Shown here: one piece after another, positions 1 to 64,000 of the stretch
How the letters are laid out: each line of letters opens with the position of its first letter
How positions within the stretch are numbered: the stretch's first letter is position 1
Assembly: GCF_004341685.1 (NCBI RefSeq)
Contig: NZ_SMAA01000005.1
Coordinates: 1-64,000, forward strand
DNA length: 64,000 bases
Reading direction: 5' to 3'
DNA from: Pectinatus cerevisiiphilus
Lineage (GTDB): Bacteria > Bacillota > Negativicutes > Selenomonadales > Selenomonadaceae
The notes under the pieces: generated by a model
What the model was told of the DNA's origin: nothing
The model's input: the letters and a program-made list of their open reading frames with translations, nothing else
The model's database searches: none
Made by a program: the position numbers and the translations under genes

Positions 1-10
1 TATACTGCAT
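1..10 (-). CDS. Start of a gene leaving the window (partial)
   Basis: On the minus strand an ATG at 10-8 is preceded by a good Shine-Dalgarno sequence, GAAAGGAG at 28-21, ten bases upstream. Only the first three codons (Met-Gln-Tyr) lie inside the window, so no product can be named. It would be divergent from minD. Confidence 0.35.
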
Positions 11-28
11 GGGTGTCGAGCTCCTTTC

Positions 29-493
29 TGTGATACTTCTCTATAGTAACACAAAAGCTTTCATCTATCACTGACAACTATGCTAACACACAGGGAATAC
101 AAGCCGGGCAATAAATAGAGTTATGTGCATATAATAATATAAATGTCGTTTACTGTAAAGGAAGTATACAAAACATCTATATTAAAAAAATAAAACAAAA
201 TATCTACAATAAGACTGCATATCTATTTTCGGAAGAAAAAAATTATTCAACCAAGAATAAAAGTAGATAAATCATTAAACTTTCTTTCATATATACTATC
301 TAATATATTATATCAAAAACATATGACATTTTACTATAACAAAACCATACCAATTAAGTATTTTTCTTAAAGAAGAATCATAAAAATATTATTTGTATCA
401 TAAAAAATATTTATTTATGTTCTTAATCGAATCTAAAAATCACCTAATTATGTTATACCATAATGAATAATTAATTTCAATAAGGATTGTATC
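29..493. other. AT-rich intergenic stretch
   Basis: About 460 very AT-rich bases between the leftward gene start and the minD promoter. I see no convincing open reading frame, RNA gene or repeat. It presumably holds the promoter of the leftward gene. Confidence 0.5.
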
Positions 494-501
494 TTGGTCT
501 A

Positions 502-525
502 TCCATTTATGTTATAATAAATGGA
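502..525 (+). promoter_or_regulatory. minD promoter with overlapping perfect palindrome
   Basis: An extended -10 element (TG at 510-511, TATAAT at 513-518) is embedded in a perfect inverted repeat: TCCATTTAT at 502-510 and ATAAATGGA at 517-525, separated by six bases. The -35 is weak and its position is ambiguous. A palindrome covering the -10 is a natural place for a repressor, but no regulator is identifiable here. Confidence 0.5.
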
Positions 526-550
526 AATGTATATAACTATGTCTAATCGG

Positions 551-615
551 GTTGATAATACGCCTTTTACTAAAAGACACGGCTGAAAAATTCTCTACCG
601 TATCCTAAAATCAAC
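551..615 (+). ncRNA. Possible structured 5' leader of minD
   Basis: Three nested helices can be drawn in the minD leader: GTTGAT 551-556 with ATCAAC 610-615, ATACG 558-562 with CGTAT 599-603, and CTTTT 564-568 with AAAAG 572-576. I compared it by eye with fluoride, purine, preQ1 and guanidine riboswitches and none fits. It may be an unclassified leader or chance pairing in AT-rich DNA. Confidence 0.25.
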
Positions 616-665
616 TCAGTATCATTTTTTAACTACAATAATTATAACAGCAGGGAGGAATGAAA

Positions 666-1454
666 TTGAACGAAATTATTGTCATTACATCAGGTAAGGG
701 CGGTGTCGGTAAAACAACGACGGCAGCAAACATTGGTGCCGGTTTAGCCTCTCGGGGGAAAAAAGTTGCTCTTATAGATACGGATACCGGCCTGCGTAAT
801 CTTGATTTGGTATTAGGTGTCGAAAGCCATATATGCTATACGCTTATTGATGTTGCCAAAGGTAAGATTTCTTACGAAAAAGCTCTTATACGCCATCCCC
901 AATACCAGACCTTATATCTTCTCCCTACATCACAAAAATACGACAAATCAGCAATTAACGGCAATGATCTCACAAAAATATGCAAACAAATGCGCAATAG
1001 CTTCGATTTTATTATCATTGATTGTCCCGCCGGTATTGAACAGGGCTTTAAGACAGCTATTGCTGCAGCTAATACGGCAATAATAGTAACTATGCCTGAA
1101 ATGGCAGCCCTGCGTGACGCAGATAAAGTCGTAGGCGAACTTAACCGCGCTGATTTTACTGATATCAAGCTCATCATCAACCGTATCCGACCGGATATGG
1201 TTTCTCGTGGTGACATGCTTGATATAACTGATATCAAAGACATCCTTGGTGTAACCGTCATCGGCCAGATTCCTGACGAAGAAGCAATTATCAAAAGCAC
1301 CAATAGAGGGCAGCCTGTCATAGAAGACAAGTCATCCCTTGCCGCCCAAGCCTATCGGGATATAACCTGCAGGCTTTGTGGTGAAACCGTCCCTTTTCTT
1401 GACCTTAGCTGTAAATCATCTTTTCTCGGTAAACTTAAGCACTTATTTAAATAG
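666..1454 (+). CDS. minD: Septum site-determining ATPase MinD
   Basis: MinD is a membrane-cycling ParA-type ATPase that helps MinC keep FtsZ rings away from the poles. The deviant Walker A motif KGGVGKTT lies at residues 11-18, a DTDTGLRNLD switch region follows near residue 37, and the C-terminus ends in a short amphipathic basic helix (LGKLKHLFK) typical of the MinD membrane anchor. The strong site GGGAGG ends at 658. The ATG at 660 is too close to it, while the in-frame TTG at 666 is spaced seven bases away, giving about 262 residues, the usual family length. No minC or minE is adjacent, which is unusual but seen in some Firmicutes. A ParA/FlhG-like paralogue is less likely given the good match across the whole length. 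Confidence 0.88.
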   Translation: MNEIIVITSGKGGVGKTTTAANIGAGLASRGKKVALIDTDTGLRNLDLVLGVESHICYTLIDVAKGKISYEKALIRHPQYQTLYLLPTSQKYDKSAINGNDLTKICKQMRNSFDFIIIDCPAGIEQGFKTAIAAANTAIIVTMPEMAALRDADKVVGELNRADFTDIKLIINRIRPDMVSRGDMLDITDIKDILGVTVIGQIPDEEAIIKSTNRGQPVIEDKSSLAAQAYRDITCRLCGETVPFLDLSCKSSFLGKLKHLFK

Positions 1455-1465
1455 TATTTTAACTT

Positions 1466-1507
1466 GAGGGCATATCCTACAAAAAAGGATATGCTCTCTT
1501 TTTTTAT
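1466..1507 (+). terminator. Intrinsic terminator after minD
   Basis: GCATATCCT at 1470-1478 pairs with AGGATATGC at 1486-1494, with weaker flanking pairing GAG/CTC, followed by a run of seven T. It lies 12 bases after the minD stop codon. Confidence 0.85.
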
Positions 1508-1560
1508 TTTCCCATGCAAAACCTATCCCTTAATTTAAACTATCATTTTATATAATCTTT

Positions 1561-3003
1561 TTATTTTATCCTTATATTTTTAAACTTTTTTATCCCATTT
1601 TGGGTCTTGCTTATATTTTTAAATCGCAATGTCAGTGAGAGGACAAAAGCAATTGCAATAATAATGCTGGCAATAATTATCGCATAATGAAATCCGCTAT
1701 AAAGTGCTTGGATTTGGGTTGCCGGTATATCCAATACTGCCGCTTTCTTTAGATAATTATTCTGCCCTGCCGTCATCAAGCCTACGAACAAAGGAGTACC
1801 AATAGCAGCTCCCAGTTGAATAAAAGTATTGATAATGGCAATCCCATGTGTTCGGTTTTCCGTTTCTAATTGGCTTAATGCATTTGACTGGTTAGGTGCC
1901 CATGCAAGAGCTATTCCAAAATAAACCAGTGTATTAATAACGGCAATTATGACTATAGGAGTAGTCGGCTGAATACGAGACAATAACAATAAAAACACAC
2001 ACATAATAAAAAAGCCAAGCGGAATGATTGTCTTCCCGCCAATTTTATCATAGATTTTACCGGAAACAGCAGTCATAACACTACACACCAAAACTGAGGG
2101 GAATAAAATCAAGGCCGCCATTAGCGAAGATAACGCTAAGCCATTTTCAAACAACATAGGTAAAATAATATTCATGGAAAATTGCACCATCTGCAAAACT
2201 ATAATCAACACTGCGCCTAATGCAAAATAATATTTTTTAAAAACTCTTATGTTCAACATAGGTTGTTTTAACAATAACTGACGCCGGCAAAAAAGGGCTA
2301 ATATAAAAATACTAACAGCAAAAATAACTACATTTGTCATAATAGGGAAAAAACTTATCATGCTTATGCCATAAACAATAAGGGAGAAGCCTACAGAGGA
2401 TAACAGAATCGATTTATAATCTATTTGAGGCTTTGTAAGTTTTACGGTTTCCTTCAAATAAAGAGAGCCACCAATAATGCAAAACAAAATTACTGGACAC
2501 AGCATAATAAAAAGTGCCCGCCAGCTAAAAAATTGTAAAATGAAACCAGATACAATAGGCCCAAGTGACGGTCCTGCTAAGACTACACAAGTACACAAGC
2601 CCATTACAAATCCCTGTTTTTCCGGTGGATTTATTGCCAGTGCCGCATTAATCATGATAGGGGCAAGCAGCCCTGTCCCAATTGCCTGAACCATCCTTGC
2701 CGCCAGTAAATTGGGGAAGTTAACAGCCAGACCAGCTAAAATTGTTCCTGCAAAAAAAAATGTCATAGCTCCCACATATAATTTTTTAGTAGTAAATGTA
2801 TTTATCAGAAAAGCGGAAACTGGTACCATAATTGCCACAATCAATACGTATCCCGTAGACAACCATTGTATTGTAGTAGCTGTTACTTCCATTTCCACCA
2901 TCATTTTTGATAACGCGACATTTAAAATTGTTTCATTAAATAACGATAAAAAACCGCCTAACAACAGCACCAACATCATTGCCTTTATATTAGTCTTATC
3001 CAT
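1561..3003 (-). CDS. MFS multidrug exporter, DHA2 (14-TM) family
   Basis: A 480-residue membrane protein with the drug:H+ antiporter-2 pattern. Residues 1-30 begin the first helix with the FLSLFNETILNVALSKM motif (family motif D1 region), WLSTGYVL follows at about 47, and GPSLGPIVSGF (antiporter motif C) lies near residue 145. The length and about 14 hydrophobic segments fit EmrB/LmrB-type exporters that use the proton gradient to expel drugs or bile acids. It lies 78 bases downstream of the TetR regulator, in the same direction, with its own Shine-Dalgarno (AGGGGAAG) and a TetR-type operator at 3029-3046. The substrate cannot be inferred. Confidence 0.88.
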   Translation of the reverse strand: MDKTNIKAMMLVLLLGGFLSLFNETILNVALSKMMVEMEVTATTIQWLSTGYVLIVAIMVPVSAFLINTFTTKKLYVGAMTFFFAGTILAGLAVNFPNLLAARMVQAIGTGLLAPIMINAALAINPPEKQGFVMGLCTCVVLAGPSLGPIVSGFILQFFSWRALFIMLCPVILFCIIGGSLYLKETVKLTKPQIDYKSILLSSVGFSLIVYGISMISFFPIMTNVVIFAVSIFILALFCRRQLLLKQPMLNIRVFKKYYFALGAVLIIVLQMVQFSMNIILPMLFENGLALSSLMAALILFPSVLVCSVMTAVSGKIYDKIGGKTIIPLGFFIMCVFLLLLSRIQPTTPIVIIAVINTLVYFGIALAWAPNQSNALSQLETENRTHGIAIINTFIQLGAAIGTPLFVGLMTAGQNNYLKKAAVLDIPATQIQALYSGFHYAIIIASIIIAIAFVLSLTLRFKNISKTQNGIKKFKNIRIK

Positions 3004-3028
3004 TATAATAAACTTCCCCTTTTGTATT

Positions 3029-3046
3029 TAGACCAGTCAGTATATT
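3029..3046. promoter_or_regulatory. LmrA/YxaF-type operator upstream of the exporter
   Basis: TAGACCAGTCAGTATA starts at 3029, just before the exporter ribosome-binding site. It resembles the box bound by the Bacillus subtilis LmrA and YxaF repressors (core GACC-x-GTC). A nearly identical site lies in front of the regulator gene at 3682-3697 in the opposite orientation. Confidence 0.65.
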
Positions 3047-3081
3047 TTAAATATAAAACAGCTATTTTATATTATTAAACC

Positions 3082-3663
3082 TTATGTAGTTTTATACGGC
3101 TTAATAATAACAGCAATTTGTTCAGCAACTGCTGCAAGAGTCGTCGTATCCTTTTTAGTGATAGAAATAGTAATTGCACCTTCTATCATTGCCTGGATCA
3201 CCATTCCTAAGTTTTGGGCTGATTGTGGGAAAATGCCACTTTCCCTTAATTTTTCTGCATAAATTTTTTCTAGCTCTATAAAGGATTTCCGGCAAGCTTC
3301 CCTTAGTGTTTCACTAGACAGATACGTTTCCAGTGACAACAAACTTAAAGACACATTCTCCAATTTACCATCTTTTTTTATAGCCTTCTCCATATCTCTT
3401 ATGACATTTTGTATTGCCAATATAGGGTCTGCATACACACTTAAGCTGGCTCTAATCTTGCTTTGTATTATATCGCTGGCCAATCCAATAGCCGCTAAAG
3501 CCAATTCTTCTTTTCCTTTAGGAAAATAATAATACAGTGACCCTTTTGGTGCATCGCTTTTTTTTAATATCTCATTTAAACCGGTTGCATGGTATCCCTG
3601 CATTTGAAAAAGTCTTGATGCCGCTTTAATCATTTTTTCCCGCGAATCAGTCCTAATATTCAT
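3082..3663 (-). CDS. TetR-family repressor (LmrA/YxaF type)
   Basis: A 193-residue TetR-family regulator. The N-terminal helix-turn-helix is clear: residues 9-55 run from REKMIKAASRLFQ through GYHATGLNEILKKSDAPKGSLYYYFP, the signature of the LmrA/YxaF branch. The rest would be the ligand-binding domain. Met1 at 3663 is preceded by GAGAGGG at good distance. It is the first gene of a two-gene unit with the DHA2 exporter, and matching operators sit at its own promoter and before the exporter, so it most likely represses both. The inducer is unknown. Confidence 0.88.
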   Translation of the reverse strand: MNIRTDSREKMIKAASRLFQMQGYHATGLNEILKKSDAPKGSLYYYFPKGKEELALAAIGLASDIIQSKIRASLSVYADPILAIQNVIRDMEKAIKKDGKLENVSLSLLSLETYLSSETLREACRKSFIELEKIYAEKLRESGIFPQSAQNLGMVIQAMIEGAITISITKKDTTTLAAVAEQIAVIIKPYKTT

Positions 3664-3681
3664 TATTTGAGCCCTCTCTAT

Positions 3682-3729
3682 TATAGTGATCGGTCTACAT
3701 ATTATAATTTATACTAAAATAAACGTCAA
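3682..3729 (-). promoter_or_regulatory. tetR promoter and operator
   Basis: On the minus strand, TTGACG (3729-3724) and TATAAT (3706-3701) are separated by 17 bases. The operator TAGACCGATCACTATA (3697-3682, minus strand) begins a few bases downstream, over the expected transcription start. This arrangement predicts autorepression. Confidence 0.75.
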
Positions 3730-3736
3730 GATAATA

Positions 3737-3924
3737 ACCAAAAACCTGCTTTACTTTTATACCATGGTGTCAATAATATACCTGCCAAAGTGTAAGCCCT
3801 GCTGCCGGTGCTGTCTTCCCAGCTTTATTGCGATCCCTACTTTGCACAATTTCAGCAAATTCTGCTGGTGAAATTCTCCCGTTCCCGACTTTTACAACAG
3901 TACCGATAATATTCCTCACCATAT
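3737..3924. repeat. 188-bp direct repeat, copy 1 (truA 3' end)
   Basis: This stretch is repeated at 5366-5553 in the same orientation with three mismatches that I can count (185/188 identical). It contains the last 50 codons of truA plus its downstream sequence. The repeats bracket dapL; the distance between copies is 1629 bp. Confidence 0.92.
3770..3922 (-). pseudogene. Truncated 3' fragment of truA
   Basis: The minus-strand frame reads the last 50 residues of TruA, from MVRNIIGTVVKVGNG to the C-terminal LTLWQVYY and stop, with one substitution relative to the intact gene (Arg for Lys after VGNG). Upstream of this point the sequence loses all similarity to truA, so the catalytic domain is missing. 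It is a by-product of the duplication that brackets dapL. Confidence 0.88.
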
Positions 3925-4029
3925 TTAACTGGGTATACTTATAACTGGATAGGGCAACGCAGAGGTGCAACATTAGATGATTACGCTGTCATTCCACACC
4001 GGCTATTTATGTAGAAAATGGTCAATAAC

Positions 4030-4058
4030 TTGAAAAAAAGAATTTTTCATTTTATAAT
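4030..4058 (+). promoter_or_regulatory. dapL promoter
   Basis: TTGAAA at 4030-4035 and TATAAT at 4053-4058 are separated by 17 bases, 39 bases upstream of the dapL start codon. dapL thus carries its own promoter between the repeats. Confidence 0.7.
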
Positions 4059-4096
4059 TTTATAATAGGAGAAATACTATCGATAGGAGTAATATT

Positions 4097-5335
4097 ATGG
4101 GTGAAAATTTTATTCAACAATTATTTGCTCAGCGGATTGGTGGAAATCAATTTGGCAAAGATACAGTTATGTATAAATTTGAGAAAATAAAAAGAGCAAA
4201 AAGAGCAGCATGTGCAAAAAATCCTGAGGTAGAATTAATTGATTTAGGTGTAGGAGAGCCGGATTGGATGGCGGATTCCGAAGTGATTGACGTGTTGTAT
4301 AATGAGGCCAAAAAAAGAGAAAATAAAGGTTATACGGATAATGGCATTCAAGAATTTAAAGATGCAGCAGTTGAATACATGGAAAAGGCATACAACATTT
4401 CTGGGTTAGATAATAAAAACGAAGTTAATCATGGTATTGGATCAAAACCAATTCTAGCTTTATTACCCTTGGCTTTTATCAATCCGGGTGATATTGCTAT
4501 TATGACAGTGCCAGGTTATCCAGTATTGGGAACTATGACCAAAGCCTTGAATGGTGAAGTTGTTAACTTACCATTGCTGGCAGAAAATAGCTTTTTCCCA
4601 GACTTAGATTCGCTAACTTCTGAACAGCGTCGTAAAGCAAAATTATTATATATTAATTACCCTAATAATCCAACAGGAGCTACAGCGACTAGGGAATTTT
4701 TTGAAAAGGTAGTACGTTTTGCGCGAGAAAACGAAATTATTGTTGTTGCTGATGCTGCTTATGCAGCTCTTACTTTCGATGGTGAGAAGCCATTGAGTTT
4801 TTTGTCTGTTGATGGTGCAAAAGAGGTAGGAGTAGAAATTCATTCCTTATCCAAAGCCTACAATATGACTGGATGGAGATTAGCCTTTATTTGTGGGAAT
4901 GAATTAGTTGTAAAAGCTTTTGCTGCTGTGAAAGATAATAACGATTCAGGGCAATTTGCTGCAATTCAAAAAGCTGGCATTTATTGCTTACAACATCCGG
5001 AAATTACAAAAAAGACTGCCTTAAAATATTCCCGTCGACATAACATGCTAGTAGAAACTCTTAAAAGTGTAGGTTTTTTAGTTAAAAAACCTAAAGCTTC
5101 TTTTTATCTTTATGTTCAAATTCCAAAGGGAACAAGCGATGGGAGAGTTTTCTCATCGGCAGAGGATTTTTCTGAATATCTAATTACTGAAAAATTAATT
5201 TCTAGTGTTCCTTGGGATGATGCTGGGCATTATATAAGATTCTCGGTTACTTTTGAAGCAAATGATGAAGAGGAAGAGGTCAGAATAGTTAAAGAGATTA
5301 AACGTCGGTTAATGGAAGAAAAGTTTATCTTTTAA
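4097..5335 (+). CDS. dapL: LL-diaminopimelate aminotransferase (DapL-like)
   Basis: A 412-residue fold-type I PLP aminotransferase. The N-terminal block (GGNQFGKDTVMYKFEKIKRA) and the pattern DLGVGEPDWMAD are typical of DapL, which makes LL-diaminopimelate from tetrahydrodipicolinate in one step for lysine and peptidoglycan synthesis. Other motifs are YPNNPTGA near residue 195, and HSLSKAYNMTGWRLAF near 250, with the PLP-binding lysine inside SLSKA. The start has TAGGAG eight bases upstream and a good promoter. It is a single gene on the opposite strand to its neighbours, flanked by duplicated truA ends, with no other dap genes nearby, so horizontal acquisition is likely. A different substrate within the same aminotransferase subfamily cannot be excluded. 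Confidence 0.82.
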   Translation: MGENFIQQLFAQRIGGNQFGKDTVMYKFEKIKRAKRAACAKNPEVELIDLGVGEPDWMADSEVIDVLYNEAKKRENKGYTDNGIQEFKDAAVEYMEKAYNISGLDNKNEVNHGIGSKPILALLPLAFINPGDIAIMTVPGYPVLGTMTKALNGEVVNLPLLAENSFFPDLDSLTSEQRRKAKLLYINYPNNPTGATATREFFEKVVRFARENEIIVVADAAYAALTFDGEKPLSFLSVDGAKEVGVEIHSLSKAYNMTGWRLAFICGNELVVKAFAAVKDNNDSGQFAAIQKAGIYCLQHPEITKKTALKYSRRHNMLVETLKSVGFLVKKPKASFYLYVQIPKGTSDGRVFSSAEDFSEYLITEKLISSVPWDDAGHYIRFSVTFEANDEEEEVRIVKEIKRRLMEEKFIF

Positions 5336-5365
5336 GGGAGTGTTGTGAACGGTCAAATTAAATGT

Positions 5366-5553
5366 ACCAAAAACCTGCTCTACTTTTATACCATGGTGTC
5401 AATAATATACCTGCCAAAGTGTAAGCCCTGCTGCCGGTGCTGTCTTCCCAGCTTTATTGCGATCCCTACTTTGCACAATTTCAGCAAATTCTGCTGGTGA
5501 AATTTTCCCGTTCCCGACTTTTACAACAGTACCGATAATATTTCTCACCATAT
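5366..5553. repeat. 188-bp direct repeat, copy 2 (inside intact truA)
   Basis: The second copy of the repeat at 3737-3924. It forms the genuine 3' end of truA and its immediate downstream bases. The three differences between copies are single C/T changes. Confidence 0.92.
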
Positions 5554-6169
5554 GATACAAAAAGCCGTTGCCCCAAAAACAAAAAGTAAATATATCGCCC
5601 TTCTTTTGGCAGCTGGCTTCATAAAGTGTCCGTACAGGGCTGCCGGGTGCACCTCCCGCTGCCCGAAACGCGGAAAAATCATGTTTTCCCACCAGTTGGG
5701 AAAGAGCTTCCTGCATTGGTTCTAATTGCAGACTATATTCGTAATGCCAACTATAACGGCGTAAAAATGGATCAGGAATCTTATTGTGATGCAGTTTATA
5801 AATATATTTCTTTCGCTTAGCACTATGTAATGCACTGAAGTCCCGATCAACCACCTGCGCATCTGTCACTACTATATCCTTTGGTAATAAGCGATTTGCC
5901 GCTCTGGGAATATTTTCCAAAGGTATCATTCCGTCAGAAAAAAAATTTATTACCTGTCCTCTGGCATGGACGCCCGCATCTGTCCTGCCGGCAGCAGCGA
6001 TCTCTATAGAATCACCAAAAATCGACGGTAACACTTCTTCTAATACATTTTGGACAGCTACACATTTATTTTGCCGCTGGAAGCCATGATAATTCGTCCC
6101 ATCATATGCTACTGTCAGCTTCAGGTTACGACGTCTTTTTTTCATTTTCTCTTTATGTTCTGTTTTCAT
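5399..6169 (-). CDS. truA: tRNA pseudouridine(38-40) synthase TruA
   Basis: TruA converts uridines 38-40 of the tRNA anticodon arm to pseudouridine. The 256-residue protein starts with a basic tail, then LTVAYDGTNYHGFQRQ, and has the catalytic motif AAGRTDAGVHARGQVINF near residue 60, whose aspartate is the nucleophile. FLYHMVRNIIGTVVKVG lies near the C-terminus. It begins three bases after the ecfT stop and is the last gene of an ecfA2-ecfT-truA unit. In many Firmicutes rplM and rpsI follow; here dapL and the tetR unit follow instead. Its last 50 codons are duplicated beyond dapL. Confidence 0.95.
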   Translation of the reverse strand: MKTEHKEKMKKRRRNLKLTVAYDGTNYHGFQRQNKCVAVQNVLEEVLPSIFGDSIEIAAAGRTDAGVHARGQVINFFSDGMIPLENIPRAANRLLPKDIVVTDAQVVDRDFSALHSAKRKKYIYKLHHNKIPDPFLRRYSWHYEYSLQLEPMQEALSQLVGKHDFSAFRAAGGAPGSPVRTLYEASCQKKGDIFTFCFWGNGFLYHMVRNIIGTVVKVGNGKISPAEFAEIVQSRDRNKAGKTAPAAGLTLWQVYY

Positions 6170-6172
6170 AAT

Positions 6173-6976
6173 TTATATGCCCTCTATTTTGAAAAAAAGC
6201 AAGCATGCTATTATTGCGGCAAATATAACCATAAGGCAAAAATCCAAATTACCAATCTTCATTTCCTTCATGCGTGTCCGTCCCTGACCACCTCTATAGC
6301 ACCGTGATTCCATAGCCATAGCCAATTCGTCAGCACGTCTGAACGCTCCCACAAAAAGGGGAATCAATATCGGCATCACATATTTCATTCGCTGCAATAT
6401 ATTGCCGGAAGAAAAATCGGCACCGCGTGATTTTTGTGCCTTTATAATTTTATCCGTTTCTGTTATGAGCGTAGGAATAAACCGCAAGGCAATAGTCATC
6501 ATCATAGAAAGTTCATGCGCCGGTACCCCTATTTTTTTAAAAGGACTCAGCAGACTTTCCAGTGCATCAGTTAAGACCAGCGGAGAGGTGGTAAACGTTA
6601 GGATAGACGCCATAAGGACAAGCAATACTAACCGCAGTGTTATGAAAATTCCCTCAGACAAGCCTTCCCATGTAACAGAAAAAATCCATAGACTGGCTAT
6701 CGTTTTCCCTTCCCCACTAAAAACATGGACAACGAATGTAAATAAAACTATCCAAAACATTGGTTTTAATGCTTTTAAATACATAATAAACGGTATCTTG
6801 GAAACAAGCATCAATGCAATATTTAAAAATATTAAAAGCGAATAATCGACTCTGCTGTCACATAGAAATATAGCAATAATCAAAATAAAAAGCATTATTA
6901 TTTTTGCTCTTGCATCCATGCGGTGAAGAACAGAATTTTCTGGGAAAAATTGGCCAAGCATCATATCATTAAGCAT
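6173..6976 (-). CDS. ecfT: ECF transporter transmembrane protein EcfT
   Basis: EcfT is the shared membrane scaffold of group II ECF vitamin importers; it couples the EcfA ATPases to interchangeable substrate-binding S components. The protein has several hydrophobic segments and two coupling motifs with Ala-Arg-Gly character: KAQKSRGADF near residue 180 and MESRCYRGG near 225. The start is the ATG at 6976 with AGGAGG seven bases upstream, giving 267 residues. A longer frame up to 7030 has no such site. Its first eight bases overlap the end of ecfA2, which indicates translational coupling. Confidence 0.93.
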   Translation of the reverse strand: MLNDMMLGQFFPENSVLHRMDARAKIIMLFILIIAIFLCDSRVDYSLLIFLNIALMLVSKIPFIMYLKALKPMFWIVLFTFVVHVFSGEGKTIASLWIFSVTWEGLSEGIFITLRLVLLVLMASILTFTTSPLVLTDALESLLSPFKKIGVPAHELSMMMTIALRFIPTLITETDKIIKAQKSRGADFSSGNILQRMKYVMPILIPLFVGAFRRADELAMAMESRCYRGGQGRTRMKEMKIGNLDFCLMVIFAAIIACLLFFKIEGI

Positions 6977-7835
6977 TTTTCTTCCTCCTGCGATATGAGG
7001 CACAGATAGCGTCAGCAGCGGTTGCCACATTTAAGCAGTCCAGCTTGACCGGCAATGCTTTTTCATTAATTTTTTGTAATAATTGCGTCAAATGCGGTGC
7101 CCGCAATCCTGCCGAAGTTAAGATTTCTTTTTCCATAAAAATCTCCTGTGGTGCCCCATCCGCAACTATCTGCCCATCATTTAACACAACGATACGCCCT
7201 GCCAATCCTATTATGTCATCCATATTATGTGACACCATTATAATTGTAGTGTTTCCTTCACAATAAAGATCTTTTATGTTTTTTAATAAATCATGCTTTG
7301 CCTTCGGATCTAATCCCGCCGTAGGTTCATCCAAGACCAGATACTCCGGCTTTAACGCCACTATACCTGCAATTGCCACCCGTCTCATTTGTCCTCCGCT
7401 TAAGGCAAATGGTGAAACATCTTTGTACTGCGCATAATCAAGGCTAACAAAAGCCATTGCCTCTTTCACACGCTTGTCAACAGCAGCTTCTGCAAGACCA
7501 AAATTTCTAGGGCCAAAAGCAATATCAGCATAAACTGTTTCTTCAAAAAGCTGCGTTTCGGGATATTGAAAAACCATTCCAACAGATCGCCTGGCTTTAA
7601 TTTTTCCTTTTCCCTTGCTGTTTATGTTCACACCGTCGACCTTCACTATTCCGGACGATGGTGCAATAAGGCCATTTAAATGCTGCATAAGGGTAGATTT
7701 GCCAGAGCCAGTATGTCCGGCTACCGCGACAAAACTGCCCTTTTCAATTTTTAGAGTAATTTTTTTCAGCGCATCTTTTTCATATGGAGTTTTTTTCATA
7801 TATGTATAGGTAACATTTTCTATTTCAATAGCCAC
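6969..7835 (-). CDS. ecfA2: ECF transporter ATPase EcfA2
   Basis: One of the two non-identical ATPases of the ECF module. Walker A is GHTGSGKST, the Q-loop region is VFQYPETQLFEETV, the signature is LSGGQMRRVAIAG, and Walker B is YLVLDEPTAGLD. The YPETQLF motif and the C-terminal extension are typical of EcfA2 (EcfA'). GGTGAT precedes the GTG at 7835 by seven bases, so that start is preferred over the ATG four codons earlier at 7847. The partner EcfA1 is normally immediately upstream, but here it is at 40 kb. Its own promoter is at 7881-7909. Confidence 0.92.
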   Translation of the reverse strand: MAIEIENVTYTYMKKTPYEKDALKKITLKIEKGSFVAVAGHTGSGKSTLMQHLNGLIAPSSGIVKVDGVNINSKGKGKIKARRSVGMVFQYPETQLFEETVYADIAFGPRNFGLAEAAVDKRVKEAMAFVSLDYAQYKDVSPFALSGGQMRRVAIAGIVALKPEYLVLDEPTAGLDPKAKHDLLKNIKDLYCEGNTTIIMVSHNMDDIIGLAGRIVVLNDGQIVADGAPQEIFMEKEILTSAGLRAPHLTQLLQKINEKALPVKLDCLNVATAADAICASYRRRKKNA

Positions 7836-7880
7836 GTTTATTATCACCGTAATTTCATTTTATTATTGCTGTCGTCAAAT

Positions 7881-7909
7881 ATTATACCCCGCAAGTATTG
7901 TTAACGCAA
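7881..7909 (-). promoter_or_regulatory. Promoter of ecfA2-ecfT-truA
   Basis: On the minus strand TTGCGT (7909-7904) and TATAAT (7886-7881) are 17 bases apart, about 45 bases upstream of the ecfA2 start. A promoter here lets the operon be expressed although it is detached from ecfA1 and the ribosomal genes. The remaining bases to 8080 show no further element I can name. Confidence 0.65.
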
Positions 7910-8083
7910 TTGCAATTGACGTTTACGTTCTATTATTTATTTAAGGAATGTTTCACAATTATGCAGTTTTGCTAAAGTAAAATTTGTCTTTGAGGTTACT
8001 TTAATTGACAAATATATATTATACCTGAATCCGACAAATATAAAAAGGAATGCCTTTTCTTAAAAAATGATATAATAATACGC

Positions 8084-8114
8084 CCTTCCCATAAAACAAC
8101 ATTTTATGGGAAGG
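8084..8114 (-). terminator. Hairpin after the phosphohexomutase gene
   Basis: CCTTCCCATAAAA at 8084-8096 pairs perfectly with TTTTATGGGAAGG at 8102-8114, 32 bases past the stop codon at 8146. The following bases on the minus strand are TA-rich rather than a pure T run, so termination may be partial. Confidence 0.55.
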
Positions 8115-8145
8115 ACGTCAAGGTATAAACTACAAAAATTCTTTG

Positions 8146-9663
8146 TTATTTTTGTAAAGGACTTTTATCTAATTTATCAAAACCTGTCAGCAGTTCCAAC
8201 ATCATAGCTGTTATTTTGCCGCAATCCCCTGCACCGTCGCCTTCCACATTCAATGGCATTTTGGGGTCATGTAGTGACTGGCGCAAAAGCGCCCAACCAT
8301 TCACGTCTCCCTTAAAGGATAAGCGCACACCTTCATAGGATGGTTTTACCACTGTATAACCTTTTGCTTTAGCGCGTTCTTCAAAGGTCTTTAATACCAT
8401 TTGCCCATAGGTTTTAAAATCTTCGCAATTTATAGCCATACGGTATTCAGCTTCTTCGAAAATTGGTTTAAGTTTTTCTATAAGGCTTTCTATCGATTTA
8501 TTTTCTTTTTTGGCAACAGCAGCAGCTATTAAAAGCTTAACCGCAAGATATGCGCCATCATCAAGATAATAATTTTCTTTAAGTGCTCCATGCCCACTTG
8601 TTTCTATGGCCAGCGGAGATACCTCACCTTTAGCGTTTAGGCGCTTACATTCATTGATGACATTTTTGTAACCACGCATATACCGATGATGTTTCAGATG
8701 AAGTTCATTTTGTAAAAAGTCTGTAAGTTTATCAGATGTTACCGAATCCGTAATGATAGTTGATCCCGGATAAGCAGGAGCCAGAATTGCTGACATCATT
8801 GCAATAAGAGCGTCGCGGTTTATTTCTTTGCCATCAGCTAAAACAGCAGACATACGGTCTACATCCGTATCAAAAATAAGTCCTAAGTCAGCCTTATTAG
8901 TGATAACCGCGTTGCGTATAGCCTCCATAGCCTGTTTATTTTCTGGATTAGGTATATGATTAGGAAAATGTCCATCAGGGTTCAAAAACTGACTGCCTGT
9001 AGTATCCGCCCCTAATTGGTCCAATACTTTTTCTACGAAAAAGCCACCAGCCCCATTACCCGCATCAACAACTATATGCAGTCCATTAAGCGGATGGCAA
9101 TGATCTGTAGCATTTATACCTTTGCGTATCTTTTCGCAGAGGTCTTTTGCATAGATATCAATAAGATTACATTTTTTTACATCTTCCAATTTGGGATCAA
9201 CAACTGCTGTCTGTACTGCTATCTCCAACATATCTGTCAGATCACTTTTTTCCATTCCTCCATCAATAGTGAAGAACTTTAATCCATTGCGATTAAAGGG
9301 TAAATGACTGGCTGTTATCATTATTGCCCCATCAAACTTTGTTTGTTCATATACCAATGACATAAACATTGCCGGTGTCGTTGCCATACCACAGTCATAA
9401 GCTTTCGCGCCATTACCCAAAACAGCTTTCAAGACTTGTGCTTTTAAAGTATTGGCAGATATACGAGAATCGTGACCCACCGCAATTTTTAATTCAGTAA
9501 CTTTTTTACCTAATTTATTAGCAAGCCATTTAACAAACGCACCTGCAATACGATTAACATATTCTTCCGTCAAAGTTACCGGTTCACCTTTTACACCTTC
9601 CAAGGCTGTACCTCGTACATCACTGCCATTTTGCAGACTTAATATTGCTTTCTCATCTGACAT
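8146..9663 (-). CDS. Phosphoglucomutase/phosphomannomutase (alpha-D-phosphohexomutase family)
   Basis: This family interconverts 1- and 6-phosphates of glucose or mannose through a phosphoserine. Visible are the catalytic serine in TASHLPFNRNG (Ser119), the metal-binding loop DTDVDR at 265-270, the sugar-binding motif ETSGHGA near residue 360, and a phosphate-binding loop near the C-terminus. Length is 505 residues, in the longer, plant-PGM-like bacterial branch. The ATG at 9663 follows AGGGGAAGGG by five bases, preferred to an ATG six codons upstream. It is monocistronic, between the terminators at 8084 and 9757. Hexose specificity cannot be told from the sequence. Confidence 0.85.
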   Translation of the reverse strand: MSDEKAILSLQNGSDVRGTALEGVKGEPVTLTEEYVNRIAGAFVKWLANKLGKKVTELKIAVGHDSRISANTLKAQVLKAVLGNGAKAYDCGMATTPAMFMSLVYEQTKFDGAIMITASHLPFNRNGLKFFTIDGGMEKSDLTDMLEIAVQTAVVDPKLEDVKKCNLIDIYAKDLCEKIRKGINATDHCHPLNGLHIVVDAGNGAGGFFVEKVLDQLGADTTGSQFLNPDGHFPNHIPNPENKQAMEAIRNAVITNKADLGLIFDTDVDRMSAVLADGKEINRDALIAMMSAILAPAYPGSTIITDSVTSDKLTDFLQNELHLKHHRYMRGYKNVINECKRLNAKGEVSPLAIETSGHGALKENYYLDDGAYLAVKLLIAAAVAKKENKSIESLIEKLKPIFEEAEYRMAINCEDFKTYGQMVLKTFEERAKAKGYTVVKPSYEGVRLSFKGDVNGWALLRQSLHDPKMPLNVEGDGAGDCGKITAMMLELLTGFDKLDKSPLQK

Positions 9664-9756
9664 CAAAACCCTTCCCCTCATTTTTAGTATATTCTAAAAA
9701 AATACAAACTACTATATTATCATAATAACAGTTTTATTATAGTTATGAAAGAAAAA

Positions 9757-9794
9757 GAGCGTAAAATGATAACACCCGTACTCATTTTACGCTC
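9757..9794 (-). terminator. Terminator of the tktN-tktC-rpiB operon
   Basis: GAGCGTAAAATGA at 9757-9769 pairs perfectly over 13 bases with TCATTTTACGCTC at 9782-9794. On the minus strand it is followed by TTTTTCTTTC, so it ends transcription coming from the rpiB side. Confidence 0.85.
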
Positions 9795-9827
9795 CCATCC
9801 ACAGCTCCTAAAAAACATCACACTTGA

Positions 9828-10289
9828 TTATTTTGCTGCTTTGATATGTTCCTGTTCCAATTCATTGATGCGCATTACTTTAGGCTGTGATCTGGATTTT
9901 TCTGAGTATTCAGAGTCGAGCCATGTATCGAGTAAAGCTTTTGCCAATTCAGTACCAATAACACGTTCTCCCATGCAGATTATCTGGGCATTGTTACTCA
10001 TTCTGCTGCGCTGTGCCGAAAATTGATCATGACATACTGCTGCACGTACACCAGGAACTTTATTGGCACATATGCACATACCTATACCTGTACCACAAAC
10101 GAGTACTGCACGTTTATACTTACCCTGAGCTACAGCATCTGCCACTTTGTAAGCAACATCCGGATAAAGAATTACTTCGCCCTTACCAGCACCAAAATCA
10201 TCAACTTCATAGCCTTTTGATTCTAAATGTTCCTTTAAAACGATTTTTAAATTATATGCTGCTTCGTCGCAGCCGATAGCGATTTTCAT
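9828..10289 (-). CDS. RpiB/LacA/LacB-family sugar-phosphate isomerase
   Basis: A 153-residue isomerase of the RpiB/LacAB fold, which interconverts aldose and ketose phosphates. The catalytic cysteine is present (VCGTGIGMC, Cys65), as is the conserved block ANKVPGVRAAVC. The N-terminal substrate-binding motif usually reads Cys-Asp-His-Ala in ribose-5-phosphate isomerase B; here it is Cys-Asp-Glu-Ala (residues 7-10). That change suggests a substrate other than ribose 5-phosphate, perhaps a tetrulose or another pentulose phosphate. It is the third gene of a tktN-tktC-isomerase operon, so the product probably feeds the pentose phosphate pathway. Naming it rpiB outright would overstate the evidence. 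Confidence 0.82.
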   Translation of the reverse strand: MKIAIGCDEAAYNLKIVLKEHLESKGYEVDDFGAGKGEVILYPDVAYKVADAVAQGKYKRAVLVCGTGIGMCICANKVPGVRAAVCHDQFSAQRSRMSNNAQIICMGERVIGTELAKALLDTWLDSEYSEKSRSQPKVMRINELEQEHIKAAK

Positions 10290-10318
10290 AACATTTTCTC
10301 CTATCTTTTCTACACAAA

Positions 10319-11257
10319 TTATTTCAAATACTCGCTTACTTTTTTATCTATACCTTCAGCATCAAGGCCAAATTCATGCAATAAACCTACTGCTGGGCCA
10401 GAATGTCCAAAGCAATCATTTACACCAATACGCAGTACAGGAGTAGGACAATTTTCTGAAAGAACTTCACATACAGCGCTGCCCAAGCCGCCAATAATCG
10501 AATGTTCTTCCACTGTTATAATTTTTCCTGTTTTCTGTGCTGCTTCAATAACCAGTTCTTTATCAATAGGTTTTATTGTATGTATATTTATGACACCCAC
10601 ATCTAAACCTTTTTGTGCCATTTTTTCAGCAGCCTCAATAGAAGCTCCTACACAAAGCCCTGTTGCTATAATAGTGGCATCTTTTCCTGCACGCATTACA
10701 ACGCCTTTGCCTATTTCAAATTTATAACTAGGCTTATCATTAATAATAGGAATAGCCAATCTGCCAAAACGCATATAAACAGGGCCGTCATAATTATATG
10801 CAGCTTCAACGGCAGCTCTTGCTTCAATATCATCAGAAGGATTGATAACTACCATTCCCGGTATAGTGCGCATCAGTGCTATATCTTCGTTACACTGATG
10901 TGTTGCTCCGTCTTCACCGACAGAAATCCCTGCATGGGTAGCACCTATCTTTACATTGAGATGCGGATAGCCGATAGAGTTTCTGACTTGTTCAAATGCA
11001 CGTCCAGCAGCAAACATCGCAAAAGTACTTACGAATGGCACTAAGCCTGTCGTGGATATTCCAGCAGCGATTCCCATCATATTTGCTTCAGCAATACCAC
11101 AATCGTAATGACGATCAGGGACAGCTTTTTTAAATATGCCTGTTTTGGTGGCAGCCGCCAGATCAGCATCCAAAACAATTATATTATTATGTTTTTTATA
11201 TAATTCTACAAGTGCATTACCATAGCTTTCTCTTGTAGCAATTTTAGCTGCTGTCAT
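10319..11257 (-). CDS. Transketolase, C-terminal subunit (copy 1)
   Basis: The pyrimidine-binding and C-terminal half of a split transketolase, 312 residues. It contains the catalytic-region motif DCGIAEANMMGIAAG near residue 53 (glutamate that activates thiamine diphosphate) and the C-terminal domain with VEEHSIIGGLGSAV near residue 250. It overlaps the N-terminal subunit gene by four bases (ATGA type), so the two halves are co-translated into an alpha2beta2 enzyme. A close paralogue lies at 26092. Transketolases move two-carbon units between ketose and aldose phosphates. Confidence 0.92.
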   Translation of the reverse strand: MTAAKIATRESYGNALVELYKKHNNIIVLDADLAAATKTGIFKKAVPDRHYDCGIAEANMMGIAAGISTTGLVPFVSTFAMFAAGRAFEQVRNSIGYPHLNVKIGATHAGISVGEDGATHQCNEDIALMRTIPGMVVINPSDDIEARAAVEAAYNYDGPVYMRFGRLAIPIINDKPSYKFEIGKGVVMRAGKDATIIATGLCVGASIEAAEKMAQKGLDVGVINIHTIKPIDKELVIEAAQKTGKIITVEEHSIIGGLGSAVCEVLSENCPTPVLRIGVNDCFGHSGPAVGLLHEFGLDAEGIDKKVSEYLK

Positions 11258-12084
11258 GCCAACGCCTCCCCATTCTTTTCCAATTCAGCCATAGCTTGTT
11301 TATATTGTTCCTCGTTAGGAGCTTTTCCATGCCAACCCACAGCATTTTCCATAAACGAAACGCCCTTGCCTTTTACACTTTTAGCAATAATGGCTGTAGG
11401 TTTTCCTTTAGTTTCCCGTGCTTCTTTAAAAGCTGCCCTAATTTGGTCAAAATCATGGGCATCAATATTTATCACATGGAAATTAAAAGCCTTAAATTTT
11501 TCATCAATTGGATATGGTGAGCATATTTCCTTAACAGATCCATCAATTTGCAGATTATTATTATCAACTACCACGGTCAGATTATCAAGCCCATGGCTGC
11601 CCGCAAACATCGAAGCTTCCCATACTTGCCCTTCCTGTAATTCACCATCACCGAGCATAGCATATACGCGAAAATCCTTCTTTTGCACTTTTGCAGATAA
11701 AGCCATACCTACAGCGGCAGAAATTCCCTGTCCAAGAGAACCGGTTGACATATCAACACCAGCTGTGTGTTTCATATCAGGATGTCCTTGCAGATACGAA
11801 TCAATGTGGCGAAGTGTCTTCAAATCTTTTGAAGGGATATATCCTTTCAGTGACAATACAGCATATAGTCCTGGTGCCGCATGTCCTTTTGAGAGAACAA
11901 ACCTGTCTCTATTCGGATCTTTTGCCTTTTGGGGATCTACATTCATTTCTTCAAAATAAAGATAAGTTAAAATATCAGCTGCTGACAATGAACCACCTGG
12001 ATGACCAGATTTTGCGTTATATGTCTCAATTATGATATCTTTGCGCAATTCATTAGCAGTTTTTTTCAAAGCTACATTATCCAT
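11254..12084 (-). CDS. Transketolase, N-terminal subunit (copy 1)
   Basis: The thiamine-diphosphate-binding half of a split transketolase, 276 residues. Motifs are SGHPGGSLSAADILTYLYF near residue 25, LSKGHAAPGLYA near 68, and the cofactor motif GDGELQEGQVWEA near 145 followed by NNLQ (Mg and diphosphate binding). GGAGG precedes the ATG at good spacing. First gene of the operon with the C-terminal half and the RpiB-like isomerase; promoter at 12280-12307. The divergent DeoR gene is a plausible regulator. Confidence 0.92.
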   Translation of the reverse strand: MDNVALKKTANELRKDIIIETYNAKSGHPGGSLSAADILTYLYFEEMNVDPQKAKDPNRDRFVLSKGHAAPGLYAVLSLKGYIPSKDLKTLRHIDSYLQGHPDMKHTAGVDMSTGSLGQGISAAVGMALSAKVQKKDFRVYAMLGDGELQEGQVWEASMFAGSHGLDNLTVVVDNNNLQIDGSVKEICSPYPIDEKFKAFNFHVINIDAHDFDQIRAAFKEARETKGKPTAIIAKSVKGKGVSFMENAVGWHGKAPNEEQYKQAMAELEKNGEALA

Positions 12085-12279
12085 TTTGAACCTCCTTATA
12101 AATTACCAGTCAAAACTGGATGTTGGCTATAAATACAAAACTTTATCGAAAAAAGTACAGTACAACATTCATTAGAATAACTTTCAGGCTATCGAATGAG
12201 GTTGTTTATTCCTAATAATTTCTTCTGTTCGTTATTGTTTAATTTCTTTTACGGTTTTTTAACTCTATTTCATGTTTTT

Positions 12280-12307
12280 ATTATAGCAAAAAAAAAATCT
12301 TTTTCAA
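12280..12307 (-). promoter_or_regulatory. Promoter of tktN-tktC-rpiB operon
   Basis: Minus-strand TTGAAA (12307-12302) and TATAAT (12285-12280) are 16 bases apart. The transcript would have a leader of about 190 bases with a small CCAGT/ACTGG hairpin close to the ribosome-binding site. The flanking 12310-12398 is an extreme T/A tract with nothing else recognisable. Confidence 0.55.
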
Positions 12308-12399
12308 GTATTTTTTTGTCTATATCGTTATTTTTTCCTGTAATTTTATTTATTTCTTATTTTTATTTTCACATTCTTATCTTTATTATTTTTTTTTGT

Positions 12400-12448
12400 G
12401 GAAATTGAGCAGAAAACGATTGTCAAAATTTCCGCATTGCTATATAAT
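12400..12448 (+). promoter_or_regulatory. deoR promoter with candidate operator
   Basis: TTGTCA at 12420-12425 and TATAAT at 12443-12448 are exactly 17 bases apart. An inverted repeat, GGAAATT at 12400-12406 and AATTTCC at 12427-12433, brackets the -35. That position suits autoregulation by the DeoR protein, which is an inference. Confidence 0.65.
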
Positions 12449-12512
12449 ATAACAAATTAGTCATTTGATTATACTATTCAAAATACTTTACTATCCGAGG
12501 GGGGTTTACGTT

Positions 12513-13316
12513 ATGTTTGCTATAGAGCGGCAAAACATCATCTTAGAACATATACGGGAACATGGTAAAATAACGACACAGCAAATATGCGAGAAATTCA
12601 CAGTTTCAGCAACAACGGCAAGAAATGACATGAAAGAATTAGAGGAAAAAAACCTTATAACAAGGACGCATGGTGGTGCTACCCTGACTGACCGGCAATT
12701 GATAGCTCCATCTGCTATTCCGCATTCTTTCCAAGAGGAAGAAGACAGTTACAGTTTTCTTTCCCGTGAAAAAAAATGTATGGATGAAAAAGAACATATT
12801 GCTTCCAAAGCTCTTTCATATATTACAGAACGGGGATCAATTTACTTAGATTCTGGTACGACAGCTCTTGTCATGGCAAAAAAACTGGCCACTATGCAAA
12901 AAAAATTAATTGTCGTAACCCACGGCCTACATATCATGTCTACCTTGATTACCAATCCTGATATCACAGTCATATTTGTCGGTGGTATTGTTGGTAAGGA
13001 CGCAGCTTATATTGAAGGAACACTTGGCGCTGGTATTTTTGACAATCTCAACATTGACCTTGCCTTCGTTTCCGGCTACGGCATGACAATAAAATCCGGA
13101 CTTACTGATTTCAATCCATATGAAGTAGAATTAAAACGTATAGTAGTTAAGCATTCCCATAAAATAATCGCCCTTGTCGATTCCTCAAAATTTGATGTTG
13201 TTTCCACTGCTAACTTTTGCCCTACAGAAAGCATAGATACGATTATTACTGATCCTAAAGTTTCTCCCAATATAATTCAGGAATACCAAAATAAAAACAT
13301 CAATATTGTTTACTAA
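12513..13316 (+). CDS. DeoR-family transcriptional regulator
   Basis: A 267-residue DeoR-type sugar-phosphate sensor. The N-terminal winged helix-turn-helix (residues 5-60, with TTQQICEKFTVSATTARNDMKELEEKNL and then TRTHGGA) is followed by a DeoRC sensor domain with the motif YLDSGTTALVMAKKL near residue 110. The ATG at 12513 follows GAGGGGGG closely; the upstream in-frame start at 12465 lacks a site. It is divergent from the transketolase-isomerase operon and convergent with the LevR gene. The effector is probably a phosphorylated sugar of this pathway. Confidence 0.88.
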   Translation: MFAIERQNIILEHIREHGKITTQQICEKFTVSATTARNDMKELEEKNLITRTHGGATLTDRQLIAPSAIPHSFQEEEDSYSFLSREKKCMDEKEHIASKALSYITERGSIYLDSGTTALVMAKKLATMQKKLIVVTHGLHIMSTLITNPDITVIFVGGIVGKDAAYIEGTLGAGIFDNLNIDLAFVSGYGMTIKSGLTDFNPYEVELKRIVVKHSHKIIALVDSSKFDVVSTANFCPTESIDTIITDPKVSPNIIQEYQNKNINIVY

Positions 13317-13324
13317 AATACTCC

Positions 13325-13357
13325 AAAAAAAGAATGGCGATTGCCATTCTTTTTTTT
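13325..13357. terminator. Bidirectional terminator between deoR and levR1
   Basis: AGAATGGC at 13331-13338 pairs with GCCATTCT at 13343-13350 around a GATT loop, with A and T runs on both sides, so it can end both convergent transcripts. Confidence 0.92.
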
Positions 13358-16145
13358 ATTTTATATGCGTGGTAATTATTTTTATAATGTATGCGATCTC
13401 ATCTTTGCTTATATTTATATCATATTCTTTTTCGAGTGGTTCCAAGGCTTTATGTATGCTTTTAAATAATTCTTTATTTTCTACATAAAATTCTTCCAAA
13501 TTATCAAATTTAACATTTATACCGCCTATACATCTATCCAATACACACCCCATATGAAGGACCATATCCAATACCATATTTTTATTTTTCTCAGAATAAT
13601 GCAGTTCTTCAATAAAATTACGTATTTGAAAAATAGCATGTCGTGGATTAACAAATTTTACATATTTTTCTAAAAGATCTTTAGCAGTTTCGTATAAAGT
13701 TGGTATTTGCAACGATTCTGGTAAGGAAAATGGTCCTTCAATGTTACCGTCAAGCAAATGGAAAAACAGTTGCTGCGTCTGTTCCTGTAAAAGCTGATTG
13801 ATAGGGAAAAACGGTACTGGCAACTGCGGATCTATATTACCCACTACGGCCGCCACATAATAAAATTCTCCAGTCTGTTCGAATATTTCCCTAGCGTTTA
13901 TATAATCCGCCGTTATTACCTTTATTGAATTGGTATAATATTTTTCCAAAAGTTCATCAAGCATATTTTTTATCATCATGCTGCTGCCTTTACCCGTGGC
14001 ACATACTGCCAATATTGCAATTGGCTTTCGTTTTACAGTTTCTGTCATTTCTCCTTGTTGCGGATTTTTTCGTGTATACACTTCATCGATATCATCCATA
14101 TCATAAAGGACATGACGCAGTACTTCTAAAACTATGGGTGTAGATACAGTTTTTATAAGCCTAATCTTTATTCCCGTATCGGCAGTCAATCGTTTATCAA
14201 AAAATAAAAGCGAACCCATGTCGACTAATAGAATAATTCCCTTCCCTTTATTTATCGCCAATGCCATTGATTTAAGCTTTCCATATGTTTCATCTATACT
14301 CTGGTTCAATGGCATATCTATTGCTTTAACAAGATCTGTATTAAGCAGCGCATTACACGTATTAGCCATACTTGTAGCCGTTGAGTCCCCATGGCAGATA
14401 ATAATCATGCCTATTTTACTGCTATCGGCCTCCACTCTACTATGATATAATAGCAACGCTAAAAATCCTTTTTCACTCTCAGGTACTATTAACCCAAATT
14501 TATCGCTCAGCATTTCCACCATTTTATCAGCTACTCTAAATTCTTCTGGATGTTCTGTCCTTATTCTATACAAATGTTGATCATCATCTATTACTTTTTT
14601 ATCAACTCTTTTAATTAATGCTTGGATATGCATTGATAATCCAAATAAAAAATAATTTTTAAAATTCACCTGTAATTTATTTCTTGCGTATTCTATAAGC
14701 TGCATTGTAGTATCTATAACTTCTTTGGGCACCAATTTATAAAGATTCGTTATTTTGGAATGTGTATTAGCAAAATATTTATTAACACTACTTAGATAAG
14801 TATCTATTTCATTTTTTAGTACATCCGTTGTATTTTCAATGGTCACGCCTTCTTCTTTAAGATTTTTTAATTTACTTAGGATTATGTCATAGATATCATT
14901 TTCTACCTCATCAGACATAATTTCTGGATTTTCTTGAGGTAATATACTTATATCTTCTGAAAACATATCAAGATATCGTGTTATACTTTTATCCATTTTT
15001 ACATAATTGAATAAGACATTACGTATATCTTTATTCAACATTTGATAGCCCACATAAATGGCCTGATTGTTTTGCAAATATTGTAAAAAAGCATTTGCGC
15101 AGAGAAGTTTAATTTCCGAACGCAATTGCCCTATATTACCACCTTTAAATTCATACAAAGCTAATGCTTTTAAAACTTCCGGTGCAATATTTATTGGTCT
15201 TTGCAAATTTATAGCTTCAAAGCGGAAAAACTGTTCTATAATTTCCACTTTTTCTGCAATGGGCTTTTCTTTATAGCTAGGAAGAATTATATTCACCGGT
15301 ACCCGTCGCACAAAAGTATTTAATAATACGGTGGAAGGATCCTCTGTAGTTGCTGCAATAATTAATATATTACTCTTTCTTTTATTTCCATCACCCAGCC
15401 TTTTATATTCGCCCTTGTCCATTAAATAAAAGAGCATTTCTTGTCCGTCAGGTGGAAGCCTATGAACTTCATCCAAAAATAAAATTCCACCATCAGCTTG
15501 TTCTACCAATCCTGCTTTATCTGAATCCGCACCTGTAAATGCATTTTTTGCGTGTCCAAACAACTGCGATAATAATAACTGTGGATTATTAAAATAATCT
15601 GCACAATTAAATGTTACAAATGGATACTGTTCCACTGTTTTTTTATTCACCAACGTACCATAAGCATGCATCGCTTGGGCAAAAGTAGTTTTACCTACAC
15701 CGCTTTCTCCCAAAAGCAACGTATGTAATCCGCGTGGAGGATATACGATTGCGGCTTTTGCCTGCCGTATCTGATAAAGTAAACTACCATTATACCCAAG
15801 CAATCTCATAAATGGATCTTCTGTTGCTATTTGTCTATCAATAATAGACTCCTTTAATTCTGTCAATGTGTACATATTTTTTTCTTTAATTCCATATTTT
15901 TCACACATACGGCAGATAATTTCATATGGTAGAAAAGTTACTGGTCTGCTGTTTATTTTTATTACCATGCCATCCTTCCACATAGTATTTAAAATACTGC
16001 TGGCATTATTACGTAATATACCGAAATGTTCTTGTATCTCTCCTGCCTGTACCCCTGGATTATCCTCATTCTTTATAGACTCTATTATTTCCCCAAATAC
16101 ACATTTTTCTTTAATATAATTACTAACCAAATCTACTTGTCGCAT
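13356..16145 (-). CDS. LevR-type sigma-54-dependent activator with PRD and PTS domains (copy 1)
   Basis: A 929-residue regulator built like LevR/ManR. Residues 1-80 form a winged helix. The AAA+ domain (about 120-370) has Walker A GESGVGKTTFAQ and Walker B GGILFLDEVHRLPPDGQ. A PTS-regulation domain (PRD), an EIIA-Man-like domain (IICHGDSTATSMA, phosphorylatable His), an EIIB-like segment (AVCATGKGSSM, Cys) and a C-terminal PRD follow. The sigma-54 contact loop reads NAFTGA rather than GAFTGA. It is divergent from the galactitol-type PTS operon, whose sigma-54 promoter lies at 16384-16400, so it is the likely activator, with activity tuned by PTS phosphorylation. Confidence 0.92.
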   Translation of the reverse strand: MRQVDLVSNYIKEKCVFGEIIESIKNEDNPGVQAGEIQEHFGILRNNASSILNTMWKDGMVIKINSRPVTFLPYEIICRMCEKYGIKEKNMYTLTELKESIIDRQIATEDPFMRLLGYNGSLLYQIRQAKAAIVYPPRGLHTLLLGESGVGKTTFAQAMHAYGTLVNKKTVEQYPFVTFNCADYFNNPQLLLSQLFGHAKNAFTGADSDKAGLVEQADGGILFLDEVHRLPPDGQEMLFYLMDKGEYKRLGDGNKRKSNILIIAATTEDPSTVLLNTFVRRVPVNIILPSYKEKPIAEKVEIIEQFFRFEAINLQRPINIAPEVLKALALYEFKGGNIGQLRSEIKLLCANAFLQYLQNNQAIYVGYQMLNKDIRNVLFNYVKMDKSITRYLDMFSEDISILPQENPEIMSDEVENDIYDIILSKLKNLKEEGVTIENTTDVLKNEIDTYLSSVNKYFANTHSKITNLYKLVPKEVIDTTMQLIEYARNKLQVNFKNYFLFGLSMHIQALIKRVDKKVIDDDQHLYRIRTEHPEEFRVADKMVEMLSDKFGLIVPESEKGFLALLLYHSRVEADSSKIGMIIICHGDSTATSMANTCNALLNTDLVKAIDMPLNQSIDETYGKLKSMALAINKGKGIILLVDMGSLLFFDKRLTADTGIKIRLIKTVSTPIVLEVLRHVLYDMDDIDEVYTRKNPQQGEMTETVKRKPIAILAVCATGKGSSMMIKNMLDELLEKYYTNSIKVITADYINAREIFEQTGEFYYVAAVVGNIDPQLPVPFFPINQLLQEQTQQLFFHLLDGNIEGPFSLPESLQIPTLYETAKDLLEKYVKFVNPRHAIFQIRNFIEELHYSEKNKNMVLDMVLHMGCVLDRCIGGINVKFDNLEEFYVENKELFKSIHKALEPLEKEYDINISKDEIAYIIKIITTHIK

Positions 16146-16308
16146 AACTATCCTCCTATATGATCACTAAAAACCATAGAACAATGATATTTTCCCCTTT
16201 ACACGCTAGGAAAAAATCCAGTAACGCAGATAATCGTAAAGGAATATTTCTTATTTAATTCTTAATAAACTAATTTTTTCGAATTATATGCACTATCATT
16301 TTTATATC

Positions 16309-16342
16309 TATACACTACCACATTTCATGAATTTTGTGTATA
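16309..16342. promoter_or_regulatory. Candidate LevR1 upstream activating site
   Basis: TATACAC at 16309-16315 and GTGTATA at 16336-16342 form an inverted repeat with a 20-base spacer, about 45 bases upstream of the sigma-54 promoter. A third TATACAC half-site occurs at 16373-16379. The same half-site appears at the second LevR-type promoter near 37170. Confidence 0.5.
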
Positions 16343-16383
16343 TTTTTTTCGTTAATACCTTTTAAAATATGGTATACACTATT

Positions 16384-16400
16384 TTGGCACGCATTTTGCA
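16384..16400 (+). promoter_or_regulatory. Sigma-54 promoter of the galactitol-type PTS operon
   Basis: TTGGCAC at 16384-16390 and TTGCA at 16396-16400 match the -24/-12 consensus TGGCAC-N5-TTGC(A/T) exactly. It lies 255 bases before gatC, giving a long leader (16410-16640) in which I see no convincing gene or riboswitch. Confidence 0.92.
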
Positions 16401-16654
16401 TTATTTAGATTGTGAAGTTAAAGTTATCATGCTATTTACTTGCAAGTACTATTTCTGCTGATCTACTTAACATTTTCCCTACTTCAGTAAGCAGTCAAAA
16501 TTTAAAGGTATATATTTTTGTAACTTCTATTATGCTTCTTATGAAATTAATAGTTAATTCATTATGCTTACACAATACAATATCTTATTATTTCAAAGAC
16601 TGCCCATGTTACGACATGGCAATGATATTTTAAAACCAAAGGAGAGAAAATTCC

Positions 16655-17917
16655 ATGGACGCAATTCAAAATCTTATACGTTTCATTTTGGATTTAGGCG
16701 CTACTGTAATGATGCCTATAATCATAATGCTTTTGGGCTTAGGATTAAGGCAAAAGTTTTCGCAAGCTATTCGTTCAGGTTTAACCGTTGGCATGGGTTT
16801 TGCCGGTATATTTTTGGTAATAGGTCTTTTTTCAAGTAATCTTTCTCCCGCAGCCAAAGCTATGGTAGAAAATTTTGGTCTCCATCTTGATGTCCTTGAT
16901 GTCGGCTGGCCCGTACATGCCGCAATAAGTTTCGGTACACCTATAGTGCCAATCGTATTCATTATGGGCGTATTAATAAACATCATAATGCTGACAATGA
17001 ATTGGACTAAAACGATGGATATTGATTTATGGAATTATTGGCATTTCATCTTTGCTGGTGGTTTAGTAATGTACAAGACAGGAAGCACCGTCCTTGGCAT
17101 CATCGCTTCTTGTATAACAATTATCATCGTTCTCAAATTAGCTGATTATACCCAACCTTATGTTGAAAAATATTTTGGTATGCCGGGGATCTCTCTACCA
17201 CATACAGAGGATGTCGGTTGGGCTCCAATATGTATTTTGCTCAATAAAATAATTGATAAAATTCCTGTTATAAATAAAATCGAACTTAATCCACAGTCAA
17301 TCCAAAAACATTTTGGTGTAATGGGTGAACCCATGTTTATAGGCCTTGTACTTGGCGGTTTTATTGGATTTTTAGCTGGCTATGATTCTAAGGGAATTAT
17401 TCAACTAGGTATTAATATGGCTGCTGTTATGTTTTTATTACCACGCATGTCAAAAATACTCATGGAAGGCCTTATGCCTTTATCAGATAGTGCCCGTGAA
17501 TTTTTGAACAGCAGATTTCCTGGCAAAAAAGTTTTTATCGGTCTTGATTCAGCCGTTGTAGTCGGCAATCCCTCAGTAATGGCAGTATGTCTGTTGATGA
17601 TTCCTATCACATTACTGTTAGCAGCAATATTGCCTGGTAACCGCATAATGCCCTTCACTGATTTAGCTGGTTTATGTTTCTGTCTTCTCTGGGCCGTAGG
17701 TGCTTCACGCGGCAATGTATTTCGTGGGCTTATCATCAGCACGATACTTATGATTTTCATTCTTTATATTGCTACAGATATAGCTCCAGTAAGTACAATA
17801 ATGGCTAAAGAAGTTGGTTTTCCTTTCCCCGAAGGCACACTTGCAGTATCTTCTCTTGATGGTGGATCACATTTCATTCCTTATATAATTTATAAAATCA
17901 TTGCTTTTTTCCAATAG
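16655..17917 (+). CDS. gatC: PTS galactitol-type EIIC permease
   Basis: The membrane permease of a Gat-family PTS (420 residues, about ten hydrophobic segments), which carries the polyol across as it is phosphorylated. The N-terminal FILDLGATVMMPIIIMLLGL, the loop WPVHAAISFGTPIVP near residue 90, and GLDSAVVVGNPSVMAV near 295 are typical of GatC. A GGAGAG site precedes the ATG. Here EIIC comes first and EIIA and EIIB follow after a small gene and a GpsA-like dehydrogenase. Gat-type permeases also serve xylitol and arabitol, so galactitol specificity is not implied. Confidence 0.9.
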   Translation: MDAIQNLIRFILDLGATVMMPIIIMLLGLGLRQKFSQAIRSGLTVGMGFAGIFLVIGLFSSNLSPAAKAMVENFGLHLDVLDVGWPVHAAISFGTPIVPIVFIMGVLINIIMLTMNWTKTMDIDLWNYWHFIFAGGLVMYKTGSTVLGIIASCITIIIVLKLADYTQPYVEKYFGMPGISLPHTEDVGWAPICILLNKIIDKIPVINKIELNPQSIQKHFGVMGEPMFIGLVLGGFIGFLAGYDSKGIIQLGINMAAVMFLLPRMSKILMEGLMPLSDSAREFLNSRFPGKKVFIGLDSAVVVGNPSVMAVCLLMIPITLLLAAILPGNRIMPFTDLAGLCFCLLWAVGASRGNVFRGLIISTILMIFILYIATDIAPVSTIMAKEVGFPFPEGTLAVSSLDGGSHFIPYIIYKIIAFFQ

Positions 17918-17982
17918 TATCATTATAAAAATATATCCATCGTCAAACTTTCTACTAATTTTGGTTATTAGGCAAACAAAAA

Positions 17983-18012
17983 GGCATGGAATAGATTCCT
18001 CTATTCCATGCC
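17983..18012. other. Perfect 12-bp stem-loop between gatC and a small gene
   Basis: GGCATGGAATAG at 17983-17994 pairs perfectly with CTATTCCATGCC at 18001-18012 around a six-base loop. No T run follows on the plus strand, while the minus strand reads TTTTTG after the stem. In the operon direction it may protect or separate the gatC message; in the other direction it could stop antisense transcripts. Confidence 0.6.
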
Positions 18013-18037
18013 ACTAACCTAAAGACGAGGTAAACTT

Positions 18038-18196
18038 ATGTTTCTTATTCAAACAATGCGTATAATGGCAGGTCCTTATCTATGTAATTTGGCAGATATG
18101 TATTATGCAAACCAAGACATATTAAACACAATCGTCGTATTATGCGGCGCTGCCTGGATATTTTACAAACGATATACACAAAAAACATCTGTGTAA
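18038..18196 (+). CDS. Small hypothetical membrane protein, 52 residues
   Basis: An ATG at 18038 preceded by GACGAGG (seven bases) opens a 52-codon frame ending TAA at 18194-18196, 29 bases before the GpsA-like gene and in the same direction. The N-terminus reads MFLIQTMRIMAGPYLC. A hydrophobic stretch (TIVVLCGAAWIFY) near residues 32-44 is followed by a basic tail KRYTQKTS, suggesting one membrane span. I do not recognise a family. Its position in a PTS operon, its own ribosome site and tight spacing make it a credible gene; a function in transport or stability of the permease is only a guess. Confidence 0.6.
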   Translation: MFLIQTMRIMAGPYLCNLADMYYANQDILNTIVVLCGAAWIFYKRYTQKTSV

Positions 18197-18225
18197 AAAT
18201 AATAATATAAAGGAGTAATGTAAAA

Positions 18226-19305
18226 ATGGCAAAAATAACAGTCATCGGTGCAGGTGCAATGGGAAGTGCTTTTACCAAACCTATAGCGGATAATGGTAAC
18301 GATGTAAGATTATGGGGTTCCCCTCTTGATAATTCTATAATAGATAGTCTTAAAGCTGGTAAAAACCATCCCAAACATAACTATCCCTTACCAAAATCTG
18401 TTAAATTTTTCTATCATAATGAATTAGCAGAAGCGCTTAAAGATACTGATGTTGTAGTAATGGCAATTACTTCTGATGCCTTAGGTACTGTTTTTGAACA
18501 GGTGGTTCCTTACTTAAAACCTGGGATGCTGGTAGGCAGTGTAACCAAAGGTTTTAACTATGATAAATCAGGTAAAATAGTACTTTTACCCAATATTTTA
18601 GCAGAACGCCTCCCCAGCAGGTTAAAACAACAAATAGATTTTGTTTTTGTTGCCGGTCCATGTAAAGCTATTGAAGTATTATGGGGTGTTCCCACATCTG
18701 TAACTTATGCCAGCACTAATATCAAGGCTGCGGTAAAATTACGTACTCTAGCTGAAACAGAAGTATATAATATCGATACGACAGACGACGTAACCAGCAC
18801 CGAACTTTGTGCTGCCATGAAAAATGCCTATTGTGTAGGTCTAGGCATGGCTGAAGGTTTTCCTCAGCAAAAAGGAGGATTTCTTCACAAAAATACTAAA
18901 GGCGCATTATTTACATATGCTGTTACTGAAATGGGCATTTTTGCAAAAGCGCTTGGTGGAACACTGGGACCAGTGCTCGGCCTGCCTGGTATGGGAGACT
19001 TAGAACTTACCGGTGAAGCGGGTCGTAACCGCACTCTAGGTGAAGCTATTGGCAGCGGATTATCTGCAAGTCAAGCAATTGCCAAGATGAAAGAAAATGA
19101 TATTACCGTAGAAGGTTATCCTGCCATAAAATTCGGTTATCTATTAATGAAATCCTTAGAAAAAGAAGGGAAAATACCTTCTGCCAGCATGCCATTACTG
19201 TCTGGATTATACGACATACTTTATAATGATGCGGCCGGTTATGAATCAATTAAAAAGCTTGTCAAGCTCTGCACTGCTGCCAACATCAGCAACAGAAAAA
19301 TGTAA
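18226..19305 (+). CDS. GpsA-like NAD(P)-dependent glycerol-3-phosphate dehydrogenase homologue
   Basis: A 359-residue protein of the GpsA family. The Rossmann motif GAGAMGSAF starts at residue 8, the substrate-domain motif AMKNAYCVGLGMAEG near 203 contains the catalytic lysine, and AGRNRTLGEAI near 265 replaces the usual SRNxxxG signature. True GpsA makes glycerol 3-phosphate for lipids, but this copy is placed inside a galactitol-type PTS operon under sigma-54 control and slightly longer than typical (about 330-340). I infer that it oxidises the polyol phosphate delivered by the PTS, taking the place of GatD. A second housekeeping gpsA elsewhere would support this. Confidence 0.8.
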   Translation: MAKITVIGAGAMGSAFTKPIADNGNDVRLWGSPLDNSIIDSLKAGKNHPKHNYPLPKSVKFFYHNELAEALKDTDVVVMAITSDALGTVFEQVVPYLKPGMLVGSVTKGFNYDKSGKIVLLPNILAERLPSRLKQQIDFVFVAGPCKAIEVLWGVPTSVTYASTNIKAAVKLRTLAETEVYNIDTTDDVTSTELCAAMKNAYCVGLGMAEGFPQQKGGFLHKNTKGALFTYAVTEMGIFAKALGGTLGPVLGLPGMGDLELTGEAGRNRTLGEAIGSGLSASQAIAKMKENDITVEGYPAIKFGYLLMKSLEKEGKIPSASMPLLSGLYDILYNDAAGYESIKKLVKLCTAANISNRKM

Positions 19306-19310
19306 TATGC

Positions 19311-19358
19311 GGGGAGGTGAATCGTCTATTATAAAAAACAAATAATAGACAACGTTTT
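19311..19358 (+). promoter_or_regulatory. Displaced ribosome-binding site with hairpin before gatA
   Basis: The only good Shine-Dalgarno for gatA, GGGGAGG at 19311-19317, lies 41 bases before its ATG. Between them a perfect 9-bp stem, GTCTATTAT 19324-19332 with ATAATAGAC 19342-19350, could fold out and bring the site to within about 14 bases. Confidence 0.45.
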
Positions 19359-19826
19359 ATGGAAAAAACATTTCAATTTGATACATCTGTAAATCAAATA
19401 GCATTGGAAGCCAATAATGCAAAAGACGCACTAAAAAAAATTAGTTCTTTATTATATGACTTTGGTTATGTAAAAAGCACTTATCCAGAAGCAATAATTA
19501 CTAGGGAAAAATCTTTTCCCACAGGGCTTCCTTTCGAAAAATGTGGTATTGCTCTTCCGCACACTGATTGTTGCCACGTAAATAAACCCATGATCTCTAT
19601 TTCTACACTAAAAACTCCTGTCGTCTTCAAAAATATGGGAGACGCTAGTCAAGATGTATCTGTAAAAATGATTTTCATGCTTGCTATGAAAAAAAGTGAA
19701 AATCAGCTTCAATTATTATCTGAACTCATGGAAAATTTGCAGGATAATATTCTCATGGAAAATCTGCTTCAAGCACATTCTTCAGAAGAACTTACAAAAC
19801 TCATGTCAGGAAGAATAACTGTATAA
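19359..19826 (+). CDS. gatA: PTS galactitol-type EIIA
   Basis: A 155-residue EIIA of the fructose/galactitol fold. It takes phosphate from HPr on the histidine in GIALPHTD (about residue 68) and passes it to EIIB. The C-terminal half keeps the usual LLSELMENLQ helix. It follows the GpsA-like gene by 53 bases and precedes gatB. Start choice is uncertain because the nearest ribosome site is separated from the ATG by a hairpin, but the frame is closed by a stop just upstream so no longer version exists. Confidence 0.87.
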   Translation: MEKTFQFDTSVNQIALEANNAKDALKKISSLLYDFGYVKSTYPEAIITREKSFPTGLPFEKCGIALPHTDCCHVNKPMISISTLKTPVVFKNMGDASQDVSVKMIFMLAMKKSENQLQLLSELMENLQDNILMENLLQAHSSEELTKLMSGRITV

Positions 19827-19934
19827 GTAAAAACAATTTCACTTATATCGACTGCTATTGATTAATGATAGATTAATGATAATTAATATATTTATTTAAA
19901 TAAAATTTAAAAAGAAAAAAGAGAGGTATTTATA

Positions 19935-20234
19935 ATGAAATACAGATTATTAGCCATATGTGGCTCAGGTATCGCCACTTCAACAGTTGCCGCTGAAAAG
20001 TGCCGCAAACTTTTAACAGAAAAAGGGATTGACGTAGAAGTTCTCGAATGCAATGCCACTGATATAACAGCCAAGCTATCCACTTTTCAACCACATGTAG
20101 TAGTTCCGACAACCACGATTTCTGACTCTATGCTCGGTGGTGTAAAAAGATTTCCAGGACTTCCTTTCATCACAGGTATAGGTACTGAAAAAGTCGTAGA
20201 TGACATTGCTGAATATTTAAAGAGTATAAAATAA
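19935..20234 (+). CDS. gatB: PTS galactitol-type EIIB
   Basis: A 99-residue cytoplasmic EIIB whose phosphorylated cysteine is in the P-loop-like motif ICGSGIATSTVAAEKCR near residue 9. It receives phosphate from GatA and phosphorylates the incoming polyol at GatC. AGAGAGG precedes the ATG. It is the last gene of the sigma-54 operon and is followed by a bidirectional terminator. Confidence 0.9.
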   Translation: MKYRLLAICGSGIATSTVAAEKCRKLLTEKGIDVEVLECNATDITAKLSTFQPHVVVPTTTISDSMLGGVKRFPGLPFITGIGTEKVVDDIAEYLKSIK

Positions 20235-20313
20235 TACGTTCCCCATATGCTTGCACCATGTTATATATAGTATGTTAGATAAACTGTTTTCAATAGTATA
20301 AACTTTTTTACTA

Positions 20314-20357
20314 ATGCAAAAGAGGAAACCATTTAAAAATAGTTTCCTCTTTTATGC
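20314..20357. terminator. Bidirectional terminator between gatB and srlB
   Basis: GCAAAAGAGGAAAC from 20316 pairs with GTTTCCTCTTTT and following bases to 20356 around an AT loop, with T-rich sequence on either side. It separates the convergent galactitol and glucitol operons. Confidence 0.85.
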
Positions 20358-20397
20358 ATTCCCACTTGCTACTCATTACTGCCATTCATCTAATATT

Positions 20398-20760
20398 TTA
20401 GCCAATTGTAATAATATCACCAATTTTAGGTACTGGTGCACCATCACCGCTGAGATTTATCTGTCCTGGTAATTCAACTTCAGCTTTGTCAGTAAATTTC
20501 AATGTACAATGTCCCAATGTCTTTAATGTATGCTGTGCTTCTTCACCTACAGCAGTTACCGTATAGGTTTTTTCACCTATTACAAATTTATCTCCTACAG
20601 CCACTGGTTCACTGAGTTCTCCTTTAGTATGCATAAAACATACTTCGGCTAATGCTTCCATTTCACATTGCTCAAATATAACCATGTCACCGGCTTCCAA
20701 TAAATCCCCTGCTAACGGTCCAATACTAGTTATTTCTACACTGTACTTCAAACTGACCAC
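20398..20760 (-). CDS. srlB: PTS glucitol/sorbitol EIIA
   Basis: A 120-residue EIIA of the glucitol family (GutB/SrlB), a small all-beta phosphocarrier. The phosphorylatable histidine is probably in EVCFMHTKGEL near residue 43. KYSVEITSIGP at the N-terminus and the C-terminal INLSGDGAPVPKIGDIITIG are family-typical. It is the last gene of the operon: G1PDH homologue, gutM, srlA, srlE, srlB. Confidence 0.88.
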   Translation of the reverse strand: MVSLKYSVEITSIGPLAGDLLEAGDMVIFEQCEMEALAEVCFMHTKGELSEPVAVGDKFVIGEKTYTVTAVGEEAQHTLKTLGHCTLKFTDKAEVELPGQINLSGDGAPVPKIGDIITIG

Positions 20761-20918
20761 TCCTAAAATATTACTTTAATTTTCAAATTGTATTATTTGC
20801 TATTACCATCCAGATATCCTTTTTATAAAAAAATATCAGTTTAAGTATTTATCACTTAAACTAAACAAACTCAGATGAGTGCCGATATGCTCCCACCTGA
20901 ATTTGCTGTGAAATTTTA

Positions 20919-21908
20919 TTATGCAAATAAGCCAATGCCTACAAAATATGCCACAATAACACCTATTGGTCCGCCAACAGCACGCGACATAAGTATCGCC
21001 GGTACACCTATATCAACTGTTTCCGGTTCTGCTTCCATAAGACTCAGGCCTACCGGCATAAAGTCACAACCGACCTGTGAATCTATTGCAAACAATGCTG
21101 GAAGGGCAAACTGTGGTGAAATTGCCCCTGCCCCAATCTGTGTCCCGATAAGTACGCCGATAACCTGGGCAATAACTGCACCTGGGCCAAGCATCGGCGA
21201 AAGAATAGGCAAAGAACAAATTACTGATATAACGAACAATCCCGGTAATGAACCTGCATACGGTGAAAGATGTACCGCTATAAAATCGCCAAGGCCAGAA
21301 CCCATTATCAATCCTATAATCATACTGACAAAGGCCATAAACGGCAGTATTGTCTTGATAACCATGTCTATCGTATCGCGACCTGCTTGGAAAAAGATTG
21401 CTATTACACTACCAGCAGCCTTACCGAATCTTGTAAGTATATTTCCTTTTCCTGATGACGTTCCTGCCGGTGCGGCAGTTTTTGTTGCTGGTGTTGCTGC
21501 TGTCGGTGCTGGCTGTGGTGTGCTTGCCGCAGCTCCATCGGCAGTCACTGCGCTTATACCGTCTTCTTTTACATCTGATACATATATTGTTTCATTTATG
21601 AATGCTGCTAAAGGCCCTGATTTTCCTACCGGTGTTAAATTTACTGTAGGGATCCCTTTTTTCGGATATATACCACAGCGTAAAGTACCACCGCAATCTA
21701 CAATTGCCACTGCTATTTCTTCATCTGGTACGCCATTTTTGAAACCATCAATTAATTCTGCACCTAATATTTTCGCTATTTTATCTGCTATTGCTGGTTT
21801 TTCACCACCAGTTATATATACGACTTTGTTTCTGGTTCCCTCCAGTTTTATGGTGAGCGGCCCGCCAAAACCGTTTGGTCCTCTTTCTATTCTAACTGCA
21901 TTAGCCAT
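20919..21908 (-). CDS. srlE: PTS glucitol/sorbitol EIIBC component (SrlE)
   Basis: A 329-residue protein with an N-terminal EIIB domain (phosphorylated cysteine in [16 protein letters not shown] near residue 75), an Ala/Pro/Thr-rich linker (about residues 148-172) and a C-terminal membrane part beginning [22 protein letters not shown]. This matches SrlE/GutE. The linker is longer and more alanine-rich than I recall in E. coli. A long open frame on the opposite strand (20875-22134) is a shadow of this gene. Confidence 0.9.
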
Positions 21909-21923
21909 TTTTTATATCCTCCT

Positions 21924-22472
21924 TTATACCTGCATACCTTTTTTCTTCATCATATACAGTGTGATCTTTTCTGTAATAATACCGCGAATCAATATTACAA
22001 TTACACCTGCTATAAAGTACCGCACAGCAAGCTCACTTGTATCTAATCCCAGCTGGGTAATACCGTTTGCAATACCAAGCCACACAAAAAGTTCTGCCGG
22101 GTTAGCATGTGGGAAAAGACCAGTTATCGGATGACAAAAGCTAATACATGAATCCATAAAGGCCGGTTTGTACTTCTCTGGCAGGAAACGTCCTAACGTA
22201 TATGCCATGGGGTTGCCCAAAAAGAACATGGCAATTACATTAAAAACAGTATAACGCAGAATAATATTTTTGCTTGTCAACTTAGCAAATTTATTTATCC
22301 TTTCCTGTCCCAAAATATTTATAAATGCATTAATAGCTGTAATAAGCGCTATCAATGTGGGCAGCATACCGGTAACCATACCAACGAAGCTCTCCCCGCC
22401 TTTATGGAAAAGGCCGATAAACCCTGCTGCCAATACCCCCAAATACTGCATAATCCCTGTTACTCCATCCAT
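21924..22472 (-). CDS. srlA: PTS glucitol/sorbitol EIIC component (SrlA)
   Basis: A 182-residue membrane protein typical of SrlA/GutA, one half of the split glucitol permease. FIGLFHKGGESFVGMVTGMLPTL near residue 20 and the NPAELFVWLGIANG loop near 120 are characteristic. It starts 15 bases before srlE and partners with it in the membrane. A possible internal promoter lies upstream at 22652-22681. Confidence 0.9.
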   Translation of the reverse strand: MDGVTGIMQYLGVLAAGFIGLFHKGGESFVGMVTGMLPTLIALITAINAFINILGQERINKFAKLTSKNIILRYTVFNVIAMFFLGNPMAYTLGRFLPEKYKPAFMDSCISFCHPITGLFPHANPAELFVWLGIANGITQLGLDTSELAVRYFIAGVIVILIRGIITEKITLYMMKKKGMQV

Positions 22473-22651
22473 CTTTGTTCCTCCTCAATATTTTTTACGA
22501 ACTTTGATAACCCCTTTGTGTAAGAAAGAATTTGCACTCCCTTCAACGATAGATTTATGTAAATGCCTACAGTCTACACTTGTTAGTTATTTAAATACAC
22601 AAACAATTTCTCCACTTTTACTGTATAATCATTGCAATACTTATATTAATT

Positions 22652-22681
22652 ATTATAAATTAGATATTGCAAATTTTCTAA
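22652..22681 (-). promoter_or_regulatory. Possible internal promoter before srlA
   Basis: Minus-strand TTAGAA (22681-22676) and TATAAT (22657-22652) are 18 bases apart, in the 240-base gap between gutM and srlA. The -35 is weak. Confidence 0.3.
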
Positions 22682-22713
22682 CTATTTTATAAGTGACATA
22701 TATAAAAAAACAC

Positions 22714-23079
22714 TTATGCCACACTTAACTTTTCTTCTAAGCTTGTTAAGGCTTGTAACAATGCCTGGTTTTTCTTTTTTTCCTTCAAGGCTTCCTGCTT
22801 TAACTCCATATAATTTTTGCCTTCCCATTTGGCAATATTCTTAAATCGAGCCAGCAAAGTAACGCCCTTCATCTGTTTTGCCTCAATTATTTGCCCAGAA
22901 TCGTCAGTTACTAAAACAACAACATTCCCTGATGATAGTTTACGTTTCTTTACCCCTATACCAACATGTCCTTTATCCATAAGCTTTCTCACAGTTGCCT
23001 TAAAATGATTCATCTGCATATATACAAAAAAACATTGAGCAATATATAAAACAAAGGCAAGTAATAATATCTTTTCCAT
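22714..23079 (-). CDS. gutM: Glucitol operon activator GutM
   Basis: A 121-residue GutM-family protein. The N-terminal 18 residues form a hydrophobic segment (ILLLAFVLYIAQCFF), then comes the family core MNHFKATVRKLMDKGHVGIGVKKRKLSSGNVVVLVTD. GutM is known in enterobacteria as an activator of the glucitol operon, though the membrane-like N-terminus makes the mechanism unclear. It sits between the dehydrogenase and the PTS genes, as in many glucitol operons. Confidence 0.85.
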   Translation of the reverse strand: MEKILLLAFVLYIAQCFFVYMQMNHFKATVRKLMDKGHVGIGVKKRKLSSGNVVVLVTDDSGQIIEAKQMKGVTLLARFKNIAKWEGKNYMELKQEALKEKKKNQALLQALTSLEEKLSVA

Positions 23080-23149
23080 ATTTGCTCCTTCTATTTTTGC
23101 AGGATAAAAGAGATATATCTTTTATCCTGCAACTACAATTTACTATAAC

Positions 23150-24520
23150 TTATTGTTTAATAAAATCATCTATTATCTTTGTATATTTTTCTGTCAACCC
23201 TAAGTCTGAAAGCATATTCAAGATAGTATAACGTTGACGGACTTCTTTAGCTATCAACATACTATTATGAACTATTGTTTCATCGACGCCGACTTCCTGT
23301 GGACGAAGCGGTGCACCGGCTTTTTTCATAATATTTTCAATAAATACTGATGTTTTAGCAGTTTTTGCCAAAGCCAGTATTTTATCAAAATTATCTCTTA
23401 TCGTTTTGATTCTTTTAATCCTATTTTCTATCGAATTTCTATTATCTTTTTTAGCATTCCTTAAAATTCCTGGTGCGGCTTTTCCATAGAGTCTTTTAAT
23501 ATCTGCTTCCCATTTTTCTTCATCAAACTTTTTAGCAGCTTCAATAGCGGCATCAAAATCAACTTTTTCATGCGCAAACGTTTCATAAATTTTTCCAGCA
23601 ATGATACTGGTAAGTCCCACTTTCGTTCCATGTAAAAGAGCTTCTTTGCCTTGGAACAAAAACATCATTTCCCAATAGTGGGAAAGATGATGTTCGGAGC
23701 CAGATGCAGGACGGGAATTATTTACATAACTCATTGCTATACCTGTACGTAAAAGGCCATCCATGATATTAGCAATCGCAGTATCTGAACGAGTTTTGAC
23801 ACCATCAATATTATCTATGCATTTTTGGACAGCATCTTCCGATATTTTTGCAGTTGCTTCGCAATAATATTCATTATTTATAATTCTACTCAATTTCCAA
23901 TCTATCAGTGCCGAACATTTGCCGATCATGTCGCCCAGCCCTGCTAAAATCATCCGTTCCGGTGCTTTTTTCAGTATGTCAATATCGCCAAGAATAACTT
24001 TTGGTAATTCGCACGGAACACTAGTCTTCAAATTATCGATAGTCAATGCAGAGGTATCTGACACAAATCCATCCATGGAAGGTGCAGTAGCTACTATCAT
24101 ACCTTTTATACCGGTACGACGGCTTATATATTTAGTAAGATCGTTCAAAACGCCTGAACCAACCGCTATAAGAAAATCTGTCGAATTATCAACAGCAAGA
24201 ATAAGTTTACCCATAGCTTGTTCATCTGGAACTAGATCACGTTCTACTTGATAAACTAAAGTTTTATATTCAATATTATTCTTATCAAAGAGTTCTTCTA
24301 CCTTTTTACCTGCTACTTCATATGTGTGAGTATCTGCAATTATCAACGGATGTTTACTGTTATATTCATTTACTATATTGACAAGCTTATTTATAGCTCC
24401 ATTTTCTATAATAACTTTGTCAACCTTCATATAATGTTCATGTCCGCATTCACAATCAATTTTTTTACCAATAAAATCGTTGATTCCCATCTTTTCAACA
24501 GCAGCTGCTGTTAACTTCAT
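23150..24520 (-). CDS. Glycerol-1-phosphate dehydrogenase (AraM/EgsA) homologue, copy 1
   Basis: A 456-residue protein of the iron-alcohol-dehydrogenase superfamily, AraM/EgsA branch. Motifs: nucleotide-binding VGSGVLNDLTKY near 137, TAPSMDGFVSD near 165, metal-ligand region GLGDMIGK near 218, and SRPASGSEHHLSHYWEM and HGTKVG near 285-305, which carry the metal histidines. An N-terminal Cys-x-Cys-Gly-x-x-His motif (about 24-29) precedes the core. True family members reduce dihydroxyacetone phosphate to sn-glycerol 1-phosphate. Here it leads a glucitol PTS operon with no sorbitol-6-phosphate dehydrogenase, so it may act on the PTS-made polyol phosphate. A paralogue is at 33169. Confidence 0.82.
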   Translation of the reverse strand: MKLTAAAVEKMGINDFIGKKIDCECGHEHYMKVDKVIIENGAINKLVNIVNEYNSKHPLIIADTHTYEVAGKKVEELFDKNNIEYKTLVYQVERDLVPDEQAMGKLILAVDNSTDFLIAVGSGVLNDLTKYISRRTGIKGMIVATAPSMDGFVSDTSALTIDNLKTSVPCELPKVILGDIDILKKAPERMILAGLGDMIGKCSALIDWKLSRIINNEYYCEATAKISEDAVQKCIDNIDGVKTRSDTAIANIMDGLLRTGIAMSYVNNSRPASGSEHHLSHYWEMMFLFQGKEALLHGTKVGLTSIIAGKIYETFAHEKVDFDAAIEAAKKFDEEKWEADIKRLYGKAAPGILRNAKKDNRNSIENRIKRIKTIRDNFDKILALAKTAKTSVFIENIMKKAGAPLRPQEVGVDETIVHNSMLIAKEVRQRYTILNMLSDLGLTEKYTKIIDDFIKQ

Positions 24521-24716
24521 ATAAATCCATCCCCTCTTTATTTTACTTGCAAAACATTCTAAAAGTTACAAGTAATAATAAATTTCCATGTGTATAAACA
24601 CTTCTGTATATATAATGCCAGCAAAAATCCTAATAATTAAAATACAAAATGCGTTTAAATGCCCTTTTGTCTTTTGTTTGTTATCGTTTTTATTTTATTT
24701 GTTTTGATTTACATTT

Positions 24717-24744
24717 ATTATAACAAATTATTTTTAAAAAGCAA
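24717..24744 (-). promoter_or_regulatory. Promoter of the glucitol PTS operon
   Basis: Minus-strand TTGCTT (24744-24739) and an extended -10 TGTTATAAT ending at 24717 are 16 bases apart, about 200 bases before the start codon. The leader and the rest of the 617-base gap up to the HAD gene are very AT-rich, with repeated TTTGTTT-like words that could be regulator sites; no known riboswitch is visible. Confidence 0.55.
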
Positions 24745-25069
24745 GTATTTTTTTTAATATATTGCGTTATTTGTTTTCCTTTGACATTTATTTTTTTAGA
24801 CATACATACGCTGCTTTTATTTATGGTGAATTGTTTATATAAAATATTACAAATATAATTTCATTCTAAAAAAACAATATCTCCAATTTTCTTTTATAAT
24901 TTTCTTGTGTATAATAGACATAATATCTATATTTGTCGTTACTATCGAGATTATAGCTGTTGAATAAATCACTATTTTAACCCATAAAATTTATTAATGT
25001 ACATTAAATATATAAAAAATTCTAATTTAATGTATAAATATATAATTTTCAACATTTTTCAATAATAGT

Positions 25070-25098
25070 TTGACAATAAATCATTTATTGGCTATACT
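25070..25098 (+). promoter_or_regulatory. Promoter of the HAD phosphatase gene
   Basis: TTGACA at 25070-25075 and TATACT at 25093-25098 with a 17-base spacer, 39 bases before the start codon: a near-consensus housekeeping promoter. Confidence 0.8.
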
Positions 25099-25137
25099 CT
25101 ATTCAAGAGTATAAAGTAACTAAAGAGGTGTAAACAC

Positions 25138-25947
25138 ATGCTTGCGAATGTAAACGAAGACAAAGACAATATTTTAAAAGATATTGATGTATTTGCCCTT
25201 GATATGGACGGTACTATTTATCTTGATGAATATTGGATAGACGGTGCAAAAGATTTTCTAAAGAAAATTGAAGAATCAGGACGTAGGTATATTTTTTTAA
25301 CCAATAACTCATCCAAAAACTCTAAAAATTATGTTGATAAACTTCATAAGATGGGTCTTGATGTAGATATTGATAAAATCGTGACTTCAGGCCAGGCAAC
25401 AGTTTATTATCTCCAACAAAATTATCGTGGAAAAAGAGTTTTCTTGTTAGGTAACAATTTACTCAAAGAAGAGTTTAGGGAAGGCGGCATTACACTTGAT
25501 GACACTAATCCCGATGTAGTAGTTACTGCCTTTGACACCACATTAGATTACAATAAAATGTGTAAGGTTTGCGATTTTGTCAGAGCAGGTTTACCTTATA
25601 TTTCAACCCATCCTGATTATAACTGCCCAACCAAAACTGGATTCATTCCAGACGCAGGTGCAATTCATGCTTTTATCAAGGCCTCTTCTTTCAGATATCC
25701 CGACCATATTATTGGCAAACCAAATGCAGATATTATAAAATATCTACTAGCAAGACTTCATACAACAGGTGATAAAGTTGTAATGGTAGGCGATCGGCTT
25801 TATACAGATATTGCCGCTGGAAAGAACAATGGACTTTATAGTATGTTAGTACTAAGCGGCGAAACTAAGCTTGAAGATGTGGAATCTTCCGAAGTCAAGC
25901 CCCATCTTATATTTGACTCCGTAAAAGAAGTTATCCCACTTTTATAA
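25138..25947 (+). CDS. HAD-IIA family sugar phosphatase (NagD/AraL type)
   Basis: A 269-residue HAD hydrolase of subfamily IIA. Motif I is ALDMDGTIYL near residue 21 (nucleophile and acid/base aspartates), motif II is LTNNSSKN near 58, the cap domain follows, and motif III/IV is GKPNADII and MVGDRLYTDIAAGK near 195-225. NagD/AraL enzymes dephosphorylate a range of sugar phosphates. In Bacillus subtilis araL and araM lie in one operon; here the HAD gene is divergent from an AraM homologue, which is a similar pairing. It might relieve sugar-phosphate stress or act on the product of the dehydrogenase. The substrate is unknown. Confidence 0.85.
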   Translation: MLANVNEDKDNILKDIDVFALDMDGTIYLDEYWIDGAKDFLKKIEESGRRYIFLTNNSSKNSKNYVDKLHKMGLDVDIDKIVTSGQATVYYLQQNYRGKRVFLLGNNLLKEEFREGGITLDDTNPDVVVTAFDTTLDYNKMCKVCDFVRAGLPYISTHPDYNCPTKTGFIPDAGAIHAFIKASSFRYPDHIIGKPNADIIKYLLARLHTTGDKVVMVGDRLYTDIAAGKNNGLYSMLVLSGETKLEDVESSEVKPHLIFDSVKEVIPLL

Positions 25948-25978
25948 TACTCAACATTAATAACCACCCAAAATCATC

Positions 25979-26040
25979 AAACCCCAAAGACCCGTAGCGC
26001 ATCTCTTCCCAAGATTAAGCGCTGCGGGTCTTTGGGGTTT
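25979..26040. terminator. Strong bidirectional terminator
   Basis: A 22-bp stem (25979-26000 with 26019-26040, one G-U pair) with AAACCCC and GGGGTTT at its base lies between the convergent HAD gene and the second transketolase operon. Confidence 0.85.
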
Positions 26041-26091
26041 ATATAATTAGCTCTCATTTTGATAAATAATAATAACTCTCTTGAGGCCCTC

Positions 26092-27009
26092 TTAAAAAGA
26101 TTTTACTGCCCTTATAATATCTTTAGCAGTCAACTTATATTTCTCCAATAACACTTCAGGGGCACCAGATGTTCCAAACTCATCATTTATACCAACAAAT
26201 CGAATTGGAACTGGCCATTCAACTGATAATATTTCACTAACGGCGGAACCTAGTCCACCAATAATTGTATGTTCTTCTACAGTTACTATACGTTTCGTTC
26301 GTTTTGCCACTTCTACTATCAATTTACGGTCTATGGGTTTTATAGAACATATATTTACAACACTAGCATGTACTCCATCTTTAAGAAGTATTTCAGCTGC
26401 TTCGATAGCACGACTTGTCATAATTCCCGTGCTAATTATAGCTACGTCAGTACCATCTCTTAATACTTCACCTTTACCAATACAAAATTTATAATCGTCA
26501 CCGTGTATATCTGGTACCGCTATACGACTTATTCTTAAATATACAGGACCTTTATAAGCGATAGCAGCCTTTATAGCCATTTCAGTTTCTTTAGCATCAG
26601 CTGGTACTAAAACTACCATATTAGGTACACTGCGCATCAACGCAATATCTTCTACTGCCTCATGCGTAGCACCATCATATCCCACGCATACACCATTATG
26701 TGTACCTACTAATTTCACATTAAGGTTACCATGTGCCACTGTATTTCTTACCTGATCAAAAGCCCTACCTGTAATAAACACTGAAAATGTTGTAGCAATT
26801 GGTATCATATCACACGTTGAAAGTCCTGCAGCAATTCCTACCATATTTTGTTCGGCAATTCCTATATCTAAAAACCTTTCTGGACATACATCTTTAAATT
26901 TTAAAGCTCTTGTAGCTGAACCCAAATCTGCATCCAAAACTACAATCTTAGGATTTTCCTTTAATTCACAGAGAGTTTCCCCAAATACATCCCGCATAGC
27001 CTTTGGCAT
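26092..27009 (-). CDS. Transketolase, C-terminal subunit (copy 2)
   Basis: A 305-residue C-terminal half of split transketolase, clearly paralogous to the gene at 10319: DIGIAEQNMVGIAAGLST near residue 50 carries the thiamine-activating glutamate, and VEEHTIIGGLGSAVSEIL lies near 245. It follows the N-terminal half with one base overlapping and is the last gene of the ascorbate-type PTS operon. That context suggests it processes a pentulose phosphate made from the imported sugar. Confidence 0.92.
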   Translation of the reverse strand: MPKAMRDVFGETLCELKENPKIVVLDADLGSATRALKFKDVCPERFLDIGIAEQNMVGIAAGLSTCDMIPIATTFSVFITGRAFDQVRNTVAHGNLNVKLVGTHNGVCVGYDGATHEAVEDIALMRSVPNMVVLVPADAKETEMAIKAAIAYKGPVYLRISRIAVPDIHGDDYKFCIGKGEVLRDGTDVAIISTGIMTSRAIEAAEILLKDGVHASVVNICSIKPIDRKLIVEVAKRTKRIVTVEEHTIIGGLGSAVSEILSVEWPVPIRFVGINDEFGTSGAPEVLLEKYKLTAKDIIRAVKSF

Positions 27010-27827
27010 TATATATCACCTTCTAATTCTCTAAATATTTTTTCAAACTGAACCCTATCAGGTATTTTCCCGTGCCAAATGGGATTATTTTCCATAAAAG
27101 ATATACCTTTTCCTTTTATCGTATCAGCAATTATAACGGTAGGACGCCCACTAGTAGAACAGGCCATTTCCAATGCATTTCTTATATCGCGAAAATCATG
27201 TCCATTAATTCTTATTACATTCCAATTAAATGCAGCAAACTTTTTATCCAATGGGGCAATACCCATAACGTCTTCATTAGACCCATTTATTTGTAACTTA
27301 TTATAATCAACTATTAATGTAAGATTATCAAGTTTATATTTTACAGCACTCATTAATGCTTCCCAATTTTGTCCTTCATCAAGTTCTCCATCTCCAACAA
27401 TTACATACACACGGAATTTTTCATGTTGCATATGTGCAGCAATTGCCATTCCGCACCCAATGGATAATCCCTGTCCAAGAGAACCTGTAGACATATCTAC
27501 CCCTGGAGTAGTATTCATATCCGGATGGCCTTGTAAGATAGATCCGTACTGTCGCAACGTAGAAAGCTTTTCTTTAGCAAAATACCCTTTTTCTGATAGT
27601 ACTGCATAATAGCTAGGATTACCATGCCCCTTCGAAAGAATTAATCTATCGCGATATTTCCAATTAGGTTCATGAGGTTTTATATTCATTTTCTCAAAAT
27701 AAAGTGTTACCAATATCTCCACCATTGATAAAGCTCCGCCAGGATGTCCAGTTCCTGCTTTTTCTAACATCTGCATTGTACTTAACCGTATCCGCTTGGC
27801 TATTTTTTTTAATTCTATAATATCCAT
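27009..27827 (-). CDS. Transketolase, N-terminal subunit (copy 2)
   Basis: The thiamine-diphosphate-binding half, 272 residues, with AGTGHPGGALSMVEILVTLYF near residue 20, LSKGHGNPSYYAV near 65, and GDGELDEGQNWEA near 140. GAGAGGAA directly precedes the ATG at 27827; an upstream in-frame TTG at 27848 would overlap that site. It comes 42 bases after the PTS permease gene in the same operon. Confidence 0.92.
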   Translation of the reverse strand: MDIIELKKIAKRIRLSTMQMLEKAGTGHPGGALSMVEILVTLYFEKMNIKPHEPNWKYRDRLILSKGHGNPSYYAVLSEKGYFAKEKLSTLRQYGSILQGHPDMNTTPGVDMSTGSLGQGLSIGCGMAIAAHMQHEKFRVYVIVGDGELDEGQNWEALMSAVKYKLDNLTLIVDYNKLQINGSNEDVMGIAPLDKKFAAFNWNVIRINGHDFRDIRNALEMACSTSGRPTVIIADTIKGKGISFMENNPIWHGKIPDRVQFEKIFRELEGDI

Positions 27828-27869
27828 TACTTTTTCCTCTCTCTTCAAACAAATTATTAGTCAAATATA

Positions 27870-29144
27870 TTAATTAAAAAGAGCTATTAATTTTGCAAAT
27901 GCTAGGCCTATTGTTGCGTAAAACGGATCTCCAAAAGTACTTCCGGTATTAGCTAAGGCTCCTGTACTAGGAATCAAATATCCTGTACCTATTGTAAGGA
28001 CAATACCGACTATAAAAGGTCCCACAATTGCCCCTTTCCACCCACCAGTACTATTACCAAATATACCAGCAGTGCCCCCAGCAAAAAATGCGGGTACTAT
28101 TCCAGGTAATATAATATATACTGAATTAATTCCAAATTGAATAAACATACCTATTATCATTCCAATAAACATAGATACAAAACCAAATATAAGTGCTGTT
28201 GGTGCATAAGGAAACACCGCCGGACAATCAATTGCCGGAATTGCCCCTGGAATAATTTTCTCAGATATACCAGAAAATGCAGGTATAATTTCAGATAACA
28301 TCATACGTACACCTGCTAAAACTATTGTTACACCTCCAGCAAAGGTCAACCCCTGTATAATGGCAAACATAAATGGATTCATTTCTTTGCTAATGTTCTG
28401 TTCTACATAACTATACCCTGTAATTAAGACTGCTATCAAAAATATTACAACCATTGTTATTGCCATACTTGCTGTAGAATCTCTAAAAAAGCTTAAACTT
28501 TTTGGTAATTTAAATTTTTCAGCACTTTGTTCTGGTTTGCCAATATATTTACCAAGCCACGCTGAAAACCAGTACCCTATATCACCAGTATGTCCAATTG
28601 TAAAAGCTTCACCTCCTGTAATCTTTTTTGTATACGGGTTAAGTAAAGCAGGCATAAAAGTAAAATATATTCCCATAGTTACAGAACCGACAATAAATAG
28701 CATTGCTCCACTTAGATTGGCCAATGATACATATATAGCAGTAACAAATAATGAAACATACAGCATAACATGCCCTGTAAGATAAATAAATTTAAATTTG
28801 GTCACTCTAGCCAATATAAGATTCATAATAAATCCACCTACCATTACCAATGCGCCCATTGAACCAAAATTAGCAATAGCAAACGGAAGGACTGCTTCAT
28901 TTGTGGGAATTATACCATTTATTCCGATTCCTGCATTCAAAATAACTCCTAGCGGAGCTAATGAATTCCCAACTATTCCCGCACCTCCACCAATAATCAA
29001 AACACCAATTATCGTTTTTAATGTTCCCATAACTACTTGGTTCATCGGCCTTTTTTGCATTAATAACCCGACCAAGGCCACTACGCCAAGTAAAATTGAA
29101 GGCTGAGAAAGCACTTGAAATACTATAAAATTAATAATTTCCAT
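27870..29144 (-). CDS. PTS ascorbate-type EIIC permease (UlaA family)
   Basis: A 424-residue UlaA-family permease with about eleven hydrophobic segments. The N-terminal FIVFQVLSQPSILLGVVALVGLLMQK, GFIMNLILARVTKFKFIYLTGH near residue 100, and ITGGEAFTIGHTGDIGYW near 175 are hallmark blocks. UlaA takes up L-ascorbate with concomitant phosphorylation, but operons pairing this PTS with split transketolase rather than ula lactonase and decarboxylase genes probably handle another sugar. It overlaps the EIIB gene by one base. Confidence 0.88.
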   Translation of the reverse strand: MEIINFIVFQVLSQPSILLGVVALVGLLMQKRPMNQVVMGTLKTIIGVLIIGGGAGIVGNSLAPLGVILNAGIGINGIIPTNEAVLPFAIANFGSMGALVMVGGFIMNLILARVTKFKFIYLTGHVMLYVSLFVTAIYVSLANLSGAMLFIVGSVTMGIYFTFMPALLNPYTKKITGGEAFTIGHTGDIGYWFSAWLGKYIGKPEQSAEKFKLPKSLSFFRDSTASMAITMVVIFLIAVLITGYSYVEQNISKEMNPFMFAIIQGLTFAGGVTIVLAGVRMMLSEIIPAFSGISEKIIPGAIPAIDCPAVFPYAPTALIFGFVSMFIGMIIGMFIQFGINSVYIILPGIVPAFFAGGTAGIFGNSTGGWKGAIVGPFIVGIVLTIGTGYLIPSTGALANTGSTFGDPFYATIGLAFAKLIALFN

Positions 29145-29443
29145 TATATTTCACTCCTATGTTTCTTCAATTCCTCAATTTTCGTAATAAGTTTTTTCTC
29201 AATTTCATCTTTCTTAAAAAAATTAGTAATGAATATAATTTTTTGCGGATCAATGTATTTCAATGAATCTTTTAATGCCTCAACGGTAATTATTAAATCA
29301 AAATTTTCACCTAAAATTGAAGCTACACCAGCTGTTTCTACATCATTTTCTATTCCCAATTTATCTAACACTGACCTTACATGTATTTTAGCAATCATGC
29401 TACTACCAAGCCCTTGTGGGCAAACCGTAAATATTTTTAACAT
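29144..29443 (-). CDS. PTS ascorbate-type EIIB
   Basis: A small EIIB, 99 residues from the ATG preceded by AGGAGG; an upstream GTG at 29467 would lie over that site. The phosphocysteine loop TVCPQGLGSSMIAK starts near residue 6. It is placed between EIIA and EIIC, as in ula operons. Confidence 0.88.
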   Translation of the reverse strand: MLKIFTVCPQGLGSSMIAKIHVRSVLDKLGIENDVETAGVASILGENFDLIITVEALKDSLKYIDPQKIIFITNFFKKDEIEKKLITKIEELKKHRSEI

Positions 29444-29497
29444 AATAAATCCTCCTAAAATGAACACATTATATATTTAGTAATTCATAATTCAAGT

Positions 29498-29953
29498 CTA
29501 AGAAAAAATATCCAATACAGTTTGGATGGTTGCCGCATCTTTTATCTTTTTTACTTTTTCTTTGTTTCCCAATATTTGCACTAATTCTGACAATTCTTGC
29601 AAATGCTCTTCATCCCTAGTAGCTGCTAAACAAACAACAATACTTACTGGATCATTTTCCTTATTACCAAATGCTACAGGTGACTTAAGTGTTATAAGAC
29701 TCATTCCTAACTTTTTAACTCCAGCTACAGGATTAGCATGCGGCATTGCTATTCCCGGCGCCAATACTATATACGGTCCAATATCTTTAACAGCTTGTAT
29801 CATGGCTTCTATATATTCTTGCTCTATAGCACCAATATTCTCTAATAATCTTCCCCCTTCTCTAATTGCTTCTTCCCAATTTTGAACATTGATATTTATT
29901 CGCACTGTATACTTATTAATTAAATCAGCTATCATACTTTTCACTTTCCTCAA
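29498..29953 (-). CDS. PTS EIIA, fructose/mannitol/ascorbate type
   Basis: A 151-residue EIIA-2 domain (about 145 if the second Met at 29935 is used). The phosphorylated histidine lies in PGIAMPHANP near residue 73; VSIVVCLAATRDEEHLQEL and a C-terminal dimer helix follow. The 5' end overlaps the end of the upstream regulator gene, so the regulator and PTS are one transcription unit. Confidence 0.87.
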   Translation of the reverse strand: MRKVKSMIADLINKYTVRININVQNWEEAIREGGRLLENIGAIEQEYIEAMIQAVKDIGPYIVLAPGIAMPHANPVAGVKKLGMSLITLKSPVAFGNKENDPVSIVVCLAATRDEEHLQELSELVQILGNKEKVKKIKDAATIQTVLDIFS

Positions 29954-31902
29954 ATTTATTTATTATTTCTTCAAATCCTCTATTTACTAACCATTTATTA
30001 GGTAACTTAGCTTCTATAAACTTTTCAAATAATATTTCGAAAAAACCACTCCAAAGTTCATTTAAATTTTTAGGAATACATAACAAAAATACCAATTGTA
30101 CATATTCTTTATACCAAATAATAGGTCTATCCAACACAGCCACTGCAACACAAGCTTCTTTAATATTTTTATCTAATGCATGAGGAATTGCTATACACTG
30201 TCCGATCTCTGTAGAAGATAATTTTTCTCTATTAATTATTATGGTTCTTATCTTTTCATCAATGTATTGTTTCTTTATCATTTTATTAGTAATTAAATCT
30301 ATAACTTCATATGCGCTTTTAGCTTTCAGTGCTGGAAAGAATAAATCTTTTTTAAAAAAATTTTTATAATTAATAATATGCTTATTAGCAATTCTGTTAA
30401 TCCGTTTTTCCACTTTTAATAAATCCGCCTCTGACATTATAGGTGTTATTCTTACAATTTTAGATGAATCTATCGCAACGGGTACTGTCGAAAATACAAA
30501 ATCAACTTTTTTTATTTCTTCTAGTGTTAGTTCATAACAACTCATAACTTTTTCTATATGCAAATTCTCACCAAAATGCCTCTGTAATTTACTTTTTGCC
30601 AATAGTGCTGTAGACAATCCCATACTACAAACTATAATTGCACGTTTAATTTTTCTTGTATTTAATTTATTACGTTCTAGTGATGCCTCAAAATGAATTG
30701 CTAAAAAACCTATTTCATTTTCATTGGTTTTTACACGTTCTTTTTTCTCTAAAACTTCAGCTGCTAAAACAGCCATTTCAAACGCTAATGGATAATTATC
30801 TTTCACTGTTTTTAAAATATCATTTTTAATATTCATATTGAATTTCAACCTGCTAATGGCTGCTATTAAATGAATCATCAACCCTGATATAAGTTCATTA
30901 TCAATTGATAAATCAATTTCTGTATTAGCTTCTATTGATTTCAATATATCATTTACTAACGGAAAAATATCATCCCGACTCTTAGCTGATTCAATAAACT
31001 TTTGACTAGCAATAAAATGTTGTGTTAAATAATACACTTCATTACTTATATCAACACCCAATTGGACATTTACTGCATTTAATATTTCACTTGCCGGAAT
31101 AAAATAATTTGATTTTTGCAAATATTGCTGCTGACTTTCATTATATTCAACTGTATTTTTTTTTATAGCTCTACGCATGGTAATAATAATGTGTACCAAC
31201 AAATTTTTAAATGCTACATCTGTTAAATGAATATTATGTTTTAATATTATTTTTAGTACTATATCTTTAATAGTATCAATTTCAGCCTTAGGAAATATAT
31301 CACTAACAAATTTATTATTTGCTAAATTTAATAGATTATCATGGTTAAAAATATATGCTGACATACAATAACGTATTTGCATCTCATTACCTTCTATTTT
31401 TATACCGTTTCTGCAATTTGTAATAAGTTTAATATTAAATTTACTTAAGTTGTTCTTTATGTCTTTTAAATATTTTTTTAATGTGGATAAACTTATAAAT
31501 AATTCATCTGCTAATTCTTCTTGATTAACCATTTTATTATGAAGAAAATTTATCAATATTCTGATTATGATAAACGATATACGATCATCATAATAAAAGG
31601 GGGACTATGTTAATACCTTTATAACATTTCTCTTTACTAATAGAATACATATCTACAAAATTATCATATTTCTTGTAATCATCAATTACAAGCGTATATC
31701 CCTGCCCTGTTTTAGAAATAATATGTGCGCCCTTATCTTTTAGCAAAACCATCAAGGCCCTCATATCTTTGCGTACAGTCTTACTACTTACTCCTAGTGA
31801 ATTTGAAAAGGTATTTCCTGTAATAGTATTGCCTTCCTTACTAAACAGTTTCAGGATTTCTAAGATTCTTCTATTTTGAATAATCATCATAATATCCTCC
31901 AC
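29925..31902 (-). pseudogene. BglG/MtlR-family PRD regulator, interrupted by a frameshift
   Basis: Two adjoining frames together make one regulator of about 658 residues. The first (31902-31588) has a DeoR-like winged helix (residues 8-65, TFSNSLGVSSKTVRKDMRAL). The second (from about 31590 to 29925) has a Mga-like helix (NQEELADELFISLSTLKKYL), two PRDs, an EIIB-Gat-like domain (VCSMGLSTALLAKSKL) and an EIIA-2 domain (GQCIAIPHAL). They are out of phase at a C5-T4 run (minus strand, 31603-31595). Removing one base from the run gives uninterrupted reading INIVPFYYDDRISF. It heads the ascorbate-type PTS operon and should activate it. This could be a true mutation, a reversible homopolymer switch, or a sequencing error. 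Confidence 0.82.
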
Positions 31903-31930
31903 TGCTTTTATTATATATTCAATGTTTTGA

Positions 31931-31983
31931 TACTTCCAGCTATAAAAGTTCCTTAATATAAGGCATTTTTATAGCTGGAAGTA
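31931..31983. promoter_or_regulatory. 17-bp perfect inverted repeat upstream of the PRD regulator
   Basis: TACTTCCAGCTATAAAA at 31931-31947 and its exact reverse complement at 31967-31983 flank a 19-base loop, 28 bases upstream of the regulator start. Neither side has a terminator-like T run. It could be an operator for the PRD regulator or an RNA hairpin. A minus-strand TATAAT lies between it and the gene. Confidence 0.5.
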
Positions 31984-32081
31984 TTAAAATAACGTTGGGG
32001 CAACTAAAGTAATCGTTTAAAACTTTGCTAAATTAATCTCCTCCATAATTCCAATCACTATAATATACTTTTATAATAAAT

Positions 32082-32122
32082 ATGCCATCACCAGTTTAAA
32101 TAGATTAAATTGGTGATGGCAT
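32082..32122. terminator. Weak hairpin downstream of the GDT1-family gene
   Basis: TGCCATCACCA near 32083-32093 pairs with TGGTGATGGCA near 32111-32121, extended with one mismatch by TTTAA/TTAAA. The T run is poor, so it is only a possible terminator for the leftward transporter gene. Confidence 0.4.
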
Positions 32123-32209
32123 AACAAACAATAAACACCTGGAATAATATCTCAGTAGCAATTACCATTTGTAATTATTCTACTATAATATCTCCATTTC
32201 CCAAATCAT

Positions 32210-32881
32210 TTAACAATTACATTTTGTTTTTTTATGGTTTTTCATATTAACATACGACATAAAATAAATAGCTGCTCCCGCAATAATAAGCGCACCCAAA
32301 ATACAAGTAAATATTAACACTTCATTATTCAAAGCCCTATATAAACCGAACAGGCCAAAAGTAATAAAGACTATCGCCGCAGTCCATTTTACCGTACGTT
32401 CCGGAATCTTTTTCCCTAAAACAATACCTACTACAATTCCTAAGCCGTCAGCCAGCATCATCCCAGTGGTACTTCCCAACCATACAGGCAGCACTGTATC
32501 AAATTGAGAAGAAAGCGTAATAGTAGCCAATTGTGTTTTATCACCCATTTCCGCCATAAAAAAAGCAATTGCGATTGTCCAAAAGGGCCCATACTTAGCC
32601 ATATTTTCTTTACCGCTTAATTTATCGCCCCGCAATGTCCATAAACCGAATATTATAAATGCGATTGATGCGGCAATTTGGATATAATATATTGGTACAA
32701 GCCGCGTAAGATAATTCCCTATGAGTACCGCGAGAAGATGATTAAAAACAGTTGCGGCAAACACACCCCACATAACAGTCTGCCAGCGGTACCGCACAGC
32801 AAATGCCATTGCCAGAAGCTGTGTCTTGTCTCCCATTTCCGCCAAAATGACGAAAAGCAGTGAAGTTATAAATGCTGTCAT
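32210..32881 (-). CDS. TMEM165/GDT1 (UPF0016) family manganese exporter
   Basis: A 223-residue integral membrane protein with two copies of the family signature EMGDKTQ (starting at residues 15 and 111) in two homologous halves of about three helices each. The bacterial members characterised so far (MneA type) export Mn2+. A manganese riboswitch of the yybP-ykoY class lies directly upstream, which strongly supports that role: the gene would be switched on when Mn2+ is high. It ends in KTKCNC. Confidence 0.92.
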   Translation of the reverse strand: MTAFITSLLFVILAEMGDKTQLLAMAFAVRYRWQTVMWGVFAATVFNHLLAVLIGNYLTRLVPIYYIQIAASIAFIIFGLWTLRGDKLSGKENMAKYGPFWTIAIAFFMAEMGDKTQLATITLSSQFDTVLPVWLGSTTGMMLADGLGIVVGIVLGKKIPERTVKWTAAIVFITFGLFGLYRALNNEVLIFTCILGALIIAGAAIYFMSYVNMKNHKKTKCNC

Positions 32882-32924
32882 TCCTTCATTCCTCCAATAA
32901 TTCTCTATTTTTCTTCATATATAT

Positions 32925-33058
32925 AAAAAAAGACCTCCGGCGTGATAAAAAATCACGTCGAAAGTCTCGCTAATTGACATTTGTCAACGATAAGGCCAGG
33001 CACTATTTACTACAATACCAGTTTGTTGACCTTACCTATATAAGCTACTCCCTTTTGT
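32925..33058 (-). promoter_or_regulatory. yybP-ykoY manganese riboswitch with terminator
   Basis: Minus strand: AAAGGGAGTAGC (33056-33044) opens the aptamer, CCTGGC lies near 32999, and AGCGAGACTTTC (about 32972-32960) closes it; these are the conserved yybP-ykoY blocks. A 16-bp imperfect hairpin, with stems at about 32966-32951 and 32946-32931, ends in a T run, giving an expression platform. Mn2+ binding should prevent the terminator from forming. Confidence 0.92.
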
Positions 33059-33069
33059 ACATTGTTTGC

Positions 33070-33098
33070 AGTATAACCTATATAAATATTATTGTCAA
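33070..33098 (-). promoter_or_regulatory. Promoter of the Mn-riboswitch transcript
   Basis: TTGACA (33098-33093) and TATACT (33075-33070), 17 bases apart on the minus strand; transcription would begin just before the aptamer. Confidence 0.8.
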
Positions 33099-33168
33099 CT
33101 GATCTATTGTACTATTTATTGTTAATATTTTATTAACAAATTTTTCAGCATTAATAATTGATTGATAT

Positions 33169-34515
33169 TTATTTCATCTTTTCTATTTGCTTGCATACTT
33201 CATCTGCAATTTCCTGCTGCCATCCGCAATCAAACATAAGCTGCAACACACCATATCTATTCCGTAATTCTTTTGCGTAAATTATACCATTCCTAACCAT
33301 TTCCATAGTCACATCTATTTGATCAGGACGATACGGTGCATCTATTTTTTTCATGCGTTCAATCATTTTATCGACAGTTGGTAATTTTTCTGCCAGTTCA
33401 ATAATTTCTGCTTTATGCTTAGCAACCATAGCAAGCCGTTTTGCTACATTTTCGTCAGTATTCTTTTGCGCACGTTCTTCGAGCGCTATAACACCTGGTG
33501 CAGCCGGTCCATACACACGTTTGATATTTTCTTCCCATGCCATTTTATCAAAATGTGGTTTTGCAAATGACGACGCAGCTTTCAATTTTTCAGCGGTTTT
33601 CCGATATAACAGCAATGCTATTATCGTGCCCACTCCTACTTTTGTCCCATGATGCACACCTTCATGTCCATGTTGTAGAAAAATCATTTCCCAGTAATGG
33701 GACATATGGTGTTCACTGCCTGACGCAGGCCGCGAATTACCACTATAGCTCATATCAATTCCCGCTAAGGCAAGTCCTTCCATAACAGCACCTACAGATT
33801 TTTCATCACGTTCCTTTATGCCATTATCCGCAGCTGCTGCAACATCGGCCACAGCCCCATACATTATATCAACCAATCTATCACAATAGTATTCCCCAGT
33901 GACAATATGTGCTAACTTCCAATCTGTAAGACATACATATTTCCCAAAGATATCACCGATGCCAGCAGTAATCAAATGCATTGGTGCATCCTTTAAAACA
34001 GCGGTGTCAACTATAATCGCCGTAGGACGCCCCATATTTTCATATGTTGTCTTTAAACTATCCACCATCAAAGGTGCTACGTCTGAGGCATAACCATCCA
34101 TAGATGGTGCCGTGGCAATTATAAAATAATCGGCCTTTATAGTATGTGACGTAAACCTACATAAATCATTGATGACTCCTGAGCCAATGCCTATTAAAAG
34201 ATCACAGCCATTAGGTATATGTGTTATAATCTTCCCTGCTGCCAATTCATCAGGTACCAATTCATGATTAGTAAATATATATTTACTATAACTTATGCCA
34301 TTATCTTCAAGTATTTTATAAACTTTCTGTCCTGCAGCTTTTTCTGTATTAACATCAGCAATAATACAAATTTTTTTATAATTTTTTTCTTTTATATATT
34401 CAGGTAATATAGCAATAGCATCGTGGGTGATATGTACATGGCGCATATCGCATTCATGTACTTTTCCACAAGCACAATCAATTTTTCTTCCAATATAATC
34501 TTTCCAGTTACGCAC
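33169..34515 (-). CDS. Glycerol-1-phosphate dehydrogenase (AraM/EgsA) homologue, copy 2
   Basis: A paralogue of the gene at 23150, with the same layout: N-terminal DCACGKVHE motif, GIGSGVINDLCRF, TAPSMDGYASD, GIGDIFGK, SRPASGSEHHMSHYWEM and HGTKVG with the metal ligands. AGAGGGGG precedes the GTG at 34515 (448 residues); a longer frame to 34542 would start inside that site. It is the last gene of the sigma-54-driven mannose-type PTS operon, about 80 bases after EIID. The two copies are similar but clearly diverged, so a recent duplication is unlikely. It probably oxidises or reduces the phosphorylated PTS substrate or its breakdown product; the true substrate is unknown. Confidence 0.82.
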   Translation of the reverse strand: MRNWKDYIGRKIDCACGKVHECDMRHVHITHDAIAILPEYIKEKNYKKICIIADVNTEKAAGQKVYKILEDNGISYSKYIFTNHELVPDELAAGKIITHIPNGCDLLIGIGSGVINDLCRFTSHTIKADYFIIATAPSMDGYASDVAPLMVDSLKTTYENMGRPTAIIVDTAVLKDAPMHLITAGIGDIFGKYVCLTDWKLAHIVTGEYYCDRLVDIMYGAVADVAAAADNGIKERDEKSVGAVMEGLALAGIDMSYSGNSRPASGSEHHMSHYWEMIFLQHGHEGVHHGTKVGVGTIIALLLYRKTAEKLKAASSFAKPHFDKMAWEENIKRVYGPAAPGVIALEERAQKNTDENVAKRLAMVAKHKAEIIELAEKLPTVDKMIERMKKIDAPYRPDQIDVTMEMVRNGIIYAKELRNRYGVLQLMFDCGWQQEIADEVCKQIEKMK

Positions 34516-34598
34516 CAAAATCCCCCTCTTTATTTTCAACATCTATATATTGTCTACATAGCAAATAACATCTATGCTCGACAATCAATACATTTATT

Positions 34599-35417
34599 TT
34601 AGAATATGCCCAAGCAACCTGTTATAATACCAAATAAAATCAATGCTCCCATCAATTTTATCGGTGAAGCACCTTTACGGACATAATGCAAAACTACTAA
34701 GGTGAGTACTAACGGAATAAGTCCAGGCATCAATTTATCGAGCAAATCATGTTGCAGACTAAATGCAGCACCTCCGCCCAGATCAAAATTCAAATAAAAT
34801 TCTAACGGGATGAATCTTCCTACTAATCCCCCCATTACCATAGTTCCTAAAAGGGATGCAGCTTCGATAACCCTGTTTATTTTACCGCCTGACATTATTT
34901 CTTCAACAGCTCTTCTACCATACCGATAACCATTGAACCACATATTATAAGAAATACTTGTCATTATCATAAACTGTGCTAAAAGAAAAATTATTGGGCC
35001 GGCAATATTATTATTATTGGTTATCCCAATACATATTGCTAACATAATTGGTGTTATAACACCTTGTGTCAGGGTATCACCCACTCCTGCCAATGGTCCC
35101 ATTAAACCTGTCTTTATACCATTAAAAGCTTCATCTGTTATAGGTTGTCCGTTAGCACGTTCTTCTTCCATTGCCACAGTTACACCATGTATTACCGAAC
35201 CACAAATAGGTTCAGTATTAAAAAATGACATATGCCTGGTAATTCCCTGCTTTTGTTCTTCTTTATCATGTGGATAAAGTTTTTTCATAATTGGCAGCAT
35301 CGAATGGGCAAATGCCACTGCCTGCAACCGTTCATAATTGTAATTTGATTGGGCAAACATAAACCAGTTAAACCATGATTTACGCACATCCGCTTTTGTT
35401 AATTTATTATCAGCCAT
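34599..35417 (-). CDS. PTS mannose-family EIID
   Basis: A 272-residue EIID, one of two membrane subunits of a Man-family PTS. Family motifs: KADVRKSWFNWFMFAQSNYNYER at the N-terminus, then HMSFFNTEP and NGIKTGLMGPLAGVGDTLTQGVI near residue 95, with one or more C-terminal helices. It starts directly after EIIC without a gap. The length is normal for the family. Confidence 0.92.
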   Translation of the reverse strand: MADNKLTKADVRKSWFNWFMFAQSNYNYERLQAVAFAHSMLPIMKKLYPHDKEEQKQGITRHMSFFNTEPICGSVIHGVTVAMEEERANGQPITDEAFNGIKTGLMGPLAGVGDTLTQGVITPIMLAICIGITNNNNIAGPIIFLLAQFMIMTSISYNMWFNGYRYGRRAVEEIMSGGKINRVIEAASLLGTMVMGGLVGRFIPLEFYLNFDLGGGAAFSLQHDLLDKLMPGLIPLVLTLVVLHYVRKGASPIKLMGALILFGIITGCLGIF

Positions 35418-36179
35418 TTAAGCGTTACCTCCTTTATCACTACGATAATTGATAGCACTTATAGTGAGCGCTATCACTGCACCGACGATAGAAATTATGA
35501 TGATATCCATCTGGAAATATACTGAACATAATATGCCTAAGATGAAGAAAGGCATAGTGAAACTATTACCTATTAATTTCAAGTTCATCGCAATACCAAG
35601 TGCAGGAAGCATAGCACCAATTACATTAAATACGTGTAAGATATTAGGTGTTAATATGTTAAGCATACCATTTACAGCCGTAGGTCCATAATAAACAACG
35701 AGCGTTGCTGGAATAAAACTCATAACAAATAATAATACCTGTGGTGGCACTACATTTATAAATGCTACCATGTTCAAATTACCCTTTTCGACTTCTCTAT
35801 CAGCCCAATGCACAAAAAATGAGTTTACTGTCATCTTAGCAATCCACAAAACAGTTGCTATTGTCCCCAATGGAACAGAAATAGCCATAGCTGTCCCAAC
35901 ATCAAGATTAGAAGCGATAGCCAGTGCAGTGCCTACATAACCGGCAAAGGACGGATCTCCCATTTGCGCTCCACCTGCCGAAATAAAGCCCAAATAAATA
36001 ACATTTATACCTGCACCAATCAGTGCCCCTTCCATTGGATGCCCTAAAATGATACCGGTGATAAATCCTGCCAACAGTGGTCTATTAAAAGTAAAAAAAC
36101 CTGCATAACTAAGCCACGGACTCCATGAGAGGTAATAAAATAATCCTATTAATGCAGCTTGCAACAATGTCAATTCCAT
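35418..36179 (-). CDS. PTS mannose-family EIIC
   Basis: A 253-residue EIIC with several hydrophobic helices. NRPLLAGFITGIILGHPMEGALIGAGINVIYLGFISAGGA (residues about 29-68) and DPSFAGYVGTALAIA are family hallmarks. Together with EIID it forms the channel; PTS-Man systems carry hexoses, amino sugars and, in some branches, other compounds. The substrate is not evident. Confidence 0.92.
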   Translation of the reverse strand: MELTLLQAALIGLFYYLSWSPWLSYAGFFTFNRPLLAGFITGIILGHPMEGALIGAGINVIYLGFISAGGAQMGDPSFAGYVGTALAIASNLDVGTAMAISVPLGTIATVLWIAKMTVNSFFVHWADREVEKGNLNMVAFINVVPPQVLLFVMSFIPATLVVYYGPTAVNGMLNILTPNILHVFNVIGAMLPALGIAMNLKLIGNSFTMPFFILGILCSVYFQMDIIIISIVGAVIALTISAINYRSDKGGNA

Positions 36180-36197
36180 TTTTATGCCCCTTTCTCT

Positions 36198-36671
36198 TTA
36201 AAAAAAACTTTGGATATCCTTAGGTGTATCATCTGGAACAATCTGGACAACCACATGTACCCCTTTATCTATTAGTTGCTTAAAACATTCTTTTTCTTCT
36301 TCTGAAATAGATATATTACGATAAAGCTGCTTACGGCCTTTTGTCGCTCCCATACCGCCTAAATCCAGATCTTTTATTTCTACTCCTTTTTCCATAAGTG
36401 TCTTTATCGTCATTGGTGTTTTAGCAAGTACAATTACTCTTTCACCTGCATCATCCTGCTGCAATATTTCAGCCGCCTGTTCAATCGTGTGAATGCCAAT
36501 TTTAAACGAGGAAGGTGCGGCCATCTTAATAATTTTAGACATAAAATCGTCATTTGCTACACCGTCATCCACTACGATGATTCTATTTCCCTTTGTAACT
36601 TTAGCCCATGCAGTCACTACCTGCCCATGTATCAATCTATCATCAATTCTTGTCAATACAATATTTAACAT
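36198..36671 (-). CDS. PTS mannose-family EIIB
   Basis: A 157-residue EIIB. The phosphorylated histidine lies in the motif RIDDRLIHGQVVTAW at residues 7-21. VVDDGVANDDFMSKIIKMAAPS and GGMGATKGRKQLYRNIS are typical. EIIA and EIIB are separate genes here rather than fused. Confidence 0.93.
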   Translation of the reverse strand: MLNIVLTRIDDRLIHGQVVTAWAKVTKGNRIIVVDDGVANDDFMSKIIKMAAPSSFKIGIHTIEQAAEILQQDDAGERVIVLAKTPMTIKTLMEKGVEIKDLDLGGMGATKGRKQLYRNISISEEEKECFKQLIDKGVHVVVQIVPDDTPKDIQSFF

Positions 36672-36688
36672 ATTAGATTCTCTCCTCT

Positions 36689-37102
36689 TTAATCTTTTGT
36701 TGACGCTAATTCTGCAAATAATTCCTTTATGCCATCCTTACCTGATTGCATACAATGCTTGGTAAGTTCTTCCAAATCATAAGAATTTCTCATCGTAATT
36801 GCTTCTAATAACATAGGAAAACTTAATCCTGTGATACATTTATATGGTGCTTCTACATTTGAACTTGCTATTGCAGCCGCATTATATGGACTTGCCCCAA
36901 ACAAATCAGCAAAGACAAGAACTCCATCATTTTGATTTAATTCTTCAATTTCTTTTTTTACTTTACCGCAAAATTCTGTAATATCATCTCCTCTATGCAA
37001 ACCTAATGTTTTCACCCTTTCGACAGATCCCAATACCAGCTCAGCGCTTTTCAACATTGCTTTACCGAAATCTTCATGAGTTAGCAGCAAAACTGCAACC
37101 AT
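36689..37102 (-). CDS. PTS mannose-family EIIA
   Basis: A 137-residue EIIA, the first gene of the operon. The phospho-histidine is in LLTHEDFGKAML near residue 9, and VFADLFGASPYNAA near 63 is conserved. Its EIIA relatives also occur as domains in the LevR activators. The sigma-54 promoter at 37145-37161 drives it. Confidence 0.92.
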   Translation of the reverse strand: MVAVLLLTHEDFGKAMLKSAELVLGSVERVKTLGLHRGDDITEFCGKVKKEIEELNQNDGVLVFADLFGASPYNAAAIASSNVEAPYKCITGLSFPMLLEAITMRNSYDLEELTKHCMQSGKDGIKELFAELASTKD

Positions 37103-37144
37103 ATTTCCAAACCCTCCCTATATTACCGTTTCGCTTATTATATA

Positions 37145-37161
37145 AGCAATTTTTGTGCCAA
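37145..37161 (-). promoter_or_regulatory. Sigma-54 promoter of the mannose-type PTS operon
   Basis: On the minus strand TTGGCAC (37161-37155), five bases, then TTGCT (37149-37145): a perfect -24/-12 element about 45 bases before the EIIA start. The divergent LevR2 gene is the expected activator. Confidence 0.92.
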
Positions 37162-37182
37162 TACACATACAAGAATGTGTAT
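37161..37182. promoter_or_regulatory. Candidate regulator site abutting the sigma-54 promoter
   Basis: ATACACAT at 37161-37168 and ATGTGTAT at 37175-37182 form a perfect 8-bp inverted repeat with a six-base spacer. It touches the -24 element and shares the ATACAC half-site with the repeat at 16309-16342. Confidence 0.5.
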
Positions 37183-37272
37183 CGTTATTTAAATATCCAT
37201 ATAGTTCAGTGATGGTAATGTTTACTAAAATTTTTCTTTACATACAAATTCTTCTAAAATTTATTAATTTTA

Positions 37273-37329
37273 ATACAGAATATCATGATATAATTATCTG
37301 TATCAAAGCATCATATTAATCTGTATCAA
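37273..37329. promoter_or_regulatory. levR2 promoter region with repeated TCTGTAT words
   Basis: A TATAAT at 37289-37294 has a weak -35. ATCTGTATCAA occurs twice in direct order (37296-37306 and 37319-37329, 23 bases apart) and its inverse core ATACAGA at 37273-37279. The arrangement suggests protein binding around the promoter, perhaps autoregulation. Confidence 0.4.
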
Positions 37330-37349
37330 TTTATAAAGGAGTTTTGCAT

Positions 37350-39986
37350 ATGCACTATTCTCGCAAACAAAAAATACTGCATATTCTAAAAGAGCATGGT
37401 AACGACGTTGCCAAAAAAATCTATCCAGAAATTTCCCCGCAACTTGGTTGTACTACTATGCATATTGCAACTGTTACTGGTATACTACGCAATAATGTAA
37501 GCATGGAACTTAATGTGGCCTTAAAACAAAATCTCGTAATAAAGATAAATGGTAAACCCGTTCTATACATTGAAAAAGATTTATTAGAAACTATATACCA
37601 TCTTCATTTTGCTTCAAATGTGTTCAGCAATTTTGATGCTTTTAAAGCTTATATTGCTGCTCCTCCTCAAAAACCGATCAATAAAGATAAAAGTTTTCAG
37701 AAACCTTCTCAGAAAATTTCTATAAATACAGCAGAAAATATTTTTGATACTGTCTCAGAGCACGATGTTTTTAATAATTTAATTGGTGTGACTGATGATC
37801 TTTACACTCAAGCCAAGCAGGCAAAAGCAGCAGTTTTATATCCGCCCAATGGCCTGCATACACTTATAACAGGGCCTACCGGCAGTGGCAAAACAACTTT
37901 TGCCAATATAATGTACCGCTATGCCGTAGAAATGAAAACATTGGCCAAAAGCGCGCCCTTCATAATATTTAACTGTTCGGATTATGCAGAAAACACCCAA
38001 TTACTTTTATCTCATCTATTTGGTCATATAAAGGGGGCATTCACCGGTGCTTTTAAGGAAACTACCGGTCTCGTTGGCCAAGCTAATGGGGGTATTCTCT
38101 TTCTTGACGAAATTCATCGTCTGCCTCCAGAAGGACAAGAAATGCTTTTTACTCTTATTGACCACGGTAAATATCGAAAACTAGGTGAAACAGAAAGCTA
38201 CCATACGGCAAACGTCCTCATTCTCGCAGCGACAACAGAAAATCCCCAATCAGCTATTTTAAAAACATTTTTCCGTCGTATTCCTATTCTTATAACACTA
38301 CCAGGGCTCAACGAACGCCCCCTAAAAGTACGAATGAAGCTAATCAACCACTTTTTTCAAGCTGAATCCAAAATCATCCAAAAACCCTTGATCGTTTCCA
38401 AAGAAGTTTTAAAAGTGTTATTAACCTATAAATGTAGTGGTAATATCGGCCAGCTGCACAACGACATCCAGGTTTTATGTGCCAATGCTTTTATCGAAAA
38501 TGTACTATCAGCCAGCTCCGGTTACAAACAAAGCATAAGTATAAAATTATCGCAACTAACCGATAATTTAAAAAATGAATTTTTCCAATCTGCATCAAAT
38601 CGCCAGGAACTTTATAAAACATTTAATTTTAATGATATCAAATCCATTGTTTTCGATGGTAACAATGACCAGCTCAGTGATCTTCTAATAAAAGATGACT
38701 ATGCTGTCGATGCTGGTTTTTATGAGTATATACTCAAAACAGCACAATCGTTTTATAAGGACGGCGTTGCTATAGAAACTATAAAGGAAAAAATTCATTC
38801 AAAACTATACCATCAAAACATTACGTCAAATAACAGTCCTAAAGTAAAAATTGATAAAGAAATTTTAAATAAAATTGTCAATACTGACCTGACAAATATA
38901 ATAAAACGTCATCTCAAGGCTGATAATATTGCCGCTGCTGATAATAAAATGATCTATAGTCTGGCACTCCATTTCGAGATGCTTAAAGACCGCTTAGAAA
39001 ATGGTCAATCAGCTGCCGGTATTAATTCACAAGAAATTATGCTTAAACATCCCACTGAATATAAATTAGCAAAGGAAATCTGCGATGATGCTTCTGGTCT
39101 GTTTGACATGATGATACCACCAGAAGAGATAGCTATAATTGCTTCTTTCTTTTATACGATAAATAAGCAAAATAAATCCATAGCCCTTCCCATCATCGTT
39201 GTCTGTCACGGACGCAATACAGCCAGCAGCATGGTCGAAGTAGTAAAATCCTTAATGGGCAACCATGAAATTTACGCTATAGATATGCCACTTGATGCAA
39301 AAGTGGATACTACTTTGACGCTTGCAGCAGAACTTGCCCAAAAAATTCACTGTGGTCATGGTATTCTCATGCTTGTTGACATGGGTTCACTTATCGATTT
39401 TGGTGACATGATTACCGCCAAAACAAGTATTCCCATAAAAACCATAAGCAACATATCTACGCCATTACTCCTTGAAGCTGCACGCCGTTGTATGATGCCT
39501 GATATCACCCTGAATGATGTTGTAAAATTACTCAACAATCAATTAAACTATGCTTCCGAATTATATGTTGATACTGAACAACATCCTCTTTTCACATGGT
39601 CTGCTTCCCTCGATCCCCACCTTCTTACTAAAATAGTTTCTTCATTAGCTGATATCACCACATTTATTGACGTAAAAAAAGCGACTGACTTACTTGGTCA
39701 AGCGCTTAATAACATATTACAATACTATAACCAACCGCTTACAGACCATATATTCGTGAAATTCATCTTCCATTCAATCTGTATGCTCGAACGCGTCATC
39801 CGCAAAGAATCCCTTTCTTACAAGAACTATATAAAATTAAAAAATGACCATGAAACTCTTTTCAATGTAATAAAGAAAAGTTTCACAGTCATAGAAGAAA
39901 CTTACGGTATAACGATCACTAATACTGAGCTCTCTTATGTAACAGAAATGTTCCTTTTAATCCTCCCCCAAAAATTACGAACATGA
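37350..39986 (+). CDS. LevR-type sigma-54-dependent activator with PRD and EIIA domains (copy 2)
   Basis: An 878-residue LevR/ManR regulator. After an N-terminal winged helix, the AAA+ domain has Walker A TGPTGSGKTTFAN near residue 175, the canonical sigma-54 loop GAFTGA near 232 and Walker B GGILFLDEIHRLPPEGQ. A PRD, an EIIA-Man-like domain (VVCHGRNTASSMVE, phospho-His) and a C-terminal PRD follow. Unlike copy 1 it lacks an obvious EIIB-like segment between EIIA and the last PRD. AAGGAG is eight bases before the ATG at 37350. It is divergent from the mannose-type PTS operon, which it should activate from the sigma-54 promoter. Confidence 0.93.
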   Translation: MHYSRKQKILHILKEHGNDVAKKIYPEISPQLGCTTMHIATVTGILRNNVSMELNVALKQNLVIKINGKPVLYIEKDLLETIYHLHFASNVFSNFDAFKAYIAAPPQKPINKDKSFQKPSQKISINTAENIFDTVSEHDVFNNLIGVTDDLYTQAKQAKAAVLYPPNGLHTLITGPTGSGKTTFANIMYRYAVEMKTLAKSAPFIIFNCSDYAENTQLLLSHLFGHIKGAFTGAFKETTGLVGQANGGILFLDEIHRLPPEGQEMLFTLIDHGKYRKLGETESYHTANVLILAATTENPQSAILKTFFRRIPILITLPGLNERPLKVRMKLINHFFQAESKIIQKPLIVSKEVLKVLLTYKCSGNIGQLHNDIQVLCANAFIENVLSASSGYKQSISIKLSQLTDNLKNEFFQSASNRQELYKTFNFNDIKSIVFDGNNDQLSDLLIKDDYAVDAGFYEYILKTAQSFYKDGVAIETIKEKIHSKLYHQNITSNNSPKVKIDKEILNKIVNTDLTNIIKRHLKADNIAAADNKMIYSLALHFEMLKDRLENGQSAAGINSQEIMLKHPTEYKLAKEICDDASGLFDMMIPPEEIAIIASFFYTINKQNKSIALPIIVVCHGRNTASSMVEVVKSLMGNHEIYAIDMPLDAKVDTTLTLAAELAQKIHCGHGILMLVDMGSLIDFGDMITAKTSIPIKTISNISTPLLLEAARRCMMPDITLNDVVKLLNNQLNYASELYVDTEQHPLFTWSASLDPHLLTKIVSSLADITTFIDVKKATDLLGQALNNILQYYNQPLTDHIFVKFIFHSICMLERVIRKESLSYKNYIKLKNDHETLFNVIKKSFTVIEETYGITITNTELSYVTEMFLLILPQKLRT

Positions 39987-39993
39987 ACTTATT

Positions 39994-40824
39994 TTAAAGC
40001 TGCAAGGCTTTTACCAGTTCATCATCAGTATAGATATCCGTAGAAATCTCAATTTTTCGTTTTCGCAAAGCATGTACCATCTGTGATGCCAACGGCAATT
40101 CAAGACCAAGTTTTCTAATCTTTTCAACATCACTAAATATTTCACGTGGCGTACCATCCGCTGCTACCTTACCGTCGTGCATAACGATTATTCTGTCGGC
40201 TGATATTGCCTCATCCATAAAATGCGTTATCAAAATTATTGTCATGCCATACTTTTCATGCAACTTATGTACAGCCTCCATCACAGCCGCCCTACCAGAA
40301 GGATCAAGCATAGCCGTTGGTTCATCAAGTACCATATAATCCGTCCGCATTGCCAAAACCCCCGCAATGGCAATAAGCTGCTTCTGTCCGCCCGAAAGAA
40401 GGTGCGGGGCAAAATTCCGCTTTTCCTCCATATTAACAGCTTTAAGACTTTCTGTTACTCTCTTTCGTATTTCTTCCGGCATTATTCCCAAATTTTCTGG
40501 TCCAAAAGCGACATCATCTTCAACAATAGCTGCAATTATTTGGTTATCAGGATTTTGGAAAACCATTCCTACCTTTTGTCTAACCTGCCAGATTGTAGTT
40601 TCATTTTTAGTATCAAGGCCATCTACGATACAACTTCCCGCTGTAGGCAATAAAAGTCCATTAAGATGTCTGGCCAAAGTCGATTTTCCTGAACCATTCA
40701 TACCGATAACTGCAATAAATTCACCCTTATTTATTGTTAAATTTACGTTATCAAGTGCCTTTTTTTTCTTGTTATCAGTCTGTATATATTCGTACATAAG
40801 GTTCTTTATTTCAATTTTATCCAT
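39994..40824 (-). CDS. ecfA1: ECF transporter ATPase EcfA1
   Basis: The second ATPase of the ECF module, 276 residues: Walker A GMNGSGKSTLARHLNGL, Q-loop VFQNPDNQIIAAIVEDDVAFGPEN, signature LLSGGQKQLIAIAGVLAM and Walker B YMVLDEPTAMLDP. The NPDNQ motif marks it as EcfA1, complementing EcfA2 at 6969 (YPETQ). It is separated from ecfA2 by about 32 kb and from rplQ by about 14 kb, though its orientation is the ancestral one. Its 3' end is seven bases from the convergent levR2 stop. It has its own promoter. Confidence 0.92.
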   Translation of the reverse strand: MDKIEIKNLMYEYIQTDNKKKKALDNVNLTINKGEFIAVIGMNGSGKSTLARHLNGLLLPTAGSCIVDGLDTKNETTIWQVRQKVGMVFQNPDNQIIAAIVEDDVAFGPENLGIMPEEIRKRVTESLKAVNMEEKRNFAPHLLSGGQKQLIAIAGVLAMRTDYMVLDEPTAMLDPSGRAAVMEAVHKLHEKYGMTIILITHFMDEAISADRIIVMHDGKVAADGTPREIFSDVEKIRKLGLELPLASQMVHALRKRKIEISTDIYTDDELVKALQL

Positions 40825-40914
40825 ATTATCCCCTAAACTATCATCTATAATATTCTTACCTTTATCTAATATTTTAATAACCGTTACTACGCCTTAATCT
40901 AACTCTATTTTATA

Positions 40915-40942
40915 ATAATACCTCATTATATATCATTGTCAA
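40915..40942 (-). promoter_or_regulatory. ecfA1 promoter
   Basis: TTGACA (40942-40937) and TATTAT (40920-40915), 16 bases apart on the minus strand, about 90 bases before ecfA1. The stretch 40945-41220 shows nothing else I can name. Confidence 0.6.
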
Positions 40943-41226
40943 CACAGATTTTCTTTTCTTATACAATCTTTATATTTCAAGTCATATATATAATTTCTAT
41001 TTATATTGTATTTTTTTATCTTAGTTGTCTTATATTTTTCCCAATGCTTTTCTTTATTGACATTACCTCTCGTCTATGCAACAATGTTGAAGTAGCTTCC
41101 ATTATATTTATTAGCCAACAACCATAAATATAACAGATAATGCATTCTATGCATATCTAGGGAACAGGTGCCAATAACTTAATAGAATACTTGGTAAAAG
41201 CCAACGTCGTTATGCGGAATAAATTA

Positions 41227-41255
41227 TTGTAAACGTTTAGATACAATAATTTAAT
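41227..41255 (+). promoter_or_regulatory. ldh promoter with cre-like catabolite site
   Basis: TGTAAACGTTTAGA at 41228-41241 matches the Gram-positive catabolite-responsive element consensus TGWAANCGNTNWCA at 13 of 14 positions. It overlaps a possible promoter (TTGTAA at 41227-41232, TTTAAT at 41250-41255). The start codon is about 105 bases downstream. Confidence 0.45.
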
Positions 41256-41361
41256 AATGCACAACCATAATAAGGCAAACCAAGAACTGCCTGTTTAACA
41301 ATCACTATACTGTAATTCATCTATATGGTATACCTATGAGTAATAGGGAGGAGATTTTTTT

Positions 41362-42318
41362 ATGGTCAACAAAGGAAAAATTGTAATTATTGGTACTAGT
41401 AACGTTGGTTCTGCAATTTTGAACAAAATCACTGATTTTCAATTAGCTTCAGAAATAGTATTGATTGATATTAATACTGCTAAAGCTAAAGGTGAAGCTC
41501 TTGATGCCAGTCATGCAACATCATGCATATACAGCACAAATATAAACGTTCACGTTGGCACTTATAAAGACTGTCATGATGCGGGTATTATAATTATCAC
41601 GGCTGGGCCTAGCATAAAGCCTGGTGAAACACCGGACCGGCTTATTTTAGCAAAAACCAACGTCAAAGTAATGCATAGCATTATGTCAGAAATCACAAAA
41701 TATACTAAAGAAGCCATGATAATTGCTATAACCAATCCTCTTGACGTAGCGACCTATTACATTTCTACACATTTTGACTATCCGCGTGAAAAGATAGTAG
41801 GCACAGGTACAATGCTCGAAACATTTCGATTACGCCGTATCTTAGCCAACCATTACCATGTTGATCCAAAAAATATTCATGGCTACATCCTCGGTGAACA
41901 TGGTAACTCCGCTTTTACAGCTTGGAGCACTGTCAATATTGCCGGCATGCCGCTTAGTCATCTTGATGACTGTTTTAACTTTTCGCAAAGAATAGATTGT
42001 AAGGCAATCGAAGACGAAGTTGTCCAGGTAGCCTATGATATCATCAACTTAAAAGGTTGGACCAACACGGGTATAGCCATGGTTGCTTGCCGTCTTATCA
42101 AAGCCGTTCTATATGATGAACATACCATTTTGCCGTTATCCGCAGTATTGGAAGGTGAATATGGTCTACGTGATATTGCGTTGAGCATTCCTCGCATGCT
42201 TTGTGGGGAAGGTGTTGTAAAATCCTTTGAAGTAAAGCTTACTGATGCTGAACGGGATTTATTGCTTCGTTCTGCTGAAAGTGTCAAAAAAGCATCAGCC
42301 TGTTGCCGTGATTTATGA
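41362..42318 (+). CDS. L-lactate dehydrogenase family protein
   Basis: A 318-residue NAD-dependent 2-hydroxyacid dehydrogenase of the LDH/MDH family. The Rossmann motif GTSNVGSAIL starts near residue 11; DINTAKAKGEALD, ITNPLDVATY near 127, the substrate arginine region TGTMLETFRLRR near 152, and the catalytic histidine motif GYILGEHGNSAF near 175 follow. It probably reduces pyruvate to L-lactate. Relatives such as L-2-hydroxyisocaproate dehydrogenase share these motifs and cannot be excluded. GGGAGGAG precedes the ATG. It is monocistronic, with a terminator at 42439-42478. Confidence 0.85.
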   Translation: MVNKGKIVIIGTSNVGSAILNKITDFQLASEIVLIDINTAKAKGEALDASHATSCIYSTNINVHVGTYKDCHDAGIIIITAGPSIKPGETPDRLILAKTNVKVMHSIMSEITKYTKEAMIIAITNPLDVATYYISTHFDYPREKIVGTGTMLETFRLRRILANHYHVDPKNIHGYILGEHGNSAFTAWSTVNIAGMPLSHLDDCFNFSQRIDCKAIEDEVVQVAYDIINLKGWTNTGIAMVACRLIKAVLYDEHTILPLSAVLEGEYGLRDIALSIPRMLCGEGVVKSFEVKLTDAERDLLLRSAESVKKASACCRDL

Positions 42319-42438
42319 TGGGCATTGTTATACAATTGCATATAATAAATAAAGATTAGAATAGATCTACAATTTATATACTATGCACTGACATTAACTG
42401 GTAATAACTGAATTGCAGACGTTGCAATGAGATATGTT

Positions 42439-42478
42439 AAAATGCGGGCGGTTTTATATTAAGCTGCCCGCATTTTTT
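42439..42478 (+). terminator. Intrinsic terminator
   Basis: AATGCGGGC at 42441-42449 pairs with GCCCGCATT at 42466-42474 followed by T residues. It lies about 120 bases after the ldh stop; the bases between show no gene. Confidence 0.85.
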
Positions 42479-42619
42479 ATGACTCCAATCATTGAAGATA
42501 AACCGCAAGTTTAGTAATTCTTATACTCCTGTGAATAATTCAGGTTAAATAATTTCGTATTATTAATTTATAACTTGACACATAAATATACCGAATGCTA
42601 AAATAAAGCCATAATTTTA

Positions 42620-42800
42620 TACGTTGCAGGTGCTTATAATGCCTAACAGAGAAGTCCGGTGAAAAACCGGCGCGGTCCCGCCACTGTAATGCAGAACTGT
42701 TTCATAAAATGTCACTGGTCAAATGACTGGGAAGGCTTGAAACGGTTATGAAGCTGAGCCAGGAGAACTGCCCGCAATACGAATACAACCTACGAGTGAT
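42620..42800 (+). promoter_or_regulatory. Cobalamin (adenosylcobalamin) riboswitch
   Basis: The sequence from ACGTTGCAGGTGC (42621) through GAGAAGTCCGGTGAAAAACC, the core GCGGTCCCGCCACTG (B12 box), and the closing GAGCCAGGAGAACTGCC with ATACGA reproduces the conserved blocks of this class in order. It precedes a vitamin B12-type ABC importer, which it should switch off when B12 is plentiful. Confidence 0.95.
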
Positions 42801-42832
42801 AGGCCCTGTACATTTTTTGCTGTGCTTTTTGT

Positions 42833-42870
42833 ACGCCTTATACTTTTTTGTATAAGGCGTTATTTATTTT
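42833..42870 (+). terminator. Riboswitch-controlled terminator
   Basis: ACGCCTTATAC at 42833-42843 and GTATAAGGCGT at 42850-42860 form a perfect 11-bp stem around six T, followed by a T-rich tail. It lies between the B12 aptamer and the permease gene. Confidence 0.75.
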
Positions 42871-42951
42871 CATAATAATTCATAGAACTATTTATAAAAA
42901 GCTAATGAATAAACAAGGAAAATATTTTACATATATAAACGGACGGTTAAT

Positions 42952-43956
42952 ATGCATATTCGCATTAAATTTTTCATTTTATTTATTTTTCTTACCTTTA
43001 GTATAGTTATATCCCTTGGATTCGGGTCGGTTAATATTCCTAGTTCTCTTGTACTCAAAGAAATACTAACGTTTCTTCAAACAGGACACCTGCATTCGGC
43101 TACCCACGAAACTATTCTACTATCTATTCGTTTGCCAAGAACTTTATTTGCCGTAATTTCTGGAGCAGGCCTTGCCATGGTGGGCCTTGCCATGCAGACC
43201 ATCACCCGTAACAGCCTGGCTGATCCCTATATTCTCGGTGTTTCTTCCGGTGCCAGTGCGGGAGCAGTATGTGCAATTATATTAGGCTGGTTTTCTTCAC
43301 TTGGTCAGCTGAATGTTTCCACCGGCGCTTTTCTCGGTGCTGCTTTATCAACCGCCCTGGTCATTGTACTTGTCGGCCGCAGTAGCAGTCCTATAAAACT
43401 TATACTCATCGGCATGGGCATGTCTGCCTTTTTTTCCGCCCTGACGATGATGGTTATCTACAGTGCCCGCCACGAAGCACAGGTTCGCAGTGCAATGTTT
43501 TGGCTGCTGGGCAGTTTATCGGCAATACAATGGCTTGATCTTATTTCTGCCGCTCCTGTGACTATCTTTTTGGGGATTTTCCTATGGTTTTTCCGGCACG
43601 ATTTTGACCTTTTGCTTTTAGGTGCCGAGGAAGCAGGCTTATTGGGATTATCTGTAAAACAGTTGCAGCTTCTTGTTATCACTGCTGCTTCACTTTGCGT
43701 AGCCGTACTTGTCACTAAGGCAGGTTTGATTGGTTTTATCGGTCTTATTTCCCCTCATCTGGCGCGAATTCTGGTTGGTCCTCTCCACAGCAGGCTTATT
43801 ATATTTTCCAGCCTGACAGGCAGTATTATCCTGTTGTGGGGTGATGTGCTTTCACGCAGCATCTTTCGGCCTGAAGAGGTTCCCATAGGCATATTGACTG
43901 CTTGTATCGGCGCACCTCTTTTTATTTGGATAATCTGCAAGCGTTATGGAGATTAA
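42952..43956 (+). CDS. btuC: FecCD/BtuC-family ABC permease, probably for cobalamin
   Basis: A 334-residue membrane permease, about ten helices, of the iron-siderophore/B12 family. RLPRTLFAVISGAGLAMVGLAMQTITRNSLADPYILGVSSGAS (about 62-104) is the signature of BtuC/FecC, and GLIGFIGLISPHLARIL near 262 contains the coupling helix region. The B12 riboswitch upstream and the ATPase and lipoprotein genes downstream point to corrinoid uptake. There is no strong ribosome site just before the ATG (GGACGG at short distance). Confidence 0.9.
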   Translation: MHIRIKFFILFIFLTFSIVISLGFGSVNIPSSLVLKEILTFLQTGHLHSATHETILLSIRLPRTLFAVISGAGLAMVGLAMQTITRNSLADPYILGVSSGASAGAVCAIILGWFSSLGQLNVSTGAFLGAALSTALVIVLVGRSSSPIKLILIGMGMSAFFSALTMMVIYSARHEAQVRSAMFWLLGSLSAIQWLDLISAAPVTIFLGIFLWFFRHDFDLLLLGAEEAGLLGLSVKQLQLLVITAASLCVAVLVTKAGLIGFIGLISPHLARILVGPLHSRLIIFSSLTGSIILLWGDVLSRSIFRPEEVPIGILTACIGAPLFIWIICKRYGD

Positions 43957-43961
43957 TAAAA

Positions 43962-44708
43962 ATGCTACAAATAAAAAATCTTAATTATAAAATAAAACAG
44001 CAGATCATTCTCAATAATATAACCTTAACTTTTCCTGACAATAAAATAACATGCATAATCGGCCCAAACGGCTGCGGCAAATCAACACTTTTAGCACACA
44101 TATCAAGCCTTTTAAAAAGCAGTGAAAAAATAAGTCTTGACGGCATTTATATTGAAAAAATTCCCGCCCGCACTTATGCACGTAAAGTGGCCATTCTCTC
44201 CCAACGCCAGGAATTTTCCATAGATGAATTTTTAGTCAGTGACATTGTCCTAATGGGGCGATACCCCCACAAAAAAAGATTTCAGGATTATTCCACAGCT
44301 GATATCCGCATAGCCGATAAAATGATGCTCAATACGGGCATCAAACACCTGTCCGGGAAAAAAATAAAAACACTGTCCGGTGGCGAACGCCAGCGTGTAT
44401 TTATAGCCAAAGCTATGGCACAGGAACCCGATATCCTTTTACTAGATGAACCCACAAATCATCTTGATGTCAAATATAAATTGGCTCTGATGCGAGAATT
44501 AAAAAAATTTGGCAAAACAGTCATAATAGTGCTGCATGATTTATCCCTTGCGGCACGCTGCTGTGATAATTCTATAGTCATGTATGATGGGACAATAGCC
44601 GCTGCCGGTAAACCAACAAAAATTCTCACACCCGAATTTCTTGAAAAAATTTTTGAAGTACCATTTTATACCGCTAAACAAAATGATAATTATTTTTTAT
44701 ATTACTAA
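43962..44708 (+). CDS. btuD: ABC transporter ATPase, BtuD/FepC type
   Basis: A 248-residue ATPase: Walker A GPNGCGKSTLL near residue 35, VAILSQRQEF Q-loop, signature TLSGGERQRVFIAKAMAQ near 135, and Walker B ILLLDEPTNHLD near 160, typical of siderophore/B12 importers. The ATG at 43962 has GGAG ten bases upstream and lies six bases after the permease stop; the frame stays open upstream to 43902 inside btuC, which I do not use. Confidence 0.9.
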   Translation: MLQIKNLNYKIKQQIILNNITLTFPDNKITCIIGPNGCGKSTLLAHISSLLKSSEKISLDGIYIEKIPARTYARKVAILSQRQEFSIDEFLVSDIVLMGRYPHKKRFQDYSTADIRIADKMMLNTGIKHLSGKKIKTLSGGERQRVFIAKAMAQEPDILLLDEPTNHLDVKYKLALMRELKKFGKTVIIVLHDLSLAARCCDNSIVMYDGTIAAAGKPTKILTPEFLEKIFEVPFYTAKQNDNYFLYY

Positions 44709-44720
44709 GGAGGGTTTTTC

Positions 44721-45719
44721 ATGAAAAGTATTTCAAAGCTATTTATATTTTTTAGTCTTTGTCTCACACTGCTGATTTCAGGCTGCGGACAATCTACCCA
44801 AAAGCAAGATATTCCCGCAAAAACCGGCTATCCCGTGTCATGGACGGAAACGCTTGATGGACAGTCTACAGAAATGAAAGTAACAGCACCACCTAAACAT
44901 GCCGTTTCAATGTCACAGGCAACAACAGAAATGATGCTCACTCTTGGCCTAGCCGATCAAATGGCAGGAAGTGCTTTTAAAGAAGAAGATATTTATCCAC
45001 CGCTGCAAAAGAACTATGATAAAGTTAAAGTTCTTGCCGACAAATGGCCATCATATGAAATCTTTATGTCTACAAAACCTGATTTTGTCACCGGCTGGGA
45101 AGTTCCTTTTACTAAAAAAGGTATTGAAGCTGAAAAAATAACAGCACAGCATATCCCTATTTTCATTCCCGCTTCTATGCAGTCCACGCAGGCGGATCTC
45201 ACCACACTTTTTGATGATATGATTAAACTTGGTGAAATATTTGATGTCAAAGACAAAGCGGATGACTGGGTGAACAGTCAAAAAGAACAATTAGATGTTA
45301 TTCAGAAAAAAATTAGCAACCTACCTTCAAAGAGAGTATTTGTTTTCGATTCTGAAGATGGTCAGCCCTTCACTGTTTTCGAAGGATATACCACCAATCT
45401 TCTGCACCTTATCGGAGCCGAAAACGTCATGAGTGGCCAGGGTGTTGATAAAACATGGGCAAAAACAAGCTGGGAAAACGTGGTAAATGCCAATCCGGAT
45501 TATATTATCATAGTAGATTATAGCAACAGCATCAGAAGCACTGACGATTTCGACCAGAAGGTTGAAAAGATAAAAAATAATCCCCAGCTGCAAAGTATAA
45601 CCGCTGTGCAGAAAAATCAGTTTTTAAGAGTGAAGCTTTCTGAAATCACTCCCGGAGTGCGCAGTGTAGCGGCATTACAGCGTCTGGCTGAAGAAATACA
45701 TGGCATAAAAATAAACTGA
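44721..45719 (+). CDS. btuF: ABC transporter substrate-binding lipoprotein, BtuF type
   Basis: A 332-residue periplasmic-binding-like protein with a lipoprotein signal: basic MKSISK, a hydrophobic core and the lipobox LISGC (Cys21). The mature part is helical-backbone class III: KHAVSMSQATTEMMLTLGLADQMAGSA near 55 and NPDYIIIVDYS near 255. It is the third gene of the importer, 12 bases after the ATPase, with AAGGAGGG in front. Corrinoid binding is inferred from the riboswitch; iron-chelate binding is the alternative. Confidence 0.88.
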   Translation: MKSISKLFIFFSLCLTLLISGCGQSTQKQDIPAKTGYPVSWTETLDGQSTEMKVTAPPKHAVSMSQATTEMMLTLGLADQMAGSAFKEEDIYPPLQKNYDKVKVLADKWPSYEIFMSTKPDFVTGWEVPFTKKGIEAEKITAQHIPIFIPASMQSTQADLTTLFDDMIKLGEIFDVKDKADDWVNSQKEQLDVIQKKISNLPSKRVFVFDSEDGQPFTVFEGYTTNLLHLIGAENVMSGQGVDKTWAKTSWENVVNANPDYIIIVDYSNSIRSTDDFDQKVEKIKNNPQLQSITAVQKNQFLRVKLSEITPGVRSVAALQRLAEEIHGIKIN

Positions 45720-45776
45720 TTCCCATACCGTATATATTGTCTAATTTTTTAAAAATATTTTTTCATCGCATAAAAT

Positions 45777-45872
45777 AAAAAACTGCTGCCACGAAAGCTT
45801 TTATTTATAAATATCTATACATATATCATTTATATTTATAAGTAAAAAACTTTCTGAAGCGGCAGTTTTTCT
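45777..45872 (+). terminator. Terminator with a large loop after btuF
   Basis: AAAACTGCTGC from about 45779 pairs with GCGGCAGTTTT near 45859-45869, followed by further T. The loop of about 70 bases is unusually large for an intrinsic terminator. Confidence 0.5.
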
Positions 45873-45922
45873 GTTATTTCAGCAATAAACTATTCTTAAA
45901 CAAAAAACTAAAAAAATAACTA

Positions 45923-45951
45923 TTGTTTATATCTTATCATAGTAGTATAAT
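45923..45951 (+). promoter_or_regulatory. suf operon promoter
   Basis: TTGTTT at 45923-45928 and TATAAT at 45946-45951 with a 17-base spacer, about 98 bases before sufC. I see no clear IscR- or SufR-type operator. Confidence 0.65.
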
Positions 45952-46048
45952 ATGGACGATAGCTAAATAACAGCTAAATCATATTATAAAAATTTACTCA
46001 ATAAAGCTTACATAATTATCTGGTTAAATTTGAAGGAGAATTTTCAAT

Positions 46049-46813
46049 ATGAGCGATAAATTACTTGAAGTTAAAAATTATTCTGTTGCCTCTACAGACG
46101 ACGTGCCTATACTGCATTCATTAAATCTTACCATAAAAAAAGGAGAAACCCATGTTTTAATGGGACCTAACGGCGCCGGGAAATCCACCTTTGGCTCCTC
46201 TCTTCTCTCTAATCCAGCCTATAAGCTCACTGATGGGCGTGTATTCTTTGAAGACGAAGACATAACAGACCTGCCTACTGACAAAAGAGCAAAAAAAGGG
46301 ATTTTCTTATCATTCCAAACTCCTGTGGAAATACCGGGTATTTCCCTTTACAGTTTTTTGCGTGCCGCTGTAAAAAATACGGGAAGTCCTCTGACAGGAA
46401 AATTATTCCGCAAAAAACTTAACGAAACACTAAAGGTCCTTGATCTGAAACAGGAATATCTGGAGCGTGACCTGAATGTTGGTTTTTCTGGCGGTGAACG
46501 GAAAAAAGTAGAAATGCTCCAGCTTCTAATGCTTTCATCAAAGTTAGCAATCTTAGATGAAACAGACTCTGGTCTCGATGTAGATGCTGTTAATATCATG
46601 CTCAAAGGCATCAATGAATTCCAGCAGGACAAAACAAGAGGTTTACTCATAATCTCGCATAATATGCATATTTTAAATAAATTGAAAATAGACAAGGTGC
46701 ACATCCTTGTAAAAGGTCATATTGTTGCCGAAGGCGGCAGTGAGCTAATTCAAGAAATAAACAAGGATGGCTTTATTCATTTTGAAACACAAGCAGGTGA
46801 TTGTAATGTCTGA
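46049..46813 (+). CDS. sufC: Fe-S cluster assembly ATPase SufC
   Basis: SufC is the ABC-type ATPase that powers the SufBCD scaffold for Fe-S clusters. The 254-residue protein has Walker A GPNGAGKSTFGSSL near residue 39, the SufC-specific LSFQTPVEIPGISLYSFLRAA near 87, signature GFSGGERKKVEMLQ and Walker B LAILDETDSGLDVDAV near 170. AAGGAG precedes the ATG. Its last eight bases overlap the sufB start. Confidence 0.96.
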   Translation: MSDKLLEVKNYSVASTDDVPILHSLNLTIKKGETHVLMGPNGAGKSTFGSSLLSNPAYKLTDGRVFFEDEDITDLPTDKRAKKGIFLSFQTPVEIPGISLYSFLRAAVKNTGSPLTGKLFRKKLNETLKVLDLKQEYLERDLNVGFSGGERKKVEMLQLLMLSSKLAILDETDSGLDVDAVNIMLKGINEFQQDKTRGLLIISHNMHILNKLKIDKVHILVKGHIVAEGGSELIQEINKDGFIHFETQAGDCNV

Positions 46814-48224
46814 TACATTAGCCAAAAATCCTTCAATAACTGATATTAATCGTAATTTATATGATTTTACCAAAGGTGAAAAAGATGTTGAAAAGCTTGC
46901 CAGCGGCTTAACTGAAGAAATTGTACGTCAAATAAGTGCTAAAAAGAATGAACCGGCCTGGATGCTTGAACATCGCTTAAAATCTTTGAAAATATATCAT
47001 GAATTAAAAGTCCCTAACTGGGGGCCTGATATCTCTGGTCTCAATATAGATAACATTGTAACATATGTCCGCCCTAATACCAAAATGGCCGCAAAATGGG
47101 ATGAAGTTCCAGAAGACATCAAAGATACTTTTGAACGACTTGGTATCCCTGCCGCTGAACGTACATCACTTGCTGGTGTAGGTGCCCAATACGATTCGGA
47201 ACTCGTTTACCATAATATTCAAGAATCTGTTGCGGAAAAAGGCGTCATTTACAGTGGCATTGAAGAGGCACTGGCCGGTCCTTATGCCGAAATGATAAAA
47301 GAACATTTTATGAAGCTTGTGCCGCCCACTGATCATAAATTTGCTGCCTTGCATGGAGCTGTATGGTCTGGTGGCTCATTTGTTTACGTTCCGCCCTATA
47401 CAACTGTAGAAATCCCTCTTCAATCTTATTTTCGTCTCAATTCACCTGGTGCCGGCCAATTCGAACACACACTCATTATCGTCGACAAAGGTGCTCATCT
47501 GCATTTTATCGAAGGCTGTTCCGCCCCTAAATATAATGTTGCCAATCTACATGCCGGCTGTGTCGAATTATTTGTAGGTGAAGGCGCACATTTACGTTAT
47601 TCAACAATTGAAAATTGGTCTAAAAACATGTATAACCTAAATACCAAGAGAGCGAAAGTTGAAAAGAACGGTGTCATGGAATGGGTGTCTGGTTCTTTTG
47701 GTTCACATATTTCCTATCTTTATCCTATGACCATTCTAAATGGAGAGTATGCCAAAGCTGAATTTACCAGCATAACCTTCGCAGGAGAAGGCCAAAATCT
47801 CGATACTGGTACAAAGATTCTACATAATGCTCCACATACCTCCTCTGTTGTCAGCACAAAATCTCTTTCAAAATCTGGTGGTACAAGCACCTTTAGGAGT
47901 GCCGTCACCGTAACCGAAAAAGCCCACAAAAGTAAAACAATTGTTTCCTGCCAATCACTTATGCTTGATGATAAATCACGCTCTGATACCATTCCTCTAA
48001 TGGATGTACGCTGCGATGACGTCAACGTCGGCCATGAAGCTTCTATCGGTCGTATTGATGATGCTGCCGTCTTTTATCTAATGAGCCGTGGTCTTAGTGA
48101 GGAAGAAGCAAAAACACTCATTGTCAATGGCTTTGCCAATCCTATTTCCAAAGAACTGCCGCTTGAATACGCAGTAGAAATGAATAATCTTATACGTCTT
48201 GAAATGGAAGGGAGCATCAGCTGA
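46806..48224 (+). CDS. sufB: Fe-S cluster assembly scaffold SufB
   Basis: A 472-residue SufB. NWGPDISGLNIDNIVTYVRPNTK near the N-terminus, the beta-helix core (PPYTTVEIPLQSYFRLNSPGAGQFEHTLI) and the C-terminal RCDDVNVGHEASIGRIDDAAVFYLMSRGL are diagnostic. The start is the ATG at 46806 inside the sufC stop region, with coupled translation; an in-frame upstream ATG at 46767 lies inside sufC and is not used. SufB carries the nascent cluster with SufD and SufC. Confidence 0.96.
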   Translation: MSDTLAKNPSITDINRNLYDFTKGEKDVEKLASGLTEEIVRQISAKKNEPAWMLEHRLKSLKIYHELKVPNWGPDISGLNIDNIVTYVRPNTKMAAKWDEVPEDIKDTFERLGIPAAERTSLAGVGAQYDSELVYHNIQESVAEKGVIYSGIEEALAGPYAEMIKEHFMKLVPPTDHKFAALHGAVWSGGSFVYVPPYTTVEIPLQSYFRLNSPGAGQFEHTLIIVDKGAHLHFIEGCSAPKYNVANLHAGCVELFVGEGAHLRYSTIENWSKNMYNLNTKRAKVEKNGVMEWVSGSFGSHISYLYPMTILNGEYAKAEFTSITFAGEGQNLDTGTKILHNAPHTSSVVSTKSLSKSGGTSTFRSAVTVTEKAHKSKTIVSCQSLMLDDKSRSDTIPLMDVRCDDVNVGHEASIGRIDDAAVFYLMSRGLSEEEAKTLIVNGFANPISKELPLEYAVEMNNLIRLEMEGSIS

Positions 48225-49297
48225 TGAATACTTCACTTAATGCCAATAAACTGCCTACCCTTACATGGAATCATTTTAAAGTAAACCATAAAGAGATTCA
48301 TCTATCAAATGAACCTGATACTGCTGTTTCTCCCAAAATCATAACTAACAACAGCACTGCTGTGTTAAAAGATAGTCGCACACTAGACGATCTTACTTTT
48401 TCCGGCAGTGATAAAAAAACGGAAACTTATATATTGCAGAATGCTTCACTAACAAAATCAATAATTGTTCCTAAAAACAATACCGATACTGCTCCGCTTA
48501 TCTTCGACTTGAACCTTCAACCTGCTGACAAGCTCACCTGCCTTTTGGATATAGTGCTTGAAGAAAATAGTTCAGCCAACATAGTAGTATCTGTAAGTTC
48601 TGCAGCAGAAAGTACTGCACAATATGCAGACCTCATCAGAATACATGCGGCAGAAGGGGCTTCACTTAAACTCACTTGTCTGCAATTATTAGGGAAGGCA
48701 GCCTTATCTTTTAATAATATCGTTGCTTGTCTGGAAAATGAAGCTAAAGTCAGTGTCCTGCAAATCCCGCTTGGCGCAGAAACAGCCTTGGCTTCTGCTA
48801 TAATGGATTTACGCGGCTATCACGCAAATTCTGAAATACGCTCTGAATACATTGGCCATCTCACCCAAGATATTGATCTCAATTATGTAGCACGCCATTA
48901 TGGTAAAAAGACACTTTCTGACATAAAAATGACTGGTTTTCTTTCTGATTCCAGCAAAAAGACGGCTCGTGGCACAATTGATTTTCATCGCGGTTGCAAA
49001 GGCTCCATCGGCAACGAAAGTGAAACCGTGTTAATGCTCAATAAAAACGCCAGAAATAAAAGTGTTCCTTTAATACTCTGTGATGAAGAGGATGTGGTTG
49101 GTACCCATGGTGCAGCCATTGGCACATTGGACGAGGATCGCTTTTTTTACTTAAAATCTCGCGGGATCGATGAAAATTCAGCCCATCGTCTTTTTCTTGA
49201 TTCTGCCGTTTCCCGCTTGAAAGGCCTATTGCCTGACATGCTAGCAGCAAAAATCGACAATTATAATAAGGAAGTGCTTTTTAATGAATCAGTATAA
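48224..49297 (+). CDS. sufD: Fe-S cluster assembly protein SufD
   Basis: A 357-residue SufD, partner of SufB. Sequence conservation is low in the N-terminal half, as is common, while the C-terminus has the hallmark RGTIDFHRGCKGSIGNESETVLML and DVVGTHGAAIGTLDEDRFFYLKSRGI, with the conserved histidine. TGATG overlaps the sufB stop and the sufD start by one base. Confidence 0.93.
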   Translation: MNTSLNANKLPTLTWNHFKVNHKEIHLSNEPDTAVSPKIITNNSTAVLKDSRTLDDLTFSGSDKKTETYILQNASLTKSIIVPKNNTDTAPLIFDLNLQPADKLTCLLDIVLEENSSANIVVSVSSAAESTAQYADLIRIHAAEGASLKLTCLQLLGKAALSFNNIVACLENEAKVSVLQIPLGAETALASAIMDLRGYHANSEIRSEYIGHLTQDIDLNYVARHYGKKTLSDIKMTGFLSDSSKKTARGTIDFHRGCKGSIGNESETVLMLNKNARNKSVPLILCDEEDVVGTHGAAIGTLDEDRFFYLKSRGIDENSAHRLFLDSAVSRLKGLLPDMLAAKIDNYNKEVLFNESV

Positions 49298-50498
49298 GAA
49301 TTTTTTCCCTATAATGCGCCGCTATAAAGATTTGGCTTATCTGGATAATGCTGCTACTACCCAAAAACCTGATATGGTCATAGATGCTGTAGATAATTAT
49401 TATAAACAGGAAAATGCCAATCCATTGCGTGGTCTCTATGCCTTGTCCCAAAAAGCCACTGAAGCTTATGAAAATGCTCGCGAAAAAATTGCAAATTTTA
49501 TCGGCGCAGCTAAACACCAGGAAATTATTTATACAAGAAATGCTTCCGAATCGCTTAATCTTGTTGCTTATAGCCTTTCTGACTTACTTTTAAAAGAAAA
49601 TGATGAAGTGCTTATTTCCATCATGGAACATCACAGCAACATGATTCCTTGGCAGCAAGCAGTTAAACGCCATCATGCAAAACTTGTTTATTTATACCCT
49701 GATAAAAACGGTCTTATAACAACTGATGAATTAAAAAATAAACTTTCTCCCAAAACAAAAATCCTTTCGCTCACACAACTTTCAAACGTACTTGGTGCAA
49801 AGCAAAATTTAAAAGAACTTATTAAAATCGCCCATGCTAATAAAACAGTTGTTTCAATTGACGGCGCACAAGCTATTCCTCATAGTAAAATAGATGTACA
49901 GGCTCTCGACTGCGATTTTTATTCATTCTCCGGTCATAAAATATACGCACCTATGGGAATAGGTGTACTTTATGGTAAGGAAAAATATTTAAACGAAATG
50001 CCACCTTTTCTAACTGGTGGTGAAATGATTGATTATGTCGATGAACAGACTGCTACATTTGCTGAACTGCCTTATAAATTTGAAGCTGGCACACAAAACG
50101 TTGGCGGTGCAGTGGGCTTATCCGCTGCAATAGATTTTATGAATTCGATCGGCTATGATACAATCATTAAAAGAGAAACTGAATTAGGTCGTTTTGCTGG
50201 TGAAGAACTAAGCAAACTTCCTTATGTAACAATATATGGCGATAAAGACTTCTCCCATCATCATGGTGTTATTGCTTTCAATATAGAAGGTATCCACCCG
50301 CATGATGTTGCCTCTTTGATGGACTCGGGCGATGTTGCCATACGTGGCGGCCATCATTGCGCCCAGCCACTCATGCGTTATCTCAAATGCAATTTCTGCT
50401 GCAGAGCGAGCATGGCCTTTTATAATGATGAAGAAGACATTATTAAACTGGTCAACAGAACAAAATATATAAGGAGCTATTTCAATGGCGCTAAATAA
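49284..50498 (+). CDS. sufS: Cysteine desulfurase SufS
   Basis: SufS releases sulfur from cysteine as a persulfide for cluster assembly. The 404-residue PLP enzyme has DNAATTQKP near residue 22, the ISIMEHHSNMIPWQ block near 113, the PLP lysine in FYSFSGHKIYAPMGIGVLYG near 220 and the active-site cysteine in RGGHHCAQP near 360. It overlaps sufD by 14 bases. Confidence 0.96.
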   Translation: MNQYKNFFPIMRRYKDLAYLDNAATTQKPDMVIDAVDNYYKQENANPLRGLYALSQKATEAYENAREKIANFIGAAKHQEIIYTRNASESLNLVAYSLSDLLLKENDEVLISIMEHHSNMIPWQQAVKRHHAKLVYLYPDKNGLITTDELKNKLSPKTKILSLTQLSNVLGAKQNLKELIKIAHANKTVVSIDGAQAIPHSKIDVQALDCDFYSFSGHKIYAPMGIGVLYGKEKYLNEMPPFLTGGEMIDYVDEQTATFAELPYKFEAGTQNVGGAVGLSAAIDFMNSIGYDTIIKRETELGRFAGEELSKLPYVTIYGDKDFSHHHGVIAFNIEGIHPHDVASLMDSGDVAIRGGHHCAQPLMRYLKCNFCCRASMAFYNDEEDIIKLVNRTKYIRSYFNGAK

Positions 50499-50967
50499 CA
50501 TTTATAACGAAATTCTTATGGAGCATAACGCTCACCCTGATCATAAACATAAACTTTCTACCGCTAGTGACTGTAAAACTGCCATCAATCCGCACTGCGG
50601 TGATGAAGTCTTGGTAAAAAAAGGAATCAACCCAACTTGCGGTGACGAAATAATACTTGAGCTTAATGTTGAAGATGGTGTAATCAAAGATGCTGCCTTT
50701 AATGGGCAAGGTTGTGCTATATCTCAAGCTTCAACTGACATAATGGTCGATCTCATAATAGGTAAAAAGATTGATGAAGCCATCGAATTGACTGATCTAT
50801 TTATAAAAATGGTTCGTGGTGAAGAAAAAAATGAAACAAAACTTGAAGAGCTTGATGAAGCTATGGCTTTAAAAGATGTCTCCCATATGCCCGCGCGTGT
50901 AAAATGTGCAGTTCTTGCGTGGCACACATTAAATGAAATGTTGAAAGAAAAAGAAAGCCAAAAATAA
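50485..50967 (+). CDS. sufU: Sulfur-transfer protein SufU with duplicated cysteine motif
   Basis: SufU accepts persulfide sulfur from SufS in Firmicutes. The zinc and sulfur ligands are present: NPTCGDE, GQGCAISQAS near residue 75 and RVKCAVLAWHTL near 137. The region around the first cysteine occurs twice in tandem: INPHCGDEV (codons from 50584) and INPTCGDEI (from 50626), 14 codons apart, giving an extra cysteine and a longer protein (160 residues, where about 145-150 is usual). It overlaps sufS by 14 bases and is followed by a very strong terminator. Confidence 0.93.
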   Translation: MALNNIYNEILMEHNAHPDHKHKLSTASDCKTAINPHCGDEVLVKKGINPTCGDEIILELNVEDGVIKDAAFNGQGCAISQASTDIMVDLIIGKKIDEAIELTDLFIKMVRGEEKNETKLEELDEAMALKDVSHMPARVKCAVLAWHTLNEMLKEKESQK

Positions 50968-51073
50968 AAATACTTAATCTCTCTATCGTAAGATTAAGCA
51001 ATTATTCTACACCTTCTCACCATCTGCTTGCAGATATCAACGTTTAATTAGTCATTTATAACACCCAAATATC

Positions 51074-51125
51074 AAAATCCCCCCCAATATATTATCCAAA
51101 TCGATAATATATTGGGGGGGATTTT
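51074..51125. terminator. 23-bp perfect hairpin terminator after the suf operon
   Basis: AAAATCCCCCCCAATATATT and following bases at 51074-51096 pair without mismatch with 51103-51125 around a six-base loop, giving A and T runs on both sides. It lies about 110 bases after sufU. Between it and 51264 there is a possible short gene remnant (frame from GTG 51129) that I cannot identify. Confidence 0.92.
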
Positions 51126-51264
51126 TAGTGAAACTATATGATTATATATCTCTATGTAATTCAAAAAATGGTCCACTGACCGCTGCTCTTATAACATTGT
51201 GCTCACTGATGAAAGAAAAGCTTTTTTATCCCGCGTCGAAAACTTCGGTAATGAAATTATGAAT

Positions 51265-51600
51265 TTATTCCGGTTTTCTTATATTTTGTTGAACCTTGCC
51301 CCAATCACATAAGGCTTCTAAAATGGGAATAAATGACATTCCTCTTTTAGTTAATGAATATTCCACTTTAGGTGGAATTTGACAAAATTCTTTGCGATTA
51401 ATCATTCCGTCTTTCTCAAGTTCTTTTAATTGACTAGTAAGCATTTTATGCGTAACTTGAGAAATATTTTTCTTCAATTCACCATATCTCAACGTATTTG
51501 TACACGCTAATTCATATATAATTTTTAACTTCCATTTTCCATCTACTATAGATAATGCATATTCAAAAGGAGCTTGTGTACTCCGACATAATGCATCCAT
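51265..51600 (-). CDS. HxlR-family transcriptional regulator
   Basis: A 111-residue winged-helix regulator of the HxlR/YodB type. The family block SIVDGKWKLKIIYELACTNTLRYGELKKNISQVTHKMLTSQLKELEKDGMI (about 18-68) is clear. The N-terminal cysteine (Cys5) might sense electrophiles as in YodB-type relatives, which is a guess. It is divergent from the hydrolase and Old Yellow Enzyme genes, a common arrangement for electrophile-stress cassettes. Confidence 0.9.
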   Translation of the reverse strand: MDALCRSTQAPFEYALSIVDGKWKLKIIYELACTNTLRYGELKKNISQVTHKMLTSQLKELEKDGMINRKEFCQIPPKVEYSLTKRGMSFIPILEALCDWGKVQQNIRKPE

Positions 51601-51713
51601 ACTATTACTCTCCTTTTAGTGTGTATCATACAAAATAGTGCATACTAGTTTATTACAGTATTTTACATTATAATTTAAGCAAATTCAATGTTTAACAAAT
51701 TCGGAGGATAATT

Positions 51714-52306
51714 ATGATAACTAAAAAAAAGATATATATCATACATGGATATAATGCTTCTGCAAATAGGCATTGGTTTCCTTGGCTTGAGCAAGAACTA
51801 ACTTCTGACAAGAACATATCAGTGATATGCCCTCTCCTACAGAACCAAAATTGGGAGAATGGATAGGTAAGCTATCAGAGAGTATAGATAAGTTAGGCCA
51901 GAATATCTTTTTTATTGCACATAGTCTTGGGTGTATTGCCTTATTAGGCTATCTTGAAACTCTAAAAGAACTTCCTAAAATTGGTGGAATTATATTGGTA
52001 TCAGGATTCAATAAAAAATTAGAAAATATACCAGAGCTTAATAATTTTATTCACACCGGAATTAATTATAAAAAGATAATTAGTGCTGTGTCTTTAAGAG
52101 CAGTGGTTACTGCTATAGATGATAAAATTGTCCCAACTGAATTTAGTAAAGAACTAGCTGATAATTTAGAAGCAAAATTTTTTCAGCTTTCTACCGGAGG
52201 ACACTTCTTAGATAGCGATGGATTTTCAAAGTTTCCCAAAATCCACGAAATAATAACCAATATGATAGCAGATAAACAGGGATATATAGGTAATGAAAAT
52301 GATTAA
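51714..52306 (+). pseudogene. RBBP9/YdeN-family serine hydrolase, broken by a frameshift
   Basis: An ATG at 51714 with GGAGGA upstream starts the usual N-terminus (KKKIYIIHGYNASANRHWFPWLEQEL), but this frame ends at TAG soon after 51860. From about 51824 another frame continues the same family: MPSPTEPKLGEWIGKL, then the nucleophile elbow FFIAHSLGC (Ser) and a C-terminal GGHFLDSDGF with the catalytic histidine. A residue pair such as Pro-Asp before MPSP seems lost, consistent with a 7-10 base deletion near GATA at 51822. The C-terminus overlaps the next gene by 14 bases. Confidence 0.75.
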
Positions 52307-53321
52307 TACGATGCAAAAATATAAAATTGCCAGTGTAAATTTTAAAAATCGAATTGTTATGGCTCCTATGGTTCCATTTTATCTCAAAGCAAACACTGAT
52401 GGAAGCATGAGCGCAAAACAAATTACCCATTATTCTAATTTTGCTTCCCGTGAAATGGGCTTGATAATCAGTCAATCTCTTGCAGTGAGCAAGAAATATC
52501 CCATAGACGGAGGGGCATGTGCATATGATAGAAATATACATACCCCTTATCTAAGAGAAATTGTTCAAAAATGCCATGAAAATAAAGTTCGTTTTTTTGC
52601 CCAGTTAGCATATCCAAGTATCAGTTATTTTAAAGGTGGAAGTATCAATAACTTATCCACAAGTGAAATAGTTACGATTCGAGAGGAATTTATAAAAGCT
52701 GCCTTCCTCTGTGAAGAAGCAGGGTGCGACGGGATTGAACTTCATGGGGCAAATGGATTTTTCCTCAATATGATTACTTCTGATATTGCAAATAGCAGAA
52801 ATGATCAGTATGGAGGAAATGTATCAAACAGAACACGATTAATCAAAGAAATAATAAAAAAAATTAAGAAAAACTTAAAAGATGATTTTTTGATTTCTTT
52901 TCGTTTTGGGTGCAGTTGGAACTTGATTTTAGATTTAGAAACTATAAACGAACTTATCAAGAGCGGTTTGGATTTAATTCACATATGTTCCGGTATTCCC
53001 CATTTAAAAAGCTTGGAATTATCAAGTGATTACGAGTTCAATCAAACCGTGTACACAGCTGCTTTCTTGAAGAAGAATATAAACATTCCTATCATAGCAG
53101 TAAGTAATATACAAACTATTAATCGCGGTAATTTTTTATTAAAAAATAATATGTGCGATCTCGTTGCATATGGAAGACCTTTTCTAGCAGATAAAAATTT
53201 TATTATGAAGAGTATTAGTGATTGCAATTATAAACCCTGTTTCAATTGTAAATATTGTTTTTGGTATTCTACTGACATTAATAAATGTCCAGCACAACGG
53301 AGACTAAAAAATAACCTTTAA
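52293..53321 (+). CDS. Old Yellow Enzyme family NADH:flavin oxidoreductase
   Basis: A 342-residue FMN-dependent TIM-barrel ene-reductase. FKNRIVMAPMVPFY near residue 17, the EEAGCDGIELHGANGFFLNMI block near 145 and SRNDQYGGNVSNRTRLIKEII near 170 (substrate- and FMN-binding) are diagnostic. It ends with a cysteine-rich tail, CFNCKYCFWYSTDINKC, like the Fe-S site that follows the barrel in dienoyl-CoA reductases, but the second flavin/NAD domain is absent. It may detoxify quinones or other electrophiles under HxlR control. AT content seems higher than in the neighbouring suf genes, hinting at separate acquisition. Confidence 0.85.
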   Translation: MKMINTMQKYKIASVNFKNRIVMAPMVPFYLKANTDGSMSAKQITHYSNFASREMGLIISQSLAVSKKYPIDGGACAYDRNIHTPYLREIVQKCHENKVRFFAQLAYPSISYFKGGSINNLSTSEIVTIREEFIKAAFLCEEAGCDGIELHGANGFFLNMITSDIANSRNDQYGGNVSNRTRLIKEIIKKIKKNLKDDFLISFRFGCSWNLILDLETINELIKSGLDLIHICSGIPHLKSLELSSDYEFNQTVYTAAFLKKNINIPIIAVSNIQTINRGNFLLKNNMCDLVAYGRPFLADKNFIMKSISDCNYKPCFNCKYCFWYSTDINKCPAQRRLKNNL

Positions 53322-53632
53322 ACTATAGAACAGCATATTTTCTTAAGCATAAAGCATCAATCTTTTCTTTTGAGTTGTGTGAACTTTAATTGCAACGGAT
53401 TTTTTTGTTTTATGCGCTTTTTTTGTAAAAAAATAATGTCAGAGTAAGCTTGAATTTTTGCTTACCCCAACATTTAGTGTAGAACCATAAAAAGATGAAG
53501 TAACAAATAAATATTACTTCGTTTTGGTCCAACTTTATAGAGTCATTACATTATTGAAAAGTAGCCATTTTAGGTATAAATATCAAGAAATAATGAGCAT
53601 TTTACTAAATAACAATTATTGTCCCCCGAGTA
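53322..53632. other. Intergenic region without recognised gene
   Basis: About 310 bases between convergent genes. An imperfect hairpin, GTAAGC near 53446 with GCTTAC near 53460 plus outer AATGT/ACATT, is visible without a T run. Nothing else is recognisable. Confidence 0.5.
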
Positions 53633-54703
53633 TCAGCACAATAAACTCAACTGTCGTATTATTTCTTCTCCTACTGCTTTAGTTGATGCTTTTCCACCAA
53701 AATCAGCGGTCAATACAGTTTTTTCCGTTAAAACTTTTTCGATAGCTCTGATAATTTTATTACTCCATTCTTTCTTACCAAAAAATTCCAGCATCTGTGC
53801 AGCTGACCAAATCGACGCCATCGGATTTGCGATTCCTTTGCCCGCAATATCAGGTGCAGATCCATGTATTGGTTCAAACATAGATGGGTATTTTTTTTCT
53901 GGATTAATATTAGCTCCAGCAGCCAATCCCATTCCACCGGCTATAGCAGCTCCCAAATCAGTCAATATATCACCGAATAAGTTTGAAGTGACAACTACTT
54001 GAAAACGTGCTGGATCTTTTACAAAAAACATAGCAGCAGCATCTACTAAATATGTATACTGTTTTACATCAGGATATTCTTTCCCCACTTCGCTAAAGAC
54101 TTCATCCCAAAACACCATCGAATAATTAAGGGCATTCCCTTTACTTATGCTTGTGATGGTTTTATTTTCATGTCTAGCCAATTCATATGCATAACGAATA
54201 ATTCGTTCTGTTCCTTTGCGGGAAAAAACACTTGTCTGCAAAACGACTTCTTGTTCTTTTCCCTTATAAAGCCAGTCCCCAGCTCCTGCGTATTCACCTT
54301 CTGAATTTTCCCGTATTACCACCATATTAATGTCTTCCCTGTTAATATTTTTTATAGGGCATGGTGCCCCAGCCAACAATTTAACAGGTCGCAGATTTAC
54401 ATACTGATCAAACCCCTGCCGTATTTTAATAAGTAAATCACGTAAGGATATATGGTCTGGTACATTAGGAGCACCGACTGCCCCTAAATAGATAGCATCA
54501 AATTTACTTAGACGTTCAAGGCCGTCATCGTCCATGACTTTTCCCGTCTTACAATAATATTCACATCCCCAAGGAAAATAATCGAATGAAAAGGCAAAGC
54601 TCCCATCTATATGTGCTATCTTTTCTAAAACTTTTACACCTTCAGCAATAACTTCTGTACCAATACCATCACCGGGTATAACCGCTATTTTATATTTTTC
54701 CAA
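53633..54703 (-). CDS. Isocitrate/isopropylmalate dehydrogenase family, tartrate or D-malate dehydrogenase type
   Basis: A 356-residue NAD- and metal-dependent beta-decarboxylating dehydrogenase. The N-terminus YKIAVIPGDGIGTEVI, IRENSEGEYAGAG near residue 130 (conserved YAG motif), the metal-binding VTSNLFGDILTDLGAAI near 230 and EPIHGSAPDIAGKGIANP near 275 define the family; the YVNLRPVKLL segment fits the tartrate/D-malate dehydrogenase branch (TtuC/DmlA) more than LeuB. AAGGGTGG stands six bases before a TTG at 54703, which I take as the start; an open frame extends uselessly to 54865. It is not next to leucine genes. Confidence 0.83.
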   Translation of the reverse strand: MEKYKIAVIPGDGIGTEVIAEGVKVLEKIAHIDGSFAFSFDYFPWGCEYYCKTGKVMDDDGLERLSKFDAIYLGAVGAPNVPDHISLRDLLIKIRQGFDQYVNLRPVKLLAGAPCPIKNINREDINMVVIRENSEGEYAGAGDWLYKGKEQEVVLQTSVFSRKGTERIIRYAYELARHENKTITSISKGNALNYSMVFWDEVFSEVGKEYPDVKQYTYLVDAAAMFFVKDPARFQVVVTSNLFGDILTDLGAAIAGGMGLAAGANINPEKKYPSMFEPIHGSAPDIAGKGIANPMASIWSAAQMLEFFGKKEWSNKIIRAIEKVLTEKTVLTADFGGKASTKAVGEEIIRQLSLLC

Positions 54704-54804
54704 CTTCAACCCACCCTTTTTCTTTATTACTTTTAAAATAAACTTTATTTTACAAAAAATCAATAGCTGAAGAAAAATATATACTATAGTAACGTTATTT
54801 CCAA

Positions 54805-54835
54805 TAAAAAAAAGAACCGCCAAAAGACAGTTCTT
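54805..54835 (-). terminator. Terminator of the alpha ribosomal operon
   Basis: AAGAACCGCC at 54812-54821 pairs with GACAGTTCTT at 54826-54835 (with G-U pairs) around AAAA; on the minus strand a run of T follows. It lies 54 bases beyond rplQ. Confidence 0.85.
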
Positions 54836-54888
54836 ATAAAGACCATTCTCATCACCAACAAGCATCGCCTGCTGCTGACAAGTGTTTT

Positions 54889-55230
54889 TTATTTTACTAA
54901 TTCAAGAATGACCATCGGAGCGGCATCACCGCGACGAGGTCCAAGTTTAAGAATACGAGTATAGCCACCTTGACGTTCATTATATGAAGGCGCTATTTCG
55001 TCAAACAATTTTTTAATTACTGCTTTATCAAGCAAATCTTCTGCAATCTGACGGCGTGCATATAAATCACCACGTTTAGCCAATGTAACCATTTTTTCAG
55101 CGAGAGCACTGATTTCTTTTGCCTTAGCTTCAGTTGTTTCAATGCGTTCATGCTTAAATAAAGAAGTCAGCACGCTGCGAAAAAGGGCACGACGGGCGCT
55201 ACTGTCACGACCTAATTTTCTATAAGTCAA
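54889..55230 (-). CDS. rplQ: 50S ribosomal protein L17
   Basis: A 113-residue L17: [37 protein letters not shown] and the C-terminal [23 protein letters not shown] are diagnostic. It is the last gene of the alpha operon. In many Firmicutes ecfA1 follows directly; here a terminator and foreign-looking genes follow. Confidence 0.97.
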
Positions 55231-55241
55231 TTTGTTTCCTC

Positions 55242-56201
55242 CTATTCTTCATTATGTGAAAGTGAAAGACCAAGTTCTTTCAACTTATTTCTCACTTCAT
55301 CAAGTGATTTACGACCTAAGTTTCTGACCTTCATCATATCATCTTCAGATTTTTGGACAAGATCAGCTACTGTATTAATTTCTGCCCGTTTTAAACAATT
55401 AAAGGAACGAACTGACAAATCGAGATCTTCGATAGTCATTTCCATTACTTTATTCGCGTCATCTTCTTCATTTTCCATGAAGGTGCTTTCTGATTCATTT
55501 TCTTCTTCAGAACAGCCTGCCATACTCTGGAAAAGTTTAAAATGTGCGATTAAAATACTGGCAGATTTGCTTATTGCTTCTTCTGGACGCAATGAACCAT
55601 TAGTCCATACTTCCAAAGTCAGTTTATCATAATCTGTAACATTCCCTACGCGAGTATCCGACACAGTATAATTCACTCTCTGGATAGGGGAAAAAATTGA
55701 ATCTATGGGGATGACACCGATAGGCTGATCGGCTTTTTTATTCTTGTCAGCGGGAACATAACCGCGCCCACGTTCAACAGTCATCTCCATTTTGAGTGAA
55801 CCGCTTTCATCGACAGTTGCTATATGCAGATCGGGATTTAATATTTCAATGTCGGCGTCAGCCCTGATGTCAGCCCCAGTTACTTCTTTTTCACCAGTGA
55901 CATCTATACTGATCGTATGCGGTTCATCGTTATGCATTTTGAGACATAAGGACTTAAGATTCAAAATGATATTAGTGACATCATCCCGCACACCAGGTAT
56001 TGTAGAAAATTCATGAAGTACGCCATCAATTTTTATTGAAGTTATAGCTGCTCCCATCAATGAAGATAAAAGAATGCGACGCAATGAATTACCGAGCGTA
56101 GTTCCGTAACCGCGTTCAAGTGGTTCACAAACGAATTTGCCGTATTTCTGATCTTCACCTATTTCTACAATTTCTATTTTCGGCTTTTCGATTTCGATCA
56201 T
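55242..56201 (-). CDS. rpoA: RNA polymerase alpha subunit
   Basis: A 319-residue alpha subunit: N-terminal dimerisation domain ([25 protein letters not shown] near residue 30), an acidic linker ([18 protein letters not shown]) and the C-terminal domain ([45 protein letters not shown]) that contacts UP elements and activators. Confidence 0.98.
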
Positions 56202-56262
56202 CTAAGGTTCCCCTCCTTTATTCTATGCACATAAAGTGCCACAATATGACCAATATGACATA

Positions 56263-56850
56263 TTATCTGGAGTACAATTCGACGATAGCCTGTTCGTCTA
56301 CTGGAACATCGATTTCATCGCGATTAGGAAATCTTGTTACGGTTCCGCCTAATTCACCAGCACTAAGCCAAGCTGGAACACTCAATTTATTGCCTGATTC
56401 GGCAACAGCCTTAAACAATTCACTTGAACGGCTGCTTTCCTTTACACCAATTACATCATTAGCTTTTACAAATGCAGACGGGATGTCAAGGCGTTTGCCA
56501 TTAACTGTAATGTGACCATGTGTAACCATTTGTCTAGCCTGCCGGCGAGTATTGGCAAGACCCAAACGGAATACAACATTGTCAAGGCGTCTTTCTAATA
56601 AAACTAAAAGATTTTCACCAGTAACTCCTTGCATTTTTTTAGCTTTATCATAATAAAGGCGAAATTGTTTTTCCAATACACCATATATAAATTTTGCTTT
56701 TTGCTTTTCTTTAAGCTGTGTGCCGTATTCACTTATCTTACGGCCTGTGCGGCGGGGCTGGCGTTTAGATTTTTTGCCAAGACCGACTACAGCAGCCTCT
56801 ATGCCTAAAGAACGACATCTTTTCAGAGACGGTACTCTATCAATTGCCAT
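56263..56850 (-). CDS. rpsD: 30S ribosomal protein S4
   Basis: A 195-residue S4 with the S4 RNA-binding domain ([34 protein letters not shown] near residue 90). The N-terminus has only one cysteine (KRCRSLGIE), so this is the zinc-free form. S4 organises 30S assembly and is often a translational autoregulator. rpsD within the alpha operon is seen in some Firmicutes. Confidence 0.97.
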
Positions 56851-56870
56851 TTATCTATTTTTCCCTCCTA

Positions 56871-57260
56871 TTATACTCTTCTACGTTTCGGCGGACGGCA
56901 TCCGTTATGAGGAATCGGCGTAACATCCTTAATCATATTTACTTCAAGTCCCGTAGCCTGGAGTGAACGGATAGCTGCTTCACGTCCCGCCCCTGGTCCT
57001 TTTACATAAACTTCTACCTGTTTTAAGCCGTGTTCCATAGCTGCCTTTGCGGCTACTTCTGCTGCCATCTGAGCTGCAAACGGAGTGCTCTTACGCGAGC
57101 CTCTGAATCCGAGACCGCCAGCGCTTGCCCATGAAAGCGCATTGCCGTTTTTATCAGTAATAGTAACAATTGTATTGTTAAAAGTCGAACGAATATGAGC
57201 TACGCCATATTCAATATTTTTACGTTCTCTTTTTTTCGGACGAGATTTACTTACTGGCAA
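56871..57260 (-). CDS. rpsK: 30S ribosomal protein S11
   Basis: A 129-residue S11 with [33 protein letters not shown] and the C-terminal [18 protein letters not shown]. It has the usual place between rpsM and rpsD. Confidence 0.98.
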
Positions 57261-57272
57261 TTCTAACCCTCC

Positions 57273-57650
57273 TTATGCTTCTTCTTTCTTTTTACCCATA
57301 ATGGTCTTCTTAGGACCTTTTCTCGTACGTGCATTATTCTTAGTATTCTGTCCGCGTACAGGGAGTCCGACACGATGACGTCTGCCCCGATAGCAGCCTA
57401 TTTCTACTAAGCGTTTAATGTTAAGGGAAACTTCACGACGAAGATCACCTTCAACAGTATAGCTTTTTTCAAGTGCTTCACGCAGCTTTGCTACTTCATC
57501 TTCCGTCAGATCACGTGCGCGAGTGTCAGGGTTTATACCTGTAACTGCTAAAATATCACGTGCTGATTTCGGCCCGATACCAAAAATATATGTTAAAGCG
57601 ACTTCCATCCGTTTATCGCGTGGTAAATCTACACCGGCAATACGTGCCAT
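57273..57650 (-). CDS. rpsM: 30S ribosomal protein S13
   Basis: A 125-residue S13: [25 protein letters not shown] at the N-terminus and [23 protein letters not shown] near the C-terminus, the tRNA-contacting tail. Confidence 0.98.
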
Positions 57651-57668
57651 ATATTAACACACCTCCTA

Positions 57669-57782
57669 TTATCCTTGTTTTTGTTTATGTTTAGGGTTTT
57701 CACAAATGACCATTACCCGGCCTTTACGTTTAATTATTTTACATTTTTCGCAAATGCGTTTCACTGATGGTCGTACTTTCAT
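57669..57782 (-). CDS. rpmJ: 50S ribosomal protein L36
   Basis: A 37-residue gene: [20 protein letters not shown], then [17 protein letters not shown] and TAA. It is the zinc-ribbon (C+) form, with CEKC, then C and H ligands. It lies between infA and rpsM as expected. Confidence 0.97.
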
Positions 57783-57827
57783 TGCAATTACTCCTTTCAG
57801 CAATATTCCTATAATCCCAACTGCCGC

Positions 57828-58046
57828 TTACTTAAATCTATAAGTAATACGGCCTCTCGTAAGATCATATGGCGTAAGCTCAATTGTAACTTTATCGCCC
57901 GGCAATATGCGGATAAAATTCATACGAATCTTGCCGGATACGTGAGCTAAAACGACATGGCCATTTTCCAATTCTACCTGAAACATTGCGTTTGGTAATG
58001 CTTCAAGTACTCTACCTTCAACTTCAATTACATCTTGTTTAGACAT
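57828..58046 (-). CDS. infA: Translation initiation factor IF-1
   Basis: A 72-residue S1-like OB-fold protein: [20 protein letters not shown] and [26 protein letters not shown] are diagnostic. It is first in the alpha-type operon. In many Firmicutes map (methionine aminopeptidase) lies between adk and infA; here it is absent. Confidence 0.97.
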
Positions 58047-58068
58047 GAAACTGCTCCCTTTCGAATAA

Positions 58069-58127
58069 AGGTTGGGCGAACTACTCTTTCAGGCAACCTT
58101 TTTTCTAAGGAACCATCCTTGCCCAAC
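58069..58127 (-). ncRNA. Structured leader of the infA operon
   Basis: On the minus strand GTTGGGC (near 58127) and GCCCAAC (near 58069) pair to close a stem enclosing two shorter hairpins, AAGG/CCTT and AGG..CCT. It lies between the promoter at 58191 and infA, so it could be an autoregulatory leader. I do not recognise a named family. Confidence 0.35.
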
Positions 58128-58190
58128 ATTATTGCAATGAATTGTCTCAATAGCGTCTTTACCAAACTACTATCCGACGTAAACTTTTCC

Positions 58191-58219
58191 ATTATATCAG
58201 CCGCGCAGTACAGCCACAA
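58191..58219 (-). promoter_or_regulatory. Promoter for infA-rplQ inside the end of adk
   Basis: TTGTGG (58219-58214) and extended -10 TGATATAAT ending at 58191, 17 bases apart on the minus strand. It gives the translation/alpha genes a promoter of their own within the spc-alpha cluster. Confidence 0.65.
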
Positions 58220-58841
58220 CATCACCGTACACCTTGTCCATAGACTGTCTGCCATCAATTTCTTTATATAATCCTGCATTTTTATAATACGCTATAAGGG
58301 GCTTAGTCTGTTCATCATAAACAGCTAGGCGATTTTTCATGGTTTCTTCACTGTCATCAGCACGCTGATACAATTGTCCACCACAAACATCGCAAATACC
58401 TTCTTTAAGCGATTTTTTAAACTTTATATGATATGTTTCTCCACATTTCTTACAAATGCGGCGTCCCACGGCTCTTTCTATGAGGTCCTGTGCAGGGACA
58501 TTTATATTAAGAGCACCAGTGAGCTTAAGTCCCAATTCGGCAATTATCTTGTCGAGGGCTTTTGCCTGTTCTACTGTACGGGGAAATCCATCAAGGATAA
58601 ATCCCTTTTTACAGTCTGGCTGAGAAAGACGTTCCTTGACTATGCCAATAGTAACATCGTCAGGAACAAGCTTACCTTGGTCCATACAAGCTTTCGCTTT
58701 TTTACCAAGTTCAGTTTGGTTCTTTACTGCTGCCCTGAACATATCACCTGTAGAAATATGTGGTACTTTAAATTCTTCAACTAATTTTGCCGCCTGTGTA
58801 CCTTTACCGGCCCCAGGAGGTCCCATTAACAGAATGTGCAC
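58197..58841 (-). CDS. adk: Adenylate kinase
   Basis: A 214-residue kinase (ATP + AMP to 2 ADP). P-loop [11 protein letters not shown] at residue 7, the [14 protein letters not shown] block near 83, and a zinc-type lid with CKKC near 130 and CDVC near 150. It follows secY in the spc operon. Confidence 0.97.
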
Positions 58842-58855
58842 AATAATTTACCTCT

Positions 58856-60112
58856 CTATTTCATGAAGCCTTCATAATGGCGCATTACCACCATGGATTC
58901 TATCTGCTTCATCGTATCCAGTGCTACACCGACCACGATAAGCAATGCCGTACCACCGAAATATACTCCCTGAATGTGTGTTGCATTAGCAATAAGCGTT
59001 GGAAATATAGCTATCAATGCTAAAAACACCGCTCCAGCAAGAGTTATTTTTGTCATAATCTGGTCGAGATAATCTGCTGTATCTTTGCCTGGTCTTATAC
59101 CTGGAACAAAGCCACCATATTTCTTAAGATTATCAGCCAAATCAGGTATTTTTAGTGTAACAGCTGTATAAAAATAAGTAAAGAAAATTATTAGCAAGGT
59201 ATATACTACCGTGTGAATAGGCGTTCCCCATTGAAAATAAGAGGTAGCGGTTTTTATCCAGCCTACACTTACAAACTGTCCGATAGTTGCTGGAAACATC
59301 AATAATGATGAAGCAAAAATTATCGGTATAACCCCTGCTTGATTTACTTTAAGCGGTATATGGGACGAATGACCGCCATAAGTTTTATTTCCAACTACTC
59401 TTTTAGTGTAAGATATAGGCACCCTGCGCTGCCCTTGCTGAATCGCAACAACAAACACAACCATAGCAAGTGCAATAAATAAAAACAAAAACAGATTGAA
59501 ATAATTTATTGTTCCCGCCTGCAAATACTGGTACATAACCCCTAAAGAATGAGGTAATGCTGCTACTATACCAGCAAATATTATCAACGAAATGCCATTC
59601 CCTATACCATTGGCTGTTATCTGTTCACCGACCCACATTAAAAAAACAGTTCCCGCTGTTAATGTGATTGCAATAATCAATACAGAAATGGGATTTGGAT
59701 TTATTATGGCAGCACGTAAACCTATTGACATTCCAATGGCCTGTAAAAACGCAAGGACAACCGTTAAATAACGGGTGACCTTAGTCGTTTTTTTCTGACC
59801 TTCTGCACCTTCTTTTGACCATTCTTCTAAAGTAGGTACAACAACAGCTAAAAGCTGCATGATGATGGAAGCATTGATATACGGTGTTATGCTCATAGCA
59901 AATATTGAAAACTTGCTTAAAGCCCCGCCAGAAAATAAATCCAACAATCCGAATAGATTACCACTGTTAAAAAGATGTTCGAGTGCATCGGGATTAACTC
60001 CCGGGACAGGAATATGCGTTCCCAGTCTAAACACTGCAAACATTATTAAGGTGAAGATGATTTTTTGCCGTAATTCAGGAATTTTAAATATGTTCCCAAG
60101 GGCTGAAATCAA
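58856..60112 (-). CDS. secY: Preprotein translocase SecY
   Basis: A 418-residue ten-helix channel subunit of the Sec translocon. FRLGTHIPVPGVNP in the first loop, GGALSKFSIFAMSITPYINASIIMQLL near residue 60 (plug and helix 2), and GGFVPGIRPGKDTADYLD near 335 are diagnostic. It begins with TTG at 60112 after GAGGTGATC, right behind the rplO stop. Confidence 0.97.
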   Translation of the reverse strand: MISALGNIFKIPELRQKIIFTLIMFAVFRLGTHIPVPGVNPDALEHLFNSGNLFGLLDLFSGGALSKFSIFAMSITPYINASIIMQLLAVVVPTLEEWSKEGAEGQKKTTKVTRYLTVVLAFLQAIGMSIGLRAAIINPNPISVLIIAITLTAGTVFLMWVGEQITANGIGNGISLIIFAGIVAALPHSLGVMYQYLQAGTINYFNLFLFLFIALAMVVFVVAIQQGQRRVPISYTKRVVGNKTYGGHSSHIPLKVNQAGVIPIIFASSLLMFPATIGQFVSVGWIKTATSYFQWGTPIHTVVYTLLIIFFTYFYTAVTLKIPDLADNLKKYGGFVPGIRPGKDTADYLDQIMTKITLAGAVFLALIAIFPTLIANATHIQGVYFGGTALLIVVGVALDTMKQIESMVVMRHYEGFMK

Positions 60113-60113
60113 A

Positions 60114-60554
60114 TTAGATCACCTCAATTTGCCCGCCTGCTGCCTTGATCTTTTCTTCAGCAGACTTTGTAAATCCCTGTGCCCTAACAGTAAGTTTTTT
60201 TGTTATTTCGCCATTACCGAGAATCCGAATACCATCATGTACGTTCTTCAATATTCCAGATTCCACTAAAGCAACTGCATCAACTACGCTGCCATCTTCA
60301 AAACGATCCAGCATACAAATATTAACTTGCGCATATTTTTTTGCAAAAATATTTTTGAAACCACGTTTTGGTAATCTGCGGTATAACGGCATCTGACCGC
60401 CTTCAAAACCGGTACGGACACCACCACCGGAGCGGGAGTTCTGACCTTTATGACCGCGCCCAGCAGTTTTACCTAAACCAGAACCAAGACCACGGCCGAT
60501 ACGAGTACGTGTTTTCTTAGAACCCGGAGCAGGAGATAATTCATGTAAATTCAT
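60114..60554 (-). CDS. rplO: 50S ribosomal protein L15
   Basis: About 146 residues: [20 protein letters not shown], then [25 protein letters not shown] use the ATG at 60554 because L15 usually starts with this residue pattern; a GTG two codons upstream (60560) is also possible. Confidence 0.96.
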
Positions 60555-60578
60555 AGTCACCTGGCACCCCCTTTTTCA

Positions 60579-60764
60579 TTATGCATTAATTTCTTCTACT
60601 TTTATAAGATGTTCTACTTTATGGAGCATACCGCGAATAGCTGGATTATCATCCTTTTCCACCACGGAACTAATTTTCTTTAAGCCTAATGCTTTAACAG
60701 TCGCACGCTGATCTTGCGGATGACCGATAAGGCTACGGGTAAGAGTAACTTTCAGTTTTGCCAT
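60579..60764 (-). CDS. rpmD: 50S ribosomal protein L30
   Basis: A 61-residue L30: [30 protein letters not shown] is diagnostic. GGAGG lies eight bases before the ATG at 60764; a longer frame to 60821 runs back into rpsE. Confidence 0.96.
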
Positions 60765-60777
60765 TGAAATAACCTCC

Positions 60778-61278
60778 TTAACCCAAAAGTTCCTGAACAG
60801 TTTTACCGCGCAACTGCGCAACTGTTTCTGCTTTTTTCAATTGATCCAACCCACAAATAGTAGCACGTACCATATTATTAGGATTAGATGAACCAAGTGA
60901 TTTCGTTAAGATATCACCGATACCGCACAATTCCAATACCGCACGAGCAGGGCCACCGGCAATAACGCCAGTACCTTTTGCTGCTGGTTTCAAAAGAACT
61001 CTTCCTGCGCCGAAAATACCTGTAACCTGATGCGGAATTGTTTTTTCTACTAACGATACTGTGATAATATTTTTCTTTGCATCTTCAATGCCTTTTCTGA
61101 TTGCTTCCGGTACTTCTCCGGCTTTGCCAAGTCCTGCGCCAACATGACCGTTTTTATCACCGACGACAACCAAAGCACTGAAAGAAAAGCGACGACCGCC
61201 TTTTACAACTTTGGCAACACGATTTATATAAACGACTTTTTCCTGTAACTCAAGCGCATTAGCATCTATTCTGGCCAT
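60778..61278 (-). CDS. rpsE: 30S ribosomal protein S5
   Basis: A 166-residue S5: [28 protein letters not shown] and [19 protein letters not shown] are typical. AGGAGG precedes the ATG at 61278 at ideal distance, rather than the TTG one codon upstream. Confidence 0.97.
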
Positions 61279-61301
61279 CAATTAACCTCCTGTTCTATAA
61301 A

Positions 61302-61661
61302 TTAGAATTTAAGTCCTGCTTCACGAGCTGCGTCAGCTAAAGCCGCTATACGACCATGATATACATATCCGCTACGGTCAAACACAACTTCAGTGATGCC
61401 TTTATCTATAGCGGATTTTGCAACTGCAGCGCCAACAGCTTTTGCTGCTTCTACGTTTCCGCCATAATTTGCAAAATCCTTATCTTTTGAACTAGCCGCA
61501 GCCAATGTAACACCATTCACGTCATCAATAATCTGTGCATATATATTACTGAGACTACGAAATACATTCAACCGAGGTCTTGCAGCCGTACCGGACACAC
61601 GATTGCGTACGCGTAAATGACGCTTTTGACGAGCCTTGTTCTTATCTTGCTTTTTAAACAC
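61302..61661 (-). CDS. rplR: 50S ribosomal protein L18
   Basis: A 119-residue L18 that binds 5S r[26 protein letters not shown] and [25 protein letters not shown] are diagnostic. Confidence 0.97.
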
Positions 61662-61688
61662 GCCAATTGCTCCTTTCTCTTAAAAAAA

Positions 61689-62240
61689 TCATTTAGCTCC
61701 CTTGCCGCCGGCCTTACCGACCTTACGACGAATGTGTTCATTTTCATACTTAATGCCCTTGCCTTTATAAGGTTCCGGTTCTCTATAACCGCGAATCTTA
61801 GCAGCAACTTCGCCAACGACTTCTTTATCAACACCGGATACAACGATTTTGTTAGGAGCCGGAGCAGCAAGAGTAATTCCTGCTGGTGGTTCAACTACTA
61901 CAGGGTGAGAAAAGCCTAATGAAAGATTAAGATTTTTCCCCTGCTGGGTAGCTCTATAACCTACACCATTGATTTCAAGACTTTTAGTAAATCCTTCGGT
62001 CACACCTATAACCATGTTATGAACCAGGCTGCGTGTAAGACCGTGTAATGCTCTATGATTTTTATCGTCGGAAGGACGCTGTACAGTGACAACATTACCT
62101 TCAACTATTACTTTTATATCTTTATGGCACGTACGAGACAATTCACCTTTCGGTCCTTTTACAACTACATGATTATTATCATCAACTGTAACTGTAACAC
62201 CATTAGGGATCTCAATAGGTGCTTTACCTATTCTTGACAT
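61689..62240 (-). CDS. rplF: 50S ribosomal protein L6
   Basis: A 183-residue L6 with two related domains: [32 protein letters not shown] and the C-terminal [25 protein letters not shown]. Confidence 0.97.
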
Positions 62241-62264
62241 TTGTACACCTCCCAGTTCTAAAAA

Positions 62265-62663
62265 TTACCAAACGTAAGCTAATATTTCGCCGCCAACTCC
62301 TGTGCTGCGAGCCTTTTTATCACTCATAATACCTTTTGATGTAGATATTATTGCAATACCAAGTCCACCCAGAACGCGCGGTAGCTGATCTTTTTTTACA
62401 TAAGTACGAAGGCCAGGACGAGAAATACGTTTTAAACCGGTTATTACGTGTTCATTATCAGGACCATATTTCAGTTTAATAGTAAGTACACCCTGCTTAT
62501 TGTCTTGTGTAAAAGTATAATCTTTTATAAAGCCTTCTTCTTTTAAAACATCAGCAATAGCTTTTTTGATATTAGAACCAGGAATTTCAACTTTTTCATG
62601 TAAAACAGAGTTTGCATTGCGCAAACGTGTAAGCATATCTGCAATCGGATCAGTCATTCCCAT
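62265..62663 (-). CDS. rpsH: 30S ribosomal protein S8
   Basis: A 132-residue S8: [27 protein letters not shown] and the C-terminal [21 protein letters not shown]8 is the usual translational repressor of spc operons. Start at 62663 with AGGAGG upstream. Confidence 0.97.
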
Positions 62664-62692
62664 AAAATCGATATCCTCCTTTCTTTCTAACT

Positions 62693-62878
62693 TTACCAGC
62701 TGGCTTTCGTTACACCAGGGATTGCGCCTTTATAACTTTGTTCTCTAAAACAAATACGGCACATATCAAATTTACGCATATAACCGTGCGGACGGCCACA
62801 AATTTTACATCTATTATATTGACGAACTTTGTATTTTGGTTCTTTGCTCCATTTTTCGATCAATGCCTTTTTGGCCAT
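62693..62878 (-). CDS. rpsN: 30S ribosomal protein S14, zinc type
   Basis: A 61-residue type-Z S14 with the zinc ligands CKIC and CRIC ([22 protein letters not shown]), as in most Firmicutes. Confidence 0.97.
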
Positions 62879-62899
62879 TAAAAACTATACCTCCTCTTT

Positions 62900-63442
62900 T
62901 TATGCGCTGAACGGCATCCCCAAAAGGCGGAGAAGTTCTTTGGCCTCTTCGTCGGTTTTCGCCGTTGTTACAACTATAATGTTCATACCACGGATTTTAT
63001 CGATTTTATCATATTCGATTTCCGGGAAAATCAATTGTTCTTTAAGTCCTACTGAATAATTACCACGTCCGTCAAAAGCTTTTCCACTTACACCACGGAA
63101 GTCACGAACGCGCGGCAGTGCAATGTTTACGAACTTGTCAAGGAATTGATACATGCGTACACCGCGTAAAGTAACTTTACAACCGATAGGCATACCAACA
63201 CGTAATTTCCATGCAGCTAAAGATTTTTTAGCTCTGGTAAGTACTGGTTTCTGCCCCGCAATGATAGTCAAATCTCCAACAGCAGCATCAAGTGCTTTTG
63301 AATTGCCAACGGCTTCACCAACACCCATGTTAATAACAATCTTTGCCACTTTCGGCAACTGCATAACATTTTTATAACCAAATTTTTCGGTCAAAGCCGG
63401 TACTACTTCTTTTAAATACTTTTCCTGCAATCTATCCACCAA
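62900..63442 (-). CDS. rplE: 50S ribosomal protein L5
   Basis: A 180-residue L5, which binds 5S r[26 protein letters not shown] and [30 protein letters not shown] are diagnostic. The TTG at 63442 or the GTG one codon later (63439, eight bases after GGAGG) may be the start. Confidence 0.97.
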
Positions 63443-63460
63443 TATTGCCTCCTTCCCTTA

Positions 63461-63793
63461 TTATTTTGTCTGATCCAAAAGTTCGCCGCATTTCTTGCAT
63501 ACACGAACCATTTTCCCATCGACTAATTTTTTAGCTATACGGGTAGGTTTGGAGCATGCTGGGCATACAATCATGACTTTAGATGCATGCATAGGTGCTT
63601 CCTTAGGAATAATTCCGCCTTTAGGAACGTTTTGATTAGGCTTTGTATGGCGTTTTACTTTATTTATTCCTTCGACTACAACTTTATCTTTTTTAGGCAG
63701 AGCCTGCAAAATCTTTCCCTGCTTGCCCTTATCTTTACCGGATAATACGAGGACCGTATCACCTTTTTTTACTTTTAACTTATATTGCGACAA
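63461..63793 (-). CDS. rplX: 50S ribosomal protein L24
   Basis: A 110-residue L24 with the KOW motif [20 protein letters not shown] at residues 11-30 and a four-cysteine C-terminal part (CPAC, CKKC) that may bind zinc. Confidence 0.97.
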
Positions 63794-63811
63794 TCTTGCA
63801 CCTCCTCATCA

Positions 63812-64000
63812 TTAAAGTACTTCTGGCGCCAATGAGATGATTTTCATAAAATCTTTGTCACGCAATTCTCTGGCTACAGGTCCAAAAATACGGGTTCCCC
63901 TAGGGGTTCTATCATCTTTTATAATTACAGCTGCATTTTCATCAAAACGGATGTAGGATCCATCTTTTCTTCTGAGTCCTTTTTTCGTACGTACAACCAC
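63812..64000 (-). CDS. rplN: 50S ribosomal protein L14 (C-terminal part)
   Basis: The last 62 residues of L14, from [23 protein letters not shown] through [24 protein letters not shown] to the stop. The 5' half lies beyond the window; the spc operon clearly continues to the right. Confidence 0.96.

Follow-up and report, generated by a model that had tools for sequence, protein, structure and literature searches.

Minimal mobile elements, described in Neisseria, are integrase-free variable slots between conserved genes. Phage-type integration takes place at the 3' ends of genes, e14 in icd being an example. In laboratory cases of homology-facilitated illegitimate recombination, the host DNA is often deleted rather than duplicated. 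In Streptococcus pneumoniae, transformation generates merodiploids with tandem duplications (PMC3784515), and homology-assisted illegitimate recombination has been proposed for small variable segments (PMC2884548); these two studies support the occurrence in bacteria of a combined homologous and illegitimate process.

The locus described here, in which dapL is bracketed by two copies of the end of truA (Table 1), is a scar of gene gain, neat but ordinary, and not a new mobile element. The window, i.e., the whole stretch of DNA analysed, covers 64,000 nucleotides of Pectinatus cerevisiiphilus (contig NZ_SMAA01000005.1, assembly GCF_004341685.1), a species represented here by one genome, a 2.63-Mb draft in 47 contigs. 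The two 188-nt copies lie in the same orientation, 1629 nt from start to start, and are identical at 185 of 188 positions (98.4%), each comprising 33 nt of truA 3' flank and a 155-nt coding part, which amounts, give or take a base, to 51 codons with the stop. Their only differences are three C/T substitutions (3751 T/5380 C, 3876 C/5505 T, and 3914 C/5543 T), which may have arisen by mutation of the dead stub or reflect differences between strains; the corresponding bases of congeners, compared by eye, do not polarise them. Since the next-best direct repeats in the window do not exceed 71 nt or 79% identity, chance is excluded as the source of the 188-nt repeat. The genome contains a single full truA and a single stub, the latter probably being non-functional sequence by now, and no gene other than dapL lies between the copies. 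The original prediction, which had claimed the duplication of the truA end, the intact gene with its dead far stub, and dapL as the sole gene between the copies, was thus accurate on the structure of the locus.

Table 1. Features of the minD-truA region, with coordinates referring to the window.
Feature	Position	Strand	Basis or remark
minD, conserved left neighbour of the slot	660..1454	+	ParA/MinD-type ATPase (Pfam); adjoins truA in four congeners
3.9-kb insertion between minD and truA	1455..5365	.	As such absent from four congeners (L128-L131 compared with the window)
MFS efflux pump, LmrB-like, below the LmrB cut-off	1561..3003	-	PF07690; best NCBIfam NF000060, 325 bits (cut-off 800)
TetR regulator, LmrA/YxaF type	3082..3663	-	PF21993 and PF00440
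Far repeat copy, truA 3'-end stub (33 nt flank, stop, and 51 codons)	3737..3924	-	Sequence comparison
Relic of an IS256-family (Transposase_mut) IS end, about 68 bp in from the terminus	3936..3971	+	Local alignment; terminus and body missing
Promoter-like site of dapL, TTGAAA-17-TATAAT	4030..4058	+	Consensus match only
dapL, LL-diaminopimelate aminotransferase, 412 aa	4097..5335	+	NF004937 equivalog, 710 bits (cut-off 585)
Near repeat copy, 3' end of intact truA and 33 nt flank	5366..5553	-	Sequence comparison
truA, intact, 256 aa	5399..6169	-	TIGR00071, 201 bits; sole full copy in the genome

The position of dapL was compared with the corresponding region of four other Pectinatus genomes, a check suggested by the original prediction, which had regarded dapL as inserted cargo. 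All four support that view, each having one truA adjoining minD and none (0/4) carrying dapL at that place. The gap between minD and truA spans approximately 50-270 bp in three of them (G001, G002, and G004), whereas in the fourth, G003 (L129:9616-14136), it is occupied by a LysR regulator, asrA, asrB, asrC, and a rubrerythrin-like gene; in the window, it contains the MFS pump, the TetR regulator, the truA stub, and dapL. Because it is nearly empty in three congeners and filled with unrelated cargo in G003, the gap is a variable slot with conserved flanks and no integrase, and the 3.9-kb segment is, judged by synteny, an insertion in it. No truA repeat surrounds the G003 cargo. A TetR-MFS pair homologous to that of the window (59% and 65% identical) occurs at a different locus of G003.

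The slot resembles minimal mobile elements in that alternative cassettes lie between minD and truA, no mobility genes were found in it, and exchange through homologous flanks would be plausible, although we know of no natural transformation in Pectinatus. It differs in that part of one flank occurs here on both sides of the cargo.

Between the truA stub and dapL, abutting the inner edge of the stub, lies a 36-bp relic that aligns 68-105 bp inside the terminus of an IS256-family element, scoring 21.5-26.5, whereas shuffled sequences reached 18.5 at most. The relic core has one further match within the genus, and a class-wide pattern scan detected it in five more genomes, with up to nine copies in one of them, while a reversed control pattern gave no matches in the same scan. 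In two genomes (G305 and G312), the stretch corresponds to the ends of a multi-copy IS of approximately 1.5 kb that carries a Transposase_mut gene (PF00872) and whose copies are 99.5% identical within a genome. The core motif was not found elsewhere in the P. cerevisiiphilus genome, which has 10 matches to Transposase_mut, several of them at contig ends. The original prediction, which had seen neither integrase nor transposase, was correct in that no integrase lies between the copies, but had overlooked this relic. An IS256-family composite transposon was considered and rejected, as no second IS copy was found on the truA side of dapL, the only trace being a single 36-bp relic on one side, and the repeat itself consists of 188 bp of truA.

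Because the stub abuts this IS scrap, its inner edge may derive from an IS-associated truncation instead of marking where an integrating molecule ended; sequence alone does not distinguish an IS-trimmed boundary from that of a duplication. The relic might also be older than the duplication. For the same reason, namely its position at the inner edge of the stub, the scrap points to illegitimate, IS-associated recombination as the process that formed, or subsequently trimmed, one or more of the joints.

The locus is probably a recombination scar, left when homologous and illegitimate events together inserted DNA and duplicated part of truA, an IS taking part in truncation or joining. We infer an order of events in which foreign or relocated DNA would have been added at the variable minD-truA slot in this Pectinatus lineage, the arrival of dapL duplicating part of truA, so that the full gene was kept and a second 3' end came to lie beyond dapL. 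The likely route would start from incoming or circularised DNA in which dapL was accompanied by a segment of truA and a fragment of an IS256-family element, possibly as a circular intermediate; one joint would have formed by pairing with the truA homology, presumably with the help of RecA, and the other by illegitimate recombination in which the IS would have had a part. An equivalent route would be a longer merodiploid duplication, later trimmed by an IS-associated deletion.

Such a scar would share with the S. pneumoniae merodiploids the partial duplication of a core region during DNA uptake; IS remnants act as repeats in those, and the duplications there measure approximately 100-900 kb, against 188 bp here (PMC3784515). 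It would likewise resemble homology-facilitated illegitimate recombination, in which one joint is homologous, the other is not, and foreign DNA is trapped between them, with the difference that the joints at this locus can be neither dated nor assigned.

A repeat-cargo-repeat arrangement with one intact gene fits a single crossover, a merodiploid duplication, and an insertion with target duplication alike, and the single crossover was the first of two mechanisms named in the original prediction, which did not decide between them. In its plain form, dapL and 188 bp of truA would have been borne on a circular molecule that integrated by one crossover with no role for the IS. The geometry is exactly that of a Campbell product (188 - cargo - 188, direct, with truA intact), and the three substitutions could reflect ends originating from different strains. 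However, genes for replication or mobilisation and plasmid genes are all absent from the 1.6-kb unit, and a further event is needed to account for the IS scrap beside the stub, which modifies the model even where the geometry suits it. Searches against phage, plasmid, and viral sequences gave no match to the junctions and only distant aminotransferase matches, so an origin from any of these was rejected. We consider integration of this kind, without the IS, unlikely.

Decay of a complete second truA, arisen by gene duplication and deprived of its 5' part by IS insertion and deletion, would explain why the stub ends beside an IS256-family scrap, and it shares ground with the favoured recombination scar in its trimmed-merodiploid form. 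The arrangement that would betray such a duplicate, dapL beside a second full truA, was present in no genome examined, in either the genus or the family, which makes this account improbable.

Site-specific integration at the truA 3' end, by a gene-restoring element whose integrase has since been lost, draws on the likeness to elements that carry the 3' end of their target: as in integration of the e14/icd type, the gene end is restored (truA is intact at 256 aa) and a second end is left as a stub. The likeness ends there, as dapL stands alone between the repeats, with neither an integrase nor phage genes, no short att-like core is demonstrated, and no family of elements is found at truA. A search for the same truA-end arrangement elsewhere, which the original prediction had proposed, revealed no second truA C-terminus among 189 genomes of the family except in G165, an assembly with 7% contamination and long frames. 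The suggestion that an element uses this end as its insertion site was therefore not sustained. Taken together, the lack of an integrase, the absence of such use of the truA end in other genomes, and the missing truA repeat around the independent G003 cargo leave site-specific integration poorly supported and very improbable.

It is harder still to credit that in Pectinatus very small gene circles lacking an integrase still enter and leave the chromosome at the truA 3' end, so that dapL could even now be excised as a circle of 1629 bp, to be lost or passed on. Recombination between 188-bp repeats that are 98.4% alike is nevertheless expected to be possible and would leave truA intact; a clean RecA-mediated deletion of dapL is thus plausible from the repeat itself. 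Least probable of all is that a short repeat was misassembled in this draft of 47 contigs, because the copies differ at three sites, lie in the interior of a 187-kb contig with unique sequence on all four sides, and have flanking genes in the expected synteny.

Read as a recombination scar, the locus preserves well the addition of a single metabolic gene beside a core gene in the absence of dedicated mobility genes; the repeat, the IS debris, and the empty site can all be identified. It shows the minD-truA gap to be variable in Pectinatus and leaves the general picture unchanged.

The dapL phylogeny does not settle the placement of the window copy, and with it a donor or a foreign origin: the p-AU values for its union with congener dapL, Sporomusa-type dapL, and Propionispira dapL were 0.0445 (borderline), 0.024, and 0.138, respectively. 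In G001 and G004, dapL occurs at another locus, directly behind marR and before a predicted pyridoxamine-oxidase-like gene, the G001 protein being identical to that of Pectinatus brassicae DSM 24661. The marR-dapL order is also found in Propionispira and, from upstream DNA, in Sporomusa; marR precedes dapL in most of the near relatives checked, and the window copy is without it. The gene is absent from G002 and G003.

Upstream of the window copy, a near-consensus site is a candidate promoter, a consensus match not being proof. A lysine riboswitch was also considered at this position, as GATAGGGCAACGCAGAGGTGCAAC resembles the start of an L-box. It was rejected: Rfam gave no match to RF00168 in the window and none above the cut-off in the genus, and the class-wide pattern scan assigned GATAGGGCAACGCAGAGGTGCAAC to the IS256-family element. 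No structured RNA was detected in the dapL leader (z = -0.84). The acetylase DAP pathway was rejected as an alternative route, as its DapD (TIGR03532) had no match above the cut-off in the five Pectinatus genomes (G000-G004); two of these five are also without dapL.

Two minor observations concern the repeats and the IS family. The 71-nt direct repeat of the window (11720-11790 and 27463-27533, 79% identity) has its first copy within a transketolase-like gene, which suggests that its copies belong to paralogous genes. In G002 (L148/L135, near 1421-1640), a relic of approximately 220 bp of the same IS256-family end, without a transposase, adjoins a GNAT-like gene, named from its sequence.

Follow-up and report, generated by a model that had tools for sequence, protein, structure and literature searches.

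The 64,000-nucleotide stretch of Pectinatus cerevisiiphilus DNA analysed here (the window) contains three PTS units that are paired with homologues of the glycerol-phosphate dehydrogenase class, namely one GpsA-like enzyme in a galactitol-type unit and two AraM/EgsA-family enzymes, AraM1 and AraM2, in a glucitol-type and a mannose-type unit. Judged from sequence and gene context, these operons of a beer-spoilage-type bacterium are probably catabolic units for small sugar alcohols, with AraM and GpsA acting as PTS-fed polyol-phosphate dehydrogenases. Such a combination of PTS uptake and glycerol-phosphate-class oxidation of C4/C5 polyols would be an undescribed route, and a literature search for AraM linked with a PTS or with erythritol found no such report. 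It would also give a testable function to a label that is very common, and misleading, among bacteria lacking G1P lipids, namely sn-glycerol-1-phosphate dehydrogenase; many of the genes so annotated would really encode polyol-phosphate dehydrogenases.

Composition of the PTS units

Every gene named in the earlier note was found to be an intact open reading frame (Table 1), and the note's description of the three units was borne out. The galactitol-type IIC-IIA-IIB unit lacked GatD and carried a GpsA homologue as claimed; this protein contained the N- and C-terminal NAD_Gly3P_dh domains (E 1e-24/5e-25) and scored under every GpsA cut-off. In the glucitol-type operon SrlA and SrlE scored above their own NCBIfam equivalog cut-offs and AraM1 was present, and the SrlD-type SDR was absent, as the note had said, though GutM was there. 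The mannose-type IIA-IIB-IIC-IID run was closed by AraM2, again in agreement with the note. The split transketolases, RpiB and HAD phosphatase that it had placed downstream were also present, but their positions had to be corrected: the HAD gene (25138-25947) was divergent from AraM1 rather than downstream, there were two split transketolase pairs, at 10319-12084 and at 26092-27848, the latter together with the ascorbate-type PTS, and RpiB (9828-10289) lay outside the range 18226-34515 of the note. Both RpiB and the first transketolase pair stood outside the AraM1 operon; in other genera, orthologues of this RpiB adjoined AraM1 or members of the GpsA family. TalC was not found in the vicinity of the window operons.

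Table 1. Features of the window, with position, strand and supporting remarks.
Feature	Position	Strand	Remarks
RpiB/LacAB-family isomerase, predicted ketose-P/aldose-P isomerase (EryI/DerI-like step)	9828..10289	-	PF02502 1e-53
Split transketolase pair 1, C-terminal part	10319..11257	-	
Split transketolase pair 1, N-terminal part	11254..12084	-	
DeoR/GlpR-family repressor	12465..13316	+	orthologue first in Propionispira AraM1 operon (L114)
LevR-type sigma54-dependent PRD activator for gat-type operon	13356..16145	-	adjoins gat PTS and GpsA in relatives
Exact sigma54 -24/-12 box, upstream of gat-type operon	16385..16400	+	
Galactitol-type PTS IIC	16655..17917	+	TIGR00827 3.5e-143, below cut-off (477 vs 542 bits)
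GpsA-subfamily enzyme, predicted L-configured polyol-phosphate dehydrogenase	18226..19305	+	sequence, tree
Galactitol-type PTS IIA	19359..19826	+	
Galactitol-type PTS IIB	19935..20234	+	
Glucitol-type PTS IIA (SrlB)	20398..20760	-	
Glucitol-type PTS IIBC (SrlE)	20919..21908	-	NF049924 6e-142
Glucitol-type PTS IIC (SrlA)	21924..22472	-	
GutM-like protein	22714..23079	-	
AraM1, long-form AraM/EgsA-family, predicted D-configured polyol-phosphate dehydrogenase	23150..24520	-	sequence, family, context
NagD/AraL-type HAD-IIA phosphatase	25138..25947	+	orthologues conserved beside AraM1
Split transketolase pair 2, C-terminal part	26092..27009	-	
Split transketolase pair 2, N-terminal part	27009..27848	-	
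Ascorbate-type PTS IIC, IIB, IIA	27870..29953	-	adjoins AraM also in L120, L128
BglG/MtlR-type PRD regulator, two adjacent ORFs	29925..31902	-	
AraM2, second AraM/EgsA-family dehydrogenase	33169..34542	-	42% identical to AraM1
Mannose-type PTS IID, IIC, IIB, IIA	34599..37102	-	
Exact sigma54 -24/-12 box, upstream of man-type operon	37145..37160	-	
LevR-type sigma54-dependent PRD activator of man-type operon	37344..39986	+	kept beside man PTS and AraM elsewhere

AraM1 and AraM2 matched Pfam Fe-ADH_2 (E 3e-30 and 8e-30), and the best NCBIfam model of both was the G1P dehydrogenase PRK00843 (E 1e-65 and 8e-57), for which they scored 222 and 193 bits, under the equivalog cut-off of 413. They belong to the same family as B. 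subtilis EgsA/AraM (PDB 9h4x) and the archaeal enzymes (4rfl/4rgq; E 8e-58). The family catalytic set (D197, H277, H297 and a GxG NAD motif) was present in AraM1, and the D, H and H aligned with the metal ligands, together with the NAD-binding GxG, were common to EgsA/AraM and all PTS-linked copies. Since these are the catalytic residues of an ordinary G1P dehydrogenase, glycerol-phosphate activity is conceivable for AraM. Compared with EgsA/AraM, the window-type enzyme is a longer form, with an N-terminal CxCGxxH motif and a C-terminal insertion, and stands in a PTS context.

Two further paralogues, AraM3 and AraM4, were located on contigs C2 and C30, likewise in PTS operons, here of the galactitol type; all four AraM genes of the window genome thus belong to PTS operons. 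AraM3 was accompanied by RpiB, a ribulose-phosphate epimerase and Zn-ADHs, one of them GatD-like, and AraM4 by AraD (NF006047, 391 vs cut-off 257) and an AraR-like regulator. A class II aldolase was considered for the AraM4 operon and rejected, the gene being AraD, L-ribulose-5-phosphate 4-epimerase.

Linkage of AraM with PTS genes in other genomes

The comparison of AraM and PTS gene neighbourhoods that the earlier note had suggested was carried out by scoring a PTS no more than 6 kb away. Such a PTS was present for 44 of the 48 AraM genes examined in Negativicutes and for none of 39 in the other Bacillota sampled; the association is well beyond chance and is kept across genera. At four loci outside Negativicutes (L069, L089, L098 and L103) the apparent glucitol-PTS matches beside AraM were taken for SrlR-type (DeoR) regulators and left out of the count. 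In the AraM tree the PTS-linked copies fell mostly in one clan (41/49 rows PTS-linked, SH-aLRT 99), which lay apart from B. subtilis EgsA.

The transporter of the AraM1 lineage varied, being a glucitol, mannose or ascorbate PTS, or an AraB-type kinase with an ABC transporter (the kinase version, L070, consisted of RpiB, AraM and kinase); the enzyme set is therefore constant and the transporter variable. The kept partners were RpiB, transketolase, TalC transaldolase and a NagD-type phosphatase. In Propionispira arboris (L114) the order was DeoR, TalC, split Tkt, RpiB, AraM1, GutM-SrlA-SrlE, RpiB, SrlB and NagD, and in Clostridium psychrophilum (L027) SrlE-SrlB and EI were followed in one run by RpiB, AraM1, NagD, two TalC, Tkt and GpsA. 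In C. tyrobutyricum (L034), Tkt, TalC and RpiB adjoined GpsA, TIM-like and EryC-like proteins and a gat PTS, the EryC-like protein being 29-30% identical to those of rhizobial erythritol-type loci; L029 was a minimal TalC-RpiB-GpsA. An RpiB-family isomerase and Tkt/Tal were thus linked to the dehydrogenase in all four relatives. Rubrobacter plasmids carried NagD, AraM, RpiB, an FGGY kinase in place of the PTS, and a GpsA of the same subfamily. The recurrence of this linkage in several families, with RpiB, Tkt, Tal and NagD, supports the earlier proposal that the units share one strategy, the oxidation of a PTS-made polyol phosphate by enzymes of the glycerol-phosphate class.

Candidate substrates and proposed pathway

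The idea that AraM and GpsA stand in for SrlD and GatD on sorbitol and galactitol did not hold. In relatives, an SrlD-like SDR or an HSDH-like dehydrogenase accompanied glucitol PTS genes in operons of their own, and the second glucitol PTS of the window genome (contig C13) carried an HSDH-like dehydrogenase; both substrates were rejected on these grounds. The earlier note had seen SrlD/GatD genes elsewhere, co-induced with these PTS systems, as counting against its proposal; such genes are present in part but do not refute it, because they belong to other PTS operons. Since the SrlD- and HSDH-type glucitol operons are separate and AraM3 lies beside a GatD-like Zn-ADH, the AraM-linked PTS would be a paralogue that takes up a different polyol, with a tetritol or pentitol as the likeliest choice.

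For AraM1 and GpsA we favour a tetritol, above all erythritol, which would yield D-erythrose 4-phosphate; the chances for erythritol in particular stand somewhat below even. AraM3 and AraM4 more likely act on pentitols, because RpiB and ribulose-phosphate epimerase lie beside the former and AraD beside the latter. In the proposed pathway the PTS would take up the polyol and phosphorylate a terminal carbon, as the EII types suggest. The polyol phosphate would be converted to a ketose phosphate by the AraM/EgsA-type enzyme, with the carbinol stereochemistry of sn-glycerol 1-phosphate, or in a mirror reaction by the GpsA-type enzyme, on substrates with the stereochemistry of sn-glycerol 3-phosphate, like EryB in Brucella; family, conserved catalytic residues and context point to this step. 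RpiB-family isomerases would then give an aldose phosphate, which transketolase and transaldolase would feed into the pentose-phosphate pathway. Side products would be removed by the NagD-type phosphatase, and metabolite repair, e.g. of 4-phosphoerythronate, is a possible role for the window copy. No EryC-like gene was found in the window region, and the window genome had only one TIM, with neither an EryC nor an EryH paralogue in the parts searched; a ketose 1-phosphate would therefore have to be isomerised by RpiB paralogues, unless AraM oxidises C2.

Phenotypes bear on this reading in both directions. Erythritol is fermented by Propionispira arboris (PMC10491768), whose substrates also include sorbitol, dulcitol and D-arabitol, and was not used by a Pelosinus isolate (PMC5023247), despite the presence of AraM1 and GpsA in Pelosinus genomes; no polyol phenotype of the window species itself was found in the literature search. 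All 21 strains of P. freudenreichii examined ferment erythritol without a pathway having been found, and all carry an araB-araB-araM-araL locus (PMC4437456). L-erythrulose 1-phosphate is named as the intermediate in the title of classical biochemical work on this species (PMC4437456), and is the product expected if an enzyme of the G1P type oxidised D-erythritol 4-phosphate. AraM may be the D-erythritol-4-phosphate dehydrogenase that has been missing in propionibacteria. We tentatively propose a third bacterial C4-polyol route, in which erythritol or threitol would pass from the PTS through AraM as D-tetritol-4-phosphate dehydrogenase, or GpsA as its L-configured equivalent, to RpiB and Tkt/Tal, with a kinase version in propionibacteria. 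If AraM is a polyol-phosphate dehydrogenase, candidate genes would become available for an old biochemical pathway, and genomes could predict what anaerobes do with erythritol and other polyols used as sweeteners.

Alternative explanations

The main rival is that all units serve pentitols (ribitol, D-/L-arabitol, xylitol), which we consider rather unlikely. The PTS would then make a pentitol 5-phosphate, AraM or GpsA would oxidise C2 to a pentulose 5-phosphate (or pentulose 1-phosphate), and RpiB, RPE, AraD or an aldolase would follow, with Tkt. The neighbours of AraM3 and AraM4 described above agree with this, as do the ribulokinase-like kinases adjoining non-PTS AraM, some GpsA operons whose FucA-like aldolase and Zn-ADH are a better pentitol fit, and the fermentation of adonitol by P. 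freudenreichii, by a route not known (PMC4437456). The AraM1 and GpsA clusters, however, hold RpiB, TalC and Tkt, mostly without RPE or AraD, and the EryC-like and TIM-like proteins of C. tyrobutyricum point to tetrulose phosphates. A role as repair enzymes is improbable; here AraM and NagD would reduce, oxidise or dephosphorylate dead-end polyol phosphates, and AraM would not be the main catabolic dehydrogenase. While araL and araM of B. subtilis are stated to be dispensable for growth-related use of arabinose (PMC4437456), and the GatD-like Zn-ADH beside AraM3 could be the main enzyme, the window AraM1, AraM2 and GpsA units contain no other dehydrogenase.

There is likewise only a small chance that these are ordinary glycerol-phosphate dehydrogenases, with glycerol phosphorylated by the PTS (or dihydroxyacetone involved) and AraM and GpsA connecting G1P or G3P with DHAP. 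The conserved catalytic residues would suit this, and the GpsA homologue was the sole GpsA-family gene found in the window genome; but RpiB, Tkt and Tal, the kept partners, would be unneeded for DHAP. Moreover, the GpsA subfamily formed a clade separate from the housekeeping GpsA of Negativicutes (support 100/100, 22-28% identity) and was missing altogether from one Pectinatus genome, for which reasons a housekeeping role was disfavoured. True sn-glycerol-1-phosphate metabolism in a bacterium had been offered as an alternative in the earlier note; as a route to lipids of the archaeal or heptaprenylglyceryl type it found no support. Although B. subtilis EgsA/AraM and the archaeal G1P dehydrogenases are of the AraM family, PcrB/GGGPS was found in 0/7 genomes tested, window genome included, PlsY was present in 7/7, and four paralogues all situated in PTS operons also speak against this highly improbable reading.

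Comparison with known systems

The proposed polyol-phosphate route resembles the Brucella/Rhizobium erythritol pathway (EryA kinase, EryB GlpD-type dehydrogenase, EryC, EryH, RpiB-type EryI and Tkt/Tal) in that phosphorylation comes first and is followed by a glycerol-phosphate-class dehydrogenase, an RpiB-family isomerase and Tkt/Tal, and the C. tyrobutyricum relative even has EryC-like and TIM-like genes. It differs in having a PTS where Ery has a kinase and an ABC transporter, and a soluble AraM or GpsA instead of the flavin enzyme EryB; EryC and EryH were not seen in the window. The E. coli Srl and Gat operons share the PTS families and GutM with the window units, which have AraM or GpsA in place of SrlD or GatD. 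In the ribitol operon of Lactobacillus casei, a mannose-type PTS supplies a polyol phosphate to a dehydrogenase, as proposed for the window, but the ribitol-5-phosphate 2-dehydrogenase is of another family and is accompanied by phosphoketolase.

Polyol-type PTS operons of the window

The window lies on contig C5 of a genome comprising 2.63 Mb in total, and an island of polyol-type operons was found to span about 9.8 to 40 kb of the window. Close to the dehydrogenase-bearing units are also RpiB, an ascorbate-type PTS, two pairs of split transketolases and a HAD phosphatase of NagD/AraL type. Three Pectinatus species, P. haikarae, P. brassicae and P. frisingensis, have near relatives of the window genes. 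The separate regulation claimed in the earlier note was borne out for the galactitol-type (gat) and mannose-type (man) units, because each has its own LevR-type activator and an exact sigma54 box. Four long AraM genes are present in the genome; both of those outside the window (AraM3 and AraM4, on contigs C2 and C30) also lie in gat-type PTS operons.

Features of the PTS-linked dehydrogenase units (window positions unless a contig and locus are given)
Feature	Position	Strand	Remark
Sigma54 -24/-12 box, exact	16385-16400	+	upstream of first gene of gat-type unit
Galactitol-type PTS IIC	16655-17917		
GpsA homologue	18226-19305		inside galactitol-type PTS unit
Galactitol-type PTS IIA	19359-19826		
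Galactitol-type PTS IIB	19935-20234		
Glucitol-type PTS with GutM	20398-22472		unit begins with AraM/EgsA homologue
AraM1 (AraM/EgsA homologue)	23150-24520		heads glucitol-type PTS unit
Ascorbate-type PTS, split transketolase, PRD regulator	26092-31902		
GDT1/TMEM165-like membrane protein	32210-32881		between polyol units
AraM2 (second AraM)	33169-34542		end of mannose-type PTS unit
Mannose-type PTS	37102 down to 34599		last gene of unit is AraM2
Sigma54 -24/-12 box, exact	37145-37160	-	upstream of first gene of man-type unit
AraM3 operon	C2 (L011)		PRD regulator, IIA, IIC, GatD-like Zn-ADH, RpiB, ribulose-phosphate epimerase, broken second Zn-ADH, AraM
AraM4 operon	C30 (L012)		PRD regulator, IIA, IIC, AraM, 2-hydroxyacid dehydrogenase, true AraD, AraR-like regulator

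The ascorbate-type unit is syntenic with AraM in other families (loci L120 and L128), and the P. haikarae locus L141 likewise has the GDT1/TMEM165-like gene next to AraM2. In the AraM3 operon, the second Zn-ADH (L011:8888-9932), intact in P. haikarae (L145), is split into two overlapping frames, being either a pseudogene or an assembly error.

Linkage of AraM with PTS genes

The arrangement of AraM and GpsA with PTS genes is real and conserved. AraM was present in 24 of 381 Negativicutes genomes (E 1e-70 or better), and a PTS lay within 6 kb of 44 of the 48 Negativicutes genes examined as against 0/39 in other Bacillota, the loci being partly non-independent since several species per genus were included. 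In the AraM tree, most PTS-linked AraMs fell into one clan (SH-aLRT 99; 49 rows, 41 PTS-linked) apart from B. subtilis EgsA, and one small gat-linked group (4 rows) fell outside it. The AraM1 lineage has a glucitol, mannose or ascorbate PTS as partner depending on the genus, and its nearest PTS-free relatives lie beside a ribulokinase-like kinase and an ABC transporter (L070) or NagD (L069); the enzymes are constant and the transporter is exchanged. An N-terminal CxCGxxH motif was carried by the long-form AraMs, including the window's two (45/45 PTS-linked, 33/47 others); nothing aligned with it in B. subtilis EgsA or M. jannaschii, of which only the cores were compared.

Partner genes in other genomes

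In Propionispira arboris (L114), one operon consists of DeoR, TalC, split transketolase, RpiB, AraM1, GutM-SrlA-SrlE, a second RpiB, SrlB and NagD. In Clostridium psychrophilum (L027), SrlE, SrlB and enzyme I are followed by a single run of RpiB, AraM1, NagD, two TalC, transketolase and a GpsA homologue; the enzyme I gene (L027:1562-3193) sits inside this AraM/GpsA glucitol-PTS cluster. In Pectinatus, Propionispira, Propionispora, Pelosinus, Geosporobacter and clostridia, members of the PTS-linked GpsA family (50-85% identity) adjoin gat-type PTS genes; RpiB adjoins the family in six loci, one of them a bare TalC-RpiB-GpsA row. This family's member is the sole GpsA-family gene found in Pectinatus genomes, where no housekeeping GpsA was found; one near-complete Pectinatus genome had no GpsA-family gene.

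In C. tyrobutyricum (L034), the GpsA-family gene occurs together with TIM-like and EryC-like proteins. The latter matches EryC-like proteins of rhizobial plasmids, and one such plasmid gene is accompanied by a kinase, a dehydrogenase of GlpD type and a regulator of SorC type, like an erythritol locus. Two Rubrobacter plasmids (L182, L183) each carry a single run made up of NagD, AraM, RpiB, a GpsA-type gene and FGGY kinases, with AraM doubled in L183 and a transketolase near the module in one of the two; the GpsA-type protein of L183, the one compared, belongs to the same subfamily as PTS-linked GpsA (35% identity). The set of AraM, GpsA, RpiB, NagD and transketolase is therefore found again in another phylum, where a kinase replaces the PTS.

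Predicted substrates

The arrangement is probably a new form of polyol catabolism whose predicted substrates can be tested, and it brings with it a likely misannotation that needs correcting. EgsA acts on sn-glycerol 1-phosphate (G1P) and GpsA on sn-glycerol 3-phosphate, which present mirror-image carbinols beside CH2-O-P. From this geometry, a GpsA-type enzyme should use L-erythritol 4-phosphate, the substrate of EryB in Brucella (PMC11508834), and an AraM-type enzyme should convert D-erythritol 4-phosphate to L-erythrulose 1-phosphate. Equally possible is AraM oxidation at C2 giving D-erythrulose 4-phosphate, which would fit the lack of a second TIM in the window genome; RpiB would then yield D-erythrose 4-phosphate, to be consumed by transketolase and transaldolase. 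Phosphatases of NagD type and PGP kind are able to remove 4-phosphoerythronate, a by-product that would be expected when erythrose 4-phosphate is high. Every catalytic step of the proposed route is one that we infer.

L-erythrulose 1-phosphate appears in the title of a paper of 1968, cited by PMC4437456, on erythritol in Propionibacterium pentosaceum. In a 2015 study of P. freudenreichii genomes, erythritol and adonitol were fermented by 21/21 strains without the responsible genes being located, and an araB-araB-araM-araL locus, present in all strains, was classed under arabinose (PMC4437456). Taking together this intermediate, the fermentation lacking assigned genes and the araM locus, we propose that the missing dehydrogenase of P. 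freudenreichii is AraM, and that AraM has this role in Pectinatus too, with the PTS replacing the kinase. Support from species phenotypes is thin and mixed, Propionispira arboris being erythritol-positive (PMC10491768) and one Pelosinus isolate erythritol-negative (PMC5023247). Pentitols are a real rival to tetritols, and are the likely substrates of AraM3 and AraM4.

The reading of G1P lipid synthesis was rejected, as PcrB was absent and PlsY present in 7/7 genomes tested. Sorbitol was likewise rejected for the AraM-linked glucitol PTS, since relatives have, apart from it, another glucitol PTS that is paired with either an SrlD-like SDR (in genome G703, 61% to E. coli SrlD) or an HSDH-like dehydrogenase; the window genome's other glucitol PTS has the HSDH-like partner. 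In P. haikarae (L177, G536:C4), a second SrlA/SrlE copy, 89-95% identical to that of the window, lies beside genes for a GatY-like aldolase and a Zn-ADH-like protein.
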